Origin: Winogradskyella sp. PC-19
GTDB taxonomy: Bacteria; Bacteroidota; Bacteroidia; Flavobacteriales; Flavobacteriaceae
DNA: 64,000 bases
Direction: 5' to 3'
NCBI RefSeq assembly: GCF_002163855.1
Contig: NZ_CP019332.1
Location: forward strand, 2,831,145-2,895,144
A program made the position numbers and the translations under genes. The stretch's first letter is position 1; each line of letters opens with the position of its first letter. Below, piece by piece: positions 1 through 64,000 of this stretch. A model generated the notes under the pieces. It was not told the origin of the DNA, ran no database searches, and saw only the letters and a list, made by a program, of their open reading frames with translations.

Positions 1-189
1 AAACAAAAATTGCATAAATTATAAGATACAAAAAAAAGAACGAAATAGCTTAAAGAATAGTATAATTTATAATAAGAATTCTGATAGCGTTTAATTGTAA
101 AGTTAGGTTTGTTATTATTGATTTTATGAGCTTAGATTAGCTCGGTAAGTCAACTGAAATTATCGTTCTCTAAAAGCAGTATTAGTAGG

Positions 190-1170
190 TTAAAATTTAT
201 AACCCAATTTAAAATTCAAATTTTTAAATCTAGAATTGACAGTGTTAATGTCATCTATAAAAATACCGAACTTATAATCTGGATAATAGCTTAGTGTCAC
301 TTCAAAATCAGTTAAGATTTGTGCGCCTATCTCAAAACCGTAAATCACTTTGGTGTCAGAGCTGTCTACATTTTGAAAAACAACACTGCTAGTATCAGTG
401 TAATCATACTTTAATAGAACTGCGCCTATCGAAGCACCTATAAATGGATAGATAGTCGCATTGCTTTTCGAAAAGTAGTATTTAGGAGCAATAGTTAGTT
501 GTACTGATGATATTTTATTATCGAAAGTCGAAAATTCATATGCAGTTTTAAAATTATACTGTAAAGTAAAATCGTAAAATAATCTTCCTGTTAGACTACC
601 TAAATGTTTTGGAGAGATATTTATACTAACAAAAGCGCTAAGTCCACCTTCTGAATTTGTTAACGAAGGATTATCATTGACCATGAACTCAAGTTCTTGG
701 GAGTAATAGCCAAACCCGAAATCGTAATTGATAATGCTTTCTTGATTTGCGTAGCTTTGGTCTTTTTTCTGGCGCTTAGATAATTCAAAATCTTCAGAGT
801 AACTTTCACAATTAGTATATTCTTCTATTAGTTGAGCAATTAAGCCTTCAGAAATATCACTTTTTGAAGTTTTTGTCCTTACCGAAACACAATCACTAAA
901 AATAACCAAAAGTTTCCCTCGGTTTTTTCCGTTGGTAGAAGGGTAAGAAAGGTTTTCTAAATATACCAATCCAGAGCTATTCTTCTTGTTCTCGATGAAA
1001 TATCTATTGGTTTCAGTGGTCTTATAGAAACCTACCTCCGGTGTATCTTTTAAAGTTTTAACTTCAGTATTAACACCTTCGATTTTAATTTTATTTGATT
1101 GTGAATACAAAGAATTTGAAAGTAGGAATATTGATATTATGGAAAACGAAAGTGCATTTTTAAGATTCAT
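190..1170 (-). CDS. Outer-membrane beta-barrel protein, hypothetical
   Basis: The product has a signal peptide in about residues 1-23 (ending near LYSQS), so it is exported. The C-terminal half alternates short hydrophobic and aromatic stretches and ends in a phenylalanine (KLGYKF), as outer-membrane beta-barrels of Bacteroidota do. The first 130 residues are hydrophilic and unassigned. It lies 58 bp downstream of the mutase large subunit on the same strand and could be co-transcribed, but nothing suggests a metabolic link. The exact function is unknown; the beta-barrel call rests on sequence character, not on a recognised family motif. Confidence 0.6.
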   Translation of the reverse strand: MNLKNALSFSIISIFLLSNSLYSQSNKIKIEGVNTEVKTLKDTPEVGFYKTTETNRYFIENKKNSSGLVYLENLSYPSTNGKNRGKLLVIFSDCVSVRTKTSKSDISEGLIAQLIEEYTNCESYSEDFELSKRQKKDQSYANQESIINYDFGFGYYSQELEFMVNDNPSLTNSEGGLSAFVSINISPKHLGSLTGRLFYDFTLQYNFKTAYEFSTFDNKISSVQLTIAPKYYFSKSNATIYPFIGASIGAVLLKYDYTDTSSVVFQNVDSSDTKVIYGFEIGAQILTDFEVTLSYYPDYKFGIFIDDINTVNSRFKNLNFKLGYKF

Positions 1171-1228
1171 AACTTTTCTTTTTTAAGTAAAGTTACATAT
1201 AAATGACTAAACGTAGTAATTGAAAAAA

Positions 1229-3352
1229 TCAGTCAATCAAAATTTCTAAAATCTGAATCGCAGCTTCACTAATCTTAGTGCCTGGTCCAAATACAGCGAC
1301 TGCTCCAGCATCAAATAAGTACTGATAATCTTGTTTTGGGATTACACCACCGACAATTACCATAATATCATCTCGGCCGTAAGCCTTTAGTTCTTCAATA
1401 ACTTGTGGTACTAATGTTTTATGACCTGCAGCAAGAGAAGATACTCCTAAAATATGCACATCATTTTCAACGGCTTGTTTGGCAGCTTCTTTTGGTGTTT
1501 GAAAAAGAGGTCCAATATCTACATCAAAACCAACATCGGCATATCCAGTAGCAACTACTTTGGCACCACGGTCATGACCATCTTGCCCCATTTTTGCAAC
1601 CATAATACGTGGGCGACGTCCATCTTGTTCGGCAAATGTATCTGCCAATTCTCGAGCTTTTTTAAAGCTACTATCGTCTTTTATTTCTTTACTATACACA
1701 CCAGAGAATGATTTTATTTGTGCTTTATAACGTCCAAATTCTGCCTCAAGCGCGTCACTAATTTCGCCTAATGTCGCACGTTTTCGAGCTGCATCTACTG
1801 CTAAAGCTAATAAATTTTCTTGACCTGACTTTGCGGCTTGTGTTAGTTTAGAAAGCGCATCATTTACATCTGTCGTATTTCTTTCAGCTTTAATTTGCTC
1901 TAAGCGTTCAATTTGTTGAAGTCTTACCGTTTGGTTATCAACTTCAAGTATATGTAATGGGTCTTCTTCCTCAAGTCTGTATTTGTTGACACCTACAATG
2001 ATGTCTTGACCAGAATCTATCCTGGCTTGCTTTCTAGCTGCAGCTTCTTCAATGCGCAACTTTGGTATACCGGCTTCGATGGCTTTAGTCATTCCGCCTA
2101 ACTCTTCAACTTCTTCAATGAGTTGCCATGCTTTTTGTGCGATGTTATGTGTCAGTTTTTCGACATAATAACTGCCAGCCCATGGGTCAACCGTTTTTGT
2201 GATGTGTGTTTCTTCTTGAAGATAGATTTGCGTATTTCGAGCTATTCGTGCAGAAAAATCTGTTGGTAATGCAATAGCTTCATCCAATGCATTAGTATGT
2301 AAACTTTGTGTGCCGCCAAAAGCAGCAGCAGAAGCTTCTATACAGGTACGAGCAACATTGTTAAACGGGTCTTGTTCTGTTAAACTCCATCCGGATGTTT
2401 GGCAATGTGTTCGTAATGCAAGAGACTTAGGATTTTTTGGGTTGAATTGCTTTACTAATTTTGCCCAAAGCATTCTTGCAGCTCGCATTTTGGCAATTTC
2501 CATAAAATGATTCATGCCAATGGCCCAAAAGAACGATAGGCGAGGCGCAAAAGTGTCGATATCCATGCCAGCTTCTAATCCTTTTCTAATGTATTCTAAT
2601 CCGTCTGCTAATGTATATGCTAATTCGATATCGCAGGTTGCGCCAGCTTCTTGCATGTGGTAACCTGATATACTAATACTATTGAATTTTGGCATATGCT
2701 TGCTGGTATATTCAAAAATATCAGAGATTATTTTCATTGAAGGCGTTGGCGGATAGATGTAGGTGTTTCTAACCATAAACTCTTTTAAAATATCATTTTG
2801 GATAGTTCCTGCTAAAGCTTCTGGTTTAACACCTTGTTCTTCGGCAGCGACAATGTAAAAGGCCATGATTGGTAGTACGGCACCATTCATGGTCATTGAA
2901 ACTGACATTTTATCTAAAGGAATCTGGTCAAATAATACCTTCATGTCCTCAACAGAATCAATCGCAACTCCAGCTTTACCAACATCTCCAACTACACGTT
3001 CGTGGTCACTGTCATAGCCACGATGTGTTGCTAAATCAAAAGCTACGGAAAGTCCTTTTTGTCCAGCAGCGAGATTTCTTCTGTAAAATGCATTACTTTC
3101 TTCGGCTGTAGAAAACCCTGCATATTGTCTTATGGTCCAAGGTCTTCGTACATACATTGTTGAATATGGTCCACGAAGATTTGGTGCAATACCTGCAACG
3201 AAATTAAGGTGTTCTAAATTTTGAATATCTTCTTTAGAGTAGGTTTGTTTGACATCGATATCCTCGGCAGTTTTAAAAACAGTTGTTTTTGAACTAGATG
3301 TTTTTGCTTCTGGCGATTTTATTGATATGTGTTGAATATCTTTTCGTTGCAT
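1229..3352 (-). CDS. mutB: Methylmalonyl-CoA mutase, large (catalytic) subunit
   Basis: This is the catalytic subunit of adenosylcobalamin-dependent methylmalonyl-CoA mutase, which interconverts (R)-methylmalonyl-CoA and succinyl-CoA in the cytoplasm. At 707 residues it has the family's usual length. The TIM-barrel substrate domain (about 50-550) carries the typical [20 protein letters not shown] stretch. The C-terminal B12 domain (from about 580) has D591-x-H593-x-x-G596, with H593 the expected cobalt ligand. Its ATG overlaps the stop of the preceding lipoprotein gene by one base (TAATG), so translation is probably coupled. The small subunit lies one gene upstream. Identification is very secure. 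Confidence 0.97.
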
Positions 3353-3999
3353 TAGAATTTTATTTTTGCTAGATAATTGTCAAAGTCAAAATCTAAAGTT
3401 GTATTAATATCAATGATTAAGTTTTTGTCTTTTGAAAATGCCAAATAATACTTGTGTTGGTATCTAGTAGAATTTTTCTTTCTTTTATCATATACTTTAT
3501 GAACACTCTTGAATATTTGAACACTAGGCGTTTCGCTATATTTTCCTGTTATTTTACTAAAATCTTGTTTTGTCATTTTGCAAAACTCTGATAAATCTCT
3601 GGTGATATCAGCTAAAATTGAACTCGCATTCTGTTTCAGAATTGGTGCGAAAGGAATTGTGTTTACAAGAATTGTTGATTTAGATGCTTTATCAAAATAG
3701 ATGTAATGATTGCCATCAATATTTCTTAAATGTCGAAGACGTTTTTCTTCTAAGTCTAATATTTTTCCTTTGGCTAAGGTTTTTAATACGACTTCATATT
3801 CTGCCGATGAATATCGCTTAAAGTTCTCAGGTAATAAAAGTTGAATACCGTCATCTTCTAAAAATTGAGTGTTATTAGAAATGGCTAATTCATTTGATTT
3901 ATTAACACTATCAACTTCATTTTTAGTTTTATCGTTGCATGACACAAACAATAAAACTAATGTCAACAAAACAGTTACTATAGGTTTTCTCAATACCAT
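3352..3999 (-). CDS. Hypothetical lipoprotein between the mutase subunit genes
   Basis: The 215-residue product starts with a lipoprotein signal (LVLLFVSC, lipid-anchored Cys about 21) and should be attached to a membrane facing the periplasm. I recognise no enzymatic motif in the remainder. It sits tightly between mutA and mutB: 3 bp after the small subunit gene and overlapping the large subunit by one base. This makes it part of the operon, though a periplasmic lipoprotein has no obvious place in the mutase reaction. Co-inheritance with the cluster in related flavobacteria is plausible but was not checked. Confidence 0.75.
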
Positions 4000-4002
4000 G
4001 TT

Positions 4003-5358
4003 TTATTCTTCTTTTAATCTTTTGATTTCCATATCTTCAGATAATCTTTTTTGAATAATTGGTTCAATAAGTGTTTTTCTCTTTTCAATCTTTAAAAAAG
4101 GCTCTTTTTCAAGAGTATTTTTCATTTTGTCTGCGAGATTTGGATGTTTGTTTGTTCCTAAAAGTGTAATCTTTCCTTCATTAAAATCGCTCTGTTCTTT
4201 AGCTGCACTTTCTTTAATTTTTCTTTGAATCGTACCTTCTTTTAATTGTTGTAAAAACCCACCATTTGCTTCAATGTTTTTGAAAAGGTCTAAAGCTTTT
4301 TCACTTAATTGAGTAGTTAAGCTCTCGATATAAAAAGAGCCATCTGAAGGATTATTTACCGCATCGAAATAACTTTCTTTTTTAAGGATTAATAATTGAT
4401 TTCTAGAAATACGTTCTCCAAATTCCGTAGACTCCTGAAATAAATTATTGTAGGGTTGATTGCAAATCATACTTGCACCACCTAAAATCGCACTCATACA
4501 TTCGGTTGTTGTGCGTAACATATTTACGTTGTAATCGTAAATAGTTTTATTACGTTTACTAGGAGTTGCTGTTATTACACAATTAGGATTTGCTTTGTAG
4601 GTTTCTGACAGTGTCGACCAAAGTAATCTAAGTGCTCTTATTTTTGTAATTTCGAAAAAATAGTTACTACCTATCGCTACATTAAAAATTACTTCTAATT
4701 TATTTACTGAAATACTTTTGTTTTCAAAATGATTAAGATATTCATTGATATGAGCTAAAGCGTAAGCTAACTGTTGGACGTTATTGGCGCCTCCGTTTTG
4801 ATAATGGCTTAAGTTTATGTATAGTTGATTGTGCTGCTTTACACTTTCTTCAAGGATAATATGGTCTTCTTTTAAATTGTAAAACCAATTCCCGGTTTTG
4901 CCTAAATTACCAATGACGTCATTATTAAAAGAAACTTTAGTAGAATTCTTAACGCTTGATATTTTTTCTAACAGCGATAAGGATAGTTTTTCGGAATTAA
5001 TATGAATAGGTATGTCAATACCCGAAATTAATTCTTGGAGATTAATGTCTTCGTTTTTTATGTTAAAAATAAGATGTTCAGCTCCTTTTTTTATAGCATC
5101 TTTAGCTAAAGTATTGGCTTCTGAAACTTCAACGACATCAATATTTTGACTTATTTTCCAATTTGAAGCTTTAGAATTTGAAATATTAGGATGTGTTTCG
5201 AACTCATCGGCATGGTAAAATGGTTTGACATCTATACCGTCATCTGTTTTCCAAATTAAACTATCATTGTAATCTGCACCTTTTAGGTCGACTTGAATTT
5301 TTTGTTTCCATTCTTTTGAAGAAACACTTTTAAATTCTTGAAATAGTGATTTACTCAT
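4003..5358 (-). CDS. mutA: Methylmalonyl-CoA mutase, small subunit
   Basis: This is the non-catalytic partner of the MutB heterodimer. The fold follows the large subunit: barrel motifs such as SNYFFEITKIRALRLLWS and the GASMICNQPYNNLF segment are recognisable. At 451 residues it is shorter than many small subunits and stops before a cobalamin-binding domain; no DxHxxG motif is present, as expected for a subunit that does not bind B12. The start overlaps the end of divIC by 8 bp, giving translational coupling in the order udk, divIC, mutA, lipoprotein, mutB. Confidence in the family is high; the short form looks natural rather than truncated. Confidence 0.93.
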   Translation of the reverse strand: MSKSLFQEFKSVSSKEWKQKIQVDLKGADYNDSLIWKTDDGIDVKPFYHADEFETHPNISNSKASNWKISQNIDVVEVSEANTLAKDAIKKGAEHLIFNIKNEDINLQELISGIDIPIHINSEKLSLSLLEKISSVKNSTKVSFNNDVIGNLGKTGNWFYNLKEDHIILEESVKQHNQLYINLSHYQNGGANNVQQLAYALAHINEYLNHFENKSISVNKLEVIFNVAIGSNYFFEITKIRALRLLWSTLSETYKANPNCVITATPSKRNKTIYDYNVNMLRTTTECMSAILGGASMICNQPYNNLFQESTEFGERISRNQLLILKKESYFDAVNNPSDGSFYIESLTTQLSEKALDLFKNIEANGGFLQQLKEGTIQRKIKESAAKEQSDFNEGKITLLGTNKHPNLADKMKNTLEKEPFLKIEKRKTLIEPIIQKRLSEDMEIKRLKEE

Positions 5359-5677
5359 CTTTTTTAGATTTAGGAATGCTGTCTTCGTATTCTATAATGT
5401 AAATTTCTTCATTAGGCTTTTTCATGTAGTAGGTTTCTCTAGCTACTTTTTCAACACCTTTATCAGTGCTTAATTCTTTAGTAGCTTTCTCGTCCTTCTT
5501 CATCTCATTTATGTAATATTGTTTTTCTTTATTTAGTGCTTCTTTGTCCTCATTTAAATCATTGTGAAGTAACCAAGAATGCGTATCAAAAAATAACATC
5601 CATACAGCAAAGGCGATTAAACCAATGATGTAAAAGTTTTTGAAAGACTTTAGATATTTCTTTTTGAATTTAGCCAT
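5351..5677 (-). CDS. Septum formation initiator, FtsB/DivIC family
   Basis: This is a small bitopic division protein. One transmembrane helix (about residues 16-32) follows a basic N-terminus and is followed by a coiled coil (about 38-75) rich in Lys and Glu, the FtsB/DivIC layout. The KVARETYYMKKPNEEIYII stretch matches the conserved end of the family. Such proteins bridge FtsL and FtsQ/DivIB at the septum. It starts 1 bp after the uridine kinase gene and overlaps mutA, so it belongs to the same transcript. Length (108 residues) is normal. Confidence 0.88.
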   Translation of the reverse strand: MAKFKKKYLKSFKNFYIIGLIAFAVWMLFFDTHSWLLHNDLNEDKEALNKEKQYYINEMKKDEKATKELSTDKGVEKVARETYYMKKPNEEIYIIEYEDSIPKSKKDE

Positions 5678-5678
5678 T

Positions 5679-6284
5679 TTATAAGCGTTCGTTAATGATT
5701 GTCTTTACAATATCAACCGCAACAGTATTATATTTATTGTTAGGTATAATAATATCTGCATACTCTTTCATCGGCTCAATAAATTGTTGATGCATTGGTT
5801 TTAGAGTATTCTGGTATCTCGTTAGCACTTCTTCTATGTCTCTACCACGTTCATTAATGTCTCTTTTAAGTCTTCTTATCAAACGCTCGTCACTATCGGC
5901 ATGTACAAATATCTTAATATCAAATAAGTCTCTAATTTCAGGATTTGTAAGTATTAAAATACCTTCTACGATTATTACTTTTCTTGGTTTTGTCAGTACG
6001 CTATCTCCTGTTCTATTATGTTGAACGAAAGAGTAGACAGGTTGCTGAATGGGATTCCCTTTTTTTAATTCATTAAGGTGATTTACTAATAAATCAAAAT
6101 CTATAGATCGTGGATGATCAAAATTGATTTTTACACGTTCGTCGTAGCTTAAATGTGTTGTGTCTTTGTAGTATGAGTCCTGAGATATTACAACAACTTC
6201 GTCTTGTGGTAATTCTTTAAGAATTGTATTAACAACTGTTGTTTTTCCGCAACCAGTACCTCCAGCTATTCCAATTATAAGCAT
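5679..6284 (-). CDS. udk: Uridine kinase
   Basis: The enzyme phosphorylates uridine and cytidine to UMP and CMP in pyrimidine salvage. The P-loop GGTGCGKT is at residues 8-15. Other family stretches are QDSYYKDTTHLS, the NFDHPRSIDFDLL motif that binds the nucleoside, and RLIRRLKRDINERGRD in the lid. Length (201 residues) fits. It is probably the first gene of the udk-divIC-mutA-lipoprotein-mutB run, since 43 bp separate it from the next upstream gene. Identification is secure. Confidence 0.95.
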   Translation of the reverse strand: MLIIGIAGGTGCGKTTVVNTILKELPQDEVVVISQDSYYKDTTHLSYDERVKINFDHPRSIDFDLLVNHLNELKKGNPIQQPVYSFVQHNRTGDSVLTKPRKVIIVEGILILTNPEIRDLFDIKIFVHADSDERLIRRLKRDINERGRDIEEVLTRYQNTLKPMHQQFIEPMKEYADIIIPNNKYNTVAVDIVKTIINERL

Positions 6285-6327
6285 GTATCAAAATTTTAAC
6301 CCTACAAAGTTAACAAATAGAGATAGA

Positions 6328-6786
6328 TTACTTTTCGATTTTGGCAACTTCTTCTTCAGTAATTAATTTGCCGTATTTATTACCCCAACTATTATTAATA
6401 TAGTTCATGACATCTGCAACTTCATCATCTGCTAAACCAAGTGCAGCCATAGCGCCATTATAGGTTTTTCCGTTAACAACAATCTTACCGTTTTGACCAT
6501 ATTTGATACCCTTAAGACTTTCTAATTGATTATTTTTTAGATAGTCCGAATTAGCCAAAGGCGGAAATACATTTGCTACGCCTTCGCCTGATGCCATATG
6601 ACAAGTAATACAAAAATCGTTATAAACTAATCGACCACGTGCTACACTTTCTTTTAATGGGTTACTTACAGCTGTGGTTTCTGTTTGGGTACGTTTAATT
6701 GTTTTTTCCTTTTCAGGCTTTTCATTACAACTTACAAAAAGTAATAAAGTCAAACTAAATGTATAAATACTGTGAGATAATTTCAT
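6328..6786 (-). CDS. Cytochrome c lipoprotein
   Basis: This is a membrane-anchored monohaem class I cytochrome c. A lipobox ends at Cys20 (LLLFVSC). The haem-binding CxxCH is C59-I-T-C62-H63, and the NGAMAALGLADDEVADVMNYI segment near the C-terminus supplies the usual axial Met and terminal helix. It starts 10 bp after the PQQ-type sugar dehydrogenase on the same strand, so it is the likely electron acceptor of that enzyme. A role in passing electrons to the respiratory chain is inferred from this pairing. Confidence 0.9.
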   Translation of the reverse strand: MKLSHSIYTFSLTLLLFVSCNEKPEKEKTIKRTQTETTAVSNPLKESVARGRLVYNDFCITCHMASGEGVANVFPPLANSDYLKNNQLESLKGIKYGQNGKIVVNGKTYNGAMAALGLADDEVADVMNYINNSWGNKYGKLITEEEVAKIEK

Positions 6787-6796
6787 ATTCTAAAAT

Positions 6797-7981
6797 CTAT
6801 GAATTTGGAACTATTTTAACGATACCTTTGTTTTCTAAAGCAACATATATGTAACCGTCAGGACCTTGTTTTACATCTCTTACTCGACCCATACCTTCAA
6901 GGAGTTTTTCGCGCTTAGTCACTTTATTATTATTTAGAACCAAACGCTCTAGGTATTCAAATTTTAAAGAACCGACAAGAAGATTTCCTTTCCAATCTGT
7001 GTATTTATCTGAAGTTACAAAATCCATTCCGCTAGGTGCAATTGATGGGACCCAATAAAATAGTGGTTGCTCCATGCCATCTTTTGAAGTTATGTCAGTG
7101 AATTTTGTACCACTATAATTAACACCATAACTGATAATTGGCCATCCAAAATTTTTGCCCTTTTGAACAACATTAATTTCATCACCACCTTTTGGACCAT
7201 GTTCATGAACCCATATTTTACCTGAATATGGATTTTTTACCATGCCTTGGGGATTTCTGTGTCCGTAACTAAATATTGCCGTTTTTGCATTTTCTGTTCC
7301 AACAAAAGGATTGTCTTTAGGCACCGAACCATCAGCATTAAGTCTGTATATTTTACCACAGTCTCTTGTAATGTCTTGAGGATTTTCATCTCTATTTCCT
7401 CTGTCACCAACTGAAAAATATAGATACCCATCATTATCAAACTCAATTCGAGAGCCAAAATGTTGACCACGGCGTGAGTTTGGGCCAGCTTTATAAAGTC
7501 TTGTAACATCAATCAATTTATTGCCATCTAATTTTGCTCTTAATAATGCGGTATTACCACCATCACCATCGCCATCTTCAGAGGCATGTGTAATATATAA
7601 CCAACCATTATTAGCATAATCAGGATGTAATTCTATGTCTAACAATCCGCCTTGCCCACGAACATATATATCAGGTAAACCTTCAATAGTTGTTTTTTTG
7701 CCATCTTTAAAATGAATAAGTTCTCCAGCTTTTTCAGTAATTAACATAGCGCCATCAGGCAAGAAAACCATACCCCAAGGAATATTTAGGTCTGGGACGA
7801 CAGTTTCAGTCGAATAGTCAATATTTGTTGCAGCTTCGGCTTCTACAGAAGAGGTTGTGCCTACTTCGACCTGTGACTGTGCTTCTGCAATTTCAGGAGT
7901 TTCACTTTTTTTATTTTCCTTTTGACCACAAGAAGCACAAATAATGCTTAATGCTACGACGATAAGTTTTAACTGTTTCAT
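6797..7981 (-). CDS. PQQ-dependent aldose sugar dehydrogenase (soluble GDH type)
   Basis: This is a periplasmic lipoprotein (Cys18 in IICASC) carrying the six-bladed propeller of soluble glucose/sorbosone dehydrogenases. Characteristic stretches are LNIPWGMVFLPDG, GQGGLLDIELHPDY, GQHFGSRIEFDNDGYLYFSVGDRG, HRNPQGM and EHGPKGGDEINV. These enzymes oxidise aldoses using pyrroloquinoline quinone and calcium. The adjacent cytochrome c gene fits an electron-transfer pair. No PQQ biosynthesis genes occur here, so the cofactor must come from elsewhere in the genome or from outside. Substrate cannot be deduced. Confidence 0.9.
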   Translation of the reverse strand: MKQLKLIVVALSIICASCGQKENKKSETPEIAEAQSQVEVGTTSSVEAEAATNIDYSTETVVPDLNIPWGMVFLPDGAMLITEKAGELIHFKDGKKTTIEGLPDIYVRGQGGLLDIELHPDYANNGWLYITHASEDGDGDGGNTALLRAKLDGNKLIDVTRLYKAGPNSRRGQHFGSRIEFDNDGYLYFSVGDRGNRDENPQDITRDCGKIYRLNADGSVPKDNPFVGTENAKTAIFSYGHRNPQGMVKNPYSGKIWVHEHGPKGGDEINVVQKGKNFGWPIISYGVNYSGTKFTDITSKDGMEQPLFYWVPSIAPSGMDFVTSDKYTDWKGNLLVGSLKFEYLERLVLNNNKVTKREKLLEGMGRVRDVKQGPDGYIYVALENKGIVKIVPNS

Positions 7982-8020
7982 GGCGATTAATTTTACTTTA
8001 TAAAGTTAGTTATATTTTGT

Positions 8021-10333
8021 TTAAAACTGATAATTAATATTTAGGCCAGCATAATAGTTTATAGGATTTCCAGGGTAAAAATAGCGTGGTTGACTACCGC
8101 CAAAACCTCTAGCATTAATTAATATCTGAGAGGCATAGGCTTCGTCAAAGATATTATCTAGTCCATAGAATACATCAAATGTTAGCTTTCCTGAAAAACT
8201 TTTTCTGAAACCAACTTTTAGATTAGTCAAATTGTAACTATCGCTGTACAGACTATTACTATCTGTTATTGGCTGTCTGCCAATATGTTGGAAATTTATA
8301 TTTGCATAAAAGCCGATTTCTGTGGCGAAGTCTAGTCCAGTGTTTACTATTTCAGATGGTACGCCAGTTAAATCATTTCCTGAAAAATCATTGTCGCCAT
8401 CAACAAAATTTTCAAACTTATAATTGTTAAGACTATAGTTGAAGAATCCATTTAAAGTAAAACTTTCTTTATTAATTAAATTAGAGTTTAAAGAAATTTC
8501 TAAACCATCATGAAGTGTTTGTCCAGCATTTACACCAATAAACTGATCTTGTGTCGTTCGTCTTGCTACCAATAAGTTTTTGACATCCAATCTGTAAACG
8601 GATAAGTTGAATTGTAATTTGTTATTAAAAATTCCTCCACGAGTCCCAATCTCATAATTCCAACCTGTCTCTGGTTTTAATTCATTATTTATTTGTCCAT
8701 TTGGCAGCAAAGTTTCTTCCAGTGAAATAGGAGAGAAGCCTTGACTAAAGCTTGTATATATGCTAACATTGTCTGAAACTAAATAGGATAAACCAATTTT
8801 AGGCGATAAAATGCCGTTAAAGTCAAATTGTCCTGATTGGTCTACATTGTTTGTAGAAGTAGGAAAATTATCTTCTAAATCGTAAGATGTTTGGTTGTAA
8901 TTAAGACCAGCAACAAATGTTGTTTTTTCGGATAATTCATAATTAACTTCAAAAAATAAATTGAAGTATTTGCGATACTCTACAAAATTCGAAAGTTCAT
9001 CGCCTTGAACACTTCCAGTACCAGCAGGAAAGTTTTGGTACAAGTTCTCAAATGTTTTGGATGAATAGCGGTCTTTAAAAAACTCACCACCAATTGTATA
9101 TTTTAATGGCTTTTCAAGAAGTTGAAAATCTCCTATAAGTCGGCTTCTAACACCATATGCAAAGGTGTTTTCGTCTAAAACATTGAATGGTCTTGGTTCA
9201 TACCCATTTCGAAATGAGGTAAAAACACTTGTAACTTGTCTAATATTTGGGTTATAAGTATGATTCCAACTTAATCCAAAAATACCACGTTGCGAATCTT
9301 CAAAACCCTGCGCCTGTGCCCAAGTAAATGCAGCAGCAGTTGGATTATTTTCAAAAGTATCTTGATTTATCGAGCTTGGTATAAATGCCTTTAAGTCGAC
9401 GTAGCTCCCTAGAAAAGTTAATTCGTTTTTATCATCAATAAAGTGATTGGAAGTTAATGTAAATGTTTGTCTGTTATAATCATTATTATCTCTATAGCCA
9501 TCAGAATTTGTAATACTGTAGACACCACGAAAACTATTTTTTGATATTCCGTGGTTAAAGTTTAAAGTCGATTTAAATAATCCAAAAGACCCAAAGGTTA
9601 ATTCTGAATTTGTACTGGTTTCATTCAAATAAGCGTTTAGTGGATTTAGCTGGATTGTGCCACCTAAACCAGCTCCAAAAGCACTAGAAGTAGCACCTTT
9701 TGTGATATTCATTTGAGAAATTGTATTGAGTTCAAAATCTTCAATATTAGTTTCTCCGCTTCCATTAGTTAAAGGGATATCTTTAAAGTATGCTCTGATT
9801 TTAGAAGTGCCAAACAAGTTTCTAGAGCCAATTCCTCTGATAGTTAATCGATTTGTGTTTAATGCGCCACTCTGCATAAATACACCTGGAGTTCTATTCA
9901 ATGCCTGAGAGATATTAATGTCGTTACCTAACTCAATTTCTTTTTGTGTAATAATATTAGTTGTGGTGACTGATTTTTTTAAAGTAGTAGGGATGTGATT
10001 GGCGTTTATAACAACTTCGTTTAATTCAGAAGGTTTAGATATTAGTTGAACTATTAAAAAATCTTCAGAGTCTATATTTATTGTAATGGTATTGTAGCCA
10101 ATACTTTCAAAGAGATAATTACCCTTAGAATTGACTTCGAAATAACCAAACTCATCTGAAAACACTCGCTTTCCTTTACTATTATGTATTATTGATACGT
10201 TTGAGATTGCTATACTAGTTTGACTATCTATTACTTTTCCTTTGATTTGTGAAAACCCAGAAAAGCTAGAGTAAAATCCTATTAAAACTATTAGAGTTTT
10301 TAAAGAAAAAAAGAGTTGGTGTCTGATAATAAT
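8021..10333 (-). CDS. TonB-dependent receptor with atypical start codon
   Basis: This is a TonB-dependent outer-membrane importer. After a signal peptide (LFFSLKTLIVLIGFYSSFSG) come a carboxypeptidase-regulatory-like domain (about 25-95), a plug with NIITQKEIELGNDINISQAL and TIRGIGSRNLFGTS, and a 22-strand-type barrel ending NYYAGLNINYQF. The first usable standard initiator, a GTG at 10165, would cut off the signal peptide and part of the N-terminal domain, so it cannot be the true start. The frame stays open to a stop at 10340-10342 and offers only ATT or ATC codons (10327-10333). The substrate is unknown; the sugar dehydrogenase pair lies just downstream. Confidence 0.85.
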   Translation of the reverse strand: MIIRHQLFFSLKTLIVLIGFYSSFSGFSQIKGKVIDSQTSIAISNVSIIHNSKGKRVFSDEFGYFEVNSKGNYLFESIGYNTITINIDSEDFLIVQLISKPSELNEVVINANHIPTTLKKSVTTTNIITQKEIELGNDINISQALNRTPGVFMQSGALNTNRLTIRGIGSRNLFGTSKIRAYFKDIPLTNGSGETNIEDFELNTISQMNITKGATSSAFGAGLGGTIQLNPLNAYLNETSTNSELTFGSFGLFKSTLNFNHGISKNSFRGVYSITNSDGYRDNNDYNRQTFTLTSNHFIDDKNELTFLGSYVDLKAFIPSSINQDTFENNPTAAAFTWAQAQGFEDSQRGIFGLSWNHTYNPNIRQVTSVFTSFRNGYEPRPFNVLDENTFAYGVRSRLIGDFQLLEKPLKYTIGGEFFKDRYSSKTFENLYQNFPAGTGSVQGDELSNFVEYRKYFNLFFEVNYELSEKTTFVAGLNYNQTSYDLEDNFPTSTNNVDQSGQFDFNGILSPKIGLSYLVSDNVSIYTSFSQGFSPISLEETLLPNGQINNELKPETGWNYEIGTRGGIFNNKLQFNLSVYRLDVKNLLVARRTTQDQFIGVNAGQTLHDGLEISLNSNLINKESFTLNGFFNYSLNNYKFENFVDGDNDFSGNDLTGVPSEIVNTGLDFATEIGFYANINFQHIGRQPITDSNSLYSDSYNLTNLKVGFRKSFSGKLTFDVFYGLDNIFDEAYASQILINARGFGGSQPRYFYPGNPINYYAGLNINYQF

Positions 10334-10418
10334 TTGATTTTAACAACACAAATTAACAGATATAAATCACTATCTCTTCTAAATTATTTGTTAAGGTTAA
10401 AAAGTTTTGAAATCTTAG

Positions 10419-10448
10419 TTGGTAAACTTTGTATTTTATCTATATTTG
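10419..10448 (+). promoter_or_regulatory. Bacteroidota-type promoter for tRNA-Pro
   Basis: TTG at 10419-10421 and TATATTTG at 10441-10448 are separated by exactly 19 bases, matching the -33 TTG / -7 TAnnTTTG promoter of Bacteroidota. The tRNA begins 23 bp downstream of the -7 element. Confidence 0.7.
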
Positions 10449-10470
10449 CACTCCTAAAATGATAACTATT

Positions 10471-10545
10471 CGGGGTGTAGCGTAGCCCGGTTATCGCGCC
10501 ACGTTTGGGACGTGGAGGCCGCAGGTTCGAATCCTGCCACCCCGA
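10471..10545 (+). tRNA. tRNA-Pro (anticodon TGG)
   Basis: The sequence folds as a full cloverleaf. The acceptor stem pairs CGGGGTG with CACCCCG and has discriminator A. The anticodon stem CCACG/CGTGG encloses the loop TTTGGGA with anticodon TGG, and the T arm contains GGTTCGAATCC. CCA is not encoded. It is a single tRNA with its own promoter and terminator. Confidence 0.97.
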
Positions 10546-10546
10546 C

Positions 10547-10580
10547 AAAAAAAGCTGAACATCAATGTTCAGCTTTTTTT
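10547..10580 (+). terminator. Rho-independent terminator of tRNA-Pro
   Basis: A stem AAGCTGAACAT / ATGTTCAGCTT with a two-base loop is followed by a run of T. It starts directly after the tRNA. The A-rich left side also makes it usable for the lipoprotein gene that converges from the other strand. Confidence 0.85.
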
Positions 10581-10600
10581 ATTTGATTCTATTTATAACT

Positions 10601-11080
10601 TCAATTAATACGCTTATAATTTTCAGAGTACATCATGTTGCCATCTTCATCGATTTGTATTTGACTAAACTTATTTTCATCAACAACGAGTTTGTAATTA
10701 AATTCTTTTTTTTCGGCGATGACTTTGTTCATTACGCTTGATCCATATTGCATGATTTCTGTTAATGTAGAATCTGTTGCTGTATAACTGCCATAACCAA
10801 ACCATTCGATAGAGTCAGTAGGCACTAATTTGCTCCACATTACCTTGTCTTTATTAAACATTTTTACTTGTCGATAACCTTCGTTGGTGTTAAAAGAGTC
10901 TGTAACCTTATTGTCTTTATAGTTATAGAAACCTATCATTTCCCAGTTGCCTTCTAATGGAGTTTGTTTTATTTCAGTCTTTATAATACTTGAGTTATCT
11001 GATTTTGGAATTGTAGATTTATCATTAGCACAAGATGAAATAAAAATTAGGAGTAATAGATAGTTGATGATTGTTTTCAT
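10601..11080 (-). CDS. Hypothetical lipoprotein
   Basis: The 159-residue product begins with a lipoprotein signal (LLLLIFISSC). The mature part resembles small lipocalin-like or secreted proteins of flavobacteria (GNWEMIGFYNYKDN, then several beta-strand-like segments and a terminal YSENYKRI), but I cannot name a family with confidence. It converges on the tRNA-Pro terminator and is divergent from trxB, so it is probably monocistronic. Confidence 0.7.
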   Translation of the reverse strand: MKTIINYLLLLIFISSCANDKSTIPKSDNSSIIKTEIKQTPLEGNWEMIGFYNYKDNKVTDSFNTNEGYRQVKMFNKDKVMWSKLVPTDSIEWFGYGSYTATDSTLTEIMQYGSSVMNKVIAEKKEFNYKLVVDENKFSQIQIDEDGNMMYSENYKRIN

Positions 11081-11243
11081 TACATGTTGATTTGAAGAAG
11101 TTAATATTCAATAAGTTACAAAAAAATAAATAATGTGATTGGAAGTGATAAAATTTATGAATAAAACCATTGTTTCTGTTGATAACTTCTATGTAAGGTT
11201 TTAGGTAAAAAAACTACTTTTGTTTTGATAAAATGAATAAAAT

Positions 11244-12227
11244 ATGTCAGATACTATAGAAAGAGTAAAGTGCCTAATAATTGGCTCTGGTCCTGCAGGT
11301 TATACTGCAGCGATATATGCAGCAAGAGCAAATATGGCACCAGTTTTATATCAAGGAGAACAACCTGGTGGTCAATTGACGACAACTAATGATGTTGAGA
11401 ATTTTCCAGGATACCCTGATGGGATTACTGGGCCAGAAATGATGATTCAGTTACAAAAGCAAGCCGAGCGTTTTGGAACTGACATACGTCACGGTTGGGT
11501 TGATAAAGTTGATTTTTCTGGAGATTTGCATAAAGTTTGGATTAATGGTGAAAAAGAAATCCATGCAGATACTATTATAATATCTACAGGAGCTTCTGCT
11601 AAATATCTAGGACTACCATCTGAACAAAAATATTTAAAATTAGGAGGTGGAGTTTCTGCATGTGCTGTATGTGATGGTTTCTTTTATAGAAATCAAGAAA
11701 CGGTAATTGTAGGTGCTGGAGATTCTGCTTGTGAAGAAGCACATTACCTTTCAAAACTATGTAAAAAAGTGACTATGCTAGTGCGTAGAGATGAGTTTAG
11801 AGCATCCAAGATTATGGCTGCTCGAGTTCAAAATACTGAAAACATCGAAATCCTCTATAATACTGAAACAGAAGAAGTTTTAGGTGATGGACAAGTTGTA
11901 ACTGGTGTTAGAGTTAAGAATAATGTCACTGGAGATGTTCATGAAATTCCAGCAACTGGCTTTTTTGTAGCTATTGGACATAAACCTAATACTGATATTT
12001 TTGAAGATTATTTAAATCTTGATGAAACTGGTTACATCATAAATGAAGTGCCAGGAACAAGCAAAACTAATGTCGAAGGTGTTTTTGTGAGTGGAGATGC
12101 TGCCGATCATGTATACAGACAGGCAATTACTGCTGCTGGAACAGGTTGTATGGCTGCTTTAGACGCAGAGCGTTATTTAGCATCAAAAGATGCTGATTTT
12201 GAAGTTGTGACTCCAACTTACAATTAG
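11244..12227 (+). CDS. trxB: Thioredoxin-disulfide reductase
   Basis: This is a FAD-dependent reductase that transfers NADPH electrons to thioredoxin in the cytoplasm. The FAD Rossmann motif GSGPAG lies at 14-19, the redox-active disulfide is C140-A-V-C143, and the NADPH motif VGAGDSACEEA follows at about 155. The C-terminal FAD segment TNVEGVFVSGDAAD is intact. Length (327) is normal. A TACTTTTG box at 11215-11222 resembles a -7 element, but I see no matching -33. It is monocistronic, with its own terminator. Confidence 0.97.
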   Translation: MSDTIERVKCLIIGSGPAGYTAAIYAARANMAPVLYQGEQPGGQLTTTNDVENFPGYPDGITGPEMMIQLQKQAERFGTDIRHGWVDKVDFSGDLHKVWINGEKEIHADTIIISTGASAKYLGLPSEQKYLKLGGGVSACAVCDGFFYRNQETVIVGAGDSACEEAHYLSKLCKKVTMLVRRDEFRASKIMAARVQNTENIEILYNTETEEVLGDGQVVTGVRVKNNVTGDVHEIPATGFFVAIGHKPNTDIFEDYLNLDETGYIINEVPGTSKTNVEGVFVSGDAADHVYRQAITAAGTGCMAALDAERYLASKDADFEVVTPTYN

Positions 12228-12235
12228 TTATATAT

Positions 12236-12270
12236 AAAAAAAGCCGAAGAGTAATCTTCGGCTTTTTTTA
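12236..12270 (+). terminator. Bidirectional terminator between trxB and DUF2807 gene
   Basis: AAAAAAAGCCGAAGA and TCTTCGGCTTTTTTT form a stem with a short loop. It has A-tracts on the left and T-tracts on the right, so it can stop transcription from both convergent genes. Confidence 0.88.
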
Positions 12271-12292
12271 TGCTTTTAAAAATGAATTAGAA

Positions 12293-13156
12293 TTAATTAA
12301 ACAATCCTTTATTATTCATTTCCTTTTTTTGAAGTTTTGCAGTGTCAGAAAAGGTTTCTAAAATAATTTTTGGTTCGCCATAGACAAATGTTTCAGTGTT
12401 TCCGGAGGCATTAAGTTTAAGCTCAGTAGTTATGTTAAGCGTAGCATCACTATTACTTTCTATCAAAACATTTGCGTTTTGTATGGTGAATGCTTTACCA
12501 ATAAATTTTGCTGAATTATCTAAACGTAAGGTTGAGTTTTCTGTATCACCTTCGATTGTTGCGTCTGCATTTTGATATAAATCAAAACTTGTAGTTTTAC
12601 TATTTAATAATGCATCTAGTTTACTATTGTCACTCATTATAAAAGAGGAACTATCTGCTGTTATATTAAGCCTGCTTTTAGTCCTATTTGATGCAGTAAA
12701 ACTAAAGTTTGTAGCTTTTAAGTTGAGGTAGGCTCTTGAATTATTGTCTATTTTAAGTTTAAAATCATTTAGTTCCATAGATGTTAAAGAGCGTAATTCT
12801 GCACTGTCGTAAAGCTCTACATCTTCAAGATTGTCGCTATAATTTACAGTTATAATAAGCTTCTTTTTTGATGTAATACGTTTAGAAGTACTAATCGATA
12901 AAGTACCATCACTAACATTTATATCTATAATTTCATGAAGATTATCATCAGCTTCAACTTCGACAGAAGATTTGCTATTGTAAGCAATTTTGACTTCAAA
13001 ATCATTTTTGATAATTAAAGTATTAAAACCATCAATGTAAGTTTGTTTTACTGTAACATCTCTATTTCCTTTTATTTTTTCAGCTTTTTGTGCATAGCTA
13101 ATGGATGTTAAACCAATAAGGAATACGAAAGCATAAATAACTTTATTTGCTGTCAT
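12293..13156 (-). CDS. DUF2807 (GIN-domain) exported protein
   Basis: The product has a signal peptide (YAFVFLIGLTSISYAQ) and then a head GIN (DUF2807) domain with its typical opening FNTLIIKNDFEVKIAYN and EADDNLHEIIDINVSDGTLSI. The rest is a right-handed beta-helix-like run of short Asn/Ser-rich strands. Such proteins are thought to be surface or periplasmic, but their biochemical role is not established. It is a paralogue of the next gene, a lipoprotein form. A 170-bp gap separates the two genes, so they may have separate promoters. Confidence 0.85.
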   Translation of the reverse strand: MTANKVIYAFVFLIGLTSISYAQKAEKIKGNRDVTVKQTYIDGFNTLIIKNDFEVKIAYNSKSSVEVEADDNLHEIIDINVSDGTLSISTSKRITSKKKLIITVNYSDNLEDVELYDSAELRSLTSMELNDFKLKIDNNSRAYLNLKATNFSFTASNRTKSRLNITADSSSFIMSDNSKLDALLNSKTTSFDLYQNADATIEGDTENSTLRLDNSAKFIGKAFTIQNANVLIESNSDATLNITTELKLNASGNTETFVYGEPKIILETFSDTAKLQKKEMNNKGLFN

Positions 13157-13326
13157 TATATTTAGATTTAAAACTTTGATCTTTGTAATTATACGTATTT
13201 TTTGAATTCAAAGACGTTTATAAAATAAATATATACAAAAACCATCCCAAACAGTATTGTGTTTGAGATGGCTTTTATAAACTGAATTGGTATTCAGGAT
13301 TGATTGGTCGATTGGTTGATTGAAGT

Positions 13327-14061
13327 CTAGTCTTTTCTGATACTACCTGAAACTCCAGCATTTTTATTTACTTTCTCTGGATTACCAGAATACTTAATGC
13401 TCGCTCCGCTTGTTGCGCTAGCTGTTAATTCTTTTGAGGTATTTACCGTAATGTTAGCACCACTTGTTGCAGAAACTCTAGTAGTTTGTGCTTCAAGGTT
13501 ATTTGCTTTAATGTAGCTTCCGCTTGTAGATTCTGCTCTAAGGTTGTTAGTCTCACCACTGACTTTAATGCCTGCGCCACTTGTAGTTTGACAAATTAGT
13601 TTTTCGGTAGAAACGTCAGCGTTGATGTGGCTTCCGCTTGTGCTTTCTAAATCTAATTCTTCAGTTGTTAAGGTGTTTTCAACCATAACGTAAGCACCAC
13701 TTGAAGTTTCGATACTATTTAAGTTTTTAACCGTTAGAATTACTTTTTTAGAACTTGATGATTTGATATTTTCATTTGACGAAATTCTTAAAATACCATT
13801 ATCTTCATCTACTTCAGTAGTAATAACGTCATGTAAATTTTCATCTGCTTCTACCTTTAAAGCTACAGAGTTTCCTTGAGTTAATTCTACTTCAATACCT
13901 CTGCTTACTTTGATTCTGTCAAAATCTTCTAATATACTTCTAGTTTCAGTAATGACATTTCCGTTGCCTGAAACTCCAGGTCCAAAATTAATGTCAAAGT
14001 TGCAGGACGTCATAAAAAGTGCTACGATACCAGCTGCGATAATTCTTGCTAATGTGCTCAT
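13327..14061 (-). CDS. DUF2807 (GIN-domain) lipoprotein
   Basis: A lipoprotein signal (IVALFMTSC) precedes a single DUF2807 domain: FDRIKVSRGIEVELTQGNSVALKVEADENLHDVI, followed by repeated TSGA and TSGS motifs that form the beta-helix rungs. It follows the 265-residue exported protein by 22 bp. It is part of the PadR-PspC-DUF2807 group, which in flavobacteria looks like an envelope-stress or membrane-integrity unit; that role is inferred from context only. Confidence 0.87.
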   Translation of the reverse strand: MSTLARIIAAGIVALFMTSCNFDINFGPGVSGNGNVITETRSILEDFDRIKVSRGIEVELTQGNSVALKVEADENLHDVITTEVDEDNGILRISSNENIKSSSSKKVILTVKNLNSIETSSGAYVMVENTLTTEELDLESTSGSHINADVSTEKLICQTTSGAGIKVSGETNNLRAESTSGSYIKANNLEAQTTRVSATSGANITVNTSKELTASATSGASIKYSGNPEKVNKNAGVSGSIRKD

Positions 14062-14083
14062 GATTGTTTGTTTAATTGATGAT

Positions 14084-14881
14084 TTATTGTTTGGTAGCTT
14101 TTTCTACCATTTTTCCATTTTGGTTGACTATTATTTCTCTAGTTTCACCATTTTTATCTAATATAAATTCAAATACTAAAGGTGCTTTAGGGTGTGCAAA
14201 TTTATTTTTTGCTATTGCTGTTAATGTGGTCTCTAGACCTTCTGCTTTAATAAATAGTTTGTTATTTTCTAATTTAATGATAACATCTCCACTATATTGG
14301 GCTTTATAATTACCACTATATTTCACCAACAGTTCTTTGGATACAGTAACTTCTTCTATGCTTTGTACAACTTCTTTTGAAACGTGATTGTAACTAATCA
14401 CACGTTTTATTTTCCACACGTTATTTTCTAAAATCCATAAGTGCGAAAACAATGCGTAATTATTACTTTTCTCATAAGTCATAGTTTTATCTGGCGAAAA
14501 GAAATGTTTTCCATTTTGCAAAGCACCATAAAGCGTATCGTTGTTATATAGCGGAAATACTTCTAAACTTCCTTCTACAAGGAAACGATAAGGTTTTTCT
14601 GTATTGTTTGGCTTGCAAAGTCCATTTTTCATTACAGAAATAAATTCTGCTTTAGAATTTGTTATTCCACTTTTATCATGGTAAAACTCTAAATCGTCAA
14701 ACATTAATTTTGCACTTTTCTCGATTTTACATTTATTGAATCCTACTTTAAAGAGTATGCTATCATTTGATTTTAAAGTTTTAAAAAGCTCTGAATTTTT
14801 GTTTACTTGCGCAAATGCAATATCGGAGTTGATTAGTAATCCGATAATGCATACTGCAAGTAATTTGATTGATTGATTCAT
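14084..14881 (-). CDS. Exported protein, SnoaL-like/DUF4440 plus DUF3471-like C-terminus
   Basis: A signal peptide (ends INSDIAFAQ) is followed by a domain of about 130 residues that looks like the SnoaL/NTF2 fold (YHDKSGITNSKAEFISVMKNG, then ENNVWKIKRVISYNH). A C-terminal segment of beta strands (LLVKYSGNYKAQYSGDVIIKLENNKLFIKAEG) resembles DUF3471, often attached to beta-lactamase-like or DUF4440 proteins. No catalytic residues are evident. The gene lies between PspC and the DUF2807 lipoprotein and is probably co-expressed. Confidence 0.7.
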   Translation of the reverse strand: MNQSIKLLAVCIIGLLINSDIAFAQVNKNSELFKTLKSNDSILFKVGFNKCKIEKSAKLMFDDLEFYHDKSGITNSKAEFISVMKNGLCKPNNTEKPYRFLVEGSLEVFPLYNNDTLYGALQNGKHFFSPDKTMTYEKSNNYALFSHLWILENNVWKIKRVISYNHVSKEVVQSIEEVTVSKELLVKYSGNYKAQYSGDVIIKLENNKLFIKAEGLETTLTAIAKNKFAHPKAPLVFEFILDKNGETREIIVNQNGKMVEKATKQ

Positions 14882-14980
14882 TTTTGATTGATTCGTTTTT
14901 TAAAACAGTTCAAATATCTAAAAGATGATAGGTTGATTGAATTTTAAATACCTGAACTGTTGATTGATTGGTCTGAATTG

Positions 14981-16846
14981 TTAATTATCGTTTTTTGATT
15001 TGATTTCTACACCGTTTTTGTCATCTATTTTTACTTGAATATCCGAACCGTTTGCCTTGATGCCATCCGAATCTATTTTTAGTTTTACGCTATCTCCAGT
15101 TTTTATGACGATGCCTTCTTCAGAATTAATTTTCAATGATGTCTTGTCATTATTACTAAAGTTTGTGGACTTACTTTCATTGACTTCATTGTACTCGCAG
15201 TCCAAGCATTCAACTTCGTTTTGTTTTACTTTTAGATACTTACCGTAGTTAGTATTGTATATGATACTATTATAACTTCGATATGTTCTTCTGATGTATC
15301 TACTTAAATCTTTGTCGACTATTAGCGTGCTGCCTTCTGGCAAATAGACAATAATACGGACTTGTTGTTCACTATATTTATTGTCTACATCTGTGGTATG
15401 GTAGGCTTCAAGTTTCAATTCTTTATTAGCAAATCCATAACTATAATTTATGTTGTCTGCACGTTCTTTAGCTACTCTGTAACTACTACCGCTAGCTTCT
15501 TTGACAATTGTAATTTTTGCAACAGAATCTGTTGTTGAATAGACTATCAGTTTAATATCGTTTGATACAATTTTCCGACCTTCATCGTCTTCAATCAGTT
15601 TAAAATTATTGTGATTTCTATAATAGTAATTATCATAGCGGTCGTATCCAGCTACACTAATTTTTAAAGTATCATTAGCTGTAATACTAAGTTCTTTTTT
15701 TGAAACAGTTTCTGCATCAAAAGCATGCTCTGAGGCTTGTTTAATTCCTGTAACTATTAACCCTAAAATTGAAATAATCCATAATCCTAGTAATGTGAAT
15801 TTTGCTGGATTCCCAATAGATTTCAAATTATTCACTAATATTTTTAATCCTAAATAAAATAGAAAGAAAAACGGAATACCAATAGCTAAAAACAAAAGCA
15901 GTGACATTAACCAAATTGGAATATTAGCAGCATTACCAATCTCTAAAAAATCTATTCCAGGGAAATGAATAACATCTGTAACTCCAACTGTAAAAAATCC
16001 TACTAATAAAGCAATTAATGTACTAACACCAACTATAATCATTATAATCCCAAAGAATTTTGCGAAAATCTTAAGAAAGAACATAATTATGTCTCCGATA
16101 GTCTCAAAGAAGTTGCGAGATTTATTTTTTAAGCGATTACTTTGCTTATCAAAATCGACACTTTTTACTGTTTCAGAAATATTATCTGCAACGTTTTCAA
16201 ACCCTTCTTTTAGGTTATCACTGTGTTTTTTGAAATCTACATTTTTTAGCTTATCAGAAACGCTATCAAAACCGTCTTTAATTTTTTTTTCGATGTTACT
16301 GATGTTTACAGCTTCTCCGGTCATTGTTAACTTTTCGGCAGTCGTTTTTGCCTCAGGTATTAATGCCCAACAAATAAGATATATGATAATGAATGTTCCT
16401 CCAGAAAGGAATGTAAATAACACCCATAGTAAACGTACCCAAATCATATCTATGCCTAAATAATGGCTAAAACCTGATGCTACACCACCAACGTAAGAGT
16501 TGTCTGTGTCTCTGTATAAGGTTTTATTCGGACCTGATTTGGTTTGTCTTTTTTGTTGTGGCTCGTCTTCAAATATCTCGTCATCAACCAAGTAGTCTTC
16601 TGGTTGCCCCATTATGGTAATCACCACGTCTACGAGTTTAACACCCACAACTTGTTTATCATTTTGTATACGTTCGCTAAATAATTCTGCGATACGTGCT
16701 TCGATATCAGAAATAATTTCTGAACGACCTTGAGAGTCTGTAAATGAACGTTTTATAGCCTCAAGATAGCGCTGTAACTTAAGATATGCATCTTCATCAA
16801 TATGGAAGAATATCCCTGCTAAATTTATATTGACTGTTTTATTCAT
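14981..16846 (-). CDS. PspC domain membrane protein
   Basis: The 621-residue protein starts with an N-terminal cytoplasmic segment (about 1-95) resembling the HAAS-like region found in PspC proteins. The PspC domain (about 107-165) has NKTLYRDTDNSYVGGVASG and a hydrophobic helix ending CWALIPE. Four or five further membrane helices lie between 245 and 370, and a large extracytoplasmic beta-rich tail follows. PspC proteins sense or respond to membrane stress. Its ATG overlaps the end of the PadR regulator gene by 4 bp, which indicates translational coupling and probable control by that regulator. Confidence 0.88.
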   Translation of the reverse strand: MNKTVNINLAGIFFHIDEDAYLKLQRYLEAIKRSFTDSQGRSEIISDIEARIAELFSERIQNDKQVVGVKLVDVVITIMGQPEDYLVDDEIFEDEPQQKRQTKSGPNKTLYRDTDNSYVGGVASGFSHYLGIDMIWVRLLWVLFTFLSGGTFIIIYLICWALIPEAKTTAEKLTMTGEAVNISNIEKKIKDGFDSVSDKLKNVDFKKHSDNLKEGFENVADNISETVKSVDFDKQSNRLKNKSRNFFETIGDIIMFFLKIFAKFFGIIMIIVGVSTLIALLVGFFTVGVTDVIHFPGIDFLEIGNAANIPIWLMSLLLFLAIGIPFFFLFYLGLKILVNNLKSIGNPAKFTLLGLWIISILGLIVTGIKQASEHAFDAETVSKKELSITANDTLKISVAGYDRYDNYYYRNHNNFKLIEDDEGRKIVSNDIKLIVYSTTDSVAKITIVKEASGSSYRVAKERADNINYSYGFANKELKLEAYHTTDVDNKYSEQQVRIIVYLPEGSTLIVDKDLSRYIRRTYRSYNSIIYNTNYGKYLKVKQNEVECLDCEYNEVNESKSTNFSNNDKTSLKINSEEGIVIKTGDSVKLKIDSDGIKANGSDIQVKIDDKNGVEIKSKNDN

Positions 16847-17184
16847 TTTTTTGGTGTTTTTGTACTTGTGACTAGGTTAACTGCGTTTTGTAATTCACTC
16901 CAAGTAGTGTTTAACTCTTTAAGAAATAATTTTCCTGTTTCTGTAAGACCATAATATTTTCTTGGTGGTCCTGAGGTTGATTCTTCCCAGCGATAATTGA
17001 GAAGACCTGCATTTTTTAATCTTGTTAATAGCGGATATATCGTCCCTTCTACAACAAGCATTTTTGCGTCTTTTAGCGTGCCTAGAATCTCTGCAACGTA
17101 AGCGTCTTCATCCTTTAGAATGGATAAAATGCAGTATTCTAAAACGCCTTTTCGCATTTGTGCTTTTGTGTTTTCTATCTTCAT
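16843..17184 (-). CDS. PadR family transcriptional regulator
   Basis: The protein is a 113-residue winged-helix regulator with the PadR core: MRKGVLEYCILSIL, EGTIYPLLTRLKNAGLL, and ESTSGPPRKYYGLTETGK. PadR proteins are usually local repressors of membrane or efflux genes. It is the first gene of the PspC unit and overlaps it by 4 bp, so it probably autoregulates that operon. The short form without a long C-terminal dimerisation helix corresponds to the PadR-s2 type. Confidence 0.92.
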   Translation of the reverse strand: MKIENTKAQMRKGVLEYCILSILKDEDAYVAEILGTLKDAKMLVVEGTIYPLLTRLKNAGLLNYRWEESTSGPPRKYYGLTETGKLFLKELNTTWSELQNAVNLVTSTKTPKK

Positions 17185-17274
17185 ATTCTTATGAGATTAA
17201 ATTTTAATAAACTGTTCATTTTTTGATTGATTTGATTTTTATACTGAAAATAAATTCAGCATAGATTGATGAAA

Positions 17275-17721
17275 TTATTTTAAAAACTTGATTGTTAATG
17301 GGTACTGAAACTCTTTTCCGTCTCTTGCGGAAAGGCTGGCTTTTACAATTAAGGCCAACTCGATTAAGAAGCCCAAAAAAGCTAAAACACCTAATCCACC
17401 TGTTATATAGAGTAGAGGTGATGGTTTACCAATATTAATATGAAAATCATAAAAACCACTGAAATTGATAAAATCAATACCATTAAAAACCTTAAAGATG
17501 AAAAACGGAATACTTATCGTACCAATAATTAGGGCATATAGTAAAACACTTATCTGAAAGTTTATTGCTTGCTTACCGTGCTTATCTACAAAATCTGATT
17601 TTTCTTTATTAACCTGCCATAAAACGATTGGTCCAATAAAGTTTCCAAAGGGTATTAAAAATCTTGAAAAGGTCGATAAATGTATAAACGTGGCAATATT
17701 TTTATGGTGGTCTGTCGTCAT
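17275..17721 (-). CDS. DUF4870 membrane protein
   Basis: The product is a 148-residue membrane protein with three or four hydrophobic helices. The family signature is visible: FIHLSTFSRFLIPFGNFIGPIVLWQVNKEKSDFVDKHGKQAINFQ and the C-terminal ALIVKASLSARDGKEFQYPLTIKF. Function is unknown. It is 90 bp upstream of the PadR gene on the same strand and may be transcribed with the PspC group. The 383-bp gap on its other side, to the next plus-strand gene, shows no further gene or clear signal to me. Confidence 0.85.
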   Translation of the reverse strand: MTTDHHKNIATFIHLSTFSRFLIPFGNFIGPIVLWQVNKEKSDFVDKHGKQAINFQISVLLYALIIGTISIPFFIFKVFNGIDFINFSGFYDFHINIGKPSPLLYITGGLGVLAFLGFLIELALIVKASLSARDGKEFQYPLTIKFLK

Positions 17722-18104
17722 GATTTAAAAGTATATAATAGTTTCTTATGCAAATATATGTCTTTAAAAAGGTATTATGTTACGCATGGTACTAAAAATT
17801 AACACTTTATTAACATTTTAGATTAGGCTAAAATGATGGTTGTCTTAGTAATAACAATGGCTTCAGAGTAAGTCTCTTAAATGTAATAACTGTAGTTGAT
17901 AATAAATTACCTTTTAAGATATAGATGTTCTCTTATTAAAAAGAGAGCTATTGTAGCAAAAATTAAGAGTAGTAATAATAACATAATAAAGTGAACTATA
18001 TTAATATAACAGTCAAAATCTCAAAACACCTACCAATGATAAGTTCACTTGTATTAAATGTTTATATTGCTATAACTATTATTAAAATTTAAAATATTTT
18101 ATAG

Positions 18105-18560
18105 ATGAATATTACGCCTTCAAAACTCAATAAGTTTATAATGTTTAAGCTACCTGCAGCATATTTTACAGGAGTAAGAACAACATATCTAGATGATGTT
18201 AAGTGTATAGTTAGTGTAAAGCATCGTTGGATCAATCAAAACCCCTTTAATTCTATGTTTTGGGCAGTACAAGGCATGGCAGCAGAGCTTACAACGGGTG
18301 CATTAGTCATGAAAAAAATAAAAGAAAGTGGTAAAAAAGTATCAATGTTAGTTGCTAATAATAATGCATCATTTACAAAAAAGGCAACAGGTAGGATTAC
18401 ATTCGAATGCTCTGAAGGTTACAAAATCGACGAGACTATTAAAAAAGCCATAGAGACAAAAGAAGGACAAACAGTTTGGCTTAATGCTAAAGGTGTAAAT
18501 AATGAAGGAGTTGAAGTGTCTAATTTTAATTTTGAATGGACATTAAAAGTTAAGAGTTAA
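18105..18560 (+). CDS. DUF4442 hotdog-fold protein
   Basis: The 151-residue protein matches the DUF4442 group of hotdog thioesterase-like proteins: FKLPAAYFTGVRTTYLDDVKCIVSVKHRWINQNPFNSMFWAVQGMAAEL, then GRITFECSEG. A thioesterase role on an acyl-CoA-type substrate is possible from the fold, but the substrate is unknown. It lies 65 bp upstream of the AIM24 gene on the same strand, so the two may form an operon ending at the terminator near 19483. Confidence 0.8.
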   Translation: MNITPSKLNKFIMFKLPAAYFTGVRTTYLDDVKCIVSVKHRWINQNPFNSMFWAVQGMAAELTTGALVMKKIKESGKKVSMLVANNNASFTKKATGRITFECSEGYKIDETIKKAIETKEGQTVWLNAKGVNNEGVEVSNFNFEWTLKVKS

Positions 18561-18625
18561 TAATTTTTGTAACAAAACCTCAGTGAATTCAACATATAGT
18601 TAATCAACAAAAAACAATCAATAAA

Positions 18626-19426
18626 ATGACAGCACACGAAATTGACTATCGTATTTACGGAGAAGAAATGCAATATGTAGAAATAGAACTAGACCCGCAA
18701 GAAGGTGTTATTGCAGAATCTGGTAGCTTTATGATGATGGACGATGGTATTAAAATGGATACCATTTTTGGAGATGGCTCACAGAAAGATAAAGGCTTTT
18801 TAGGAAAAATATTAGGCGCAGGAAAACGAATACTTACTGGTGAGAGCCTTTTTATGACAGCGTTTTATAACGACTTAGTTGGTAAACGTAATGTGTCATT
18901 TGCATCTCCATATCCGGGAAAAATCATTCCTATTGACCTAACAGAGTTTGGTGGTAAGTTTATTTGTCAAAAAGATGCATTTTTATGCGCAGCAAAAGGC
19001 GTAAGTGTTGGTATTGAATTCTCAAAAAAATTAGGAAGAGGCTTGTTTGGAGGCGAAGGTTTTATTATGCAAAAGTTAGAAGGCGATGGTATGGCATTTG
19101 TTCACGCTGGCGGAACAATGGCCGAGCGAACATTAGAAGCAGGAGAAACAATGCGAGTAGATACTGGTTGTATTGTTGGTTTTACCCAAGATGTCAATTA
19201 TGATATTGAATTTATTGGTGGGATTAAAAATTCCATTTTTGGAGGCGAAGGTTTGTTTTTTGCAAAGCTAGAAGGTCCAGGAAAAGTATATATTCAATCA
19301 TTGCCTTTTAGCCGATTAGCTGATCGTGTGATTGCGTCTGCTCCAAAATCTGGAGGAAAAGGTAGGGGAGAAGGTAGTATTCTTGGTGGGCTTGGTGATT
19401 TATTGGATGGAGATAATCGATTTTGA
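18626..19426 (+). CDS. AIM24/TIGR00266 family protein
   Basis: The protein belongs to the widespread TIGR00266/AIM24 family of beta-helix proteins without a known enzymatic role. Typical stretches are [38 protein letters not shown], and [29 protein letters not shown]. Length (266) is normal. A Gly-rich C-terminal tail follows ([18 protein letters not shown]). Confidence 0.93.
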
Positions 19427-19450
19427 TTATTTAAAATTATATAAGTTTTA

Positions 19451-19483
19451 AAAAAAGGTTGCGTAAAAAACGCAACCTTTTTT
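19451..19483 (+). terminator. Rho-independent terminator after the AIM24 gene
   Basis: AAAAAAGGTTGCG and CGCAACCTTTTTT form a 13-bp stem around a 7-base loop, followed by a T run. It closes the DUF4442-AIM24 unit. Confidence 0.9.
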
Positions 19484-19707
19484 AGTTCTGATCATCTAGC
19501 TTATATGAACCAAAAAAAAATGCAATGAGAAATTTTACTAAACTATTTAGATTTTTAGGAACCTATTATTTGTTCTATTATTTGATTATTAATGTACCAG
19601 ATTTCAGCTTAAAACATGCTAATAATTAGTTGTTAAATAATCTCAAGGTTTTTTCTTAATTGAGATTAAACACTTATAGTAAAATATAAATTCAAAAAAA
19701 TAACATT

Positions 19708-21222
19708 ATGAAAAGAATAAATAAAATAATATTTATCGGGCTATTAGTATTATTAACGGGTTGTAACGACGCTATTGATATAGACCAGCCAGGTAGACTG
19801 AGTGCGGCGAACGCATTCAGAACTGTTACTGATTTAGAAAACGGTATTTTGGCTTTATACGGTCAATTAGATACCACTCCAGAGATTGCATTATCGTCTA
19901 ATTTTACAGATGAGCTAGCAATAGGATTTGATTCTGGTGGGCAAGGATTTGCCTTGTACGACTTTGTATTAAATGCAGGTAGTGTAGCCGCTTCTAACTT
20001 CTGGGTACGTAACTATGCAATAAACAACAGATGTTCAGTGCTTATTGAAGCTGCAACTAACATTACGCCAGATGCTGCTGATTTAGCTGATTATAACAAT
20101 GCTTTAGCTCAAGCTCATTTTATCAGAGCATATGCAAATTTTGAGTTGTTATTATATTTCAGTCCAGACCCAACAAACGATGCAACTTTAGCTGCTCCAG
20201 TTGTGGATTTTGTACCTGGTTTAAGTTTCCAACCACTACGTGATACTACAGGTGCTTTATGGGATTATATCAATGCTGATTTAGCCATTGCTGAATCAGG
20301 ATTAGTCGATCAGTCTAACCCTACGTTTGCTTCTAAAGATGCAGTTAGAGCTTTTAGAGCTAGAATTGCATTAACTAGAGGAGATTATCCAACAGCTCAA
20401 ACATTAGCTAATTCATTATTATCTAGTTATGGTTTAGCAGATACAACTCAGTATACAAACATGTGGTTTGATAATGATAATACTGAAATCATTTGGAAAA
20501 TGGAGCGTGTATTAAACGATGGTTTTGATGGACAAGGAGCCACAGGTTCAGTAAACGCAGGCGGATGGGCAGGAGCTCGTTTTGCATTTGTTAACGCAAC
20601 ATTAGAAGGTGGACCTTATTTTGAAATGGACAGAAGTGTATTTGATGAATTATCTCCCAGCACTCCAGGTGTAGCAAATGGAGGTGATGTAAGATATGAT
20701 GTAATGGTATCACCAACATCTATAATTAGTCCAGATTATCAAAATGATCCAGACCCAGTAAACAATGATGTTTTAGTTATCCAAAAATATCCTGGATCAC
20801 AAGGTCGTCCATTAATGAATGATTTAAAAGTATTTAGATCATCGGAGATGTTATTGATTGCTGCAGAGGCAAGAGCATACCAAAGTGATTTTACAGGTGT
20901 ACAGACTTTATTACAGCAATTAAGAACTGCTAGATTTGGTTCAGCACAAACAGTAGCACTTCCTTCTTCAGTTTCGGAAGCTGTAGGTGCAGTATTGGAT
21001 GAAAGAAAGATAGAGTTGGCTTATGAAGGTCATAGATATAAAGATTTAAAGCGTTCGGGTGTAGCTGGCGGTAGAGGTATTAACAGAGATCCTATAGCAT
21101 GTGGTATCCAGAGTGGAGCATGTACATTAGCTGCTAGTGATTTTAGATTTACATTACCAATTCCTATTGTAGAGATTAATGCTAATCCAGCTATAGGAGC
21201 AGAGCAAAACCCTGGCTACTAG
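19708..21222 (+). CDS. RagB/SusD family outer-membrane nutrient-binding lipoprotein
   Basis: SusD-type proteins are surface lipoproteins that bind glycans or peptides and act as lids on SusC TonB-dependent transporters. The lipobox ends at Cys19 (LLVLLTGC). The usual N-terminal segment (INQPG-like IDIDQPGRLSAANAFRTVTDLENGILALYGQLD), the TPR-like helices (ALAQAHFIRAYANFELLLYFSPDPTND) and the C-terminal LDERKIELAYEGHRYKDLKRSG are all present. Length (504) fits. Unusually, no SusC gene flanks it: the upstream neighbour is AIM24 behind a terminator and the downstream neighbour is a small unrelated gene. Confidence 0.93.
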   Translation: MKRINKIIFIGLLVLLTGCNDAIDIDQPGRLSAANAFRTVTDLENGILALYGQLDTTPEIALSSNFTDELAIGFDSGGQGFALYDFVLNAGSVAASNFWVRNYAINNRCSVLIEAATNITPDAADLADYNNALAQAHFIRAYANFELLLYFSPDPTNDATLAAPVVDFVPGLSFQPLRDTTGALWDYINADLAIAESGLVDQSNPTFASKDAVRAFRARIALTRGDYPTAQTLANSLLSSYGLADTTQYTNMWFDNDNTEIIWKMERVLNDGFDGQGATGSVNAGGWAGARFAFVNATLEGGPYFEMDRSVFDELSPSTPGVANGGDVRYDVMVSPTSIISPDYQNDPDPVNNDVLVIQKYPGSQGRPLMNDLKVFRSSEMLLIAAEARAYQSDFTGVQTLLQQLRTARFGSAQTVALPSSVSEAVGAVLDERKIELAYEGHRYKDLKRSGVAGGRGINRDPIACGIQSGACTLAASDFRFTLPIPIVEINANPAIGAEQNPGY

Positions 21223-21249
21223 TTGTAATTACTTTCTGTAGAATTACAA

Positions 21250-21295
21250 AATATAAGCGGAATTTCTTCAGTAAGATTTTTCGCTTATTTTTTGT
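21250..21295 (+). terminator. Possible terminator of the SusD gene
   Basis: ATAAGCGGAA and TTTTCGCTTAT can pair around a roughly 18-base loop and are followed by T residues. The stem is weaker and the loop longer than in the other terminators of this window. Confidence 0.5.
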
Positions 21296-21558
21296 AAAAA
21301 GTTATTAAAAAATTAAGAATATTCTTTGATGTGATAAGGGTTAACAGTTACTAAGCATGATTGCAAATTTTGATAATTTTTGGATAACTAGAATCGTTTT
21401 TAACTTTTGTCTATCGAGATTTTTAACATAAGAAGCTGTTAATTTTTGTATTGCAAATATAAAAGTGAAGTATTTTTTTTCTAAATTTAGGTTTAATTAA
21501 AATTAAGCCTATTGAATAAAGCTACCTTTCGTTTAACCTTAAAACCCCTATTATAATT

Positions 21559-21756
21559 ATGGCGAGAGCAATGTTCGAGTACACCAAGACTGTACTCAAT
21601 AAGGTGAGTTTTGATACTACTCTTTTTTGTAAAGAAGTAGAAAAAGCCGTAAAACGCTTATTACCATATGAATTAGAAGAATTACGGATATTTATTCAAA
21701 ACTTAATACATCAAAATCCAGATTTAAATCAATGTATGATTTATCTAAAAGCATAA
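21559..21756 (+). CDS. Small conserved-looking hypothetical protein
   Basis: The 65-residue product (MARAMFEYTKTVLNKVSFD...) is amphipathic and helix-rich, with no signal or membrane segment. Its codon use matches neighbouring genes, it starts with ATG in an A-rich context and it is followed at once by a strong terminator, so I regard it as real. Function is unknown. The preceding 336-bp gap contains the weak SusD terminator and otherwise AT-rich DNA without a clear signal. Confidence 0.7.
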   Translation: MARAMFEYTKTVLNKVSFDTTLFCKEVEKAVKRLLPYELEELRIFIQNLIHQNPDLNQCMIYLKA

Positions 21757-21783
21757 AAAATGCGACTTTATAGTCGCTTTTTT
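21755..21783 (+). terminator. Rho-independent terminator
   Basis: GCGACT and AGTCGC pair around a 4-base loop, flanked by an A-tract and a run of at least six T. It serves the small plus-strand gene and, in reverse, the convergent oxyR gene. Confidence 0.85.
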
Positions 21784-21788
21784 CTATC

Positions 21789-22727
21789 TTATTTTGATAA
21801 CGGGCTTATAATTTCTACATTCTGAAAAGCGATAGCTCCTCTAATGATTCCTGAAATTACGTTATGCATAGCATCTATAATTTGCATCTTTAGTTCACTT
21901 TTGTGATAAATGATACTGACTTCTCTAGCTGGCGATGGTTCAGTAAAGTGCCTAAGGTTGTGGCTTAGTTTCTCTCTAAAATCCATAGTGTGTAAATAAG
22001 GTAAAAGTGTCATCCCTAGACCTTCGTTCGATAGTTTAATTAGGGTCTCTATACTTCCACTTTCTAGCTGAAAGCCATCTTCTGTTTGGTCTTTGAAAGT
22101 TTTACAAAGGTTAAGCACACCATCTCTAAAGCAGTGACCATCCTCGAGCAACAGCATATCTTCAATATCTAAATCTGAAACCTCTATCTTTTTTTTGTCT
22201 CTAAGACGATGATTTTCTGGAATATATGCTACAAATGGTTCGTAATAGAGAACACGTTCCTTTATTGTTTCGTTTTCTAAAGGTGTGGCAGCAATAGCAG
22301 CATCTAAATGACCATCATTTATACGCGCCAAAACTTCATCAGTAGTTAATTCTTCTATTTTTAATTTTACCTTCGGATATTTTTTTATAAAATTTTTCAA
22401 AAACATTGGAAGTAAAGTAGGCATTACTGTTGGTATAATACCTAGCCTAAATTCGCCTCCAATAAAACCTTTTTGTTGGTCTACAATATCCTGAATACGT
22501 TCTGCTTCATTAACAATATTCCGAGCTTGAAACACTATTTTACGACCTACATCAGTAAGTTCGATAGGCTTTTTTCCTCTATCAAATATTATGACGTCTA
22601 ATTCGTCTTCTAACTTTTGTATTTGTGTACTTAAAGTTGGTTGTGTTACAAAACAGCTCTCAGCAGCTTTGGTGAAGTTCTTATGCTCTGCAATAGCAAG
22701 TGTATATTTTAGTTGGGTGATTGTCAT
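21789..22727 (-). CDS. oxyR: Hydrogen peroxide-inducible regulator OxyR (LysR family)
   Basis: This is a LysR-type regulator with an N-terminal winged helix (TQLKYTLAIAEHKNFTKAAESCFVTQPTLS) and an effector domain. Two cysteines in the segment DGHCFRDGVLNLC fall at residues 199 and 208, the same spacing and even the same numbers as the peroxide-sensing pair of E. coli OxyR, so peroxide sensing by disulfide formation is well supported. It is divergent from dps across a 79-bp region, which suggests that it controls dps and its own expression. Confidence 0.94.
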   Translation of the reverse strand: MTITQLKYTLAIAEHKNFTKAAESCFVTQPTLSTQIQKLEDELDVIIFDRGKKPIELTDVGRKIVFQARNIVNEAERIQDIVDQQKGFIGGEFRLGIIPTVMPTLLPMFLKNFIKKYPKVKLKIEELTTDEVLARINDGHLDAAIAATPLENETIKERVLYYEPFVAYIPENHRLRDKKKIEVSDLDIEDMLLLEDGHCFRDGVLNLCKTFKDQTEDGFQLESGSIETLIKLSNEGLGMTLLPYLHTMDFREKLSHNLRHFTEPSPAREVSIIYHKSELKMQIIDAMHNVISGIIRGAIAFQNVEIISPLSK

Positions 22728-22806
22728 ATGAATCGATTTAGACTATAAAAGTATTAAAACTATTCATAAAATCTATCAAGTGCTAATGTAATTATTTATT
22801 AATTTT

Positions 22807-23307
22807 ATGACATTAAAACAAACAAATATGACACTAAATAGTATAGGATTAGATACAGGAAAAACAAAAGCTTTAGCAAAAGATTTAAACCAGCTACTAG
22901 CTAATTTTCAATTATATTATCAAAACTTAAGAGGTATTCATTGGAATATTAAAGGTCGAGCTTTTTTTGATTTACATGTAAAGTTTGAAGAATTATACAC
23001 AGATGCAAACCTAAAAGTTGATGAAATCGCAGAACGTATTTTGACGCTCGGAGCAACGCCACTGCATACTTTTGATGATTATACTAAAGCTGCAAAAGTA
23101 CCAGTTGGAAAAAACATAAGTAAAGATATCGATGCGGTTCAGTTAATTGTAAATTCGTTGACGGAGTTATTAAAAATTGAACGTCAGATTTTGAATAAGT
23201 CAGATGTAGCCAACGATGAAGGTACAAACTCTATGATGAGTGATTTCATAACCGAACAAGAAAAGACGGTTTGGATGATGAAAGCTTGGTTAGGAGAAAC
23301 CGTATAA
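22807..23307 (+). CDS. dps: Dps family DNA-binding ferritin
   Basis: Dps forms dodecamers that oxidise and store iron and protect DNA from peroxide. The ferroxidase residues are all present: H45 (in RGIHWNIKG), H57 (FFDLHVKFEELY), D72 and E76 (VDEIAERIL), with the 12-residue spacing typical of the family. A second in-frame ATG lies 21 bp downstream and could be the true start. The divergent neighbour is oxyR, consistent with peroxide induction. Confidence 0.95.
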   Translation: MTLKQTNMTLNSIGLDTGKTKALAKDLNQLLANFQLYYQNLRGIHWNIKGRAFFDLHVKFEELYTDANLKVDEIAERILTLGATPLHTFDDYTKAAKVPVGKNISKDIDAVQLIVNSLTELLKIERQILNKSDVANDEGTNSMMSDFITEQEKTVWMMKAWLGETV

Positions 23308-23323
23308 CTTTATATTTATAACT

Positions 23324-23352
23324 AAAAAGGGACTATTTAATAGTCCCTTTTT
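23324..23352 (+). terminator. Bidirectional terminator after dps
   Basis: AAAAAGGGACTA and TAGTCCCTTTTTT pair around a short AT loop. A- and T-tracts on both sides allow use by dps and by the convergent DUF2141 gene. Confidence 0.88.
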
Positions 23353-23371
23353 TGATTGATGATTTATATTC

Positions 23372-23785
23372 TTAGAAACGGATATTAATTTCTAAATCTT
23401 TATCGGCTACATTAAATTTAGCATCTGCGAAACTAGGTGGGCCAAAATTCATAACATTGTTTGATGCACCATAAGCTTCTAATGGCATTCCGTTTTCTCT
23501 AAAATCCATTTTACCGTTGTTGTTAGCATCATGGTTTCCAAGTACTGCATACTCTCCTGGTTTTACGTTTTCAAAAGTGATAGTTATTTTATTATCCTCA
23601 ATTTTTGAACTTTTTGCTTGTATTGGAGCTGCTTTCATAAAAGTGTTCTCTGAGTGTAAAGCCATTGCTACAACACCGTTGTTGTTAGCTACGTTATCTA
23701 CAGTTACAGTAATTGTAATACCATCTTGTGCAAAAGTTAATAAAGAAGAAAATGCTAAGGCGATTGTTAAGATTAAATTTTTCAT
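23372..23785 (-). CDS. DUF2141 exported protein
   Basis: The 137-residue product has a signal peptide (LALAFSSLLTFAQ) and the DUF2141 pattern: ITVTVDNVANNNGVVAMALHSENTFMKA, then FENVKPGEYAVLGNHDANNNGKMDFRENGMPLEAYGASNN. These are small beta-sandwich secreted proteins of unknown function. A LytTR-type direct repeat lies about 80-110 bp upstream of its start, so expression may respond to a LytTR response regulator. Confidence 0.88.
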   Translation of the reverse strand: MKNLILTIALAFSSLLTFAQDGITITVTVDNVANNNGVVAMALHSENTFMKAAPIQAKSSKIEDNKITITFENVKPGEYAVLGNHDANNNGKMDFRENGMPLEAYGASNNVMNFGPPSFADAKFNVADKDLEINIRF

Positions 23786-23863
23786 GATTGAGTTTTTAAT
23801 GGTTTGTTTGTTATTGATGATTCAAATATCCAACTAAACAACTACCAACCAGAATTCTTTTTA

Positions 23864-23893
23864 CCGAACTGTATTTTTTTTATGACGAACTGT
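23864..23893 (-). promoter_or_regulatory. Putative LytTR response-regulator operator
   Basis: On the minus strand the 9-mers ACAGTTCGT and ACAGTTCGG form a direct repeat separated by exactly 12 bases (21-bp period). This is the geometry of LytTR/AgrA binding sites, and the ACAGTT core also matches. It sits upstream of the DUF2141 gene. The regulator itself is not in the window. Confidence 0.5.
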
Positions 23894-23915
23894 GATTTTA
23901 TATAAAAAGTAAAAT

Positions 23916-25247
23916 TTATAACAAGCCTCTAGCTTTAACCTCAAGATATTTATTAATGGTATTGATGGTTAATTTTTCGGGTGGAGTTAAAATACTTTGA
24001 ATACCATGTTTTTGAAGTTCTTTAACCATCAAGCGTTTTTCGAATGCAAATTTTTCAGCAATGGTTTTGTGGTAGATAGATTGTAAATCTTCGGCATTAG
24101 CATTTATAATTTCATCTAATTCAGTGTTTTCAAACAAAATAACAACCAACATGTGCTTTTTTGAAATACCTTGTAGATATGGCATTTGACGTTTTAAAGC
24201 ACTTAAATGTTCAAAATTAGTATATAATAATACCAAGCTGCGATGTGTTACTTTACGTTTTAATTGCGCGAATAACAATCCATAATCGCTATCTGTAAAT
24301 TGTGTATTGATGTTGTATAGTGTTTCTAAAATACGATTGAGATATGTTAGTTTATTTACAGCAGGTATAAAGGATTCAATCTTTTTTGAAAAAGTTATCA
24401 TACCAACTTTATCATGCTTTTTGAGTGCAACATTACTAAAAGCTAGAGTAGAATTTATAGCATAGTCCAATAACTTCAAACCATTAAAAGGCATCTTCAT
24501 CACACGACCAGAATCTATGATAGAGTAGATGGGTTGTGATTTTTCGTCTTGGTATTGATTAACCATTAATTGAGCATGCTTGGCAGTAGCTTTCCAATTT
24601 ACGGTTCTAAAATCATCACCTCTGACATACTCCTTTATTTGTTCAAACTCTGAGGTATGACCTATACGTCTTATTTTTTTGAGACCAATTTCACTTAGTT
24701 TATTGCTAATGGCTAAGAAATCGTACTTCTGCATTTGAATGATTGACGGATAAACCATAACCATTTGCCTGTTTTGAAACTGATATTTTCGTTTTATGAT
24801 TTTCAGAATTGAAGATACATAGATATTAAGGTGACCAAAATAGTATTCGCCTCTATCAACAGGTCTTACTAGATATTCAAAATCATGAGTCTGTTTTGGG
24901 TTTAGTTCTGTTTTGTATGAAAAGTCACGTTTTTGAAATTGAATTGGTAACTCGTCAATGACATCTATAACTGCTTTGAAACCATATTGGTTTTTAACGG
25001 TAATTGGCACAGGATTATTATCGCTATTACTAAACTTATCTGGCAATATTCTACGAGCTGAAACACCTTCTTTGCTGCTGTATAGCATCATAAGGTCAAT
25101 TAATAATAGAACTGCAATTATTATTGTAATTATCCAAGCCAATGAAAAGAATCCCGAAAACCAATAGCTTAAAATAAAGCATACTGAAGCCAACGCTATG
25201 TATATGTAGAATTGCTTGTGGATATATAGGGATTTAATAAATTTCAT
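23916..25247 (-). CDS. DUF58 domain protein (MoxR-associated)
   Basis: Two N-terminal membrane helices (about 13-52) are followed by the DUF58/von Willebrand-like domain with its signature EYVRGDDFRTVNWKATAKHAQLMVNQYQDEKSQPIYSIIDSGRVM. Such proteins work with MoxR AAA ATPases; they are presumed to present or assemble membrane or periplasmic substrates. Last gene of the six-gene membrane operon, 21 bp after moxR. Confidence 0.9.
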   Translation of the reverse strand: MKFIKSLYIHKQFYIYIALASVCFILSYWFSGFFSLAWIITIIIAVLLLIDLMMLYSSKEGVSARRILPDKFSNSDNNPVPITVKNQYGFKAVIDVIDELPIQFQKRDFSYKTELNPKQTHDFEYLVRPVDRGEYYFGHLNIYVSSILKIIKRKYQFQNRQMVMVYPSIIQMQKYDFLAISNKLSEIGLKKIRRIGHTSEFEQIKEYVRGDDFRTVNWKATAKHAQLMVNQYQDEKSQPIYSIIDSGRVMKMPFNGLKLLDYAINSTLAFSNVALKKHDKVGMITFSKKIESFIPAVNKLTYLNRILETLYNINTQFTDSDYGLLFAQLKRKVTHRSLVLLYTNFEHLSALKRQMPYLQGISKKHMLVVILFENTELDEIINANAEDLQSIYHKTIAEKFAFEKRLMVKELQKHGIQSILTPPEKLTINTINKYLEVKARGLL

Positions 25248-25268
25248 TGCTTCTTCTAATTCTTTGAC

Positions 25269-26276
25269 CTATCGTGGTACTTCAACAGATTGAACAATCA
25301 TTTCTACAACATTCTCGGTTATCATGCCTTCCATTTCACGCTCAGGAGTTAGAATAATTCTATGATTTAATACAGGGTTTAAGGCTTTTTTTACATCTTC
25401 CGGTATTACAAAATCACGGCCATTAATTGCCGCAAATGCTTTTGCAGTATTCAAAATAGCGATGGATGCTCTAGGCGAACCACCTAAATATAAGTGCGGA
25501 TGGTTTCTTGTTTTTGATACAATTTCAGCGATATATTGTATGATTTTTGGCTCTACTATTACCGATTGTGTTTTGGATTTGTAATCAGCAAGAGATGCTA
25601 CATCTAAAACTGCACTAATAGACGTTTGTGGTGATTCCCCTTTGCGTTCGTGATGAGATGTAATAATTTTCACTTCCTCTTCAAGCGATGGGTAATCAAC
25701 TTTTATTTTAAATATAAAACGGTCTAATTGTGCTTCAGGCAACGCATACGTACCTTCTTGTTCAATAGGGTTTTGAGTTGCTAAAACCATAAAAGGGTCA
25801 CTGAATTTATATGTGGTACCGTCGATAGTTGCCTGACGCTCTTCCATTGTTTCAAAAAGTGCAGCTTGAGTTTTTGCGGGCGCACGATTAATCTCATCAA
25901 TCAGAACAATATTGGAGAAGATAGGACCTTTTTTAAATTCAAATTCCGATGATTTCATATTTAAAACAGAAGTTCCTAAAACATCACTAGGCATTAAATC
26001 TGGTGTAAACTGAATACGACTAAAGTCTGTTTTTAAAACTTTGGCAAATAGTTTTGCAGTCACTGTTTTTGCAATTCCGGGTACGCCTTCAATTAAAACA
26101 TGTCCGTCAGCTAATAACGCAACGATAAGGAGTTCTACAAAATTATCTTGACCAATGATAACTTTTCGAAGTTCAGATTTTATGCCATCTACTGCGTTTT
26201 TTAAGCCTTCTAAAGAAATTCTGTTATTAAAATCTAAATTGTTATTTTGTGTTTCGTTTATTTCTTCGTTTTCCAT
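25269..26276 (-). CDS. MoxR family AAA+ ATPase
   Basis: This is a cytoplasmic AAA+ chaperone-like ATPase. Walker A is EGVPGIAKT, Walker B is IVLIDEINRAPAKTQAALFETMEE, and the sensor region is FMVLATQNPIEQEGTYALPEAQLDRF, all diagnostic of MoxR. Length (335) is typical. Its 5' end overlaps the DUF4350 gene by 19 bp. MoxR proteins mature metal-enzyme or envelope complexes, acting with DUF58 proteins encoded beside them. Confidence 0.95.
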   Translation of the reverse strand: MENEEINETQNNNLDFNNRISLEGLKNAVDGIKSELRKVIIGQDNFVELLIVALLADGHVLIEGVPGIAKTVTAKLFAKVLKTDFSRIQFTPDLMPSDVLGTSVLNMKSSEFEFKKGPIFSNIVLIDEINRAPAKTQAALFETMEERQATIDGTTYKFSDPFMVLATQNPIEQEGTYALPEAQLDRFIFKIKVDYPSLEEEVKIITSHHERKGESPQTSISAVLDVASLADYKSKTQSVIVEPKIIQYIAEIVSKTRNHPHLYLGGSPRASIAILNTAKAFAAINGRDFVIPEDVKKALNPVLNHRIILTPEREMEGMITENVVEMIVQSVEVPR

Positions 26277-27478
26277 TGGTTATGGGATTTAAAAGTTTCT
26301 ATTAAGGTATTTAGCCTTTCTAATTGTATGTTGTTTATTGCTGATTGTTGCTGAAGACTTTCTATATAACTAAAAAGTTGCTCGGTATCTTCAACTGAGT
26401 TATTACTTCTAGCAGCAAGATTTTTTATGAATTCTGGATTTATTTCAGAGGTCATTAAAAACATATGATTTCTGATGTATTCCAAAAAATGCTGAATTTT
26501 ATGCTCTGCAATTTCTTTGTGTTTGCTGCTTTCATAATACATGTTTGCAATAGTTCGTGTAAAATCTATGGATTGATTTTTTAAAGGTTTTATAATGGGA
26601 ATGGCGCGTTGTTTTCGTTTTCCTTCAAAAATTATATATACCAAGACGCCTATTAAAACTAGGTAATAAGCCCATTTAAGCTCTTTGGTGTTCAAAAATA
26701 AATACATAGGTGACGTGTAGAATTTTTTTCCAGATTTATAGTGTTGGTCTACATAAATTGGTTGATTAGTATCCAAATAAGATAACAGTCCTGCAGTGTA
26801 ATTCTGGTTAGGAGCTTCTAATATAAAATAGTTTGTAAAGGTCTGCGGAAAAGTACTTAGAATAATTTGTCCATCACCAAAAGGCTGCTTTATAACGTTT
26901 ATTAAAGGCGTATTTGCGGAGTCTTTTTCTATTCCAAATTTTTCTATAACGCCAATCACTTTCGTATTAAGTGTATCAATCTTTGTAAAATGAAATAGCG
27001 TAGAAGCTTTGCTGACCTTATACTTATTATCACTTAAATTTGAATTTACATGTTGGAGTTGAAACTTGTTTTCAAAATTATTAAAAATGTTAACTGATTC
27101 TGTTTCTAGATTTAGGGTGTCTAGTAATTTATACTCAAAATCTACGGCAGAGACAAGTAGTGTATTCCCTTCTGAAGTCCAGTCGAGAAGACTTTCTAAT
27201 TCTGCTTCGCCAAAGTTTATGCCGCCGTTATAAAAAAGATAAGTACCTTTAATATTATTTTTTTTTAGATATTCATATGGAGGTCTATCTATAGTAACAA
27301 CTAAGTCTGAAATTTTTTTTAATTGCTCTGTAAACACATAACTACCATAAGGAATTTTATGATGTGTTGCATACGACGGAAACCAATTAATGTCTTTGGG
27401 TTTTGTCATCTCAAAAACTACAAGTGCAACAACTGTAAGTAGAATTAGACCGATATATATTTTTCCGCGTTTACCCAA
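26258..27478 (-). CDS. DUF4350 membrane protein
   Basis: An N-terminal membrane helix (about 6-23) is followed by an extracytoplasmic DUF4350-like domain (NWFPSYATHHKIPYGSYVFTEQL, then LLDWTSEGNTLLVSAVDF). A second helix lies near 275-290 (YYLVLIGVLVYIIFEG), followed by a cytoplasmic tail. This family is almost always found with moxR and DUF58. It overlaps the genes on both sides, which indicates a tightly coupled operon. Biochemical role unknown. Confidence 0.85.
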   Translation of the reverse strand: MGKRGKIYIGLILLTVVALVVFEMTKPKDINWFPSYATHHKIPYGSYVFTEQLKKISDLVVTIDRPPYEYLKKNNIKGTYLFYNGGINFGEAELESLLDWTSEGNTLLVSAVDFEYKLLDTLNLETESVNIFNNFENKFQLQHVNSNLSDNKYKVSKASTLFHFTKIDTLNTKVIGVIEKFGIEKDSANTPLINVIKQPFGDGQIILSTFPQTFTNYFILEAPNQNYTAGLLSYLDTNQPIYVDQHYKSGKKFYTSPMYLFLNTKELKWAYYLVLIGVLVYIIFEGKRKQRAIPIIKPLKNQSIDFTRTIANMYYESSKHKEIAEHKIQHFLEYIRNHMFLMTSEINPEFIKNLAARSNNSVEDTEQLFSYIESLQQQSAINNIQLERLNTLIETFKSHNQWKTKK

Positions 27479-28205
27479 TTGTTATAGTTTTGTTTAAAGA
27501 TTCAAATGGCAATTTTAAGCTTTCAAATTTTACGGCATCAATATTAAACTCACCATACCAAACATAATCGTAGATTTTAGTAATATTTTCAAAATCTGGT
27601 TTATAATATGTATTGTCGAGCTCGGTAATATAATCTTCATTAGTTTTTTGTGGTTGCCATTCTATATTATCTGTTTCTGTTAGCTTTTTTAGAGCTAATA
27701 AATAGTAGTATCTAATGGCGAGTCTATAGTTTTTTTGTTTGATTGCTTGATGAATTAGAGCATCTATATCTTCGTTTTTAATGATTTGCTCTTCTTCGGA
27801 ATAGGATATCTGCCCTTTTTCTTGTTGCTTACCAATAATATTATTCGAGTTTACTTTTAAAAAAAATCTTATTAATAAATAAATTAAAATTGCAAGAAGT
27901 AAATACGGTAAAACTCTAAAAATAAAATATAAGAATCCAGTTACTGAGCCTATACCAAATATAGATTCCCAGAATTGGCGTAATAAATTTCTTAGCCAAC
28001 GTACAAACTTGTCAAAAATGTTTTCTTCTTTTTTAACTTCGGTATAGTTAAACTCTTCATCTGCTTTATAGGTTTCTAAATCCTTTTCAGAGATAGTTTG
28101 CTTTTCTATATTAGAATCATCATAATAGTCAGGTCGAATTTCCTCTTGGGAGAATGCCAAAAAGTTAATTGAAAACAAAAAAACTATTATAATTATATAG
28201 CGCAT
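27471..28205 (-). CDS. DUF4129 membrane protein
   Basis: The protein has a signal-like N-terminus (FLFSINFLAFSQ), a central membrane region (GFLYFIFRVLPYLLLAILIYLLIRF, about 95-118) and a C-terminal DUF4129 domain (AIRYYYLLALKKLTETDNIEWQPQKTNEDYITEL and YVWYGEFNIDAVKFESL). DUF4129 is part of the standard MoxR cluster and is sometimes linked to transglutaminase-type proteins. Function unknown. Confidence 0.87.
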   Translation of the reverse strand: MRYIIIIVFLFSINFLAFSQEEIRPDYYDDSNIEKQTISEKDLETYKADEEFNYTEVKKEENIFDKFVRWLRNLLRQFWESIFGIGSVTGFLYFIFRVLPYLLLAILIYLLIRFFLKVNSNNIIGKQQEKGQISYSEEEQIIKNEDIDALIHQAIKQKNYRLAIRYYYLLALKKLTETDNIEWQPQKTNEDYITELDNTYYKPDFENITKIYDYVWYGEFNIDAVKFESLKLPFESLNKTITIG

Positions 28206-29090
28206 TTACTCTTCTATTTGTCCAATATTACTTATGCGCTGGTAAGTGCCTGTGAAATTTCTTTTTTCGTTAAGATGAAAGTAAAGAAACGCACTAGCTA
28301 CGATAAGAACAAGATTCAATAATATTGAAAATAAATTTGAAATCACATTTATCAAAATATACACTGGGTCTTGAAATGTATTAAGGCTTTCCGGATCAAT
28401 TTCACCTGATAAGATACCAGTTTTTAAATAAGTATATATTGCAGCCGGAACCGAAAAAACCATACTCAAAACATATATGAGTATAAAGAGAACTATTATA
28501 GTTCCAATTGATAGCCAAAAATCTTCATTTATCAAATCGTAGCCATAACTGTATGAGCTAGATGCGCCACGTCTACCTTCAAAAACATATATACTAAACA
28601 CAATAAACATAGGCACCATGACATACAAAACTGGGAAAAAACAGAGCAGCATGGCAACAAAAAGCGTCAAGTATTTTAAAAAACCAAGCCCGAGATAACC
28701 CCAAAACGTTTTTGATACATTGTGCTTTATCTCTTGTACATTAACTTCACCAGAGTTTTTGATGTAAGATTTTATGTAATGTAAAGCAGAAGAGCTTACA
28801 AATATTAGAGCTATAACCATGGATACCATGTAAGCTAGCGCAGCTAAAAGTAAAAAACCAAGATTGTTAAATCCAAAATCAGTACCACCATAAACATCAA
28901 AACTAAGTATGTCACCAGCATAATATGTGTATGTAGACATTGCCACGAGAAATAATACTAATGCAGGTCCAGAGATAGTTAAAATTGTCTTTAGAAATGG
29001 CTTAAATTCATTTCGTATAAAACCAAAAGTATCTGATAATAACAATCCAAAATCGCGTTGTTTTTTAAATTCTATATAGTTTTTATTCAT
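28206..29090 (-). CDS. Multi-pass membrane protein of the MoxR cluster
   Basis: The 294-residue protein has about six hydrophobic helices (roughly 32-55, 70-100, 130-160, 195-215, 250-275) and resembles the glycerophosphodiester-phosphodiesterase-like membrane domain or DUF4013-type proteins in layout. No catalytic motif is visible. It abuts the DUF4129 gene and is 6 bp from the SpoIIM-like gene, so it is part of the operon. Confidence 0.75.
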   Translation of the reverse strand: MNKNYIEFKKQRDFGLLLSDTFGFIRNEFKPFLKTILTISGPALVLFLVAMSTYTYYAGDILSFDVYGGTDFGFNNLGFLLLAALAYMVSMVIALIFVSSSALHYIKSYIKNSGEVNVQEIKHNVSKTFWGYLGLGFLKYLTLFVAMLLCFFPVLYVMVPMFIVFSIYVFEGRRGASSSYSYGYDLINEDFWLSIGTIIVLFILIYVLSMVFSVPAAIYTYLKTGILSGEIDPESLNTFQDPVYILINVISNLFSILLNLVLIVASAFLYFHLNEKRNFTGTYQRISNIGQIEE

Positions 29091-29096
29091 TAGTCT

Positions 29097-30101
29097 TTAA
29101 TTAATTGATTCTAGCTGAATTTCGTTTTTGTTAATACTAACTTGGTCTAATCTTCGCTGTAATTTTATAGGATAAAAAACGTAATACCATAAGATTAGAG
29201 CAAGTGAACCTCCGATTATGAGTATGGCTAGCCAATCTGGCATCTCAGTATGTCTCGTTACAAAACCTTCCAGAAAACCAGCAATAATAAAAAACGGGAT
29301 GGTACTTATTAAAATTTTAAGTCCGTTTTTTACGCCACGTTTGAAAGATTCAAGGCGTGTGTAAGTACCTGTGAATAATATGCCATTACCTAAAACCAAA
29401 CCGGCACAACCTGCTATTACAATTACTGAGATTTCAATAGTACCGTGAATCCAAATAGTACGTGCAGATTCCCAAAGTAATCCTTGGTCGTAAAAGAAGT
29501 ACTGAAAACTTCCAAGCATTATACCATTTCGCATCATAATGAAAAGGCTACCAATACCAAACATAATTCCGTAAGCAAAAGCAAAAAGTGCTACTTTAAT
29601 ATTGTTAAGTGTAATACCAAGAAACATATTAAACTCACCTTGTTCTTTGTAAACTGCCATTGGATCACCCTTTTCAATATTTTCGAGTGTCATATTTACA
29701 TAACCATCGCTTAGCCCAAAGGTTCTTACAAAATCACCGTCACTAGCAGTAGAATATGCGCCAACAAAAACGAAAAAGGAAAAGGTTAAAAAAGCTATTA
29801 GTAATTCGCGATGATGCTGACGAAACATCAATGGAAATTCTGTTTTAAAAAATGAGAATAATCTATTTTTAGACTCCTTTTTTGTTTTATATATCAGTTG
29901 ATGAGCCTTTGAACCCAACTGGTTTAGATAGCGTTCTGTATTACTGTTTTTATAGAAAGTCTTTGCATAACTGAGATGGTCAGTAATCTCAATGTATATA
30001 TCAGAAAGCAAATCTGGGTCAATATTGGTTTTATTTGAAATAACATTTTCAAATTCTAACCATTTATCTTTATTTTGCTTTACAAAAGCAGCTTCGCGCA
30101 T
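29097..30101 (-). CDS. Stage II sporulation protein M-like membrane protein
   Basis: This is a SpoIIM-domain integral membrane protein of 334 residues. The N-terminal REAAFVKQNKDKWLEFENVI and the membrane part with NNIKVALFAFAYGIMFGIGSLFIMMRNGIMLG and WIHGTIEISVIVIAGCAGLVLG are typical. Flavobacteria do not sporulate; the family occurs in MoxR clusters of many bacteria. It is the first gene of the operon and is divergent from the RDD gene, 35 bp away. Confidence 0.9.
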   Translation of the reverse strand: MREAAFVKQNKDKWLEFENVISNKTNIDPDLLSDIYIEITDHLSYAKTFYKNSNTERYLNQLGSKAHQLIYKTKKESKNRLFSFFKTEFPLMFRQHHRELLIAFLTFSFFVFVGAYSTASDGDFVRTFGLSDGYVNMTLENIEKGDPMAVYKEQGEFNMFLGITLNNIKVALFAFAYGIMFGIGSLFIMMRNGIMLGSFQYFFYDQGLLWESARTIWIHGTIEISVIVIAGCAGLVLGNGILFTGTYTRLESFKRGVKNGLKILISTIPFFIIAGFLEGFVTRHTEMPDWLAILIIGGSLALILWYYVFYPIKLQRRLDQVSINKNEIQLESIN

Positions 30102-30136
30102 GCAGTCATTCTTTAGGCTACCAAAGAAAAGAAAAT

Positions 30137-30853
30137 ATGAATGAATTTCAAATAGAAACTGCCCAAAATGTAGGCATTAATCAAAACGTCGCACATATAG
30201 GTGACCGTATGCTTGCTTATCTTTTAGATAGTATTGTAATATTAGCTTACACAATATCGATTTATTTGTTATTGGCTGCGTTAGATTTAGATTTTGGTGA
30301 CCTATGGGCAATCTATCTATTGGTTTCATTACCAGCGTTTTTGTATTACGTATTACTTGAAACTTTTTGGGATGGAAAAACTGTTGGAAAATTCGTTATG
30401 AAAACTCGTGTCGTTAAAATTAATGGATCTAAACCTAGTTTTGCAAATTATTTTGTGCGTTGGATTTTGAGAATTATTGATGTAGTAATGACTTTAGGTG
30501 GTTTAGCAACCTTAATGATATTAATAAAAGGAAATGGACAGCGTATTGGAGATATTGCAGCCGGTACAACAGTTATTAGTGAAAAAGTAAAAGTATCTAT
30601 TGATGATACTATAATGAAAGATTTGCCACTAGATTACATGCCAACTTACAGTCAGGTTACTGTGTTTAACGATACAGATATACAAACTGTAAAAAACTTA
30701 TACGACGAAGCTATTTATAAAGGCAACCACAATATTGTATTAAATATTAGTGCTAGACTTCAAAAGGTGATGCAGGTTGAAACTAAAGAAACTCCAATTA
30801 ATTTTATAGCTACTGTAATAAAAGACTATAATTACTACACTCAAAACATGTAA
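30137..30853 (+). CDS. RDD family membrane protein
   Basis: The RDD domain spans about residues 15-145. It opens with AHIGDRMLAYLLDSIVILAYTISIY, continues with LETFWDGKTVGKFVMKTRVVKINGSKPSFANYFVRWILRIID, and ends NGQRIGDIAAGTTVI. Some RDD proteins act as ion transporters. The cytoplasmic C-terminus (about 90 residues) is unassigned. It is divergent from the spoIIM-like operon, a common arrangement, and 3 bp upstream of the TRIC-type gene. Confidence 0.9.
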   Translation: MNEFQIETAQNVGINQNVAHIGDRMLAYLLDSIVILAYTISIYLLLAALDLDFGDLWAIYLLVSLPAFLYYVLLETFWDGKTVGKFVMKTRVVKINGSKPSFANYFVRWILRIIDVVMTLGGLATLMILIKGNGQRIGDIAAGTTVISEKVKVSIDDTIMKDLPLDYMPTYSQVTVFNDTDIQTVKNLYDEAIYKGNHNIVLNISARLQKVMQVETKETPINFIATVIKDYNYYTQNM

Positions 30854-30856
30854 TCT

Positions 30857-31468
30857 ATGTTTATCCAAGCCATAGACATCTTAGGAACTATAGCTTTTGC
30901 TATATCTGGTGTATTAGTAGCCATGAATAAAAAAATGGATGCTTTTGGCGTATTTATTATTGCGTTTGTCACTGCTGTTGGTGGTGGTACGTTAAGAGAT
31001 GTTCTTATAGGTGCAACACCTGTTTTTTGGATGACGGATATGACATTTATAACAGTTATTTCTGCAGCTGCATTTTTTGCTGTGGTCTTCAGAAAGTATA
31101 TCAGACACTTACGTAGATCTTTATTTTTATTCGATACTATTGGTATAGGGTTATATACGGTTATTGGCATCGAAAAAGGCCTAGCTGCAGACTTAAATCC
31201 AGTAATTTGTATTGCTTTAGGGACAATGTCAGCTTGTTTTGGTGGTGTTATACGAGATATTTTGTGTAACGAAATACCTGTAATTTTCCGAAAAGAAGTC
31301 TATGCATCGGCATGTATCATAGGTGGTTTGACGTATTTTTTAATGCTTCAATTTTTAGAAGAACGAAACTATTTGTTTTTGATTGCTGGAGCAGTTGTTA
31401 TTATTGTACGCTTACTGGCCGTAATTTTCAAAGTAAGCTTACCCAGTTTGTATAAATCAAAAACTTAG
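30857..31468 (+). CDS. TRIC (UPF0126/YicG) family channel protein
   Basis: This is a seven-helix membrane protein made of two homologous halves. Each half carries the glycine-rich kink motif: VGGGTLRDVLIG in the first and FGGVIRDILCNE in the second. Prokaryotic TRIC homologues are trimeric cation channels. Length (203) is normal. It is the second gene of the RDD unit, and its stop lies one base from that of the convergent VOC gene. Confidence 0.92.
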   Translation: MFIQAIDILGTIAFAISGVLVAMNKKMDAFGVFIIAFVTAVGGGTLRDVLIGATPVFWMTDMTFITVISAAAFFAVVFRKYIRHLRRSLFLFDTIGIGLYTVIGIEKGLAADLNPVICIALGTMSACFGGVIRDILCNEIPVIFRKEVYASACIIGGLTYFLMLQFLEERNYLFLIAGAVVIIVRLLAVIFKVSLPSLYKSKT

Positions 31469-31469
31469 C

Positions 31470-31826
31470 CTAGACACTTTCTCCAAAAGTCAATAAATTA
31501 CTATCTGGGTCTAATATGGCAAACTCCTTTTGTCCCCAAGGTTTGGTTTGCAAAGACCCATTTGGATGAATAGTAATATTATTATCTAATAACGATTTGT
31601 AGTAATCTTCAATATTTTCTACTCGTATGTAGATTTGTCCATAATTCTCTTTTGGATTTAGTGTTTTAAATTCAAAAAAATGGAGTTCTATATTGTCTTT
31701 TTTTAGCATCAAATATTCCTTGTAATCAACGTCTCCTAATTCTTTAAAACCAAGTTTGTTTATATAATAATCTTTGGTTATTGCTTTATTACGCATTGGT
31801 AATTTCGGGTGAATATCTGCTAGCAT
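31470..31826 (-). CDS. VOC superfamily protein (glyoxalase/bleomycin-resistance type)
   Basis: The 118-residue single-domain protein has two beta-alpha-beta-beta-beta halves: KLPMRNKAITKDYYINKLGFKELG ... IELHFFEF, and GQIYIRVENIEDYYKSLLDNNI ... PWGQKEFAILDPDSNLLTFGE. This is the layout of bleomycin-binding and antibiotic-resistance VOC proteins. Substrate is unknown. Its start codon lies 5 bp from the first AAC-type boundary of the cassette array, so it may be the outermost cassette, although no matching left end is visible. Confidence 0.85.
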   Translation of the reverse strand: MLADIHPKLPMRNKAITKDYYINKLGFKELGDVDYKEYLMLKKDNIELHFFEFKTLNPKENYGQIYIRVENIEDYYKSLLDNNITIHPNGSLQTKPWGQKEFAILDPDSNLLTFGESV

Positions 31827-31833
31827 AGATAAC

Positions 31834-31967
31834 GTGTTCGTGTATGGTTTCGTTGCGTGGTTAAGTAACTAATTTAGCAAACAAATCACAGATAGAAAAT
31901 TCCAGCGAAATTTTAGTAATTCGCTAGTGACTTAGAAATAAACTATTATGCTTTGTAGTGACAAAAG
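31834..31967. repeat. Cassette-boundary site R1 (degenerate)
   Basis: The site begins after AAC with TGTTCGTGTATGGTTTCGTTGC, as other boundary sites do, and contains the small inner hairpin AAATTCC...GGAATTT-like segment in altered form. The right arm, expected to end TATACAC, is degenerate and no clear GTT start follows. It marks the left edge of the array. Confidence 0.55.
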
Positions 31968-32022
31968 TCATGAAAAAATAATACCAAGTTGAGTAAATTT
32001 AATAAATATAAAAGCAAAAAAA

Positions 32023-32406
32023 ATGTGGAAATATATATTAGCTTGGTTTCCAATGATTCTCGTTGCGATTGTCAACGGATTGTTTCGTGAGAAATTTTTA
32101 AAAGACCATTTGAATGAATTACAAGCTCATCAGATGTCTACCGCCAGTATGATTGTATTATTTGGTATATATGTTTGGGTATTGTTTAAGATATGGTTGC
32201 CAATATCGGTCAATCAAGCAGTTACTATAGGCGTGATATGGTTGGTTCTCACAATAATTTTTGAGTTTTTATTTGGGCATTACATTGCAGGACACAGTTG
32301 GGACAAGCTTTTACATGATTACAATCTTTTTCAGGGACGTGTTTGGATATTAGTCCTCATTTGGATATCTATTGTGCCGTATGTAATTTATCAACTGCAA
32401 AGGTAA
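32023..32406 (+). CDS. Small membrane protein, hypothetical
   Basis: The 127-residue protein has four predicted membrane helices (about 3-20, 42-60, 68-90, 105-122) and a conserved-looking N-terminus MWKYILAWFPMILVAIVNGLFREKFLKDHL. I cannot name the family or function. It stands between two degraded boundary sites near the left end of the array and is on the plus strand, unlike most cassette genes. Confidence 0.72.
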   Translation: MWKYILAWFPMILVAIVNGLFREKFLKDHLNELQAHQMSTASMIVLFGIYVWVLFKIWLPISVNQAVTIGVIWLVLTIIFEFLFGHYIAGHSWDKLLHDYNLFQGRVWILVLIWISIVPYVIYQLQR

Positions 32407-32407
32407 A

Positions 32408-32627
32408 GGTGAGGAGTATTTGCAAAACGCGATTCTACGTGCCGCAGGCAATTACTCACCAACGGTTTTGTATATGACTCGTAGCTTGTAAATTAGAAAA
32501 TTATTTTCAGATTAAGCACAAGCCAGATTTTTAAATTTTACTATTAGTCTTTTTTAAAAATTTGGCGACTTTACAAATATGCTATAACTTCGATTAAGCA
32601 ACTGAATAGCTATGAGTTATATACTGT
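32408..32627. repeat. Cassette-boundary site R2
   Basis: An internally deleted copy of the 74-bp gene-less module (GGTGAG ... AATTACTCACCAAC, to 32463) is followed by a 164-bp hairpin site. Its arms GTATATGACTCGTAGC and GCTATGAGTTATATAC pair over 16 positions, with G-T wobbles at stem positions 7 and 12 on the plus strand. Confidence 0.7.
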
Positions 32628-32824
32628 GTTACCCACCGTTTTTTACAGAAGCTTGTTAGTTTTTCGTAATGCATGAACTTCAATTATTTCGGTGATTAGT
32701 AAAGGCAATATATCAATTTTTCTTCTCTCTTTTTTCATTAAGAATATTTAGCCAACTAAAAAAAATGAAATATTTTGTGCTTTTTTAAAGTAAGTATATA
32801 CTAATAGAGTATAGCGAATAATTT

Positions 32825-33310
32825 ATGACACAAGAAAACAAATTTGTAGAAGTAATTCAAGACAATGAGGGAATCCTATACAAAATGACAAGGTTATATG
32901 CCAATGATAAGGATGACCAAAAGGACTTATATCAAGATATCGTATATCAGTTATGGAAATCTTTTAACACATTTAAAGGTGATGCAAAACTAAGTACTTG
33001 GATATATCGCATCGCACTAAATACATCGCTGTTATTTCTAAAGAATAAGAAAAGAAAAGGATACAAAACATCACTTGATGATTTAGCACTGATAGATGAA
33101 AATTACGACCCAGTTCTTGAAGAACGTCTTAAAATATTATACGCTCACATTAGAGAACTCGGTGAGGTTGATAAAGGAATTGTTTTTCTTTTTTTAGAGG
33201 GAAAAAAGTATGAAGAAATATCTGAAATAACAGGTATGTCTACCAGTAATGTTGGAACACGTATGGCAAGGATAAAAGAAAAATTGAACAAACAAATAAT
33301 AAAAAAATAA
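32825..33310 (+). CDS. ECF-type RNA polymerase sigma factor
   Basis: This is a 161-residue sigma-70 family (ECF) factor. Region 2 is DLYQDIVYQLWKSFNTFKGDAKLSTWIYRIALNTSL, with the -10-recognition helix. Region 4 is EVDKGIVFLFLEGKKYEEISEITGMSTSNVGTRMARIKEKL. It lies 4 bp upstream of a membrane protein that probably acts as its anti-sigma or signal partner. The same gene pair recurs at 49200-50331 and 62782-63895, so this is one of three paralogous units. Confidence 0.92.
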   Translation: MTQENKFVEVIQDNEGILYKMTRLYANDKDDQKDLYQDIVYQLWKSFNTFKGDAKLSTWIYRIALNTSLLFLKNKKRKGYKTSLDDLALIDENYDPVLEERLKILYAHIRELGEVDKGIVFLFLEGKKYEEISEITGMSTSNVGTRMARIKEKLNKQIIKK

Positions 33311-33314
33311 AATT

Positions 33315-33923
33315 ATGGAACTCGAAGAAATGCAAGCGACTTGGTCTCAAATGAGCAACCAACTTGATAATCAAAAAAAACTTACCGATAAGTTAATCAT
33401 GGAAATGACCAAAGAACGTTATAAAAATAAAATAGGTATACTATCAAAGTATGAAGGAATAGGTGCTATCATCTGTTTTATAATGGCTATTCTCCTCATT
33501 TCGCGGTTTTCTGTGTTGAATACGTGGTATTTATTGGCTTCTGGTATTTTTACTGTTTGTTATTTAATTGTTCTTCCAGTTATAGTGTTGCTTTCTATTA
33601 GAAGTATGAAAAGTATAGACTTAACGAATAACAATTACAAGCAAACTATTATAGCTTTTGCTGAAAAGAAAAGACATTTCCTGTTAACACAAAAAGTTGG
33701 TATCTACCTTAATTTTATTCTTATGGTAGTTAGTTTACCCGTTATTATTAAAGTATTTAAAGGAAAGGATATATTTATTACAAACATCAATTTGATTTAC
33801 TGGTACATTCCCATAATGGCAGTTTTTCTAATTCTATTTTCCATTTGGGGATATGGAAAATACAAAAAGGTAACGTCTTCCGCTTCTCATATTCTGGAAG
33901 AGCTTGAAGATACATCTTCTTAA
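33315..33923 (+). CDS. Membrane protein paired with ECF sigma factor
   Basis: The N-terminal 55 residues are charged and cytoplasmic (MELEEMQATWSQMSNQLDNQKKLTDKLIMEMTK...). Four membrane helices follow (about 52-70, 76-96, 128-148, 158-178). It lacks a zinc-binding anti-sigma HxxxCxxC motif. Position directly after the sigma gene, repeated in two other loci here, suggests that it controls the sigma factor, but this is inference. Homologues at 49200 and 62782 share the layout. Confidence 0.75.
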   Translation: MELEEMQATWSQMSNQLDNQKKLTDKLIMEMTKERYKNKIGILSKYEGIGAIICFIMAILLISRFSVLNTWYLLASGIFTVCYLIVLPVIVLLSIRSMKSIDLTNNNYKQTIIAFAEKKRHFLLTQKVGIYLNFILMVVSLPVIIKVFKGKDIFITNINLIYWYIPIMAVFLILFSIWGYGKYKKVTSSASHILEELEDTSS

Positions 33924-34022
33924 ACACCATTCACAGACTAATTTCATTAAAAAATTAACTTCAAAATTATGCTGAAAAATTTCAGCAAGGAATTTCTTAC
34001 ACTAATTTTTAAAATCAAAACT

Positions 34023-35420
34023 ATGAAAACAAATATAATCACAATCTGCTTATTTTTTCTAACACTGACCGTAGTTTCACAGAATATCACAGGTATTTGG
34101 AATGGCGCTATTGAAGTGGATAAAGACACGAAATTCAATTTCATATTTAGCATTAAAGAAGATGGAAAAGCGTATCAAACCACCATCGATATTCCAACAC
34201 AAAGAGTCAATGGAATAAAAGCAATAAAGACCTTGGTTAAAGGTGATAGCCTGATAATCGATTTGTCAAATGTAGGAATGAAGTATAGTGGAAAACTGAA
34301 TGCTAATCACACCTCAATAAAAGGTAAAATGGTTGAAGGCTTAAATTCTTTCACCCTAAATCTTTTAAGGAATTCGGTGTTAGAAACACCAAAAGTGAAT
34401 AGACCTCAAGAGCCTATAAAACCCTATTCCTATTTTGAAGAAAATGTAAGTTTCACCAATAAGGATGCCAATATAACACTGGCTGGTACATTTACTCGTC
34501 CTAATGGGAATAAAAAATATCCCGTAGCAATATTGATAAGTGGTAGTGGTCCGCAGGACAGAGACGAAACCATATCACAGCACAAACCTTTTCTGATTTT
34601 GGCAGATTACCTTACAAAACAAGGTATTGCCGTACTGCGCTATGACGATAGAGGATTTGGTGAATCAACTGGTAATCATTCTAAAGCGACTACTTACGAT
34701 TTTGCTTTAGACGTTATTAGTGCTATGGATTATTTAAGAACAAGGGACGACGTTGATGTAAATAAAATTGGTTTGATAGGGCATAGTGAAGGTGGCATCA
34801 TTGCTCCTTTAGTAGCCAATAAAGCCAAAGATGTTGCTTTTATCATTTCTCTTGCTGGAACGGGAATTTCTGGAACAGAACTTTCGGTCATGCAGTCCAA
34901 AACGATGCGTCCATTCCCTGTTCCTGATGAGGCAGTTTACGAAAAGGCAATTAGAGAAGCAATTGAAATTGCAAAACAGAATAAGGATGTTTCTGAAATA
35001 AAACCTGAATTAAAAGCACATTACAACGAAACTATTGCTCCCATACTCAAAAATCTTGGTGTGCCAGATGGTAAAATGAATGAAATTATTACGAGTTTGG
35101 TAGAGATGCGAACGACAAAATGGGTGCGGTATTTTTATGATTATAATCCAGCAAATGAATACGAAAAAGTGAATTGTCCTGTCCTTTCATTAAATGGTAG
35201 CTTAGATACACAAGTAGAAGCAAAGATTAACCAAGATGGTCTGCGCGAAGCATTAGTTAAAGGAAAAAATAAAGATTATGAAATCATTGAAATCAAAGGT
35301 CTTAATCATTTGTTCCAAAACGCCAAAACTGGTAAAATGGATGAATATTCTGATATTGAAGAGACGTTCTCTCCAAAAGTTCTTAATTTAATTTCTGATT
35401 GGATTTTGAAACGTGTATAA
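34023..35420 (+). CDS. Secreted alpha/beta hydrolase with N-terminal beta domain
   Basis: I use the ATG at 34023, because the product then starts with a normal signal peptide (MKTNIITICLFFLTLTVVSQ); an earlier ATG at 33969 would add 18 residues before it. Residues about 20-115 form a beta-rich domain (GIWNGAIEVDKDTKFNFIFSI). The alpha/beta hydrolase part has the oxyanion region SGSGPQDRDE, nucleophile elbow GHSEGG, acid region NGSLDTQVEAK and a C-terminal GLNHLFQ histidine. Esterase or peptidase activity is likely; the substrate is unknown. Confidence 0.88.
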   Translation: MKTNIITICLFFLTLTVVSQNITGIWNGAIEVDKDTKFNFIFSIKEDGKAYQTTIDIPTQRVNGIKAIKTLVKGDSLIIDLSNVGMKYSGKLNANHTSIKGKMVEGLNSFTLNLLRNSVLETPKVNRPQEPIKPYSYFEENVSFTNKDANITLAGTFTRPNGNKKYPVAILISGSGPQDRDETISQHKPFLILADYLTKQGIAVLRYDDRGFGESTGNHSKATTYDFALDVISAMDYLRTRDDVDVNKIGLIGHSEGGIIAPLVANKAKDVAFIISLAGTGISGTELSVMQSKTMRPFPVPDEAVYEKAIREAIEIAKQNKDVSEIKPELKAHYNETIAPILKNLGVPDGKMNEIITSLVEMRTTKWVRYFYDYNPANEYEKVNCPVLSLNGSLDTQVEAKINQDGLREALVKGKNKDYEIIEIKGLNHLFQNAKTGKMDEYSDIEETFSPKVLNLISDWILKRV

Positions 35421-35515
35421 GCACAATGAACTGTTTTTGTATGATAAATGCTTATACTATTGGATAAAACATAAGATAATTCGTGTTCGGGATTTTTTTT
35501 CAAATGGTGAGTAAC

Positions 35516-35861
35516 TTCCACTGTTTATGGCGAGTGAGGTGCGCCTCACGAGAAGCCATAATCGCGCCTCATTTGTTATACATACAGTTGTGTGTAGTTT
35601 CGTGAGGATTTCTCGTAGACTTGACTAAATATACAATAAAATTGGTAGGCGAGATTAACAGTTGACGTTGGTGAGTAATTAGTAGAAAGGGAGCGTTTGC
35701 AAAACGCGATTCTACGTGCCGCAGGCAATTACTCACCAACGTGTTTGTGTATGGTTAGTTGCGTGTTTAAGCAACTAATTTAGTAAACAAAAACGGACGC
35801 GAGAAAATTCCGAAGGAATTTTCCAAGTAGGCAACGACCAAAGCAATTAATTATACACGGT
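35516..35861. repeat. Cassette-boundary region R3 (long module, gene-less module, hairpin site)
   Basis: Three modules are chained. The long module (35516-35667) runs from TTCCACTGT to AACAGTTGACG. The 74-bp gene-less module (35667-35740) has arms GTTGGTGAGTAATT / AATTACTCACCAAC. The hairpin site (35741-35861) has arms GTGTATGGTTAGTTGC / GCAATTAATTATACAC and an inner AAATTCCGAAGGAATTT hairpin. Confidence 0.75.
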
Positions 35862-36641
35862 GTTATATGCAGGCTTTTTATTCTGTATTAAATCAGATAT
35901 AGCATTCCAAAGTTCAATTCGTTTTTCTAATGATTGTTTCGCTACATTTAGTGTTTCTTTCCATTTTTGCTCATCATCTTTACATAATTCACAAATCATC
36001 TCAAGAGATAGAGGACCGTGTTCATCTCCGTCAAGTTCAATATGTCGTTCGAGATAGTAATTTATTTTGCTGTATAGTTTGTTTTCAGAATCTGAATTTT
36101 TAAGAATTTCGATAAACATATCTGGAATAACGTCTTCTCGCCCAAACGTAAATGCAGAAGCTACTAGGTGTGGCTTATTTGTTTCAATAATCGAAAATGT
36201 GAATTTAACAAAATCAGCTACTCTGTTATCGACATTAACTTGACTAAAACAATAGTTAACTGAATTTCCTAATTCAATAAGTTTAATAAAATCATTGATT
36301 TCATTCGTATTTCCATTTACTTGGAACATTGCATCTAAATACATCTCAAAATGACTCTTTGGTTCTCCCAATTCATTAATGTCACTTTCTTCTCCATGAA
36401 CGATTTCATTTATAAATCTTGATAGTTTTGGGTTTTTTGGTGGTGTCCAGGGTGTTTGAACTTTAGTGAGGTTTAATTGAAGATTTTTTAAAAGAGACAT
36501 AAAATCCCATACTGCAAATACGTGATTTTCCATAAAAATTTTCACGTCATTAATGTTATGTAAATTTTCATAAAGTTTATGATTTTTCAATTCATTCCTT
36601 AATTCAGAAATCTCATTTTCTATATACTCTATTTTATTCAT
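35847..36641 (-). CDS. DUF3050 protein
   Basis: The 264-residue protein fits DUF3050, a haem-oxygenase-like all-helical family: [78 protein letters not shown] and [17 protein letters not shown]. Conserved His and Glu residues suggest a metal site, but no reaction is known. The last four codons and the stop lie inside the adjoining boundary site, beyond the cassette end GTTATATGCA, so the present C-terminus depends on what flanks the cassette. Confidence 0.88.
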
Positions 36642-36811
36642 TTTTTAATTTATCTATTAACTCTAAATGGTGTATATCGCAAATTTAATGCTAGAAAATG
36701 AAAATGTATTTAATCATAAATAAATATAATAAATGATTAAATAGCTAAAAGTTTTAGTAATCAAGAAAAGTATTTAGCTCTCGGTTGGTTGTTAGTGGGC
36801 TTGCATATAAC
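35862..36811 (-). mobile_element. Cassette C3: DUF3050 gene
   Basis: The ends are GTTATATGCAGGC and GCTTGCATATAAC, complementary over the outer ten bases and the terminal GC. One minus-strand gene occupies the cassette; about 160 bp upstream of it is AT-rich with no other gene seen. Confidence 0.7.
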
Positions 36812-37155
36812 GTCCACTGTGTATGGCGTAGTGAGGCGCGCCTCATGGAAAGCCATTGTTGCGCCTCATTAGCTATACACGCTGTTGTATGTAGTTTCGT
36901 GTGTAGTTCACGTAGACTTGACTAAATATACATAAAATCGGCGAGGTGCGACAAACAGTGGACGTTGGTATGTAATTAGTAGAAAGGAAGCGTTTGCAAA
37001 ACGCGATTCTACGTGCCGCAGGCAATTACATACCAACGGTTCAGTATAAGAGCAGTTGCGGATTCAAATTTGCTTACCTTTAATACTGCAAGATACTTAT
37101 TTAAACGTAAAAACGGTCTGAGGAAGCCCTCAAACCGCTATTGCTCTTATACAAT
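36812..37155. repeat. Cassette-boundary region R4
   Basis: The long module (36812-36964) is closed by TCCACTGT / ACAGTGGA. The gene-less module (36964-37037) has arms GTTGGTATGTAATT / AATTACATACCAAC. The hairpin site (37038-37155) has arms GTATAAGAGCAGTTGCGG / CCGCTATTGCTCTTATAC. It is a variant of R3 with compensating changes in the gene-less module arms. Confidence 0.75.
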
Positions 37156-37225
37156 GTTGTAAGTAGTTTTTTCTAGTTAAAAGAAAACCCAAATAATCTA
37201 TGATTAAGTAGGAACACTTGACACC

Positions 37226-37257
<32 letters not shown>

Positions 37258-37299
37258 GAATTATAAATATGGATGAATGGATTAAATTATAGTTACTAC

Positions 37300-38400
37300 T
37301 TAATCATTATTTAAAGGGGTTACTAACTCTATTTCTTGTTGTTTCCCTTTTAGAGTAATATTACCAGCAGACTTAAATTCTGTATCTAGAAATTTTTGAT
37401 CAATTTGTTTCATTAAATTATTAGATATTAATATATCAGTGTTCATTTCGTTACAAAGTGATTGTATCCTAGAAGCCGTGTTTAAAACATCCCCAGAATA
37501 CACAATTTCTCTTTTTACAATTCCCATTTCACCAGTAATAACATAACCAAAATGCAAGCCAGCTTTAAACTGAGGTTGTGCGTTATATTTTTCATCGAAA
37601 TAATTAGATTTATCTTTTAGTAGCGCTGTCATTTTATAAAAACAACTAATACAATGTGCTCTATTAATTCCGTTCTGTGTCAACCAAGTAATCACAATTT
37701 CATCACCAACGTATTGATAAATTTCTCCCTGAGCATCTAATATTCCTGGAGTCGCTATACTAAAGGTGTCATTCAGAAAATTGAAATAGCGCTCCTCACC
37801 AAGTCGTTCAGCAATAGTAGTAGACGACTTTAAATCCATAAACATGAAAATACGTTCTTCGCGTTTTGGTCTTAAGTATTTTCCTTTTAGAAAATTGACG
37901 AAGGTAATAGGGCCAAACTTATCTCTGATAAATAAGAATAAAATGGTCATAAAAGTAATAACAAGCCAATAGATATAGTTCGTCAAAAAAACCAGATTAA
38001 ATACTTCTTTAAATTTAAGCGCAAGGACCTCTACATCCATGGTTTGATTTGTGTTACTCAGCTTAATCATTCCTTGTTCTAAAGTGAATAAAATAAAAAA
38101 CATCAAGGTGTAAAACACCATAATGAAAAACATGGCTTTGAAGTAAGTCATTCTTCTCAGCCAACGCTCCCAAAGAAATACTAAACTGACTCCAACAAAT
38201 AAACCTGCAACAATTATAATAAGAATACTCGATACTATCCCTTCATTAAATTCTATAGAATCCTTATTGCTGGCATAGGTTTCAAAAAATCTAAATAATC
38301 GTATTAAAGTCCAGATTAAGGTTATCCATAAAACGGTTGTTATTTTTCCTTTAATGCTATAATGAGAAATTTTTTGTCTTAGGCTTGCGAATATATTCAT
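37300..38400 (-). CDS. Membrane-bound class III adenylate/guanylate cyclase
   Basis: The N-terminal half has four membrane helices (about 20-38, 52-75, 88-108, 135-160). A class III cyclase domain follows from about residue 188: the metal-binding FMDLKSSTTIAERLGEERYFNFLND, then GEIYQYVGDEIVITW with the second metal Asp, and VKREIVYSGDVLNTASRIQSLCNE. It is predicted to make a cyclic nucleotide at the inner membrane. Whether ATP or GTP is used cannot be read with confidence. It is the only gene of its cassette. Confidence 0.9.
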   Translation of the reverse strand: MNIFASLRQKISHYSIKGKITTVLWITLIWTLIRLFRFFETYASNKDSIEFNEGIVSSILIIIVAGLFVGVSLVFLWERWLRRMTYFKAMFFIMVFYTLMFFILFTLEQGMIKLSNTNQTMDVEVLALKFKEVFNLVFLTNYIYWLVITFMTILFLFIRDKFGPITFVNFLKGKYLRPKREERIFMFMDLKSSTTIAERLGEERYFNFLNDTFSIATPGILDAQGEIYQYVGDEIVITWLTQNGINRAHCISCFYKMTALLKDKSNYFDEKYNAQPQFKAGLHFGYVITGEMGIVKREIVYSGDVLNTASRIQSLCNEMNTDILISNNLMKQIDQKFLDTEFKSAGNITLKGKQQEIELVTPLNND

Positions 38401-38547
38401 GGATGATTTTTATTGATTTGTTATGTCCATTTATTACATTAATGAAAGTCAATGTTATTTTAATTACTAGTTTTCTGTGAAAACAACTACCTAAAACAAA
38501 TAATAAGATGATTAAATACCTGTAAATTAATTCACATTACTTACAAC

Positions 38548-38889
38548 GTCCACTGTGTATGGCGAGTGAGGCGCGCCTCACGAGAAGCCATAATCGCGTC
38601 TCATTTGTTATACATACAGTTGTATGTAGTTTCGTGTGTAGTTCACGTAGACTTGACTAAATATACATAAAATCGGCGAGGTGCGACAAACAGTGGACGT
38701 TGGTATGTAATTAGTAGAAAGGAAGCGTTTGCAAAACGCGATTCTACGTGCCGCAGGCAATTACATACCAACGGTTAGTATATGAAAAGTAGGCGATTTC
38801 GAAGAACTAAACTCTGCGTAAAGTACAAAGTTTGATACGATCCAAAGGCATTGATTTTACTAATATTTCGCCTATTTTTTTTATATTTT
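38548..38889. repeat. Cassette-boundary region R5
   Basis: The long module (38548-38699) contains the 16-bp palindrome GTGAGGCGCGCCTCAC. The gene-less module (38699-38772) is of the GTATGTAATT type. The hairpin site (38773-38889) has arms GTATATGAAAAGTAGGCGA / TCGCCTATTTTTTTTATAT with plus-strand wobbles at stem positions 7 and 12. Confidence 0.75.
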
Positions 38890-40245
38890 GTTAGCAGCTT
38901 TTAATTGTTTTCCAATGGGATAATCCAAGCATTATTCTTTTCATCAATTGTTCCGTTCAATTCCTCCATTACAACTCTTTCAGTTATTGTTATACCTATT
39001 TTGCTCATTTCCTCAAACGTGATTATACCATTATTTGGAAAGTTTTGTCTCGTCCTGTGGATATTAAATCGATTTGAAAATTTTCTGTCAAATGCCTTTT
39101 CTATACCTTCTTTTCCAATCATAAAACCAATTAGTCCTCCCCAAGTGGCAGTAGGATTATCAGAATCCCAACCTGCAAGAGTTCCTATTTTTATTGTTTC
39201 TTTTAAGTCGCCCTCTCCGTAAAAAAGACTTACTAAACTTGCAGCAAAATTTATTCCTGCTGCAAAACAGCCATTACAATATAAATTTCTTGATGTTATG
39301 TTATAGCCGTCTTTTTGGTTAACCTGATATCTGTAGTAAAGTGAATCTCTTGTTTGTTCCCAAGGAATACCTGACTTATATAAGAGTCTAGTATAATCAT
39401 ACATTTTTGCTGGATAGGAATCATTTGGCAGTTTTTCTCTTGATTTACTCGACATCCAAAGCAGTTTTTCTTTCATGCTACTATTAGAATTTGTGGCATA
39501 CACAAGCGAATACATAGACACATAAAATTTTGAAATATCCTCTGCTTCTTGTCTAGCGGTCGTTTGTATAGGCAATTCTGCTATTTTTAATGCTATATCT
39601 GGTCTTGTAGGTGAAAATAGTCCAAATATTTCCGTGGTTAATTGGGCATCAATCATATCATAATGTTCATTAAGTTTTGGGTTCCCTGTTTCGGGCGGAA
39701 GAACACCAGCTTTCATTAAATCGAATGCTTTTTGATTAGAAACCCATAAATAGTTTTCCTCTTCAGGCTTTATATGTTTTAACCAACCATTTTGTATTTG
39801 CTTTGGGGTAAGTATATTAACTTTATTTGTGTATAGAAGATGTTGATACATAAATTCTATATCTGTATCATCATCTGAGCCCCAAATTTCATCACTTTTT
39901 TTAAATACAAAATCTATGGTAGACGATAAATCGCTGGGAACTCCTTCGCCCCAAATGCTTGGTTGGTCGGGTTTTCCCCAATCGTCTCTAGTGTAAAAAT
40001 CGCCTGTTTTTATTTCCCCAAGATTACCAATTTTATCCATTTCTGTAACCAAACCAGACCAGTTAGCAATGCATTGACCTAGCCAAAACCCGTATAATTG
40101 GTTTTGGTACTTATCTTTTAAAATACTAATAGTTTGTGTTTTATTCTCAATATGAATAGTTTTTTTTACACTTTTTGAAATGCAAGAATTCAAAAGGAAT
40201 AAACAAAGTAATATAGAAATAAAGTTTCTCATAATTGCTGCTAAC
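38890..40245 (-). mobile_element. Cassette C5: ADP-ribosylglycohydrolase-type gene
   Basis: The ends GTTAGCAGC and GCTGCTAAC are perfect reverse complements. The gene fills the cassette almost completely: its stop is 3 bp inside one end and its ATG is about 5 bp inside the other. Confidence 0.72.
38901..40232 (-). CDS. ADP-ribosylglycohydrolase (DraG/ARH) family lipoprotein
   Basis: I place the start at 40232, giving a lipoprotein signal (MRNFISILLCLFLLNSC). An upstream in-frame start would add 19 residues encoded by the neighbouring repeat and is not credible. ARH-type metal-binding motifs are present: WGSDDDTDIEFMY and AGWDSDNPTATWGGLIG, together with the SDLSSTIDFVF stretch. The family removes ADP-ribose from proteins or hydrolyses related bonds. 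A periplasm-facing lipidated form is unusual for macromolecular de-ADP-ribosylation and may act on other substrates. Confidence 0.88.
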   Translation of the reverse strand: MRNFISILLCLFLLNSCISKSVKKTIHIENKTQTISILKDKYQNQLYGFWLGQCIANWSGLVTEMDKIGNLGEIKTGDFYTRDDWGKPDQPSIWGEGVPSDLSSTIDFVFKKSDEIWGSDDDTDIEFMYQHLLYTNKVNILTPKQIQNGWLKHIKPEEENYLWVSNQKAFDLMKAGVLPPETGNPKLNEHYDMIDAQLTTEIFGLFSPTRPDIALKIAELPIQTTARQEAEDISKFYVSMYSLVYATNSNSSMKEKLLWMSSKSREKLPNDSYPAKMYDYTRLLYKSGIPWEQTRDSLYYRYQVNQKDGYNITSRNLYCNGCFAAGINFAASLVSLFYGEGDLKETIKIGTLAGWDSDNPTATWGGLIGFMIGKEGIEKAFDRKFSNRFNIHRTRQNFPNNGIITFEEMSKIGITITERVVMEELNGTIDEKNNAWIIPLENN

Positions 40246-40589
40246 GTCCACTGTGTATGGCGAGTGAGGCGCGCCTCACGAGAAGCCATAATCGCGTCTC
40301 ATTTGTTATACATACAGTTGTGTGTAGTTTCGTGAGGAGTTCTCGTAGACTTGACTAAATATACAATAAAATTGGGAGGCGAGATTAACAGTGGACGTTG
40401 GTGAGTAATTAGTAGAAAGGGAGCGTTTGCAAAACGCGATTCTACGTGCCGCAGGCAATTACTCACCAACGTGTTTGTGTATGGTTAGTTGCGTGGTTAA
40501 GCAACTAAGTTAACAAACAAATCACAGATAAAAAATTCAAGCGGAATTTTCGTAAGTCGGCAGTGACCAAGCAATTAATTATACACGGT
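40246..40589. repeat. Cassette-boundary region R6
   Basis: The long module (40246-40397), the GTGAGTAATT-type gene-less module (40397-40470) and a hairpin site (40471-40589) are chained. The hairpin is closely related to that of R3, including the TATACACGGTG right end. Confidence 0.75.
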
Positions 40590-40797
40590 GTTGGCAATAG
40601 TTATTTTTTATAAACAGAAACATTTAAATGTACATTTTTTTATTTGAAATTTAAAAAAGTGTCATTCTTATTTTGAAGTGTTAGGCTAGAACTAGATTTT
40701 GATTAAAATTGATGTATAAAAATGATTATGTGTTCAGTAAGACTATATTGGGAAAATCTAATATGTATTAAAGATGTTGGCATTGCCTTTTATGGTA

Positions 40798-40992
40798 TCA
40801 ACAATTTTTCGGGATTTCTCGATATAGATATTTTAATCTATTTAGTTCGTCTAAAACTTTTATTGCCTTATATTCGGCAATATCACTTAAAGCAGAATCA
40901 ATTTGGCGCAAATTATAAACCTGCTCAACAAGATGTTTGTAGCGCTCATTGAGTTTTAGCTGATAAGTTTTTATTGAATCATTTGATTTCAT
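40798..40992 (-). CDS. Small helical protein, Lacal_2735-like
   Basis: The 64-residue product is charged and helical, with a pattern (LNERYKHLVEQVYNLRQIDSALSDIAEYKAIKVLDELNRL) that resembles the small flavobacterial Lacal_2735 family. That family has no known function. ATG start, A-rich context and a normal stop favour a real gene; because it is short the call is tentative. Confidence 0.5.
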   Translation of the reverse strand: MKSNDSIKTYQLKLNERYKHLVEQVYNLRQIDSALSDIAEYKAIKVLDELNRLKYLYREIPKNC

Positions 40993-41140
40993 TTACTTCG
41001 CTTTTAAATAGATAATCCTTGTTATAAAGATTCTAAGACTAAAAATTATATTCTTTCCATTTTCTTGAGCCTTTAAATTATTTTTTATAGACTAGAAAGC
41101 CTTTATAATCAATAGATTAAGTAGTCTCATTCGAAGTGAT

Positions 41141-41518
41141 TTAGGTGTTGTTAATTAGTTTGAATGAAGTGATGGAGCGTTCTTTTTTAATATTAAGATA
41201 AACTTGCGCCTTCCAAACTTCACCATTCTCTAATAGTATTTCGAATTTGTAATTTTTTCCACTTACCACTTGTGATGCAGCATTAAAAACTTTATTTATT
41301 GGTGACTTTATGTTGTTTTCAGAGATTACGTAATCAGCTAATTCTTTGACAGTATCTGTAACTTCTATCGATTTCCAGCCACCAACTAGATTCTTTTGTT
41401 TTCTATCCATTATCGTCTCTTTATGCTTTGGTAGAGATGTTTTAGTCTTTTCTTTACATTGTACAAATACCATTAATGCTACAGCGATAAATAATAGTAG
41501 AATTACTTTTTTAATCAT
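41141..41518 (-). CDS. Cystatin-like lipoprotein
   Basis: A lipoprotein signal (LLLFIAVALMVFVQC) is followed by a cystatin-like fold. A Gly pair near the start of the domain (LVGGWKSIEV), an alpha helix (KELADYVISENNIKSPINKVFNAAS), the first-loop motif QVVSG matching the QxVxG of cysteine-protease inhibitors, and a Trp in the later hairpin (GEVWKAQVYL) occur in the expected order. It could inhibit papain-like proteases at the cell surface. Length (125) suits a single cystatin domain. The family call comes from motif order only. Confidence 0.7.
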   Translation of the reverse strand: MIKKVILLLFIAVALMVFVQCKEKTKTSLPKHKETIMDRKQKNLVGGWKSIEVTDTVKELADYVISENNIKSPINKVFNAASQVVSGKNYKFEILLENGEVWKAQVYLNIKKERSITSFKLINNT

Positions 41519-41521
41519 ATT

Positions 41522-41988
41522 TTATGTTTTAAAAAATGACTGATATGTTTTAAAATTGAATATGAGTGGTTGAAAGGAGGGTAGCCATTCAATGTCGTTT
41601 TCTTTTTTTTGTGAAGGAATTATAAAAGCCGTATTTCTTCCAATATGTTCCCAATAAATATGCTTGTTGTCTTTTCTCACTTTTATATACAAATAAACAC
41701 AGCAACCATCAGCACAACCATACAATGGGGCAATGTTGGTTGCTCCTCCCTCTGGAATTGGTGATTTTAAAAACTCTTCTTTACTATGGTATATATCTAT
41801 CAGTTTTTCCCCAAGTAAAGCACAAAGAAATGTTTAAACCGTCCTTTCGAAAATAATACTTTATGACTTTTCTTTAACGTTTCTTGTAGCGAATGCCCAT
41901 CGATAAAAACCTCATCAACAGACACCTGAGCGTATGCTATTGTAGTGGTTACTTTTTCTCGTGTTATGTTGTTGATATTTGCGCCCAT
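41522..41988 (-). pseudogene. Frameshifted gene of unknown family
   Basis: Two adjacent frames read as one protein. The first gives MGANINNITREKVTTTIAYA through KGRFKHF and ends early; the second continues with LCALLGEKLIDIYHSKEEF to a normal end, without a start codon of its own apart from an internal TTG. The break lies near 41805-41835. The joined product would be about 150 residues and has no signal peptide. I do not recognise the family. A sequencing error would also explain it. Confidence 0.65.
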
Positions 41989-42034
41989 AATGCTTTAAAG
42001 GGCTTACTTTCCATTTTGGAATGAAAGCCTTATT

Positions 42035-43777
42035 TTATTTTTTATAAACAGAGACACCTTCTTTAATTGTTTCTAAAACAACGATATCTTTAATATTTTC
42101 TTCTTTAACCTTTAATGGGTTTTTGTCTAAAATAACTAAGTCTGCTAATTTTCCAGTTTCTATAGTTCCTTTGTTATTTTCTTCAAAATGTTGATACGCC
42201 GACCAATCTGTAATACCTTTTAAAGCTTCATAAGGCGTTAATTTTTCTCCTTCGCCAATCAATTTTCCAGATCTAGATTTACGTTCAACGGTTATACCAA
42301 CCATTCGCATTAAATTGGGTAAAGCAACAGGAGCGTCTGTATGTATTGTGACTCTTAATCCCTTATTTAAGGCGGTTCTTGTTGGACTGATTTTGTTACC
42401 TAACTCATCTCCAATAATTTCCTTATGCCAGTCTCCCCAATAAAAAGTATGTAGCGGAAACAAAGAGGCAATAACATCTAATTCTTTATACGCATCTAAT
42501 TGGTCTTCTCTAACATATTGACCATGAATCAAAACATTTCTTCTGTCTTTTTTTTCAAACTCATTTGAAACCTTACGCATTGTTCTAATCATTTGATCCA
42601 TAGCTGCATCACCATTGGCATGTGTCTGAACTTGCCAATTGTTTGCAAAAGCTTTTCTATATAATGACTCTAGAACACTATCTTCAGGTATTGCTGGATA
42701 TCCTAAATAACCTTCTTTAGCACCATCTGGCGGTAATAAGTAGGGCTGAGTTCTCCATGCCGTTCTACCTTGAGGAGAACCGTCTAACGTTAATTTCATG
42801 CCTCCAATACGATATTTTTTATTGTATTTTCTAGAATTCCATTTTGTATTCATAAGCGTATCTACGAACAAATAATCCACATAACTCACTACGTCAAGTT
42901 TTAGTTTGTTTTCCTCTGCTTTACCAGCTAAGAAGGCATGATTTTCAAGCATTGCTCTTCCTTCTTGTGCTGTTGTATACCCAAATGATAAAGCCATATC
43001 TTGTCCAGATTCGAAAAAAGTTTCTGAAGCCTGTTTAGTTTGTGGTGTTAACGCTTTTGCATAATAAGGTATTGCAGCAAGTTCTTCTAAAACACCATTA
43101 GGTTCATTTCCGTTTTCTCTTCTAATAAGACCTCCTTCAGGATCTTTTGTTTCTGAATTAATATTTAAAAGCTCTAAACCTTTAGAATTTACAACTGCAA
43201 AATGTCCTGAAATATGTATAATCATTATTGGGAATTCAGTCGACACTTGATCAAGATCATGCTTTGTTGGAAAACGTTTTTCTTCAAGTACACTATCATC
43301 AAATCCTGCACCAAAAATCCATCCTGTTAATGCACGATTTTCAGTTGTATTCCACGCTGTTAATATGTTAATAATCGCAGCCATATTATTGGCACCAGCA
43401 TCTGGTGGCGGTAATATTTGTGCTCCAATAGCTTGTGATGAGAAGTTTGAAAAGTGTGCATGAGCATCTATAAAGCCTGGTAGCATAGTTTTTCCTTGTA
43501 AATCAACTTGTTCGGCCTTACCTTCAAATCGAGAAAGAGCATCGGCTTTACTTCCCGTAAAAATAATTTTACCTTCCCGCTGCACTACTGCTTCAACGTA
43601 AGTAGGTGTTTCACCTGCCATAGTAATTATGTCACCCCCGTAATATAATGTTTGTTGCAGTTTATAGGGCTCAGCGACCGCTGTTCCTTCTATTGCCTCT
43701 GTTGCGTTCTCTTTAGTCTCTTTGCAACTTGTTAGTATGATTACTAACAGTAGTAATAATTTTGATACATGTCTCAT
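42035..43777 (-). CDS. Amidohydrolase (YtcJ-like) lipoprotein
   Basis: The protein starts with a lipoprotein signal (LLLLVIILTSC). The amidohydrolase_3 family pattern is clear: TLYYGGDIITMAGETPTYVEAVVQREGKIIFTG, the metal-binding GFIDAHAHFSN, MKLTLDGSPQGRTAW, QVQTHANGDAAMDQ, VTIHTDAPVALPNLMRM and the C-terminal GTIETGKLADLVILDKNPL. Enzymes of this group hydrolyse amides or formamides, but the substrate is unknown. It is a paralogue of the gene at 43972 and of the remnant between them. Confidence 0.9.
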   Translation of the reverse strand: MRHVSKLLLLLVIILTSCKETKENATEAIEGTAVAEPYKLQQTLYYGGDIITMAGETPTYVEAVVQREGKIIFTGSKADALSRFEGKAEQVDLQGKTMLPGFIDAHAHFSNFSSQAIGAQILPPPDAGANNMAAIINILTAWNTTENRALTGWIFGAGFDDSVLEEKRFPTKHDLDQVSTEFPIMIIHISGHFAVVNSKGLELLNINSETKDPEGGLIRRENGNEPNGVLEELAAIPYYAKALTPQTKQASETFFESGQDMALSFGYTTAQEGRAMLENHAFLAGKAEENKLKLDVVSYVDYLFVDTLMNTKWNSRKYNKKYRIGGMKLTLDGSPQGRTAWRTQPYLLPPDGAKEGYLGYPAIPEDSVLESLYRKAFANNWQVQTHANGDAAMDQMIRTMRKVSNEFEKKDRRNVLIHGQYVREDQLDAYKELDVIASLFPLHTFYWGDWHKEIIGDELGNKISPTRTALNKGLRVTIHTDAPVALPNLMRMVGITVERKSRSGKLIGEGEKLTPYEALKGITDWSAYQHFEENNKGTIETGKLADLVILDKNPLKVKEENIKDIVVLETIKEGVSVYKK

Positions 43778-43791
43778 TGTTTATCTTAATT

Positions 43792-43960
43792 TTAGTTATT
43801 GTTATAAATAGTAGCACCTTTTTTTATGCTTTTCATAATTTCAATATTATTTATTTCAATTTCAGGTGTTACTAATGGTGCTTTGTCTAGAATCACTAGA
43901 TCTGCATTTTTTTCCAACTTCTAGTGAACCATTCATATTCGCTTCAACACATTGTTCGAC
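43792..43960 (-). pseudogene. C-terminal remnant of a third amidohydrolase gene
   Basis: The minus strand encodes VEQCVEANMNGSLEVGK and then, after a one-base shift, KNADLVILDKAPLVTPEIE and a tail ending TIYNNN. This is the usual C-terminal end of amidohydrolase_3 proteins, as in both neighbours. The region upstream meets a stop in this frame and then the next gene, so only the tail survives. Confidence 0.75.
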
Positions 43961-43971
43961 TAATTACGATA

Positions 43972-45735
43972 TTATTTTCCACCCTTGAGATTGTTAGATT
44001 TAACAATATTGAATCCTCCTTCAAATATAGTTGCTAGGACCTTAATGTTTTTTATCTCCATAGGATCTACAGAGAATGGACTTTCGTTTAGAATCACAAG
44101 ATTAGCTCTTTTCCCTTCAGCAATAGAACCTATTTGTTTTTCTAAATTTAAGGTTCTTGCTGCGTCTATGGTAATCGCCTTCATTGCTTCGAACACAGGT
44201 ATTTTCTGATCTTGTGAAAAGGAGTTTTTCTCTGAGGTAACTCTATTAATCGCTGTCCATGCAATCGTTAATGGTTCCATTGGAGCCATTGAGAAGTCGG
44301 AATGAAATGAGACCGGAATGTCCCTTTTTACTAAACTATTGATTCTGACTAAATTTTCGCCTCTTTCTTTTCCTAGTCCATTTTCACTATACTTATCAGC
44401 TAGCGCCCATAAGTAATATGGGTTAACTGAAGCTTCGACTCCTAGTTCTTTAATTTCTTGTGCCATATCATCCGTATAATATCCCATATGGTGAAGGGTA
44501 AACCTATGGTTCTTTCTAGCATTTCGTTTTTGATCTAATTCAAGAAAATCCAATACTTGCTGAATTCCTTTGTCTCCGTTAGAATGTACATGAATCTTAT
44601 AGTCATTATCCCAATACATACTAATTTGCTCTTGAAATAAATCTAAAGGCGTCATCCATTCTCCATGGTGCCCATCCGTATAATCATCTTTCATTTGCAT
44701 GAGTTGAGAATAAATAGCTCCATCAGAAAATAACTTCACTTGTTTTGGTAAAAAATGAATATTATCTGTGTTGTAGGTGTCACTTAATGTTTCCATAAAG
44801 GCCATAGCTTCCTCATTACCACCTTTCATTCCAAATAATTGTGTACCACTCGGAATAAGGTAAACATCATAAGGTGGTTCTTTAGCCATTTCTTTTTTTA
44901 ATAGTGCTATCTCACCATCAAAATCTGCACTAGGAAATCCAGGTTCTGCAACCGTTGTAATTCCATTTTGTTGAATCAATTGGGTCATCATGCCTAGTCC
45001 CTCCATATAACGTGTTGGTTCTAGCATGATGGGAGCCATTTTCGGAACTAGTGCAAGCCAACCACCTTCGTAGAAATGTCCTTTATCCCATTCTACTTGA
45101 GAATTCCCTTTAAAATCATTTTCAGTAATACCCAATAATTCAATGGCAGCATCATTCAAATAAATTTCATGAAAGGAACGGTGTATTATTCCCACAGGTT
45201 TGTCTTTGGTAATGGTATTAATCATGTCTCGAGATAACTCCCCATGCCACAATTGATGATAGCCCCAAATGAAGTACATTTCTCCATCTTTAGCATTTTC
45301 AGTAATTGATTTTGTAATAGCATCAATATACGCATCATGTCCTGAAACCCCTTTTTTAGTCCCAGTAGGTAGAACCCAATCGTAGGGGGCTATAATTTCA
45401 TTTGGAAGCATTGTTGCTGCTAGGGAAGGATGCACATGCGGCTCTACAAAACCTGGCATGAGAGTATTTCCTTTAAGGTTGTGCTTTTTTGAGTTTGGAA
45501 ATTCCTTTTCGGCACCCGCTAGAGCTCCAACAAATACAATTTCATCGTCTTGGGTAACGATAGCCTCGGCCATTTCAAGACTATTGCCGTCCATAGTGAC
45601 AATATCACCACCCATGTAGAGCACTGATGAAATTTTTGGATTTGTTTCTACTTGATTATCCTTATTACTATTATTCATCTTGCATCCAATAATAAGGATA
45701 CTAATAAAAAGACTAAGTGTTATTTTTAGTTTCAT
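43972..45735 (-). CDS. Amidohydrolase (YtcJ-like) lipoprotein
   Basis: This is the second intact amidohydrolase_3 gene of the cassette, with a lipobox (ILIIGC). Motifs are VLYMGGDIVTMDGNSLEMAEAIVTQDDEIVFVG, metal-binding GFVEPHVHPS, KLFSDGAIYSQLMQM, KIHVHSNGDKGIQQVLDF, FHSDFSMAPMEPL and the GSIAEGKRANLVILNESPF end. It is as long as its neighbour (587 residues) but clearly diverged, so the duplication is not recent. Substrate unknown. Confidence 0.9.
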   Translation of the reverse strand: MKLKITLSLFISILIIGCKMNNSNKDNQVETNPKISSVLYMGGDIVTMDGNSLEMAEAIVTQDDEIVFVGALAGAEKEFPNSKKHNLKGNTLMPGFVEPHVHPSLAATMLPNEIIAPYDWVLPTGTKKGVSGHDAYIDAITKSITENAKDGEMYFIWGYHQLWHGELSRDMINTITKDKPVGIIHRSFHEIYLNDAAIELLGITENDFKGNSQVEWDKGHFYEGGWLALVPKMAPIMLEPTRYMEGLGMMTQLIQQNGITTVAEPGFPSADFDGEIALLKKEMAKEPPYDVYLIPSGTQLFGMKGGNEEAMAFMETLSDTYNTDNIHFLPKQVKLFSDGAIYSQLMQMKDDYTDGHHGEWMTPLDLFQEQISMYWDNDYKIHVHSNGDKGIQQVLDFLELDQKRNARKNHRFTLHHMGYYTDDMAQEIKELGVEASVNPYYLWALADKYSENGLGKERGENLVRINSLVKRDIPVSFHSDFSMAPMEPLTIAWTAINRVTSEKNSFSQDQKIPVFEAMKAITIDAARTLNLEKQIGSIAEGKRANLVILNESPFSVDPMEIKNIKVLATIFEGGFNIVKSNNLKGGK

Positions 45736-45780
45736 GAGTAGATTTTAATTAATATAAATTATTTAATTGATGTTTGTATA

Positions 45781-46494
45781 CTAGTCAACCTTTTTTAAAC
45801 CAATTAGTAGCTCATTATCTCTGTCAAAAAAAAGCAATTCTAAACCATTATGTTTATAATACTTGACTTGGCTTAAAGCTGAATTAAAATTATTTGGGGT
45901 CGTCATTTCTGCACATAGTTTTTTTGTACCCATTAGAGGTCCAAAACTAATTTTTCCTTCTTTTAAAGTTTCTAATTTTCCCCTAAAACGATTACAACCA
46001 TTAGATCCCATTATGCTCCTGGTATTTGTATTAAGTTCTATTGTAGGTATGGATTTTAAAGCGATATCTTTTAAGTTGTCAATTCCTTTTAATTGGGTAA
46101 TCATCCAAATATCATTTAGAGGTAAAAAGGGGTCCGTGTCTTTGGATAGTATTTCGATCAGCTTATACTCTAAAAAAGACTTATCAGCAGGTAAATTACT
46201 TCTATCTAAAGTATCCACTGAAACTTTTAATTTATAGATATATCCTGGCTCAAAATTAAAACCCTTAATTTCTTGGTAGAAGTTCGTCCAGTCTTCACTT
46301 TCGCTATTTTTAACGTTAAAGCATTGCATAGGGCCAACACCTACACAATCTACTTTTGCACTATTAATCCAAATGGTTTGTTCATTGATATTTGTTTCAC
46401 ACGACATAATTAATAAGGCTGGTATTATTAAACATAAATACTTTTTAATATTGGAAGTTTTTAAATTCGCGTTCATTAGTTTAGTGTTTAGCAT
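45781..46494 (-). CDS. DUF4377 and META (HslJ-like) domain lipoprotein
   Basis: A lipoprotein signal (LIIPALLIMSC) is preceded by either of two in-frame ATG codons; the second, at 46476, gives a more usual signal length. A DUF4377 domain (INEQTIWINSAKVDCVGVGPMQCFNVKNSESEDWTNFYQEIKGFNFEPGYIYKLKV) is followed by a META/HslJ domain (IMGSNGCNRFRGKLETLKEGKISFGPLMGTKKLC). The META family is linked to heat-inducible or resistance-associated envelope proteins. It follows the next gene by 4 bp. Confidence 0.87.
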   Translation of the reverse strand: MLNTKLMNANLKTSNIKKYLCLIIPALLIMSCETNINEQTIWINSAKVDCVGVGPMQCFNVKNSESEDWTNFYQEIKGFNFEPGYIYKLKVSVDTLDRSNLPADKSFLEYKLIEILSKDTDPFLPLNDIWMITQLKGIDNLKDIALKSIPTIELNTNTRSIMGSNGCNRFRGKLETLKEGKISFGPLMGTKKLCAEMTTPNNFNSALSQVKYYKHNGLELLFFDRDNELLIGLKKVD

Positions 46495-46498
46495 TGTG

Positions 46499-46906
46499 TT
46501 AATTTTTAGTTATTAAACCTAATACTTCCACTTTAACTCTTTTAGTGAGGAGCATATTACCGTAACCTTCGTAATGGATTTCAACTTTTTTGACAGATTC
46601 TTTTTTTTCTGTTTTTATAGGTATTGAAGAAGTACCCTTAGTTAATACACCCGTTCCTTTCGGTGTGTGTTCTTGTTTATCAGACGAACTATAGATAAAT
46701 ATGTTTTTTTTTATCTTTAATGAACCTTGTTTACACCGCAACTTAATTTTTCTTATGTCTCGATTATTACCTAATAAGTTGATAATGTCTTTATCTGCTT
46801 TGTAGCTAACATCTTTTTTAGCTAGTACAACCCAACTATCATCATTTTGAGCCATGAAAAAACTCGAATTTATCATGAACAGTGCAAGAAGAATTATATT
46901 TCTCAT
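46499..46906 (-). CDS. Secreted protein, possibly DUF2541-like
   Basis: The 135-residue product has a signal peptide (LFMINSSFFMAQ). The mature part has the pattern WVVLAKKDVSYKADKDIINLLGNNRDIRKIKLRC, then basic beta-strand segments and VKKVEIHYEGYG. This resembles the DUF2541 group in the order of strands, but I am not sure. It lies 35 bp after the broken outer-membrane gene and 4 bp before the DUF4377 gene. Confidence 0.65.
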   Translation of the reverse strand: MRNIILLALFMINSSFFMAQNDDSWVVLAKKDVSYKADKDIINLLGNNRDIRKIKLRCKQGSLKIKKNIFIYSSSDKQEHTPKGTGVLTKGTSSIPIKTEKKESVKKVEIHYEGYGNMLLTKRVKVEVLGLITKN

Positions 46907-46941
46907 AATTGCTTTTTATATTTATTATAAAAATTAATCAT

Positions 46942-47538
46942 TTATTGATGTTTAGTATTCTGTTTCCTTTTTATTAATGTTTCTTTTTTTGCCATATTTT
47001 TACTTACTGTCAATGCGAGTCCCCAAGAATTATAGTAGTTCCATTTAGCGTCCCAAACTAAAGCGGCACCAATTTCCCAATTACCAGGTAGGTGAAAACC
47101 ATATTCAGCCCCTAATCGTGTCATCATGAGGGTGCTTTCCTTTGCAAATTCGGCACCGACTCCAGCTATTAGAATGAGTCGTTTTCCAGGCTTATATTAT
47201 AATACAGGAACGCTCGCAATAGGATAGGACCGCTCTAATAATTCTTCATCTCCGTGTTCAATAATAAATGATTCTAAAATAAGGTCATTCTGAAGCCCAA
47301 TGGCTAATTTATCAGAAAACCAATAATCATAATTTAAGGACCACGAGGCTAATGCCAGCCATTTCGTATCACCATCAATTTTACCTTCAGAAACATGTGT
47401 ATGACCTAAGCCAATAGTCAGTCTGCTAGCACCCTTATTATCTTTATATTCTTGTTCTTTTAAAACAGAATTATTGTTTTGAGAATAGCCTATTGTATAC
47501 ACCATAAGAACGAAAAACGTCAATAAACTAATCTTCAT
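46942..47538 (-). pseudogene. Outer-membrane protein gene with an in-frame stop
   Basis: A signal peptide (TFFVLMVYTIGYSQ) and beta-barrel strands (GASRLTIGLGHTHVSEG ... LNYDYWFSDKLAIGLQNDLILESF) run to a TAA at 47197-47199. The same frame continues directly with YKPGKRLILIAGVGAEF and AEYGFHLPGNWEIGAALVWDAKWNYYNSWGLALTV, the expected end of the barrel. A single base change of a Tyr codon would explain the stop. The full product would be about 197 residues. Confidence 0.8.
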
Positions 47539-47622
47539 TGTAATTTTTTATTAATCTAATTTTCCTTCTTTAGCATCACTTTTCATTTCCTCATTCAGTC
47601 TAGAGTTTTAATTATTGCCAAC

Positions 47623-47712
47623 GTTTTTGTGTAATGAAAAGTTGCTGTTTTTGTGAACGGCTAATTTTCCGAAGGAAAATTAAAGTTTGTAAAAAATATA
47701 GCAACTTTCTTT
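47623..47712. repeat. Cassette-boundary site R7 (right arm truncated)
   Basis: The site starts after AAC with GTTTTTGTGTAATGAAAAGTTGC and has the inner hairpin AATTTTCCGAAGGAAAATT and a facing ATAGCAACTTTC arm. The usual TATACA...GTT end is missing, so the left end of the following cassette is lost. Confidence 0.65.
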
Positions 47713-47715
47713 GAG

Positions 47716-48225
47716 CTAAAAGTAAGCAATTTTTGATAATTCTTTTTCTAAGTTATTTCTTTCAGATTTTAGGTTCTTAAAAAACTCAGAAAAAAGAACT
47801 TTTTCTATATTCTCATATTCATAATCTTTCCAATCGCAATATCGGTCAATTTTTAATGTATCTAAATCTCTAATTATTGTGTAATCTTGAATTGAAGAGC
47901 TCCAATATTTTTCCTCACAAGAATCTTTGAATTTAAGTACTTGATTCCAAAACTCATTTAGAAGTTTAATCTTTTCAGAGTTTAATTCTGAGTCTCCTGA
48001 AATGGTAGTTCTTTCACTAATTTTATATTCAGGTCGTATTATTTTTCCAAATACTTTATTTCCTTTTTTAGTGAATTCAATTCTTTTATTGACATAAGCT
48101 TCGTCTCCAGTCCAATAATCGATTATTAATTTCTCAAATTCTGGATTTTGGGTATTTTCTTTTTTTCCGCTACAAGAACAGAATAAAATTAAAATCAGAA
48201 TGATAGATGTTATTACTGTCCTCAT
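47716..48225 (-). CDS. Hypothetical lipoprotein
   Basis: The 169-residue product has a lipoprotein signal (ILILILFCSC) and a hydrophilic mature part (EKLIIDYWTGDEAYVNKRIEFTKKGNKVFGKIIRPEYK...) with no recognised motif. It is the only gene of cassette C7, whose right end TGCACTACAAC is at 48234-48244; the matching left end is not found, and the stop codon lies next to the damaged boundary site. Confidence 0.7.
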   Translation of the reverse strand: MRTVITSIILILILFCSCSGKKENTQNPEFEKLIIDYWTGDEAYVNKRIEFTKKGNKVFGKIIRPEYKISERTTISGDSELNSEKIKLLNEFWNQVLKFKDSCEEKYWSSSIQDYTIIRDLDTLKIDRYCDWKDYEYENIEKVLFSEFFKNLKSERNNLEKELSKIAYF

Positions 48226-48244
48226 TTGTCAAATGCACTACAAC

Positions 48245-48583
48245 GTCCACTGTGTATGGCGAGTGAGGTGCGCCTCACGAGAAGCCATAATCGCGTCTCA
48301 TTTGTTATACATACAGTTGTGTGTAGTTTTGTGAGGAGTTCTCGTAGACTTGACTAAATATACATAAAATTGGGAGGCGAGATTAACAGTGGACGTTGGT
48401 GAGTAATTAGTAGAAAGGGAGCGTTTGCAAAACGCGATTCTACGTGCCGCAGGCAATTACTCACCAACGGTCTTGTATATGAAAAGTAGCAGATTTATAT
48501 GTGCCAATTTTCGATTTAAACAAAGATAGCAGAAAAGAACCGAACTTAAGGTTTGCTCTTAACTGCTATTTTTTATATACGTT
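48245..48583. repeat. Cassette-boundary region R8
   Basis: The long module (48245-48395), the GTGAGTAATT-type gene-less module (48395-48468) and a hairpin site (48469-48583) are chained. The arms GTATATGAAAAGTAGCAG and CTGCTATTTTTTATATAC pair over 18 positions, the only non-Watson-Crick pairs being G-T at positions 7 and 12 on the plus strand. Confidence 0.78.
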
Positions 48584-48636
48584 GTTGTGCTTAGTATTAT
48601 ATTTAGATGAATTTTTTAGTTTAATTCATCTATTAA

Positions 48637-49089
48637 TTAGAGCATCTTTCCAGATGTTTTAGCTTGAGCATCTTTGCTACGCCCCATAATTGAACCAATT
48701 ACCATTCCTCCAATTAAACCTAGAGAAATACCTAACGAGCGTTCTAGGTTAGATAAAATTGCAACTCCAAATAGTAAACCAAATACTAATCCTAATCCAC
48801 CATAAAAAGTTGTGTAATATCCTTTGGTGGTTAAGGAAAATGTGTCTTTTAAATATTTTTGAAAATCACTAAGCGCTTTCTTAAAATATTTTTTTCTCCT
48901 CAAAGGATTTGACCTTAAATTTAAACTATCCAATTCCGTTTCTATAGATAGAATTTCATTTTCAGATAAACCTTTCTTTTCTAAATTCGTTATAATTTGA
49001 ATAAATTCTTGGTAAACCTTCATCTCAGATTTTCTACTTGTCTCAGCTTCTAAACTTTCAAAAAAGTTAATTGCATTTTTTAGTGTCAT
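48637..49089 (-). CDS. Hypothetical membrane protein with glycine-rich helices
   Basis: I choose the ATG at 49089, because the region upstream lacks protein-like sequence and contains the CCACTAACCAA leader seen before other cassette genes. The product (about 150 residues) has a charged helical N-terminal two thirds (MTLKNAINFFESLEAETSRKSEMKVYQEF...) and two C-terminal Gly-rich membrane helices (YGGLGLVFGLLFGVAIL, LGISLGLIGGMVIGSIMG). Family and function are unknown. Confidence 0.65.
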   Translation of the reverse strand: MTLKNAINFFESLEAETSRKSEMKVYQEFIQIITNLEKKGLSENEILSIETELDSLNLRSNPLRRKKYFKKALSDFQKYLKDTFSLTTKGYYTTFYGGLGLVFGLLFGVAILSNLERSLGISLGLIGGMVIGSIMGRSKDAQAKTSGKML

Positions 49090-49199
49090 AATTTTTACTG
49101 TTTTCTTGGTTAGTGGCTTAATACAAAAAATATTACACTTAAAACTTTTTTTTTGAAAACATTTAAAAAGTAATATAATCAAGACCTATTACGAAGTTT

Positions 49200-49856
49200 T
49201 CAGTTCCTTAAACTTTCTATGTCAGTCATTAATTCTTCTAGTTTTCTAAATACTCTTCCATAAACAATGTTTAAATCCCATTTATAAATCCGATCTCCAA
49301 AATACGCCAGTAACATTAAAATTATGAATACAATAACAATTCCTATTAGTGGGATTCCAAATATTAAATAGATATCAGGAAAACCTATGAGAACTTCATT
49401 TACTAATCTTTCTCCTAAAGGCATACCCTCTGCATCTTTAAACCAAAACCCTAAAATCATTGAGATAAATATCAATGGATACAAAAATCTTGAGAATTTC
49501 TTATTTACCGAGATTTGTTTATTTTTCCATTGGTTAAATGCCTTTAAGTATTGATAACTACTAACACCCAAATCTATTTGCTCTAAATCATTTAATAGCT
49601 TCTTATTGAAATATACAAGAACCGAAAGCATAACAAAAAATATGATACCTGTTATTGGTATTCCTATAAAATATGAGACTAATAAGAAAACAAATGAGAA
49701 TACAACAATCGCAATCAAGTTGATTCTAAACATACGTTTAAATTTATCAATGATATGAATTGATTTTTGGTTGTAAAGATTGTTAATTTTTGGTGCTACT
49801 AAAGCATCACTCTTAAGAAAACCTTCTTTCCAAATATTTTCAATTGATCTTTCCAT
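49200..49856 (-). CDS. Membrane protein paired with ECF sigma factor
   Basis: The protein has a cytoplasmic N-terminus (MERSIENIWKEGFLKSDALVAPKINNLYNQKSIHIIDKFKRMFRIN) and four membrane helices (about 46-66, 70-88, 128-146, 165-190). It overlaps the sigma gene by 17 bp, so the two products are made together. By analogy with the pairs at 33315 and 62782 it is the probable anti-sigma or sensory partner. No zinc-binding motif is present. Confidence 0.75.
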   Translation of the reverse strand: MERSIENIWKEGFLKSDALVAPKINNLYNQKSIHIIDKFKRMFRINLIAIVVFSFVFLLVSYFIGIPITGIIFFVMLSVLVYFNKKLLNDLEQIDLGVSSYQYLKAFNQWKNKQISVNKKFSRFLYPLIFISMILGFWFKDAEGMPLGERLVNEVLIGFPDIYLIFGIPLIGIVIVFIILMLLAYFGDRIYKWDLNIVYGRVFRKLEELMTDIESLRN

Positions 49857-50331
49857 CTAATATTTTTTTTAATCTAATTTTAATTCTTTTAACACGCACA
49901 CCAATATTATTTGGGTTAGTACCTATAATTTCTGCAATTTCCTTTTGCGATTTTTCTTCTAAATAAAGCATAATGATTGCTCTATCGATTTCCGATAGTT
50001 TTTTAATACCATCGTATAATAAATTGAGAGATTCGTCTGAAAACGCGAAGTTGTCTTCGGTTTCTTCAACAGTTATAGAATCCGATACAAAATGTTGAAC
50101 ATTATTTTTCTTTTTCTTAAGTAATGTTAAACAAACGTTTAATGAAATCCGATACACCCAAGTGCTCCATTGAGATTCTTCACGAAAGTTGTCTTTACTC
50201 CTCCAAATTTGTAAACACACTTCTTGGTAATAATCTTCAAAATCTTCTTGCGAGTTGGAATACGCTCGACATAATTTGATAATTATTCCTGCAAATGGTA
50301 AAATAGATGTTTTATAAAAATCGCTACTCAA
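49840..50331 (-). CDS. ECF-type RNA polymerase sigma factor
   Basis: This is a 163-residue ECF sigma factor. Region 2 is DFEDYYQEVCLQIWRSKDNFREESQWSTWVYRISLNVCLTLLKKKKN; region 4 is EIDRAIIMLYLEEKSQKEIAEIIGTNPNNIGVRVKRIKIRLKKIL. The initiator appears to be TTG; no ATG exists in frame before the upstream stop at 50350-50352. A CCACTAACCAAT leader precedes it. Second of three paralogous sigma/membrane pairs in the window. Confidence 0.9.
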   Translation of the reverse strand: MSSDFYKTSILPFAGIIIKLCRAYSNSQEDFEDYYQEVCLQIWRSKDNFREESQWSTWVYRISLNVCLTLLKKKKNNVQHFVSDSITVEETEDNFAFSDESLNLLYDGIKKLSEIDRAIIMLYLEEKSQKEIAEIIGTNPNNIGVRVKRIKIRLKKILDGKIN

Positions 50332-50429
50332 TAGTGTTCTTTTTATTGGTTAGTGGCTAAAATTTGGAATTATTACAGACAAATGGCAAAATTGTAAATG
50401 AATATTTTTTGAGAGATATTAAGCACAAC

Positions 50430-50546
50430 GTTGTTGTATATGGTTTGTTGCGGATAAATCCGCGAGGATTTTCCGCTATATTGATTTGTCTTAAAGGTAG
50501 GAATTTTTCTTTGTTTTAACCAGCTGAGCAATTTACTATACACGTT
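50430..50546. repeat. Cassette-boundary site R9
   Basis: This is a single hairpin site without the long and gene-less modules. The arms GTATATGGTTTGTTGC and GCAATTTACTATACAC pair imperfectly, with wobbles at positions 7 and 12, and enclose an inner AAATCCGCGAGGATTTT hairpin. Confidence 0.72.
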
Positions 50547-51328
50547 GTTGTGCTTTCGTTATTCGCTGTTAGAAGCTAAAAGATTTAAAACCAATTCGGT
50601 TTGTTGCAATACATTGTCTGTTAATTCTATATACCTTGAAATGGTGTAACGTTCTTGTATCAAATGATTCACTAAATCTTTTGGTAAATCATTTACTTTT
50701 ACATTTTTCCACAAGAGTTTGTGTGTAGCATTATTATCTAAAGGATTTCCAATGGTTGGATATTTACTTCCAAGGTTTAGCATAAAGTCTAAGAGGAGAC
50801 CTTTATTACCATTTTGTACAGTTTTTTCAGTTGTTTGAAGTCGATTTAATTCCATAAGTTCTTTTCTTAGGTCTTTATCGAACAAATCTATTTTTCCACT
50901 AGATATGAGTAAATTGAAACTATTGGTATTGTAAACATTGGTGACTCTAATTCCAACAAATTCATTATTGTAGAGTTTATAATAACTTTCTAGATTATTA
51001 AAATGCCCATTTTCGATACTATCACCAAGTGAGTTAATCCTTTCAATTCTGAGATTGTTTCTTAAAAGACGAGCATTAATTTGAATTGTATCTTTTGTGT
51101 AATCATTAATTAAGGCTGTTTTGTATTCGTTTTTTAGAGTTTCTTTTTTTCTGTTTTCATTCCAATTATTAATCTGTAATGCAATCAGAATACCAATTAC
51201 AACAAGTACAATTTCGCCAATTGCATACTTAAAATACTTTCCAGTTTTGTTTTCCATTAGCAAGTTTTGTCTTATTCTTCTAAAGAATTTTATCATTGGT
51301 TATTGGTTGGTTATAATGAAGCATAAAC
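50547..51328 (-). mobile_element. Cassette C9: DUF6090 gene
   Basis: The left end is GTTGTGCTTTC and the right end is GAAGCATAAAC, an imperfect complement. Only the three bases GTT separate it from cassette C10, so the hairpin between them has been lost. Confidence 0.6.
50559..51296 (-). CDS. DUF6090 family protein
   Basis: This is the first of three consecutive DUF6090 proteins in the window. The N-terminal 48 residues (MIKFFRRIRQNLLMENK, then TGKYFKYAIGEIVLVVIGI and LIALQINNWNEN) are almost the same in all three and contain one membrane helix. The following 195 residues are helical and strongly diverged. The likely topology is a short cytoplasmic N-terminus and a large external C-terminal domain. 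No function is known. Confidence 0.85.
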   Translation of the reverse strand: MIKFFRRIRQNLLMENKTGKYFKYAIGEIVLVVIGILIALQINNWNENRKKETLKNEYKTALINDYTKDTIQINARLLRNNLRIERINSLGDSIENGHFNNLESYYKLYNNEFVGIRVTNVYNTNSFNLLISSGKIDLFDKDLRKELMELNRLQTTEKTVQNGNKGLLLDFMLNLGSKYPTIGNPLDNNATHKLLWKNVKVNDLPKDLVNHLIQERYTISRYIELTDNVLQQTELVLNLLASNSE

Positions 51329-51331
51329 GTT

Positions 51332-52139
51332 GTTGTGCTTTCGTTATTTTAATTCATTATTTATTAAATCAATCAAATCGAGCGTTCTTTCTTTGTCTTC
51401 TTTAAACCATTGAATTATAGCTTGAGTTGAGAGTAATTTTACTTTAATAATATTAACAGTTTCGAAAAGTATATCTTTTTGTAACAAGTTAATGTTTGTT
51501 TGCTCTAGTTGTCTTGGGTAAGTTTCATTCATTTTAAAACTCTTAGTTATACTTGGATATGTTAAGTCAATGTTTTTAAGGAAAATTGGATTTATAACTA
51601 AATCTTTTACATCGTTATTTTTTTGAACTACCAATTCTCTTCGTTCAATATGTTGGTAATACTTTACAATTTCATCTCGAATTTCTCCATTATTAATGAT
51701 TCCAATATCACCAGTTGATAATAATTGCGTGTAAGTTGTACGATTAGCTAAAAATGTAGTTCTGTCAAATACACTTCCAAAATAATTAAGAGTTGTGTCA
51801 TTTAAATCGAACCTTTTATTTTTATTGTAAATTGATACTAGTTTTTGAATATCAAATAGATTCTCATTTTCCTCATTTAAATGATAATCTAAATTGATTA
51901 ATTGTTGATTTAAATCGTTTACTATGCTTTCTAAATATTTCTCTTGTTTGGCATTATTAACCTGCTTTCCATACCAACTATTTATTTGAAGAGCAATCAA
52001 AATTCCAATAACCACGAGAACAATTTCTCCAATTGCGTATTTAAAATACTTTCCATTTTTATTTTCCATAAGCAAGTTTTGGCGGATTTTTCTAAAGAAT
52101 TTTATCATTGGTTAAAGATTGGTTATAATGAAGCACAAC
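51332..52139 (-). mobile_element. Cassette C10: DUF6090 gene
   Basis: The ends are GTTGTGCTTTC and GAAGCACAAC, complementary apart from one extra T. It has the same end word as C9 and C11, which suggests that the three cassettes share an origin. Confidence 0.65.
51344..52108 (-). CDS. DUF6090 family protein
   Basis: The conserved N-terminus (MIKFFRKIRQNLLMENK, one membrane helix at about 27-44) is followed by a diverged helical domain (NAKQEKYLESIVNDLNQQLINLDYHLNEENENLF...). It is 254 residues long. The leader contains repeated AACCA words before the ATG, as in the other two DUF6090 cassettes. Confidence 0.85.
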   Translation of the reverse strand: MIKFFRKIRQNLLMENKNGKYFKYAIGEIVLVVIGILIALQINSWYGKQVNNAKQEKYLESIVNDLNQQLINLDYHLNEENENLFDIQKLVSIYNKNKRFDLNDTTLNYFGSVFDRTTFLANRTTYTQLLSTGDIGIINNGEIRDEIVKYYQHIERRELVVQKNNDVKDLVINPIFLKNIDLTYPSITKSFKMNETYPRQLEQTNINLLQKDILFETVNIIKVKLLSTQAIIQWFKEDKERTLDLIDLINNELK

Positions 52140-52533
52140 GCAGCGCTATGTGCAGTTCTGCGTTTGGATTTAGTTTTTGTGTATCGAAGATACGATAAAA
52201 AGTAAATACAATAGAGCAGACCAAATTGCATTTAGCGACCTGATATGTACAGTTTTCCTCGATGGCACGTAAAAGTGATAATAAGCTATATGCCTAACGC
52301 CTACACCTAATGCAATTTGACATAGCGCTGCGATGATGTACATATCTCAAAGGGCGGGAATCGAGGAACGAGATGTAGCAATTTGAGTTCACTTTTGGGT
52401 GAATTGTACATCATCGGTTTTGTATATGTTTTGTTGCGTGGTTTAAGCACCGAATTTAGCAAATAAAAACCGAATAGAAAATCCGCGAGGATTTTCGTAA
52501 GTAGGCTAGAACTAGCAATAAATTATACACGTT
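52140..52533. repeat. Cassette-boundary region R11 with duplicated 282-bp block
   Basis: Two nested palindromic modules, closed by CGCAGCGCTATG / CATAGCGCTGCG (52139-52332) and CGATGATGTACA / TGTACATCATCG (52331-52416), are followed by a standard hairpin site (52417-52533). The block 52135-52416 recurs without a difference at 55175-55456, but there it is followed by other modules. Confidence 0.8.
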
Positions 52534-53322
52534 GTTGTGCTTTCGTTTTTTTAATTTACGATTTAATCATTAACTATTCTAATTTAATTGTTTGTCAATC
52601 ATATCCATAATTTCTACAAACTCATTTCTTAAAGCAGGACCTTCTTCAAAAATCCCTTGTAATGCAAAGCCTATATAAATCATTTGATTTTGAAATTCCC
52701 TAGACGGAATAACTTTTAAATAATTGATACTGTCCTTAACACGTTCTTCCTTTGTTCTGGGACGTTTATAAAATGAAAATGTTTTAACAAAATAAGGTTC
52801 CACATTTTGAGTAGTGTAATCTAGAGCAAACTGTTCATCATCTAAATAATCAACAATTACATCTTTTAATTTAGCAATTCTAATTTTTAGCTCATAATTA
52901 CTTATGAGTTCAATTTTACCAGAATTAATTATTGAATTATAAATACCGCTACTGGGATTAAATGTCCAACTCCAATCTGCTTTATTGATTAAAGAATCTT
53001 GACTATCGAAACTTTCAAATCTTGGATCTAAATCTATTAACCTATTTAATATACTATCTCTTACTATATGATAGGTGTAGATACTATCAAATTTCACAAT
53101 GTTTTCTTCTAACTCGGAGCGTAAACTTTGAAGCATTTTTTGCTCTTCGGAATCAATGTTTTGTTGCTGATTCCAATTATTGATTTGCAATGCGATTAGA
53201 ATTCCAATCACGACAAGAATGATTTCTCCAATGGCGTATTTAAAGTATTTGCCAGTTTTGTTTTCCATAAGCAAGTTCTGTCTAATTTTCCGAAAGAATT
53301 TTATCATTGGTTAGTGGTTAGT
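52534..53322 (-). mobile_element. Cassette C11: DUF6090 gene (right end damaged)
   Basis: The left end is GTTGTGCTTTC. The expected right end GAAGCACAAC and the long module are missing; the gene leader, with three TTAGTGG words, runs directly into a gene-less module. Confidence 0.55.
52579..53307 (-). CDS. DUF6090 family protein
   Basis: This is the third DUF6090 copy, with the conserved N-terminal block (MIKFFRKIRQNLLMENK, then an IALQINNWN end) and a diverged C-terminal domain (SLRSELEENIVKFDSIYTYHIVRDSILNRLIDLDPRFES...). Length 242. The leader is CCACTAACCACTAACCAATG. Confidence 0.85.
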   Translation of the reverse strand: MIKFFRKIRQNLLMENKTGKYFKYAIGEIILVVIGILIALQINNWNQQQNIDSEEQKMLQSLRSELEENIVKFDSIYTYHIVRDSILNRLIDLDPRFESFDSQDSLINKADWSWTFNPSSGIYNSIINSGKIELISNYELKIRIAKLKDVIVDYLDDEQFALDYTTQNVEPYFVKTFSFYKRPRTKEERVKDSINYLKVIPSREFQNQMIYIGFALQGIFEEGPALRNEFVEIMDMIDKQLN

Positions 53323-53512
53323 GGTATGTAATTAGTAGAAAAGGAGCGTTTGCAAAACGCGATTCTACGTGCCGCAGGCAATTACATACCAACGGTCTCG
53401 TATAACCGGCAGTTACGGGTTTATATGCATTATTTTTCGGTTTAGGACTGACGTTCGCAATTCCGAGTGGATTCGGATGTAGTCGAATCCGCCGTAATTG
53501 CGGTTATACATT
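53323..53512. repeat. Cassette-boundary region R12
   Basis: A gene-less module with a damaged left arm (53323-53393, GTATGTAATT type) is followed by a hairpin site whose arms GTATAACCGGCAGTTACGG and CCGTAATTGCGGTTATAC pair with one bulged G. The long module is absent. Confidence 0.72.
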
Positions 53513-54503
53513 GTTGTAGGTAGTTTTCAATTAGTGATTCATTCATTACTACAATATATCAATGTCTATCAAATTCAACAGATTTTACTTTGTTTATAAC
53601 CTCTGCACTTATCCAATATATGTTTGATAAACCACCTTCTTCGTCATATCTACTGAAAAATAAATATTTACCATCTGGAGTAAGACTCGGACACGTTTCA
53701 GCGAATTTAGAATTTACAGCGTCCCCAAGGTTGATTGGTTTTGACCATGTTCCGTCTTTATCCTTAAAACAAACATGAATATCTCTGTCTTTTGTCTCTT
53801 CATTTTCTTTTTGAGCATCTACTAGTATAAAGTCTTGAGAAGGGGAAATAAAACCGTGACCTCCATATTCAATTCCAACTTCATGTACTTCGGGAAATTC
53901 ACCATTCTTATTTGGAGCATAATACATCTTCCATTGTGAAATACTCGTATAAAATAAGTCACCATTCTCAGAGGTATTTGAGTAAAAAACAATGTCATCA
54001 TTAATTGGTGAATCAAGTTTTATCGCTTCACTCCAAGAATTCTCTAAACGGTTTACATACCAAATATTCTCATCTGAAAAAATTGAGTCATATGCAGTGA
54101 AAAAAATCTTTTCACCATTGAGACTAACGAAACCTTCAAGTTCATTTTTTTTCTTTCCTTTTGTAAAGTTTGCTATTTTAGGAGTAGACCATTTTTCGTC
54201 TTTGAGTCTTGAGAAATATACAACTTGAGGCTTCTCTTCTTTATTCCCAGAAAAATACATTTCATTCATATCAGGAGAAAACGAAACTGCATATTCATAT
54301 CTTCCATTTACCGAAACAATTTCAGGAGCGAAAATTTCAGCAGTCGTTCCAGGTGGTTTTTGCCCAAAATATGAAACTTCTATAATTTTTGAATCTGAAC
54401 TTTTAGATTGATTCTTTTTATTGCAAGCATTAAAAAAAACTACTATTGTAATTGATAAGAGAGATATTTGAAAATTTCGCATGATGTTTAAATTACCTAC
54501 AAC
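53513..54503 (-). mobile_element. Cassette C12: PD40 lipoprotein
   Basis: The ends GTTGTAGGTA and TACCTACAAC are perfect reverse complements around one minus-strand gene. Confidence 0.72.
53559..54482 (-). CDS. PD40 (WD40-like) beta-propeller lipoprotein
   Basis: A lipoprotein signal (TIVVFFNAC) is followed by repeated PD40 blades: YAVSFSPDMNEMYFSGNKEEK, FVSLNGEKIFFTAYDS, GHGFISPSQDFILVDAQKENEETKD and CPSLTPDGKYLFFSRYDEEGG. TolB-like propellers of this type bind partners or ligands in the periplasm or on the surface. No catalytic domain is attached. Function unknown beyond the fold. Confidence 0.87.
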   Translation of the reverse strand: MRNFQISLLSITIVVFFNACNKKNQSKSSDSKIIEVSYFGQKPPGTTAEIFAPEIVSVNGRYEYAVSFSPDMNEMYFSGNKEEKPQVVYFSRLKDEKWSTPKIANFTKGKKKNELEGFVSLNGEKIFFTAYDSIFSDENIWYVNRLENSWSEAIKLDSPINDDIVFYSNTSENGDLFYTSISQWKMYYAPNKNGEFPEVHEVGIEYGGHGFISPSQDFILVDAQKENEETKDRDIHVCFKDKDGTWSKPINLGDAVNSKFAETCPSLTPDGKYLFFSRYDEEGGLSNIYWISAEVINKVKSVEFDRH

Positions 54504-54542
54504 GATTTGTGTAAAATGCGTTTTAATGCATTTTTACACTTT
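54504..54542. repeat. Minimal cassette-boundary site R13
   Basis: This is the shortest site of the array: 39 bp between TACCTACAAC and GTTGTAAAAC. The arms GTGTAAAATGC and GCATTTTTACAC enclose a short loop. With the flanking end words it has the size of a small integron attC site. Confidence 0.75.
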
Positions 54543-55179
54543 GTTGTAAAACGTTACTTCAATATTTTTCTTTCGTTGACAACCTTGTCAATATTAATTT
54601 TAACTTCAGATTTTTGATTCATTGAGAAATCAATTTCATCTACAAAACCGAGGTGCTGTATAATATAGTCCTCTTCTAAAAAAGATCTTTGGCCTCTCAT
54701 AAAACCCCAAGTATCATATTTATAATTTGATCGATACCTAATCGTTTTATTTGGTTTGATTTCTGCAACTTTATGTGCAGACCTTTCTGGTGACGGTATT
54801 TCTAAGAACGATACATTTTTTGAAGAAATTACGTGTATTTCAAATAACGAGTCTTTAATTCTTCTAATTTTTAATGAACCTAATTTCAGAAATAGATGAT
54901 TTTTAGGATACATTGAAATATAAGATTTGTCTTCCCTGTTATCTTCACTTATAACAATTAAGCCAATTGATTTATTTAGTATGATTTCGGGTTTTAATTC
55001 TTTTAATAAGAAAAGTCTGTTTTCAATCTTTAATGCACAAGAAGAATGAGATTCATTCGCCCAGTTATTAAGTAACTTCTATACCCAGAATCGTACGATG
55101 ATTTCATTCTTCTTTCGCTGTTATCAAATATCCTAATGAGTTCTATCATATTTTAAGACGGGTCAAAATGTTTTACAAC
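54543..55179 (-). mobile_element. Cassette C13: broken gene
   Basis: The ends GTTGTAAAAC and GTTTTACAAC are perfect reverse complements. The only gene is frameshifted. Confidence 0.72.
54554..55149 (-). pseudogene. Frameshifted gene of unknown family
   Basis: An ATG-initiated frame gives MIELIRIFDNSERRMKSSYD and ends soon after. A second frame, open from a TAG at 55079-55081, continues with KLLNNWANESHSSCALKIEN, ELKPEIILNKSIGLIVISED and MYPKNHLFLKLGSLKIRRIK to a normal stop. The shift lies at about 55076-55081. Joined, the product would be about 198 residues, cytoplasmic and without a recognised family. An internal ATG at 54911-54913 could give a shortened 119-residue protein. Confidence 0.65.
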
Positions 55180-55798
55180 GCAGCGCTATGTGCAGTTCTG
55201 CGTTTGGATTTAGTTTTTGTGTATCGAAGATACGATAAAAAGTAAATACAATAGAGCAGACCAAATTGCATTTAGCGACCTGATATGTACAGTTTTCCTC
55301 GATGGCACGTAAAAGTGATAATAAGCTATATGCCTAACGCCTACACCTAATGCAATTTGACATAGCGCTGCGATGATGTACATATCTCAAAGGGCGGGAA
55401 TCGAGGAACGAGATGTAGCAATTTGAGTTCACTTTTGGGTGAATTGTACATCATCGTCCACTGTGTATGGCGTAGTGAGGCGCGCCTCATGGAAAGCCAT
55501 TGTTGCGCCTCATTAGCTATACACGCTGTTGTATGTAGTTTCGTGTGTAGTTCACGTAGACTTGACTAAATATACATAAAATCGGCGAGGTGCGACAAAC
55601 AGTGGACGTTGGTATGTAATTAGTAGAAAGGAAGCGTTTGCAAAACGCGATTCTACGTGCCGCAGGCAATTACATACCAACGGCCGGTATAAGAATAGTT
55701 GCGGGTTTGCGTGGCTAGAATTTCCGAAGGAAAAACAGATGTAGCAAACAAGCAACTACCTTAGTTATAGGACTAAACCGCAATTATTTTTATACATT
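55180..55798. repeat. Cassette-boundary region R14 (five chained modules)
   Basis: This is the longest boundary. The two-module 282-bp block (to 55456), identical to that of R11, is followed by the long module (55456-55608), the GTATGTAATT-type gene-less module (55608-55681) and a hairpin site (55682-55798). The hairpin arms GTATAAGAATAGTTGCGG and CCGCAATTATTTTTATAC have plus-strand wobbles at positions 7 and 12. Confidence 0.8.
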
Positions 55799-55887
55799 GT
55801 TGTAGCCAGTATTTTTATTCAATTATTCTTTAATCTTCTCTATTGAACAATTTAAGTTTTTTACTTTCGGAATTTCACGAAAGGAAC

Positions 55888-57195
55888 TTACTCTTTAATC
55901 AACCTATAAGTCTCTATTGATCCATTATCTCTAGATTTTACTTTTAATAGGTAAATTCCTGTTTTAAATGAGGATAAATCAATTTTTATATTATTGGTGG
56001 TTAATACCTTCTTGCCTAGCATATCATATAGTTCTACATTTAGTAAATTGTTACTGATCAAATTAATAAAACCTTTTGTAGGGTTAGGATAGATTTTTAC
56101 TGTATTTATTTCTTCGTCTATTATACTTAGTGCGCTACATGCTTCTGTAATATCATTACAGCCTGTATTATTATTCGATATAGTTATATTTGAGTTAGAA
56201 CCATTACATATGTAGTCAATATTACAATTAGTTAAATTACTATTGTTTTGAATGTAAAAATTATTTGAAACTGTTACTAAGGCGTTTAATCCTGTGATAT
56301 CCGTTAAGCTTGCATTGTTTTCGAGAAAGAAATTACTCCCAATGGTTGCTAAACTAGATAGACCTGTTAAAGAAGTAAGCCCTCCGTTATCTTTTAAGTA
56401 AAAACTTAATCCTATAGAAGTTAGTCCGTTTAAGGCGCTTATATCCGTTAAGCTTGCATTGTTTTCGAGAAAGAAATTACTCCCAATGGTTGCTAAACTA
56501 GATAGACCTGTTAAAGAAGTAAGCCCTCCGTTATCTTTTAAGTAAAAACTTAATCCTATAGAAGTTAGTCCGATTAAGGCGCTTATATCCGTTAAGCTTG
56601 CATTGTTTTCGAGAAAGAAATTACTCCCAATGGTTGCTAAACTAGATAGACCTGTTAAAGAAGTAAGCCCTCCGTTATCTTTTAAGTAAAAACTTAATCC
56701 TATAGAAGTTAGTCCGTTTAAGGCGCTTATATCCGTTAAGCTTGCATTGTTTTCGAGAAAGAAATTACTCCCAATGGTTGCTAAATTAGATAGACCTGTT
56801 AAAGAAGTAAGTCCTACATTATCTTTTAAGTAAAAACTTAATCCTATAGAAGTTAGTCCGTTTAAGGCGCTTATATCCGTTAAGCTTGCATTGTTTTCGA
56901 GAAAGAAATTACTCCCAATGGTTGCTAAATTAGATAGACCTGTTAAAGAAGTAAGTCCTACATTATCTTTTATAAAAACGGAATTATTTACTGATGTTAT
57001 ACTTGATAATGGGCTAAGGTTGGTAGCATTAGTACCCTCTATTTTTAAACTATTATTTAACTGTGTACAATTAGGATAGTTAGTTGAAAAATTGTCAATA
57101 TCATTTTGACTAGATAAAACAATATCTGAATTTGGACATTGAGAAAAACAGTTAAATGAAATAAAGAAAATTGTTAAAATTGTTAGTGTTTTCAT
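55888..57195 (-). CDS. Leucine-rich-repeat surface protein with type IX sorting domain
   Basis: After a signal peptide (ILTIFFISFNCFSQ) the protein consists of short LRR-like strands such as LTSLTGLSNLATIGSNFFLENNASLTDISALNG, arranged in units of 48 residues repeated about five times. A Cys-containing cap (NCNIDYICNGSNSNITISNNNTGCNDI) follows. The C-terminal 75 residues are a type A T9SS sorting domain: VKIYPNPTKGFINLIS ... VELYDMLGKKVL ... FKTGIYLLKVKS. It should be secreted by the type IX system and anchored to or released from the cell surface. It could bind ligands or other cells. Confidence 0.9.
   Translation of the reverse strand: MKTLTILTIFFISFNCFSQCPNSDIVLSSQNDIDNFSTNYPNCTQLNNSLKIEGTNATNLSPLSSITSVNNSVFIKDNVGLTSLTGLSNLATIGSNFFLENNASLTDISALNGLTSIGLSFYLKDNVGLTSLTGLSNLATIGSNFFLENNASLTDISALNGLTSIGLSFYLKDNGGLTSLTGLSSLATIGSNFFLENNASLTDISALIGLTSIGLSFYLKDNGGLTSLTGLSSLATIGSNFFLENNASLTDISALNGLTSIGLSFYLKDNGGLTSLTGLSSLATIGSNFFLENNASLTDITGLNALVTVSNNFYIQNNSNLTNCNIDYICNGSNSNITISNNNTGCNDITEACSALSIIDEEINTVKIYPNPTKGFINLISNNLLNVELYDMLGKKVLTTNNIKIDLSSFKTGIYLLKVKSRDNGSIETYRLIKE
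56308..57027 (-). repeat. 144-bp tandem repeats inside the LRR gene
   Basis: The word GCTTGCATTGTTTTCGAG recurs at 56308, 56452, 56596, 56740 and 56884, an exact period of 144 bp or 48 codons. The three left copies are almost identical (for example GTTAGTCCGATTAAG against GTTAGTCCGTTTAAG), which indicates recent unequal exchange or slippage. Confidence 0.93.
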
Positions 57196-57337
57196 GTTTA
57201 TTTAAAAATTGGATTATTAAAATATACTATTTATTTTGATGGTAATTTGCAATTCATATTGGCTACAACTAGTTATAAACCTATATTATGACTTGTTTTA
57301 TCCGTAAGTCTTTCTACTAATTTTCAAATTCTTAAAT

Positions 57338-59485
57338 CTATTTCGTTGGTACCGGAAATCCTCGGTCTTTCATCAGTGCTTCAATCTTAGCATCACGACC
57401 TCTAAATAATCGGTAAGCTTCTGCTGGATCCATAGCGTTACGAGGTGCAAACAAATACTTTACTAATCTATCGGCAACGCCTTTGTCATAAAATCCACCT
57501 GGAGCTTCTCTAAACGCTTCTGAGGCATCACTTGTTAGTACATCTGCCCACATGTAACCGTAGTAAGCAGTTGCGTAACCTTCGCCAGAAAATACATGTC
57601 CAAAATGTGGTGTTCTGTGACGCATTGGTAATTCTTTAGGCATACCAAGTTCGTCTAGTGTTTCGCGTTCAAATTTATCGATATCTATGTCTGTTGGGTC
57701 TGCTAAATGTAGCTTCATATCAATCAAAGCAGATGCCAGATATTCTGTGGTACCAAAACCTTGGTTAAAGGTCGATGCTTTCTTTATCTTTTCTACTAAA
57801 GCTGCAGGAATAGGTTCGCCAGTTTTGTAATGTACCAAATACTGGTTAATGACTTTGTCTGTCGATAACCAACGCTCTAATAATTGCGATTGAAACTCGG
57901 TATAATCTCTAACGCCACCCTGTAATGTTGGGTATTTTACATCGGCAGAGAAGAAGTGTAAGGCATGGCCAAACTCATGAAAAAATGTATTTGCATCGTC
58001 CCAAGAAATTAATACGGCTTCGCCTGGAGCAGGTTTTACAAAGTTATTGTTATTAGAAGCTAAAACATTAGTCTGTCCTTCAAAAGAGGTAGAGCTTCTG
58101 TAAGTGGTTGCCCAAGCACCAGAACGTTTGCCTTCGCGTGCATAAGTATCTAAATACCATAAGCCAATATGTTTGCCAGAATCTTTATCGGTTACTTCCC
58201 AAACTTTTACGTCTTCATGAAATACGGGTACAGAACCTTCCTTGACTGGTGTAAATTTGTAATTAAATAACTCACTAGCCGTAAAAAACATGGCTTCGCG
58301 TAATTTATCGAGTTGTAGATATTCTTTTACCTCGTCACTGTCTAAATCGTATTTCTTTTTACGAACTTTTTCGGCATAGTAGCGATAATCCCAAGGCTCA
58401 ATTGTAATATTATCGCCTAGTTCATTAGCTACGGTTTGCATATCTGCAACTTCTTCTTTTACACGTGCAATAGCAGCTGGCCAAACGTTAAGCATCAAAT
58501 CCATAGCATTCTCCGGAGTTTTTGCCATACGGTCTTGTAAGCGCCATTGTGCATAATTGTCATAGCCCATTAAGCCTACTCGTTCTTTACGTAGTTTTAA
58601 TATTTCGGCAATGATTTTATTGTTATCATATTCGTCACCGTTATCGCCACGCGAATAATAGTTTTTCCAAACTTGCTCACGTAATTCGCGCTCAGTAGAA
58701 TACTTTAAAAATGGGTCCATTGAAGAACGCGTATTCACAATTGCATATTTGCCGTCTTGTCCTTTGTCAGTAGCAATCTTAGCGGCAGATTTTACAAATC
58801 CATCTGCTAATCCACCTAATTGGTCTTTGTCAAGGTAGGTGACATAATTTTCTTCGTCATGTAACACGTTATTTGCAAAACTGTTATAAAGACTTGATAG
58901 TTCTTTGTTGATTTCGGCATAGCGTTTTTTCTTTTCGACATCTAGGTTGGCGCCATTCATTTCAAAACCTTTGTAAGTTAAGTCAACAACACGTTGTGCT
59001 TGTGGCTCTAAAGGAGTTATCTGAGATGCATCATAAACCGCTTTTACACGCTGAAATAATTTTTCGTTTTGAGAAATTTTAGAATTAAACTCTGATAGTT
59101 TTGGTGCTAATTCTGCTTGGACTTCTCTAAATTCAGGTGAAGACATGTTAGAACTCATGATACCGTAATAGGTAAACACACGGTTTAGTGCTTTACCAGA
59201 GCTTTCCATTTTTACAATGGTGTTTTCAAAAGTTGGTGCTTCTGGGTTATTTGCTATGGCGTCAATCTCTTCAAGATTAAGTGCCATACCTTTTTCTACA
59301 GCATCCTTAACGTCAGCGACATTCATTTTGTCAAATGCAGGTACGCCTTGGTAATCGCCTTCCCATTCTTGAAGTAAGATATTGTTTTCGGTCATTTGAT
59401 TTTCGTTTTGACTGGTCTCTTCTTTACAGCTAGACACTAGTACGATACTGCAAATAGCAATCGTTTTTATAGATTTTGAAATCAT
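57338..59485 (-). CDS. M3 family metallopeptidase (Dcp/oligopeptidase A type) lipoprotein
   Basis: This is a zinc peptidase of the M3 family that cleaves short peptides. I use the ATG at 59485, giving a lipoprotein signal (IAICSIVLVSSC); a TTG further upstream is less likely. The zinc site is FFHEFGHALHFF (HExxH). The substrate-binding C-terminal region has RHRTPHFGHVFSGEGYATAYYGYMWADVL and the family's GGFYDKGVADRLVKYLF. The length (about 715 residues) is typical of dipeptidyl carboxypeptidases. It lies just outside the cassette array. Confidence 0.94.
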   Translation of the reverse strand: MISKSIKTIAICSIVLVSSCKEETSQNENQMTENNILLQEWEGDYQGVPAFDKMNVADVKDAVEKGMALNLEEIDAIANNPEAPTFENTIVKMESSGKALNRVFTYYGIMSSNMSSPEFREVQAELAPKLSEFNSKISQNEKLFQRVKAVYDASQITPLEPQAQRVVDLTYKGFEMNGANLDVEKKKRYAEINKELSSLYNSFANNVLHDEENYVTYLDKDQLGGLADGFVKSAAKIATDKGQDGKYAIVNTRSSMDPFLKYSTERELREQVWKNYYSRGDNGDEYDNNKIIAEILKLRKERVGLMGYDNYAQWRLQDRMAKTPENAMDLMLNVWPAAIARVKEEVADMQTVANELGDNITIEPWDYRYYAEKVRKKKYDLDSDEVKEYLQLDKLREAMFFTASELFNYKFTPVKEGSVPVFHEDVKVWEVTDKDSGKHIGLWYLDTYAREGKRSGAWATTYRSSTSFEGQTNVLASNNNNFVKPAPGEAVLISWDDANTFFHEFGHALHFFSADVKYPTLQGGVRDYTEFQSQLLERWLSTDKVINQYLVHYKTGEPIPAALVEKIKKASTFNQGFGTTEYLASALIDMKLHLADPTDIDIDKFERETLDELGMPKELPMRHRTPHFGHVFSGEGYATAYYGYMWADVLTSDASEAFREAPGGFYDKGVADRLVKYLFAPRNAMDPAEAYRLFRGRDAKIEALMKDRGFPVPTK

Positions 59486-59548
59486 AAGGGTTGAGTTAAA
59501 AAAAGTTATGTTGTACAAGTTATAAAAATTGAAATATCGAAATCTTAA

Positions 59549-60244
59549 TTATTCTATAATTTCAACAGTCTTAATATAAACGCTCTTTACTGGCCATTCG
59601 CCTTCGTCGGTTTCTACAGCATTGATTTTATCGACGACAGCCATACCAGAAATAACTTCGCCAAAAACGGTGTAATCGCCATCCAAAAATGGCGCGCCAC
59701 CTTTTCTGTTGACAATAAAAAATTGATAAGGAGAAGCTAGTTTATAAGGGTTTTCTATTTCGCTACTTGGCATAGACACAGCACCGCGTTTGTGTGTGTA
59801 GCCACGTTTGGTATCTGGCGGTAATAAGTAACGTCCAATTTTTTTTCGACGCTTGGCGATATTCATACCATCGCTACTGCCACCTTGAATTATAAAATTA
59901 GGTACCACACGATAAAACTGCGTATAATCAAAATACTTTTGTTCTGCTAAGAATATAAAATTAGCGCGATGAAAAATCGTTTTTTCGTAAAGTAAGATGT
60001 CTATATTACCAAAATCGGTGACGATACGTACCTTGTTTTGTTTATGAGAATTACCATATTCTCTAAAGAAGTCCATGGCATTGTCATCGCTTAATTTTGG
60101 GTATTCACGTAAATCTTTTTGCTTTTTTACAGGTGTGTTTTTTTTCTCGACGTTGCTGTCAGTAACTTTGGTATTTTGTTTTGAAGTTTGCTTATCTTCA
60201 CAGCTCATAATTAAGCAAACACAAAAGAAAAGAAGAATTCTCAT
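59549..60244 (-). CDS. Cyclophilin-type peptidylprolyl isomerase lipoprotein
   Basis: A short lipoprotein signal (LFFCVCLIMSC) precedes a linker rich in Lys and Thr and then a cyclophilin domain: VRIVTDFGNIDILLYEKTIFHRANFIFLAEQKYFDYTQFYRVVPNFIIQGGSSDG, then GAVSMPSSEIENPYKLASPYQFFIVNRKGGAPFLDGDYTVFGEVISGMAVVDKI. It would assist protein folding in the periplasm. It lies 63 bp upstream of the M3 peptidase and is divergent from the NUDIX gene, 2 bp away. Confidence 0.92.
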   Translation of the reverse strand: MRILLFFCVCLIMSCEDKQTSKQNTKVTDSNVEKKNTPVKKQKDLREYPKLSDDNAMDFFREYGNSHKQNKVRIVTDFGNIDILLYEKTIFHRANFIFLAEQKYFDYTQFYRVVPNFIIQGGSSDGMNIAKRRKKIGRYLLPPDTKRGYTHKRGAVSMPSSEIENPYKLASPYQFFIVNRKGGAPFLDGDYTVFGEVISGMAVVDKINAVETDEGEWPVKSVYIKTVEIIE

Positions 60245-60246
60245 AA

Positions 60247-60888
60247 ATGGACTTTAATACGTTTTTAGAATCAATTGTAAATATAAAAGATTTGCCGCTT
60301 TTGGGAGAAGAAGCGCATGCAAAACTGTCGCCACCATATCGACTAGAACTTGCCGAAAAGTATAAGGAAAAGCGAAAAACAGCACCCAAAGCTGGTGTTA
60401 TGGCATTATTTTATCCTGATGATAAATATATTACGCATTTGGTTTTTATACTCCGAAAGTCATACAAAGGTGTACACTCTGCACAAGTTGGTTTCCCTGG
60501 TGGAAAGGTAGAGGATACAGATACCGATTTACAAGAAACAGCATTGCGCGAAACAGAAGAAGAAGTTGGTGTGCCAATACATCAAATAGAAGTATTAAAA
60601 ACACTATCGCCATTATACATACCGCCAAGCAATTTTATGGTACATCCTTTTTTAGGTATTGCAAAGCAGCAATTACAATTTATAAAACAAGAATCTGAGG
60701 TTGAAGATATTTTAGAAGTAAAACTTGCAGACTTTTTAAACGAAAATAATGTTGTAAATACGAAGGTGCCAACAAGTTATAATGTTGAGGTTGAAGTGCC
60801 TGCATTTACATTAAACGGTCATATCGTTTGGGGTGCCACTGCAATGATGCTTTCAGAAATTAAAGTATTATTAAAAGAGATACTCTAA
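60247..60888 (+). CDS. NUDIX hydrolase, CoA pyrophosphatase type
   Basis: The Nudix box is intact: GGKVEDTDTDLQETALRETEEEVG (GX5EX7REUXEEXGU), preceded by SAQVGFPGGK, which is typical of the NudL/CoA-diphosphatase branch (UPF0035). Such enzymes split CoA and its derivatives into 3',5'-ADP and phosphopantetheine. Length (213) is normal. It is followed by the acyltransferase gene on the same strand after 48 bp, so a lipid or CoA link is possible. Confidence 0.9.
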   Translation: MDFNTFLESIVNIKDLPLLGEEAHAKLSPPYRLELAEKYKEKRKTAPKAGVMALFYPDDKYITHLVFILRKSYKGVHSAQVGFPGGKVEDTDTDLQETALRETEEEVGVPIHQIEVLKTLSPLYIPPSNFMVHPFLGIAKQQLQFIKQESEVEDILEVKLADFLNENNVVNTKVPTSYNVEVEVPAFTLNGHIVWGATAMMLSEIKVLLKEIL

Positions 60889-60936
60889 GCAGGTTATTTT
60901 ATTACATTTGTTATCCGATAAATGTGAAATGATACT

Positions 60937-61737
60937 ATGGGTTTATTCAAAACCAATCCTTTTGGACATATACTTTTTGTAAAAAAATGGCTTATCAGAA
61001 TTCTTGGTTTGTTAACACACAGGCGTTTTAGAGGCTTTAATGATTTACAAATTGAAGGTTCTGAAATCATAAAAAACTTACCTGATACCAACGTACTTTT
61101 TATTTCTAATCATCAAACATATTTTGCAGATGTTATCTCGATGTTTCATGTGTTTAATGCTAGTTTGAGTGGTCGTTTAGATAATATAAAAAATGTAGGT
61201 TATTTATGGAATCCTAAGCTAAACATGTATTATGTAGCAGCAAAGGAAACTATGAAATCTGGTATAATACCAAAGATATTTGCTTATACAGGTTCTATTA
61301 GTATTGAACGTACTTGGCGTTCTCAAGGTAAAGATGTTAATCGTCAGGTGAAAATGAGTGATATTAGTGCTATAAAAAAGGCCTTGGACGATGGTTGGGT
61401 AGTGACGTTTCCACAAGGGACAACAACACCATTCAAACCTATTAGAAAAGGAACAGCTCATATCATAAAACAATACAAACCTGTAGTAGTGCCTATCGTT
61501 ATCGATGGTTTTAGACGTTCTTTTGACAAAAAAGGGTTACGTATCAAAAAGAAAAACATATACCAATCTTTTGAAGTCAAACAGCCTTTAGAGATTGATT
61601 ACGATAATGAATCGATTGCAGATATTGTTGAAAAAATAGAATACGCAATTGAGCAACATCCTTCATTTTTAAAAGTAATTCCTCAAGAAGAACTTGAAGA
61701 AAAAGAGCGTCTTAATAAAGAGCTTCGAGATTGGTAG
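60937..61737 (+). CDS. 1-acyl-sn-glycerol-3-phosphate acyltransferase (PlsC family)
   Basis: The acyltransferase domain starts with FISNHQTYFADVIS, the catalytic His-Asp motif, here with five residues between His and Asp instead of the usual four. It continues with GSISIERTW and FPQGTTTP (in place of FPEGTR) and VVPIVIDGFRR. Members acylate lysophosphatidate or related lipids at the inner membrane. The altered motifs suggest the divergent Bacteroidota branch, perhaps with another acyl acceptor. Length (266) is normal. Confidence 0.85.
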   Translation: MGLFKTNPFGHILFVKKWLIRILGLLTHRRFRGFNDLQIEGSEIIKNLPDTNVLFISNHQTYFADVISMFHVFNASLSGRLDNIKNVGYLWNPKLNMYYVAAKETMKSGIIPKIFAYTGSISIERTWRSQGKDVNRQVKMSDISAIKKALDDGWVVTFPQGTTTPFKPIRKGTAHIIKQYKPVVVPIVIDGFRRSFDKKGLRIKKKNIYQSFEVKQPLEIDYDNESIADIVEKIEYAIEQHPSFLKVIPQEELEEKERLNKELRDW

Positions 61738-61754
61738 AATTTAAACGCTAGTAA

Positions 61755-62771
61755 TTAATCTGCTGCTAAAAGCTTTTCAACTTGTGTTTTAAACTCCTCT
61801 TTTTTATCGACACTTAAAGCTAGACTTTTATATGCTCTTTGGATACCATATAAGCCAATCATAGTATTTGGTTCTTTAAGATGGATGATAAGATTATGGC
61901 TTTCAAGGTTACCAAGTAAGGACATTTTTTTAATCTCTGATTTTTCTTCTAAATCTTTTGAACTTATTTCGATAGAAGCAATAGTCTTTATATCTATTTC
62001 AGTTTCTTTCATGATACCATAACGAAGGTATAATTTATTATTCTCGATAACAATTGGTCTTTTTAAAATTGACTTTACAAAGCCAATGACTTGCAATCCG
62101 GTGTAGGTACTAAGAATAGTCAAAATCCATACTCCAATTATATTAGACGATTGTCTAAGTAAATAGTGTACTCCGACAGTCTCGACAGCAATTATTAGTA
62201 TAAAAGCTATAAATAAGCCAATGCTTCCGCTGCTTTTGTGATACGTAAATTCGTTAGGATTAAGTTTGCGTTTTTTCCAATTAATTAATCCATAGTAGAT
62301 GACTGCAATCTCAGTAGCAAATGGAATAGCTAAAAATCTTGGTAAAATGTCACGAGACGTTTGTTTTAGTATGGTATAAAAATCTGCTTGCGAGTTTGCT
62401 TGTCGATTTTCTTTAAATGTCTTAACTGTGTTTCTAACCTTTAATAGAACGTAAGCCACAACAAATAATTCAACAATAGGTAAAACCCAAGTTTTAAATA
62501 AGCTTAATAAGCGCTGATTTTCTTCAGGGATAATATATGAAGCTAAGATAATACCTGCTATTGTAACTGGTATTACCGTTAGTTTAGGAATGTTTGTTTT
62601 ACGAATTAGTAAAAAATAAATCAACGGAATTGTTAGCAAGACATCAATGGTTATCAAAGGCGATAATCGAGATGTTTCTAAAGCAAAAACTGACGATGTT
62701 CCAAATAAATAAAGTGATAAAAATGATAACGTAACAAAACCAAAAACGGATAATTTTCTTTGTAATGTCAT
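61755..62771 (-). CDS. Multi-pass membrane protein with PH-like C-terminus, hypothetical
   Basis: The 338-residue protein has about six to seven helices (10-30, 38-58, 63-82, 92-112, 148-165, 185-205, 212-232). A C-terminal cytoplasmic segment of about 90 residues (VIENNKLYLRYGIMKETEIDIKTIASIEISSKDLEEKSEIKKMSLLGNLESHNLIIHL) looks like the bacterial PH (YdbT/YdbS-like) domain. It follows the sigma/membrane pair by 10 bp and may be part of its regulon or signalling unit. Function unknown. Confidence 0.7.
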   Translation of the reverse strand: MTLQRKLSVFGFVTLSFLSLYLFGTSSVFALETSRLSPLITIDVLLTIPLIYFLLIRKTNIPKLTVIPVTIAGIILASYIIPEENQRLLSLFKTWVLPIVELFVVAYVLLKVRNTVKTFKENRQANSQADFYTILKQTSRDILPRFLAIPFATEIAVIYYGLINWKKRKLNPNEFTYHKSSGSIGLFIAFILIIAVETVGVHYLLRQSSNIIGVWILTILSTYTGLQVIGFVKSILKRPIVIENNKLYLRYGIMKETEIDIKTIASIEISSKDLEEKSEIKKMSLLGNLESHNLIIHLKEPNTMIGLYGIQRAYKSLALSVDKKEEFKTQVEKLLAAD

Positions 62772-62781
62772 TCGGTTAAAT

Positions 62782-63396
62782 TTAGACTTCTAACTTTTTT
62801 AACTCTTTGTAATTTTTGTTTAAACGTTTTAAAAGTATACCATAAAGTAAGTAATAAACACCGTAGAAAAAGGCAATGATACCTGCTGTAACTAATACAA
62901 TTACAATACCTAAAGTTGCATACTCTGCGAAATGTGCGTTGGCGTTAAATTGTTCTGCACCACCTTCGGTATTAACATAACCAATATAAAGTCCTACACA
63001 CGAAAATATACCAGCCACAACTAAGTTAAATAGGACATAGTACTTAACTGTACGTCTTGTTTTTAATATTGACTTTATAAGTTTTCTTACACTATCGGTA
63101 GCAGTTATATTTTTATAATTCTTATAAAAGAAATAAACAAAAACAGCTATAACAGGGAAAGTTGCATAAGACATGATTTCAATCCATTGAGGAAACTCTA
63201 TCTGACTTTCAATTTTTGGATTTAATAAAATAAGTAATAACCCAACTCCAAACTCAATAAGACTGATGTAAAAAATCCATTTTACTATGCTCGACGATTT
63301 AGCATGCGACATTTTATAAATCTCGTCGTATGACAATTCCGGATATTCCACTGGATTGCTTTGCCAATCTTTTTTTAATAATTCTAATTCATCCAT
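62782..63396 (-). CDS. Membrane protein paired with ECF sigma factor
   Basis: The N-terminus (MDELELLKKDWQSNPVEYPELSYDEIYKMSHAKSSSIVKW) is cytoplasmic and is followed by four helices (about 40-58, 72-92, 118-138, 158-190). It is 4 bp downstream of the sigma gene, as in the paralogous pair at 32825-33923, and is the likely regulatory partner. No classic anti-sigma zinc motif. Confidence 0.75.
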   Translation of the reverse strand: MDELELLKKDWQSNPVEYPELSYDEIYKMSHAKSSSIVKWIFYISLIEFGVGLLLILLNPKIESQIEFPQWIEIMSYATFPVIAVFVYFFYKNYKNITATDSVRKLIKSILKTRRTVKYYVLFNLVVAGIFSCVGLYIGYVNTEGGAEQFNANAHFAEYATLGIVIVLVTAGIIAFFYGVYYLLYGILLKRLNKNYKELKKLEV

Positions 63397-63400
63397 AACG

Positions 63401-63895
63401 TTACGGATTTAATATTGCTTTTAATTTTTTCTTTACACGATTCATTTTTACACGTGCATTAACCTCGGTAATACCAAGGGTTTCGCTGATTTCTCTATAA
63501 TCTTTATCTTCAAGATATAATAGTACTAGTGCTTTTTCTATATCATTTAATTGGTGTACAGCCTGGTACAACAATTTTAATTGTTCTTCTTCTGTGCTAT
63601 CGTATTCTTCAGCTTTAATCTTAAACTGATATGCATCAAAATCCGACGTTTTGATTCGACGTTTAGACTTTCGATATAAGGTAATGGCAGTGTTAAGACC
63701 AACACGATACATCCAAGTACTGAATTTTGAATCGCCTCTAAACTTAGGATATGCACGCCATAATTGTATGGTTATTTCCTGAAATAGGTCATTATGTGCA
63801 TCCTGATTATTGGTATAAAGCCTACATACTTTATGCACAATATTCTGGTGTTTTTGAAGCTGCTCTACAAAGCTATGTTCCAATTCTTTGTCCAA
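63401..63895 (-). CDS. ECF-type RNA polymerase sigma factor
   Basis: This is a 164-residue ECF sigma factor with region 2 (DLFQEITIQLWRAYPKFRGDSKFSTWMYRVGLNTAITLYRKSKRR) and region 4 (DIEKALVLLYLEDKDYREISETLGITEVNARVKMNRVKKKLKAIL). It appears to be the chromosomal relative of the two cassette-borne sigma factors and resembles the one at 32825 most. It is the first gene of a three-gene unit. The last 105 bp of the window, upstream of it, show no other gene. Confidence 0.92.
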   Translation of the reverse strand: MDKELEHSFVEQLQKHQNIVHKVCRLYTNNQDAHNDLFQEITIQLWRAYPKFRGDSKFSTWMYRVGLNTAITLYRKSKRRIKTSDFDAYQFKIKAEEYDSTEEEQLKLLYQAVHQLNDIEKALVLLYLEDKDYREISETLGITEVNARVKMNRVKKKLKAILNP

Positions 63896-64000
63896 TAGTT
63901 TCTGGTGGTTGATTTAGTTATTCTGTAAGTCATCAAAGTTATAGATATGTTACAGTTTATTGCATGAATTTTGTAATTAAATGCAATTCGTCATTAGATT

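What the first reader, a model, noticed from the sequence alone, without database searches (positions are those of the whole stretch)
31831..57268. A 25-kb integron-like cassette array with oversized recombination sites and no integrase in view
Between two ordinary chromosomal regions lie about 14 unrelated accessory gene units separated by repeats of one family. The unit ends, the site folding and the one-or-few-genes-per-unit organisation follow integron logic. Site size (39-619 bp), chained modules and the host phylum differ from well-known integrons. The cargo is typical adaptive content: sigma factors, hydrolases, cyclase, surface proteins and unknown families. I know of no described system with exactly this architecture, but I cannot search the literature.
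Basis: partly seen in the sequence, partly recalled or inferred. Interest (0 to 1): 0.92.

Follow-up and report, generated by a model that had tools for sequence, protein, structure and literature searches.

The report
Integron-like cassette array without integron-type integrase
A marine flavobacterium carries a chain of exchangeable gene cassettes that behaves like an integron, but its relatives run the same chains with a recombinase lacking the part thought to define integron enzymes, and the cassettes seem to mark the strand to be used in an unfamiliar way.

Summary
Window 31,831-57,269 is a cassette array at a place without such sites in 11 of 16 related genomes. Twelve sites of one family (E<1e-4) lie in it and none in the flanks. 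Eight cassettes have matching, cassette-specific ends. The organism is Winogradskyella or close kin.

In relatives, the same site family sits beside a tyrosine recombinase: divergently in 14 of 16 loci of one orthologue group, 12 with a first cassette starting at an attI-like junction. A co-directional form occurs elsewhere in Bacteroidota. These recombinases keep the catalytic residues but lack the ~42-residue insertion of integron integrases, and fall outside the IntI clade.

The sites form a covarying 16-bp stem without bulged bases. Two stem positions are G.T on the bottom strand, A.C on the top, each in 47 of 48 sites. At position 11 of a 14-bp cassette-specific outer stem, 101 of 101 starts carry A, unmatched by the end; 87 are A.C/G.T.

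Best reading: an insertion-less integron lineage of Bacteroidota that probably selects the bottom strand by wobble pairs rather than extrahelical bases. Recombination is inferred, not shown. Eight paper searches found no description.

The parts
57250..57269 (-). right end of the array: attI-like junction ..GTTTATAACTA^GTT, 69 bp past the stop of a peptidase M3 gene; no integrase beside it
   Evidence: resembles the junction TATATAACTA^GTT behind the integrase in L197
55799..57269 (-). cassette 1: LRR-type protein with type IX sorting tail (55888-57195)
   Evidence: ends GTTGTAGCCAATAT / GTTGTAGCCAGTAT; Pfam
55679..55801 (+). attC-like site, bottom strand
   Evidence: R1 E=4.6e-15
55453..55678 (+). 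non-coding repeat unit (module A+B)
   Evidence: repeat families D2-D5; R1 weak, E=0.13
55152..55451 (.). 300-nt non-coding repeat, 97% identical to 52112-52411
54543..55179 (-). cassette: 119-aa ORF of unknown family
   Evidence: ends GTTGTAAAAC..; no Pfam hit
54501..54545 (+). short attC-like site, 45 nt
   Evidence: R1 E=6.7e-5
53513..54503 (-). cassette: PD40 protein
   Evidence: ends GTTGTAGGTA..; Pfam
53391..53515 (+). attC-like site
   Evidence: R1 E=7e-9
52579..53307 (-). DUF6090 unit, ends decayed
   Evidence: Pfam
52413..52536 (+). attC-like site
   Evidence: R1 E=1.3e-21
52112..52411 (.). 300-nt non-coding repeat
51344..52108 (-). DUF6090 unit; the site between it and the next unit is reduced to a few bases near 51315
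   Evidence: Pfam; sequence
50559..51296 (-). DUF6090 unit
   Evidence: Pfam
50427..50549 (+). attC-like site
   Evidence: R1 E=8.9e-12
48584..50429 (-). cassette with three genes (48637, 49200, sigma factor 49840); its body matches a chromosomal block, mostly without sites nearby, in other Winogradskyella
   Evidence: ends GTTGTGCTTA.. 10/10
48466..48586 (+). attC-like site
   Evidence: R1 E=1.9e-14
48242..48465 (+). non-coding repeat unit
47620..47748 (+). attC-like site, 129 nt, degraded
   Evidence: R1 E=6.9e-5
40590..47622 (-). 7.0-kb cassette: cystatin-like protein, two amidohydrolases, META/DUF4377 protein, two unknown ORFs
   Evidence: ends GTTGGCAATAATTA / GTTGGCAATAGTTA 10/10; Pfam
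40468..40592 (+). attC-like site
   Evidence: R1 E=2.5e-22
40243..40467 (+). non-coding repeat unit
38901..40289 (-). ADP-ribosylglycohydrolase unit, no matching ends found
   Evidence: Pfam
38770..38892 (+). attC-like site
   Evidence: R1 E=1.8e-6
38545..38769 (+). non-coding repeat unit
37156..38547 (-). cassette: guanylate/adenylate cyclase catalytic domain protein
   Evidence: Pfam
37035..37158 (+). attC-like site
   Evidence: R1 E=8.7e-12
36809..37034 (+). non-coding repeat unit
35862..36811 (-). cassette: DUF3050 protein
   Evidence: Pfam
35738..35864 (+). attC-like site
   Evidence: R1 E=2.5e-21
35512..35737 (+). non-coding repeat unit
32628..35515 (-). cassette holding three genes in the reverse orientation (sigma factor 32825, 33315, hydrolase 33969, all +)
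   Evidence: Pfam
32461..32630 (+). attC-like site, 170 nt, found by stem structure; R1 match partial and weak
   Evidence: R1 E=0.059 for 32461-32542
31831..31957 (+). left-end attC-like site, 3' half decayed
   Evidence: R1 E=9.1e-12

Best explanation
The array is a cluster of mobile gene cassettes of an integron-like system found in Bacteroidota. Inferred cycle: a cassette exists as a circle with one site. The bottom strand of that site folds into a hairpin with a 14-bp outer stem specific to the cassette (GTT + 7 variable bases + a wobble + 3), a 3/6-nt internal loop and a 16-bp inner stem with conserved G.T wobbles. A tyrosine recombinase without the IntI insertion cuts at the GTT and joins the cassette to a double-stranded attI-like site (consensus near ..TATATAAnTG^TT) or to a secondary site resembling it. 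The A.C mismatches on the top strand and G.T pairs on the bottom strand tell the enzyme which strand to use, in place of the extrahelical bases of classical attC sites. In the window the cassettes sit at an attI-like place behind a peptidase gene, with no integrase beside them, so they were inserted or are maintained in trans, or a neighbouring integrase was lost. Shown here: the sites, their covariation and strand asymmetry, the end rule, the linkage to the recombinase and attI in relatives, and different cassette starts after one shared junction. Inferred: the enzyme acts on these sites, single-strand use, and wobble-based strand choice.
For: Sites: in 48 sites picked from the lists the inner stem is more stable on the bottom strand in 47; positions 7 and 12 are G.T on the bottom strand in 47 of 48 each. 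In 38 aligned sites 96.9% of stem cells pair, 9 of 16 pairs show double changes, 0 of 500 shuffles reach this, and slid controls give 28-45%. Ends: 65 cassettes of relatives match at 5.9 of 7 variable positions against 2.7 (sd 0.18) in 2000 permutations; position 11 is A at all 65 starts and never matches. The same holds for 36 of 36 further cassettes, all from co-directional loci. Integrase: one orthologue group in 14 of 299 Flavobacteriaceae genomes, the query's own among them, clearly separated from the next matches. Adding G008 and G009, 14 of 16 loci have R1 sites next door on the divergent side, one of them weak (L107, E=5e-4); the other two have only 1.5-1.7 kb left before a contig end. 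In 12 of 16 the first cassette starts at the attI-like GTT with matching ends; random windows gave 18 hits of 180. Co-directional kin: 13 of 20 loci scanned have 2 or more rule-obeying end pairs in the integrase's sense. Mobility: R1 sites lie near the same peptidase gene in 5 of 16 species and not in 11; three of the five share the junction ..TATCCAATT^GTT followed by different cassette starts. The residues taken as catalytic (roles recalled) are invariant in 19 of 19.
Against: No recombination was observed. No genome is held for the window, so its own integrase is unknown. Four of 16 divergent loci gave no matched first cassette, and 9 of 20 co-directional loci gave none; 4 of 20 co-directional loci showed no rule-obeying ends at all. 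Hit counts include cross-pairs between near-identical cassettes. The sites were collected largely with a consensus that already contained the A.C mismatches; the independent support is the structure-only search and position 11 outside the model, where 14 of 101 ends are C or T, not the G of a wobble. The perfect 14-bp ends of the non-coding repeat unit break the mismatch rule. The canonical-IntI control loci may simply hold no arrays. The branch uniting the insertion-less tribe has modest support (84/60). NCBI already names such proteins 'site-specific tyrosine recombinase/integron integrase', so a link to integrons has been suspected at least in annotation.
Confidence: 0.82

Rival explanations
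1. An ordinary CALIN of the known integron family: canonical attC cassettes moved by a canonical IntI, here separated from its integrase.
For: Canonical IntI is common in Bacteroidota (105 of 395 genomes over the cut-off). The sites share AAC/GTT ends and hairpin form with attC.
Against: R1 finds no site at E<=0.1 in 252.7 kb around 14 canonical IntI genes of Bacteroidota, and the end rule gives 2 sense hits and 1 opposite there. The recombinases next to these arrays lack the IntI insertion and lie outside the IntI clade. None of the nine genomes carrying the window's repeat had a TIGR02249 match over the cut-off.
Confidence: 0.1
2. The repeats are MITE- or REP-like elements that spread into intergenic gaps; the genes between them are not mobile units.
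For: The non-coding repeat unit and the 300-nt repeat occur in several similar copies, and a 20-base core of the former occurs in 19 stretches of other genomes, mainly Winogradskyella and Algibacter.
Against: The inverted ends belong to the gene-bearing units, not to the repeats: left and right ends of the same unit match each other and not those of other units. Different units follow one conserved junction in three species.
Confidence: 0.04
3. The hairpins act in RNA, as terminators or regulatory elements behind each gene.
For: Sites sit just behind stop codons in a mostly co-oriented array, and the stem covaries.
Against: The transcript of the cassette genes is the top strand, in which the conserved positions are A.C mismatches; the better pairing strand is the opposite one. 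RNA function does not explain cassette-specific inverted ends. Rfam at gathering scores finds only a tRNA in the window.
Confidence: 0.03

Closest known systems
Sedentary chromosomal integrons and CALINs with IntI (Vibrio, Xanthomonas; IntegronFinder definition)
   Same: Arrays of mostly co-oriented cassettes, hairpin sites with invariant AAC/GTT ends, an attI-like site next to a tyrosine recombinase, arrays without integrase at other places, varied accessory cargo.
   Different: The recombinase lacks the IntI-specific insertion and carries an extra N-terminal domain; there are no extrahelical bases in the inner stem; G.T wobbles mark the bottom strand; the cassette-specific outer stem is 14 bp, not the 7-bp R box (7 bp recalled); a 7-kb cassette and one with reversed genes in the window.
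Treponema integrons
   Different: Treponema intI belongs to the IntI family (recalled); the integrases here are insertion-less.
IS91-associated tyrosine recombinases
   Same: Insertion-less relatives: a Bradyrhizobium plasmid copy, 36.8% identical over 76% of L045's enzyme, precedes an IS91 transposase and lacks the insertion.
   Different: No cassette array or attI-like site was looked for at that copy; many of the Bacteroidota enzymes here are tied to arrays.
XerA/XerC/XerD recombinases
   Same: Same catalytic core and same lack of insertion; best NCBIfam model for all 8 proteins scanned is recomb_XerA_Arch, over its cut-off for some. In Foldseek XerA 5hxy and IntI 2a3v are nearly tied (E 5.9e-16 and 8.2e-16), with the higher TM-score for IntI.
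   Different: Extra N-terminal domain, SPLD-like C terminus (as in IntI), linked to cassette arrays; action at dif was not examined.

Membership tests
Integron (IntI type) | Integrase with the IntI-specific additional domain in the catalytic domain | tested here: not met
   58-59 residues between GKxKDR and HxLRH in the 23 of 26 group A and B enzymes the script could measure, 100 in the 5 of 17 IntI it could measure; the printed alignment shows the gap or insertion in the others. No match over the TIGR02249 cut-off in 9 genomes. Tested in relatives only; the window has no integrase and its genome is not held.
Integron (IntI type) | Integrase falls in the IntI clade | tested here: not met
   17 IntI rows form one side of a 100/100 branch; all 26 group A and B rows lie on the other side. 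Two of these 26 (L192, L194) showed one or no rule-obeying cassette.
Integron (IntI type) | attC sites: imperfect palindromes, AAC..GTT, single-strand hairpin | tested here: met
   Predicted structure and covariation.
Integron (IntI type) | Extrahelical bases in the attC stem that set strand choice (PMC2727003, passages) | tested here: not met
   The 16-pair inner stem aligns without a gap in 38 of 38 sites, 608 of 608 cells with letters. The outer stem was compared without gaps only; some cassettes, such as the DUF6090 units, show a one-base shift there.
Integron (IntI type) | attI site beside the integrase at which the first cassette starts | tested here: met
   Matched first cassette in 12 of 16 divergent and 11 of 20 co-directional loci; in one of the 11 (L180) the junction is not attI-like. 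Relatives only.
Integron (IntI type) | Cassettes excise as circles and reinsert at attI | not testable with these tools
   Needs an experiment; indirect support.
Integron (IntI type) | Cassette promoter Pc and SOS control of the integrase | not tested
   An inverted repeat between integrase and attI was noticed by eye; it does not look like the Bacteroidetes SOS motifs reported in PMC8565304 (passages).
CALIN (attC cluster without integrase) | At least two attC sites less than 4 kb apart, no integrase nearby | tested here: met
   12 sites at E<1e-4; all neighbours are under 4 kb apart except the two that bound the 7-kb cassette. IntegronFinder itself was not run, so recognition as attC by that tool is untested.
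Functional analogue of an integron | Precise gain or loss of whole cassettes between GTT and AAC | tested here: inconclusive
   Between species: sites near the peptidase gene in 5 of 16, none in 11; three species share a junction followed by different cassette starts. The far ends of those first cassettes were not checked, and strains of one species could not be compared.

The most novel reading that the evidence does not exclude
Bacteroidota possess a second class of integrons, run by recombinases that never had the IntI insertion, either an independent invention from Xer-like enzymes or the surviving ancestral form. Bottom-strand choice is encoded by conserved G.T wobbles in the inner and outer stems, and new cassettes can arise from resident operons, as the sigma-factor operon in this window suggests.
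Probability: 0.5. Interest if true: 0.93.

Novelty: new variant of a known kind. Interest (0 to 1): 0.86.

Why it matters
Two surveys whose passages I read recognise integron integrases by the IntI-specific domain (PMC9668308, PMC2426708), which is described as essential for integron function (PMC8138268, passage), so a system without it would be missed by such a search. Here sites were found in all 68 Winogradskyella genomes searched (E<=1e-4; only one match in two of them) and in at least 58 of 296 Bacteroidota genomes (E<=1e-6), meaning a large cassette pool may lie outside current catalogues. The wobble marks give a clean, testable alternative to extrahelical bases for single-strand recombination, and the insertion-less enzymes bear on how integrons arose.

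Tried and rejected
Rejected: canonical CALIN, MITE/REP repeats, RNA elements; see rivals.

Led nowhere: eight literature searches for this system gave no description in their listings; 'integron' with 'Winogradskyella' gave 0 papers. The repeat between integrase and attI did not look like the reported Bacteroidetes SOS motifs. Pfam gave no family for the N-terminal domain: 0 families for three of four fragments and one weak hit below cut-off. The predicted structure (mean pLDDT 85.6, pTM 0.54) was searched against PDB only with Foldseek, which gave no separate answer for the N-terminal domain. First scans on the 5' side of distant homologues found nothing because their arrays lie on the 3' side (against 69). 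TIGR02249 at E<=1e-5 also matches in 14 of 14 control genomes, so such a match alone means only a tyrosine recombinase. L185, L187, L194 and L196 gave no rule-obeying ends, and L184, L188 and L192 one each.

Dropped rows: only neighbouring R1 sites 150-6000 bp apart with intact GTT and AAC were counted (65 and 36 pairs). X_L042 was first read from a wrong ORF and replaced before the tree. The measured loop lengths are missing ('None') for 3 of 26 group A and B rows and 12 of 17 IntI rows, whose motif the script did not match.


Full report
What is in the window. The window holds ordinary flavobacterial genes up to a glyoxalase gene (31470-31826) and again from a peptidase M3 gene (57338-59518). 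Between them lie 25 kb of accessory genes and repeats. A 20-base core of the commonest repeat occurs in 19 stretches of other genomes, titled Winogradskyella (14), Algibacter (4) and one unclassified Bacteroidia bacterium. The peptidase gene is 89% identical to its nearest relative among 68 Winogradskyella genomes, so the organism is Winogradskyella or close kin. No whole genome is held for the window.

The place in relatives. Twenty kb around the peptidase gene were read in 16 Winogradskyella genomes. The glycine transporter gene that precedes the glyoxalase in the window lies in the same stretch in 12 of 16; in four of these (L115, L116, L117, L122) 0.5-0.6 kb separate it from the peptidase, against 25.9 kb here. 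R1 sites at E<=0.1 occur in 5 of 16 stretches (L119, L120, L121, L123, L128) and in none of the other 11. In L119, L120 and L121 the same flank, ending ..TATCCAATT^GTT, is followed by three different cassette starts, each with A at position 11. This is a difference in cassettes at one junction, between species; the far ends of these first cassettes were not checked.

The sites. The 48 core sites aligned are 121-127 nt, from AAC to GTT. A structure-only search found six of the window's sites among 8 hits in the array, and 1 chance hit in 37.4 kb of flank. The model R1, built from 38 sites with the 16-bp stem only, gives 12 window sites at E<1e-4, all on one strand and all inside the array; six of them were used to build it. 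Its stem covaries strongly: 96.9% of cells pair, 9 of 16 pairs have double changes, and 0 of 500 shuffles reach any of the five measures. No gap occurs in the stem in any of the 38 sites, so there are no extrahelical bases in it.

Strand asymmetry. In 48 sites the bottom-strand stem is more stable in 47, and the whole site in 42. Stem positions 7 and 12 are G.T on the bottom strand in 47 of 48 sites each; on the top strand these are A.C mismatches. The collection largely used a consensus containing these bases, so this figure alone is not independent. The independent evidence lies outside the model. At position 11 of the cassette ends the start is A in 65 of 65 cassettes from arrays of Winogradskyella, Algibacter and other Flavobacteriaceae, and in 36 of 36 from co-directional loci. 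The end never matches it. It is G in 55 of 65 and 32 of 36, which makes G.T on the bottom and A.C on the top strand; in the other 14 of 101 it is C or T.

Cassette ends. Beyond GTT, positions 4-10 match between the two ends of one cassette at 5.9 of 7 on average, against 2.7 (sd 0.18, 2000 permutations) between ends of different cassettes; positions 12-14 match too. The ends are therefore a 14-bp inverted repeat special to each cassette, as expected if both came from one circular site. In the window 8 cassettes meet the strict rule, among them one of 7.0 kb and one whose three genes run against the array.

The recombinase. A search with the integron integrase model TIGR02249 in nine genomes that carry the window's repeat gave matches in all nine, none over the cut-off (0 of 9); the 14 control genomes match at this level too. 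Of 11 loci fetched around the best matches, five (L040, L043, L044, L045, L047) carry stretches like the window's repeats beside the recombinase. In W. litoriviva (L040) and in L045 the gene faces away from the array, and an attI-like sequence CACTTKCGTATATATAAGTG^TT lies between. The orthologue group has 14 genomes at E<=1e-136 in 299 Flavobacteriaceae, the query's own included; the next match is at 2e-74. With G008 and G009, 16 loci of this group were read. Fourteen have R1 sites on the divergent side, one of them weak (L107, E=5e-4); the other two (L041, L098) have only 1.5-1.7 kb before a contig end. In 12 of 16 the first cassette starts at the attI-like GTT with matching ends, against 18 of 180 random windows in the loci of both groups. 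By eye 15 of 16 have an attI-like sequence; that of L098 is broken.

A co-directional form. More distant homologues in Bacteroidota, and a Chryseobacterium plasmid, have the array behind the 3' end of the integrase. Of 20 such loci scanned, 13 have two or more rule-obeying end pairs in the integrase's sense, 3 have one and 4 none; hits in the other sense total 2. Some of these counts include cross-pairs between near-identical cassettes. A matched first cassette is seen in 11 of 20, at an attI-like junction in 10. This layout is known for Treponema integrons (PMC3607928, passages). In Winogradskyella, three recombinase types are present in 13, 27 and 22 of 68 genomes, together 56 of 68 by my count. 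For the second and third type the link to arrays rests on close kin (L197/L198 and L191) and on coordinates, for example sites behind the gene in G036, G041, G020 and G037. Sites occur in 68 of 68 genomes, with at most 52 candidates scored in each. In the phylum, 58 of 296 genomes have a site at E<=1e-6, a lower bound as at most 11 candidates per genome were scored.

Not IntI. The enzymes of the two groups have 58-59 residues between the GKxKDR motif and HxLRH (23 of 26 measured); canonical IntI have 100 (5 of 17 measured); the printed alignment shows the same for the rest. The solved IntI (2a3v) aligns with one of them in two pieces around this insertion. In a tree of 52 rows, 17 IntI, including 14 from Bacteroidota, are one side of a branch with 100/100 support; the 26 group A and B rows are on the other side. 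The branch uniting these 26 with four other recombinases and an IS91-associated one has only 84/60 support, and the program warns of long branches. So separateness from IntI is well supported, while independent origin is open. R213, K238, H302, R305, H328 and Y337, taken as the catalytic set, are invariant in 19 of 19. A predicted model has a small alpha-beta N-terminal domain of about 60 residues before the core; Pfam gave no family for it.

Controls. R1 finds nothing at E<=0.1 in 252.7 kb around 14 canonical IntI genes of Bacteroidota, and the end rule gives 2 sense and 1 opposite hit there. It was not checked whether those loci hold arrays of canonical cassettes.

How it probably works. The most economical reading is an integron cycle on the bottom strand, with the strand marked by wobble pairs. 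In classical attC the strand is chosen mainly by extrahelical bases (PMC2727003, passages). The joint absence of extrahelical bases and of the IntI insertion is consistent with this; that the insertion's helix contacts those bases in 2a3v is recalled, not read here. Active recombination was not shown.

Origin of a cassette. The three-gene sigma-factor cassette (48584-50429) matches, at 75-82% identity, a block in ten fetched loci of other Winogradskyella. The block covers the cassette body almost exactly. Nine of these ten loci, which reach about 1.5 kb beyond the block at most, hold no R1 site at E<=0.01; one has a site about 1.2 kb away. Either a resident operon became a cassette, or a cassette settled and lost its site.

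Literature. Passages of nine papers were read, none whole. IntegronFinder 2 names one complete integron in Bacteroidetes, in Salinibacter ruber (PMC9024848). The archaeal survey and an early survey define IntI by the additional domain (PMC9668308, PMC2426708). A review lists Bacteroidota among phyla with integrons (PMC8618304). [quoted passage not shown] The attC model paper lists 11 taxa, none of them Bacteroidetes (PMC8352920). None of the eight searches listed a description of this system; subscription papers and preprints were not searchable. Against novelty, NCBI names such proteins 'site-specific tyrosine recombinase/integron integrase'.

Noticed in passing
window 48584-50429; L228-L237: The sigma-factor operon cassette corresponds to a chromosomal block, mostly without sites nearby, in other Winogradskyella species: a possible case of cassette birth or of a settled cassette.
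   Followed up: partly
16 integrase loci, e.g. L102, L103, L044, L107: Many, about ten of 16 by eye and with variations, have an inverted repeat like TTTTGTATATC..GATATACAAAAT between the integrase start and attI, a possible operator; it does not look like the reported Bacteroidetes SOS motifs.
   Followed up: no
window 35512-35737, 36809-37034, 38545-38769, 40243-40467, 48242-48465, 55453-55678: Six copies of a non-coding unit with perfect inverted ends (GTTGGTATGTAATT or GTTGGTGAGTAATT and complement). They lack the position-11 mismatch and might be orientation-neutral non-coding cassettes.
   Followed up: partly
window 56139-57002: A 144-nt tandem repeat inside the LRR-type protein gene, up to 98% identical between units.
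   Followed up: no
e.g. L199-L210: Canonical IntI over the family cut-off in 105 of 395 Bacteroidota genomes, more than the published passages I read suggest.
   Followed up: no
L047 11184-11681: The integrase next to an array of seven R1 sites in Algibacter marinivivus is broken by stop codons.
   Followed up: no
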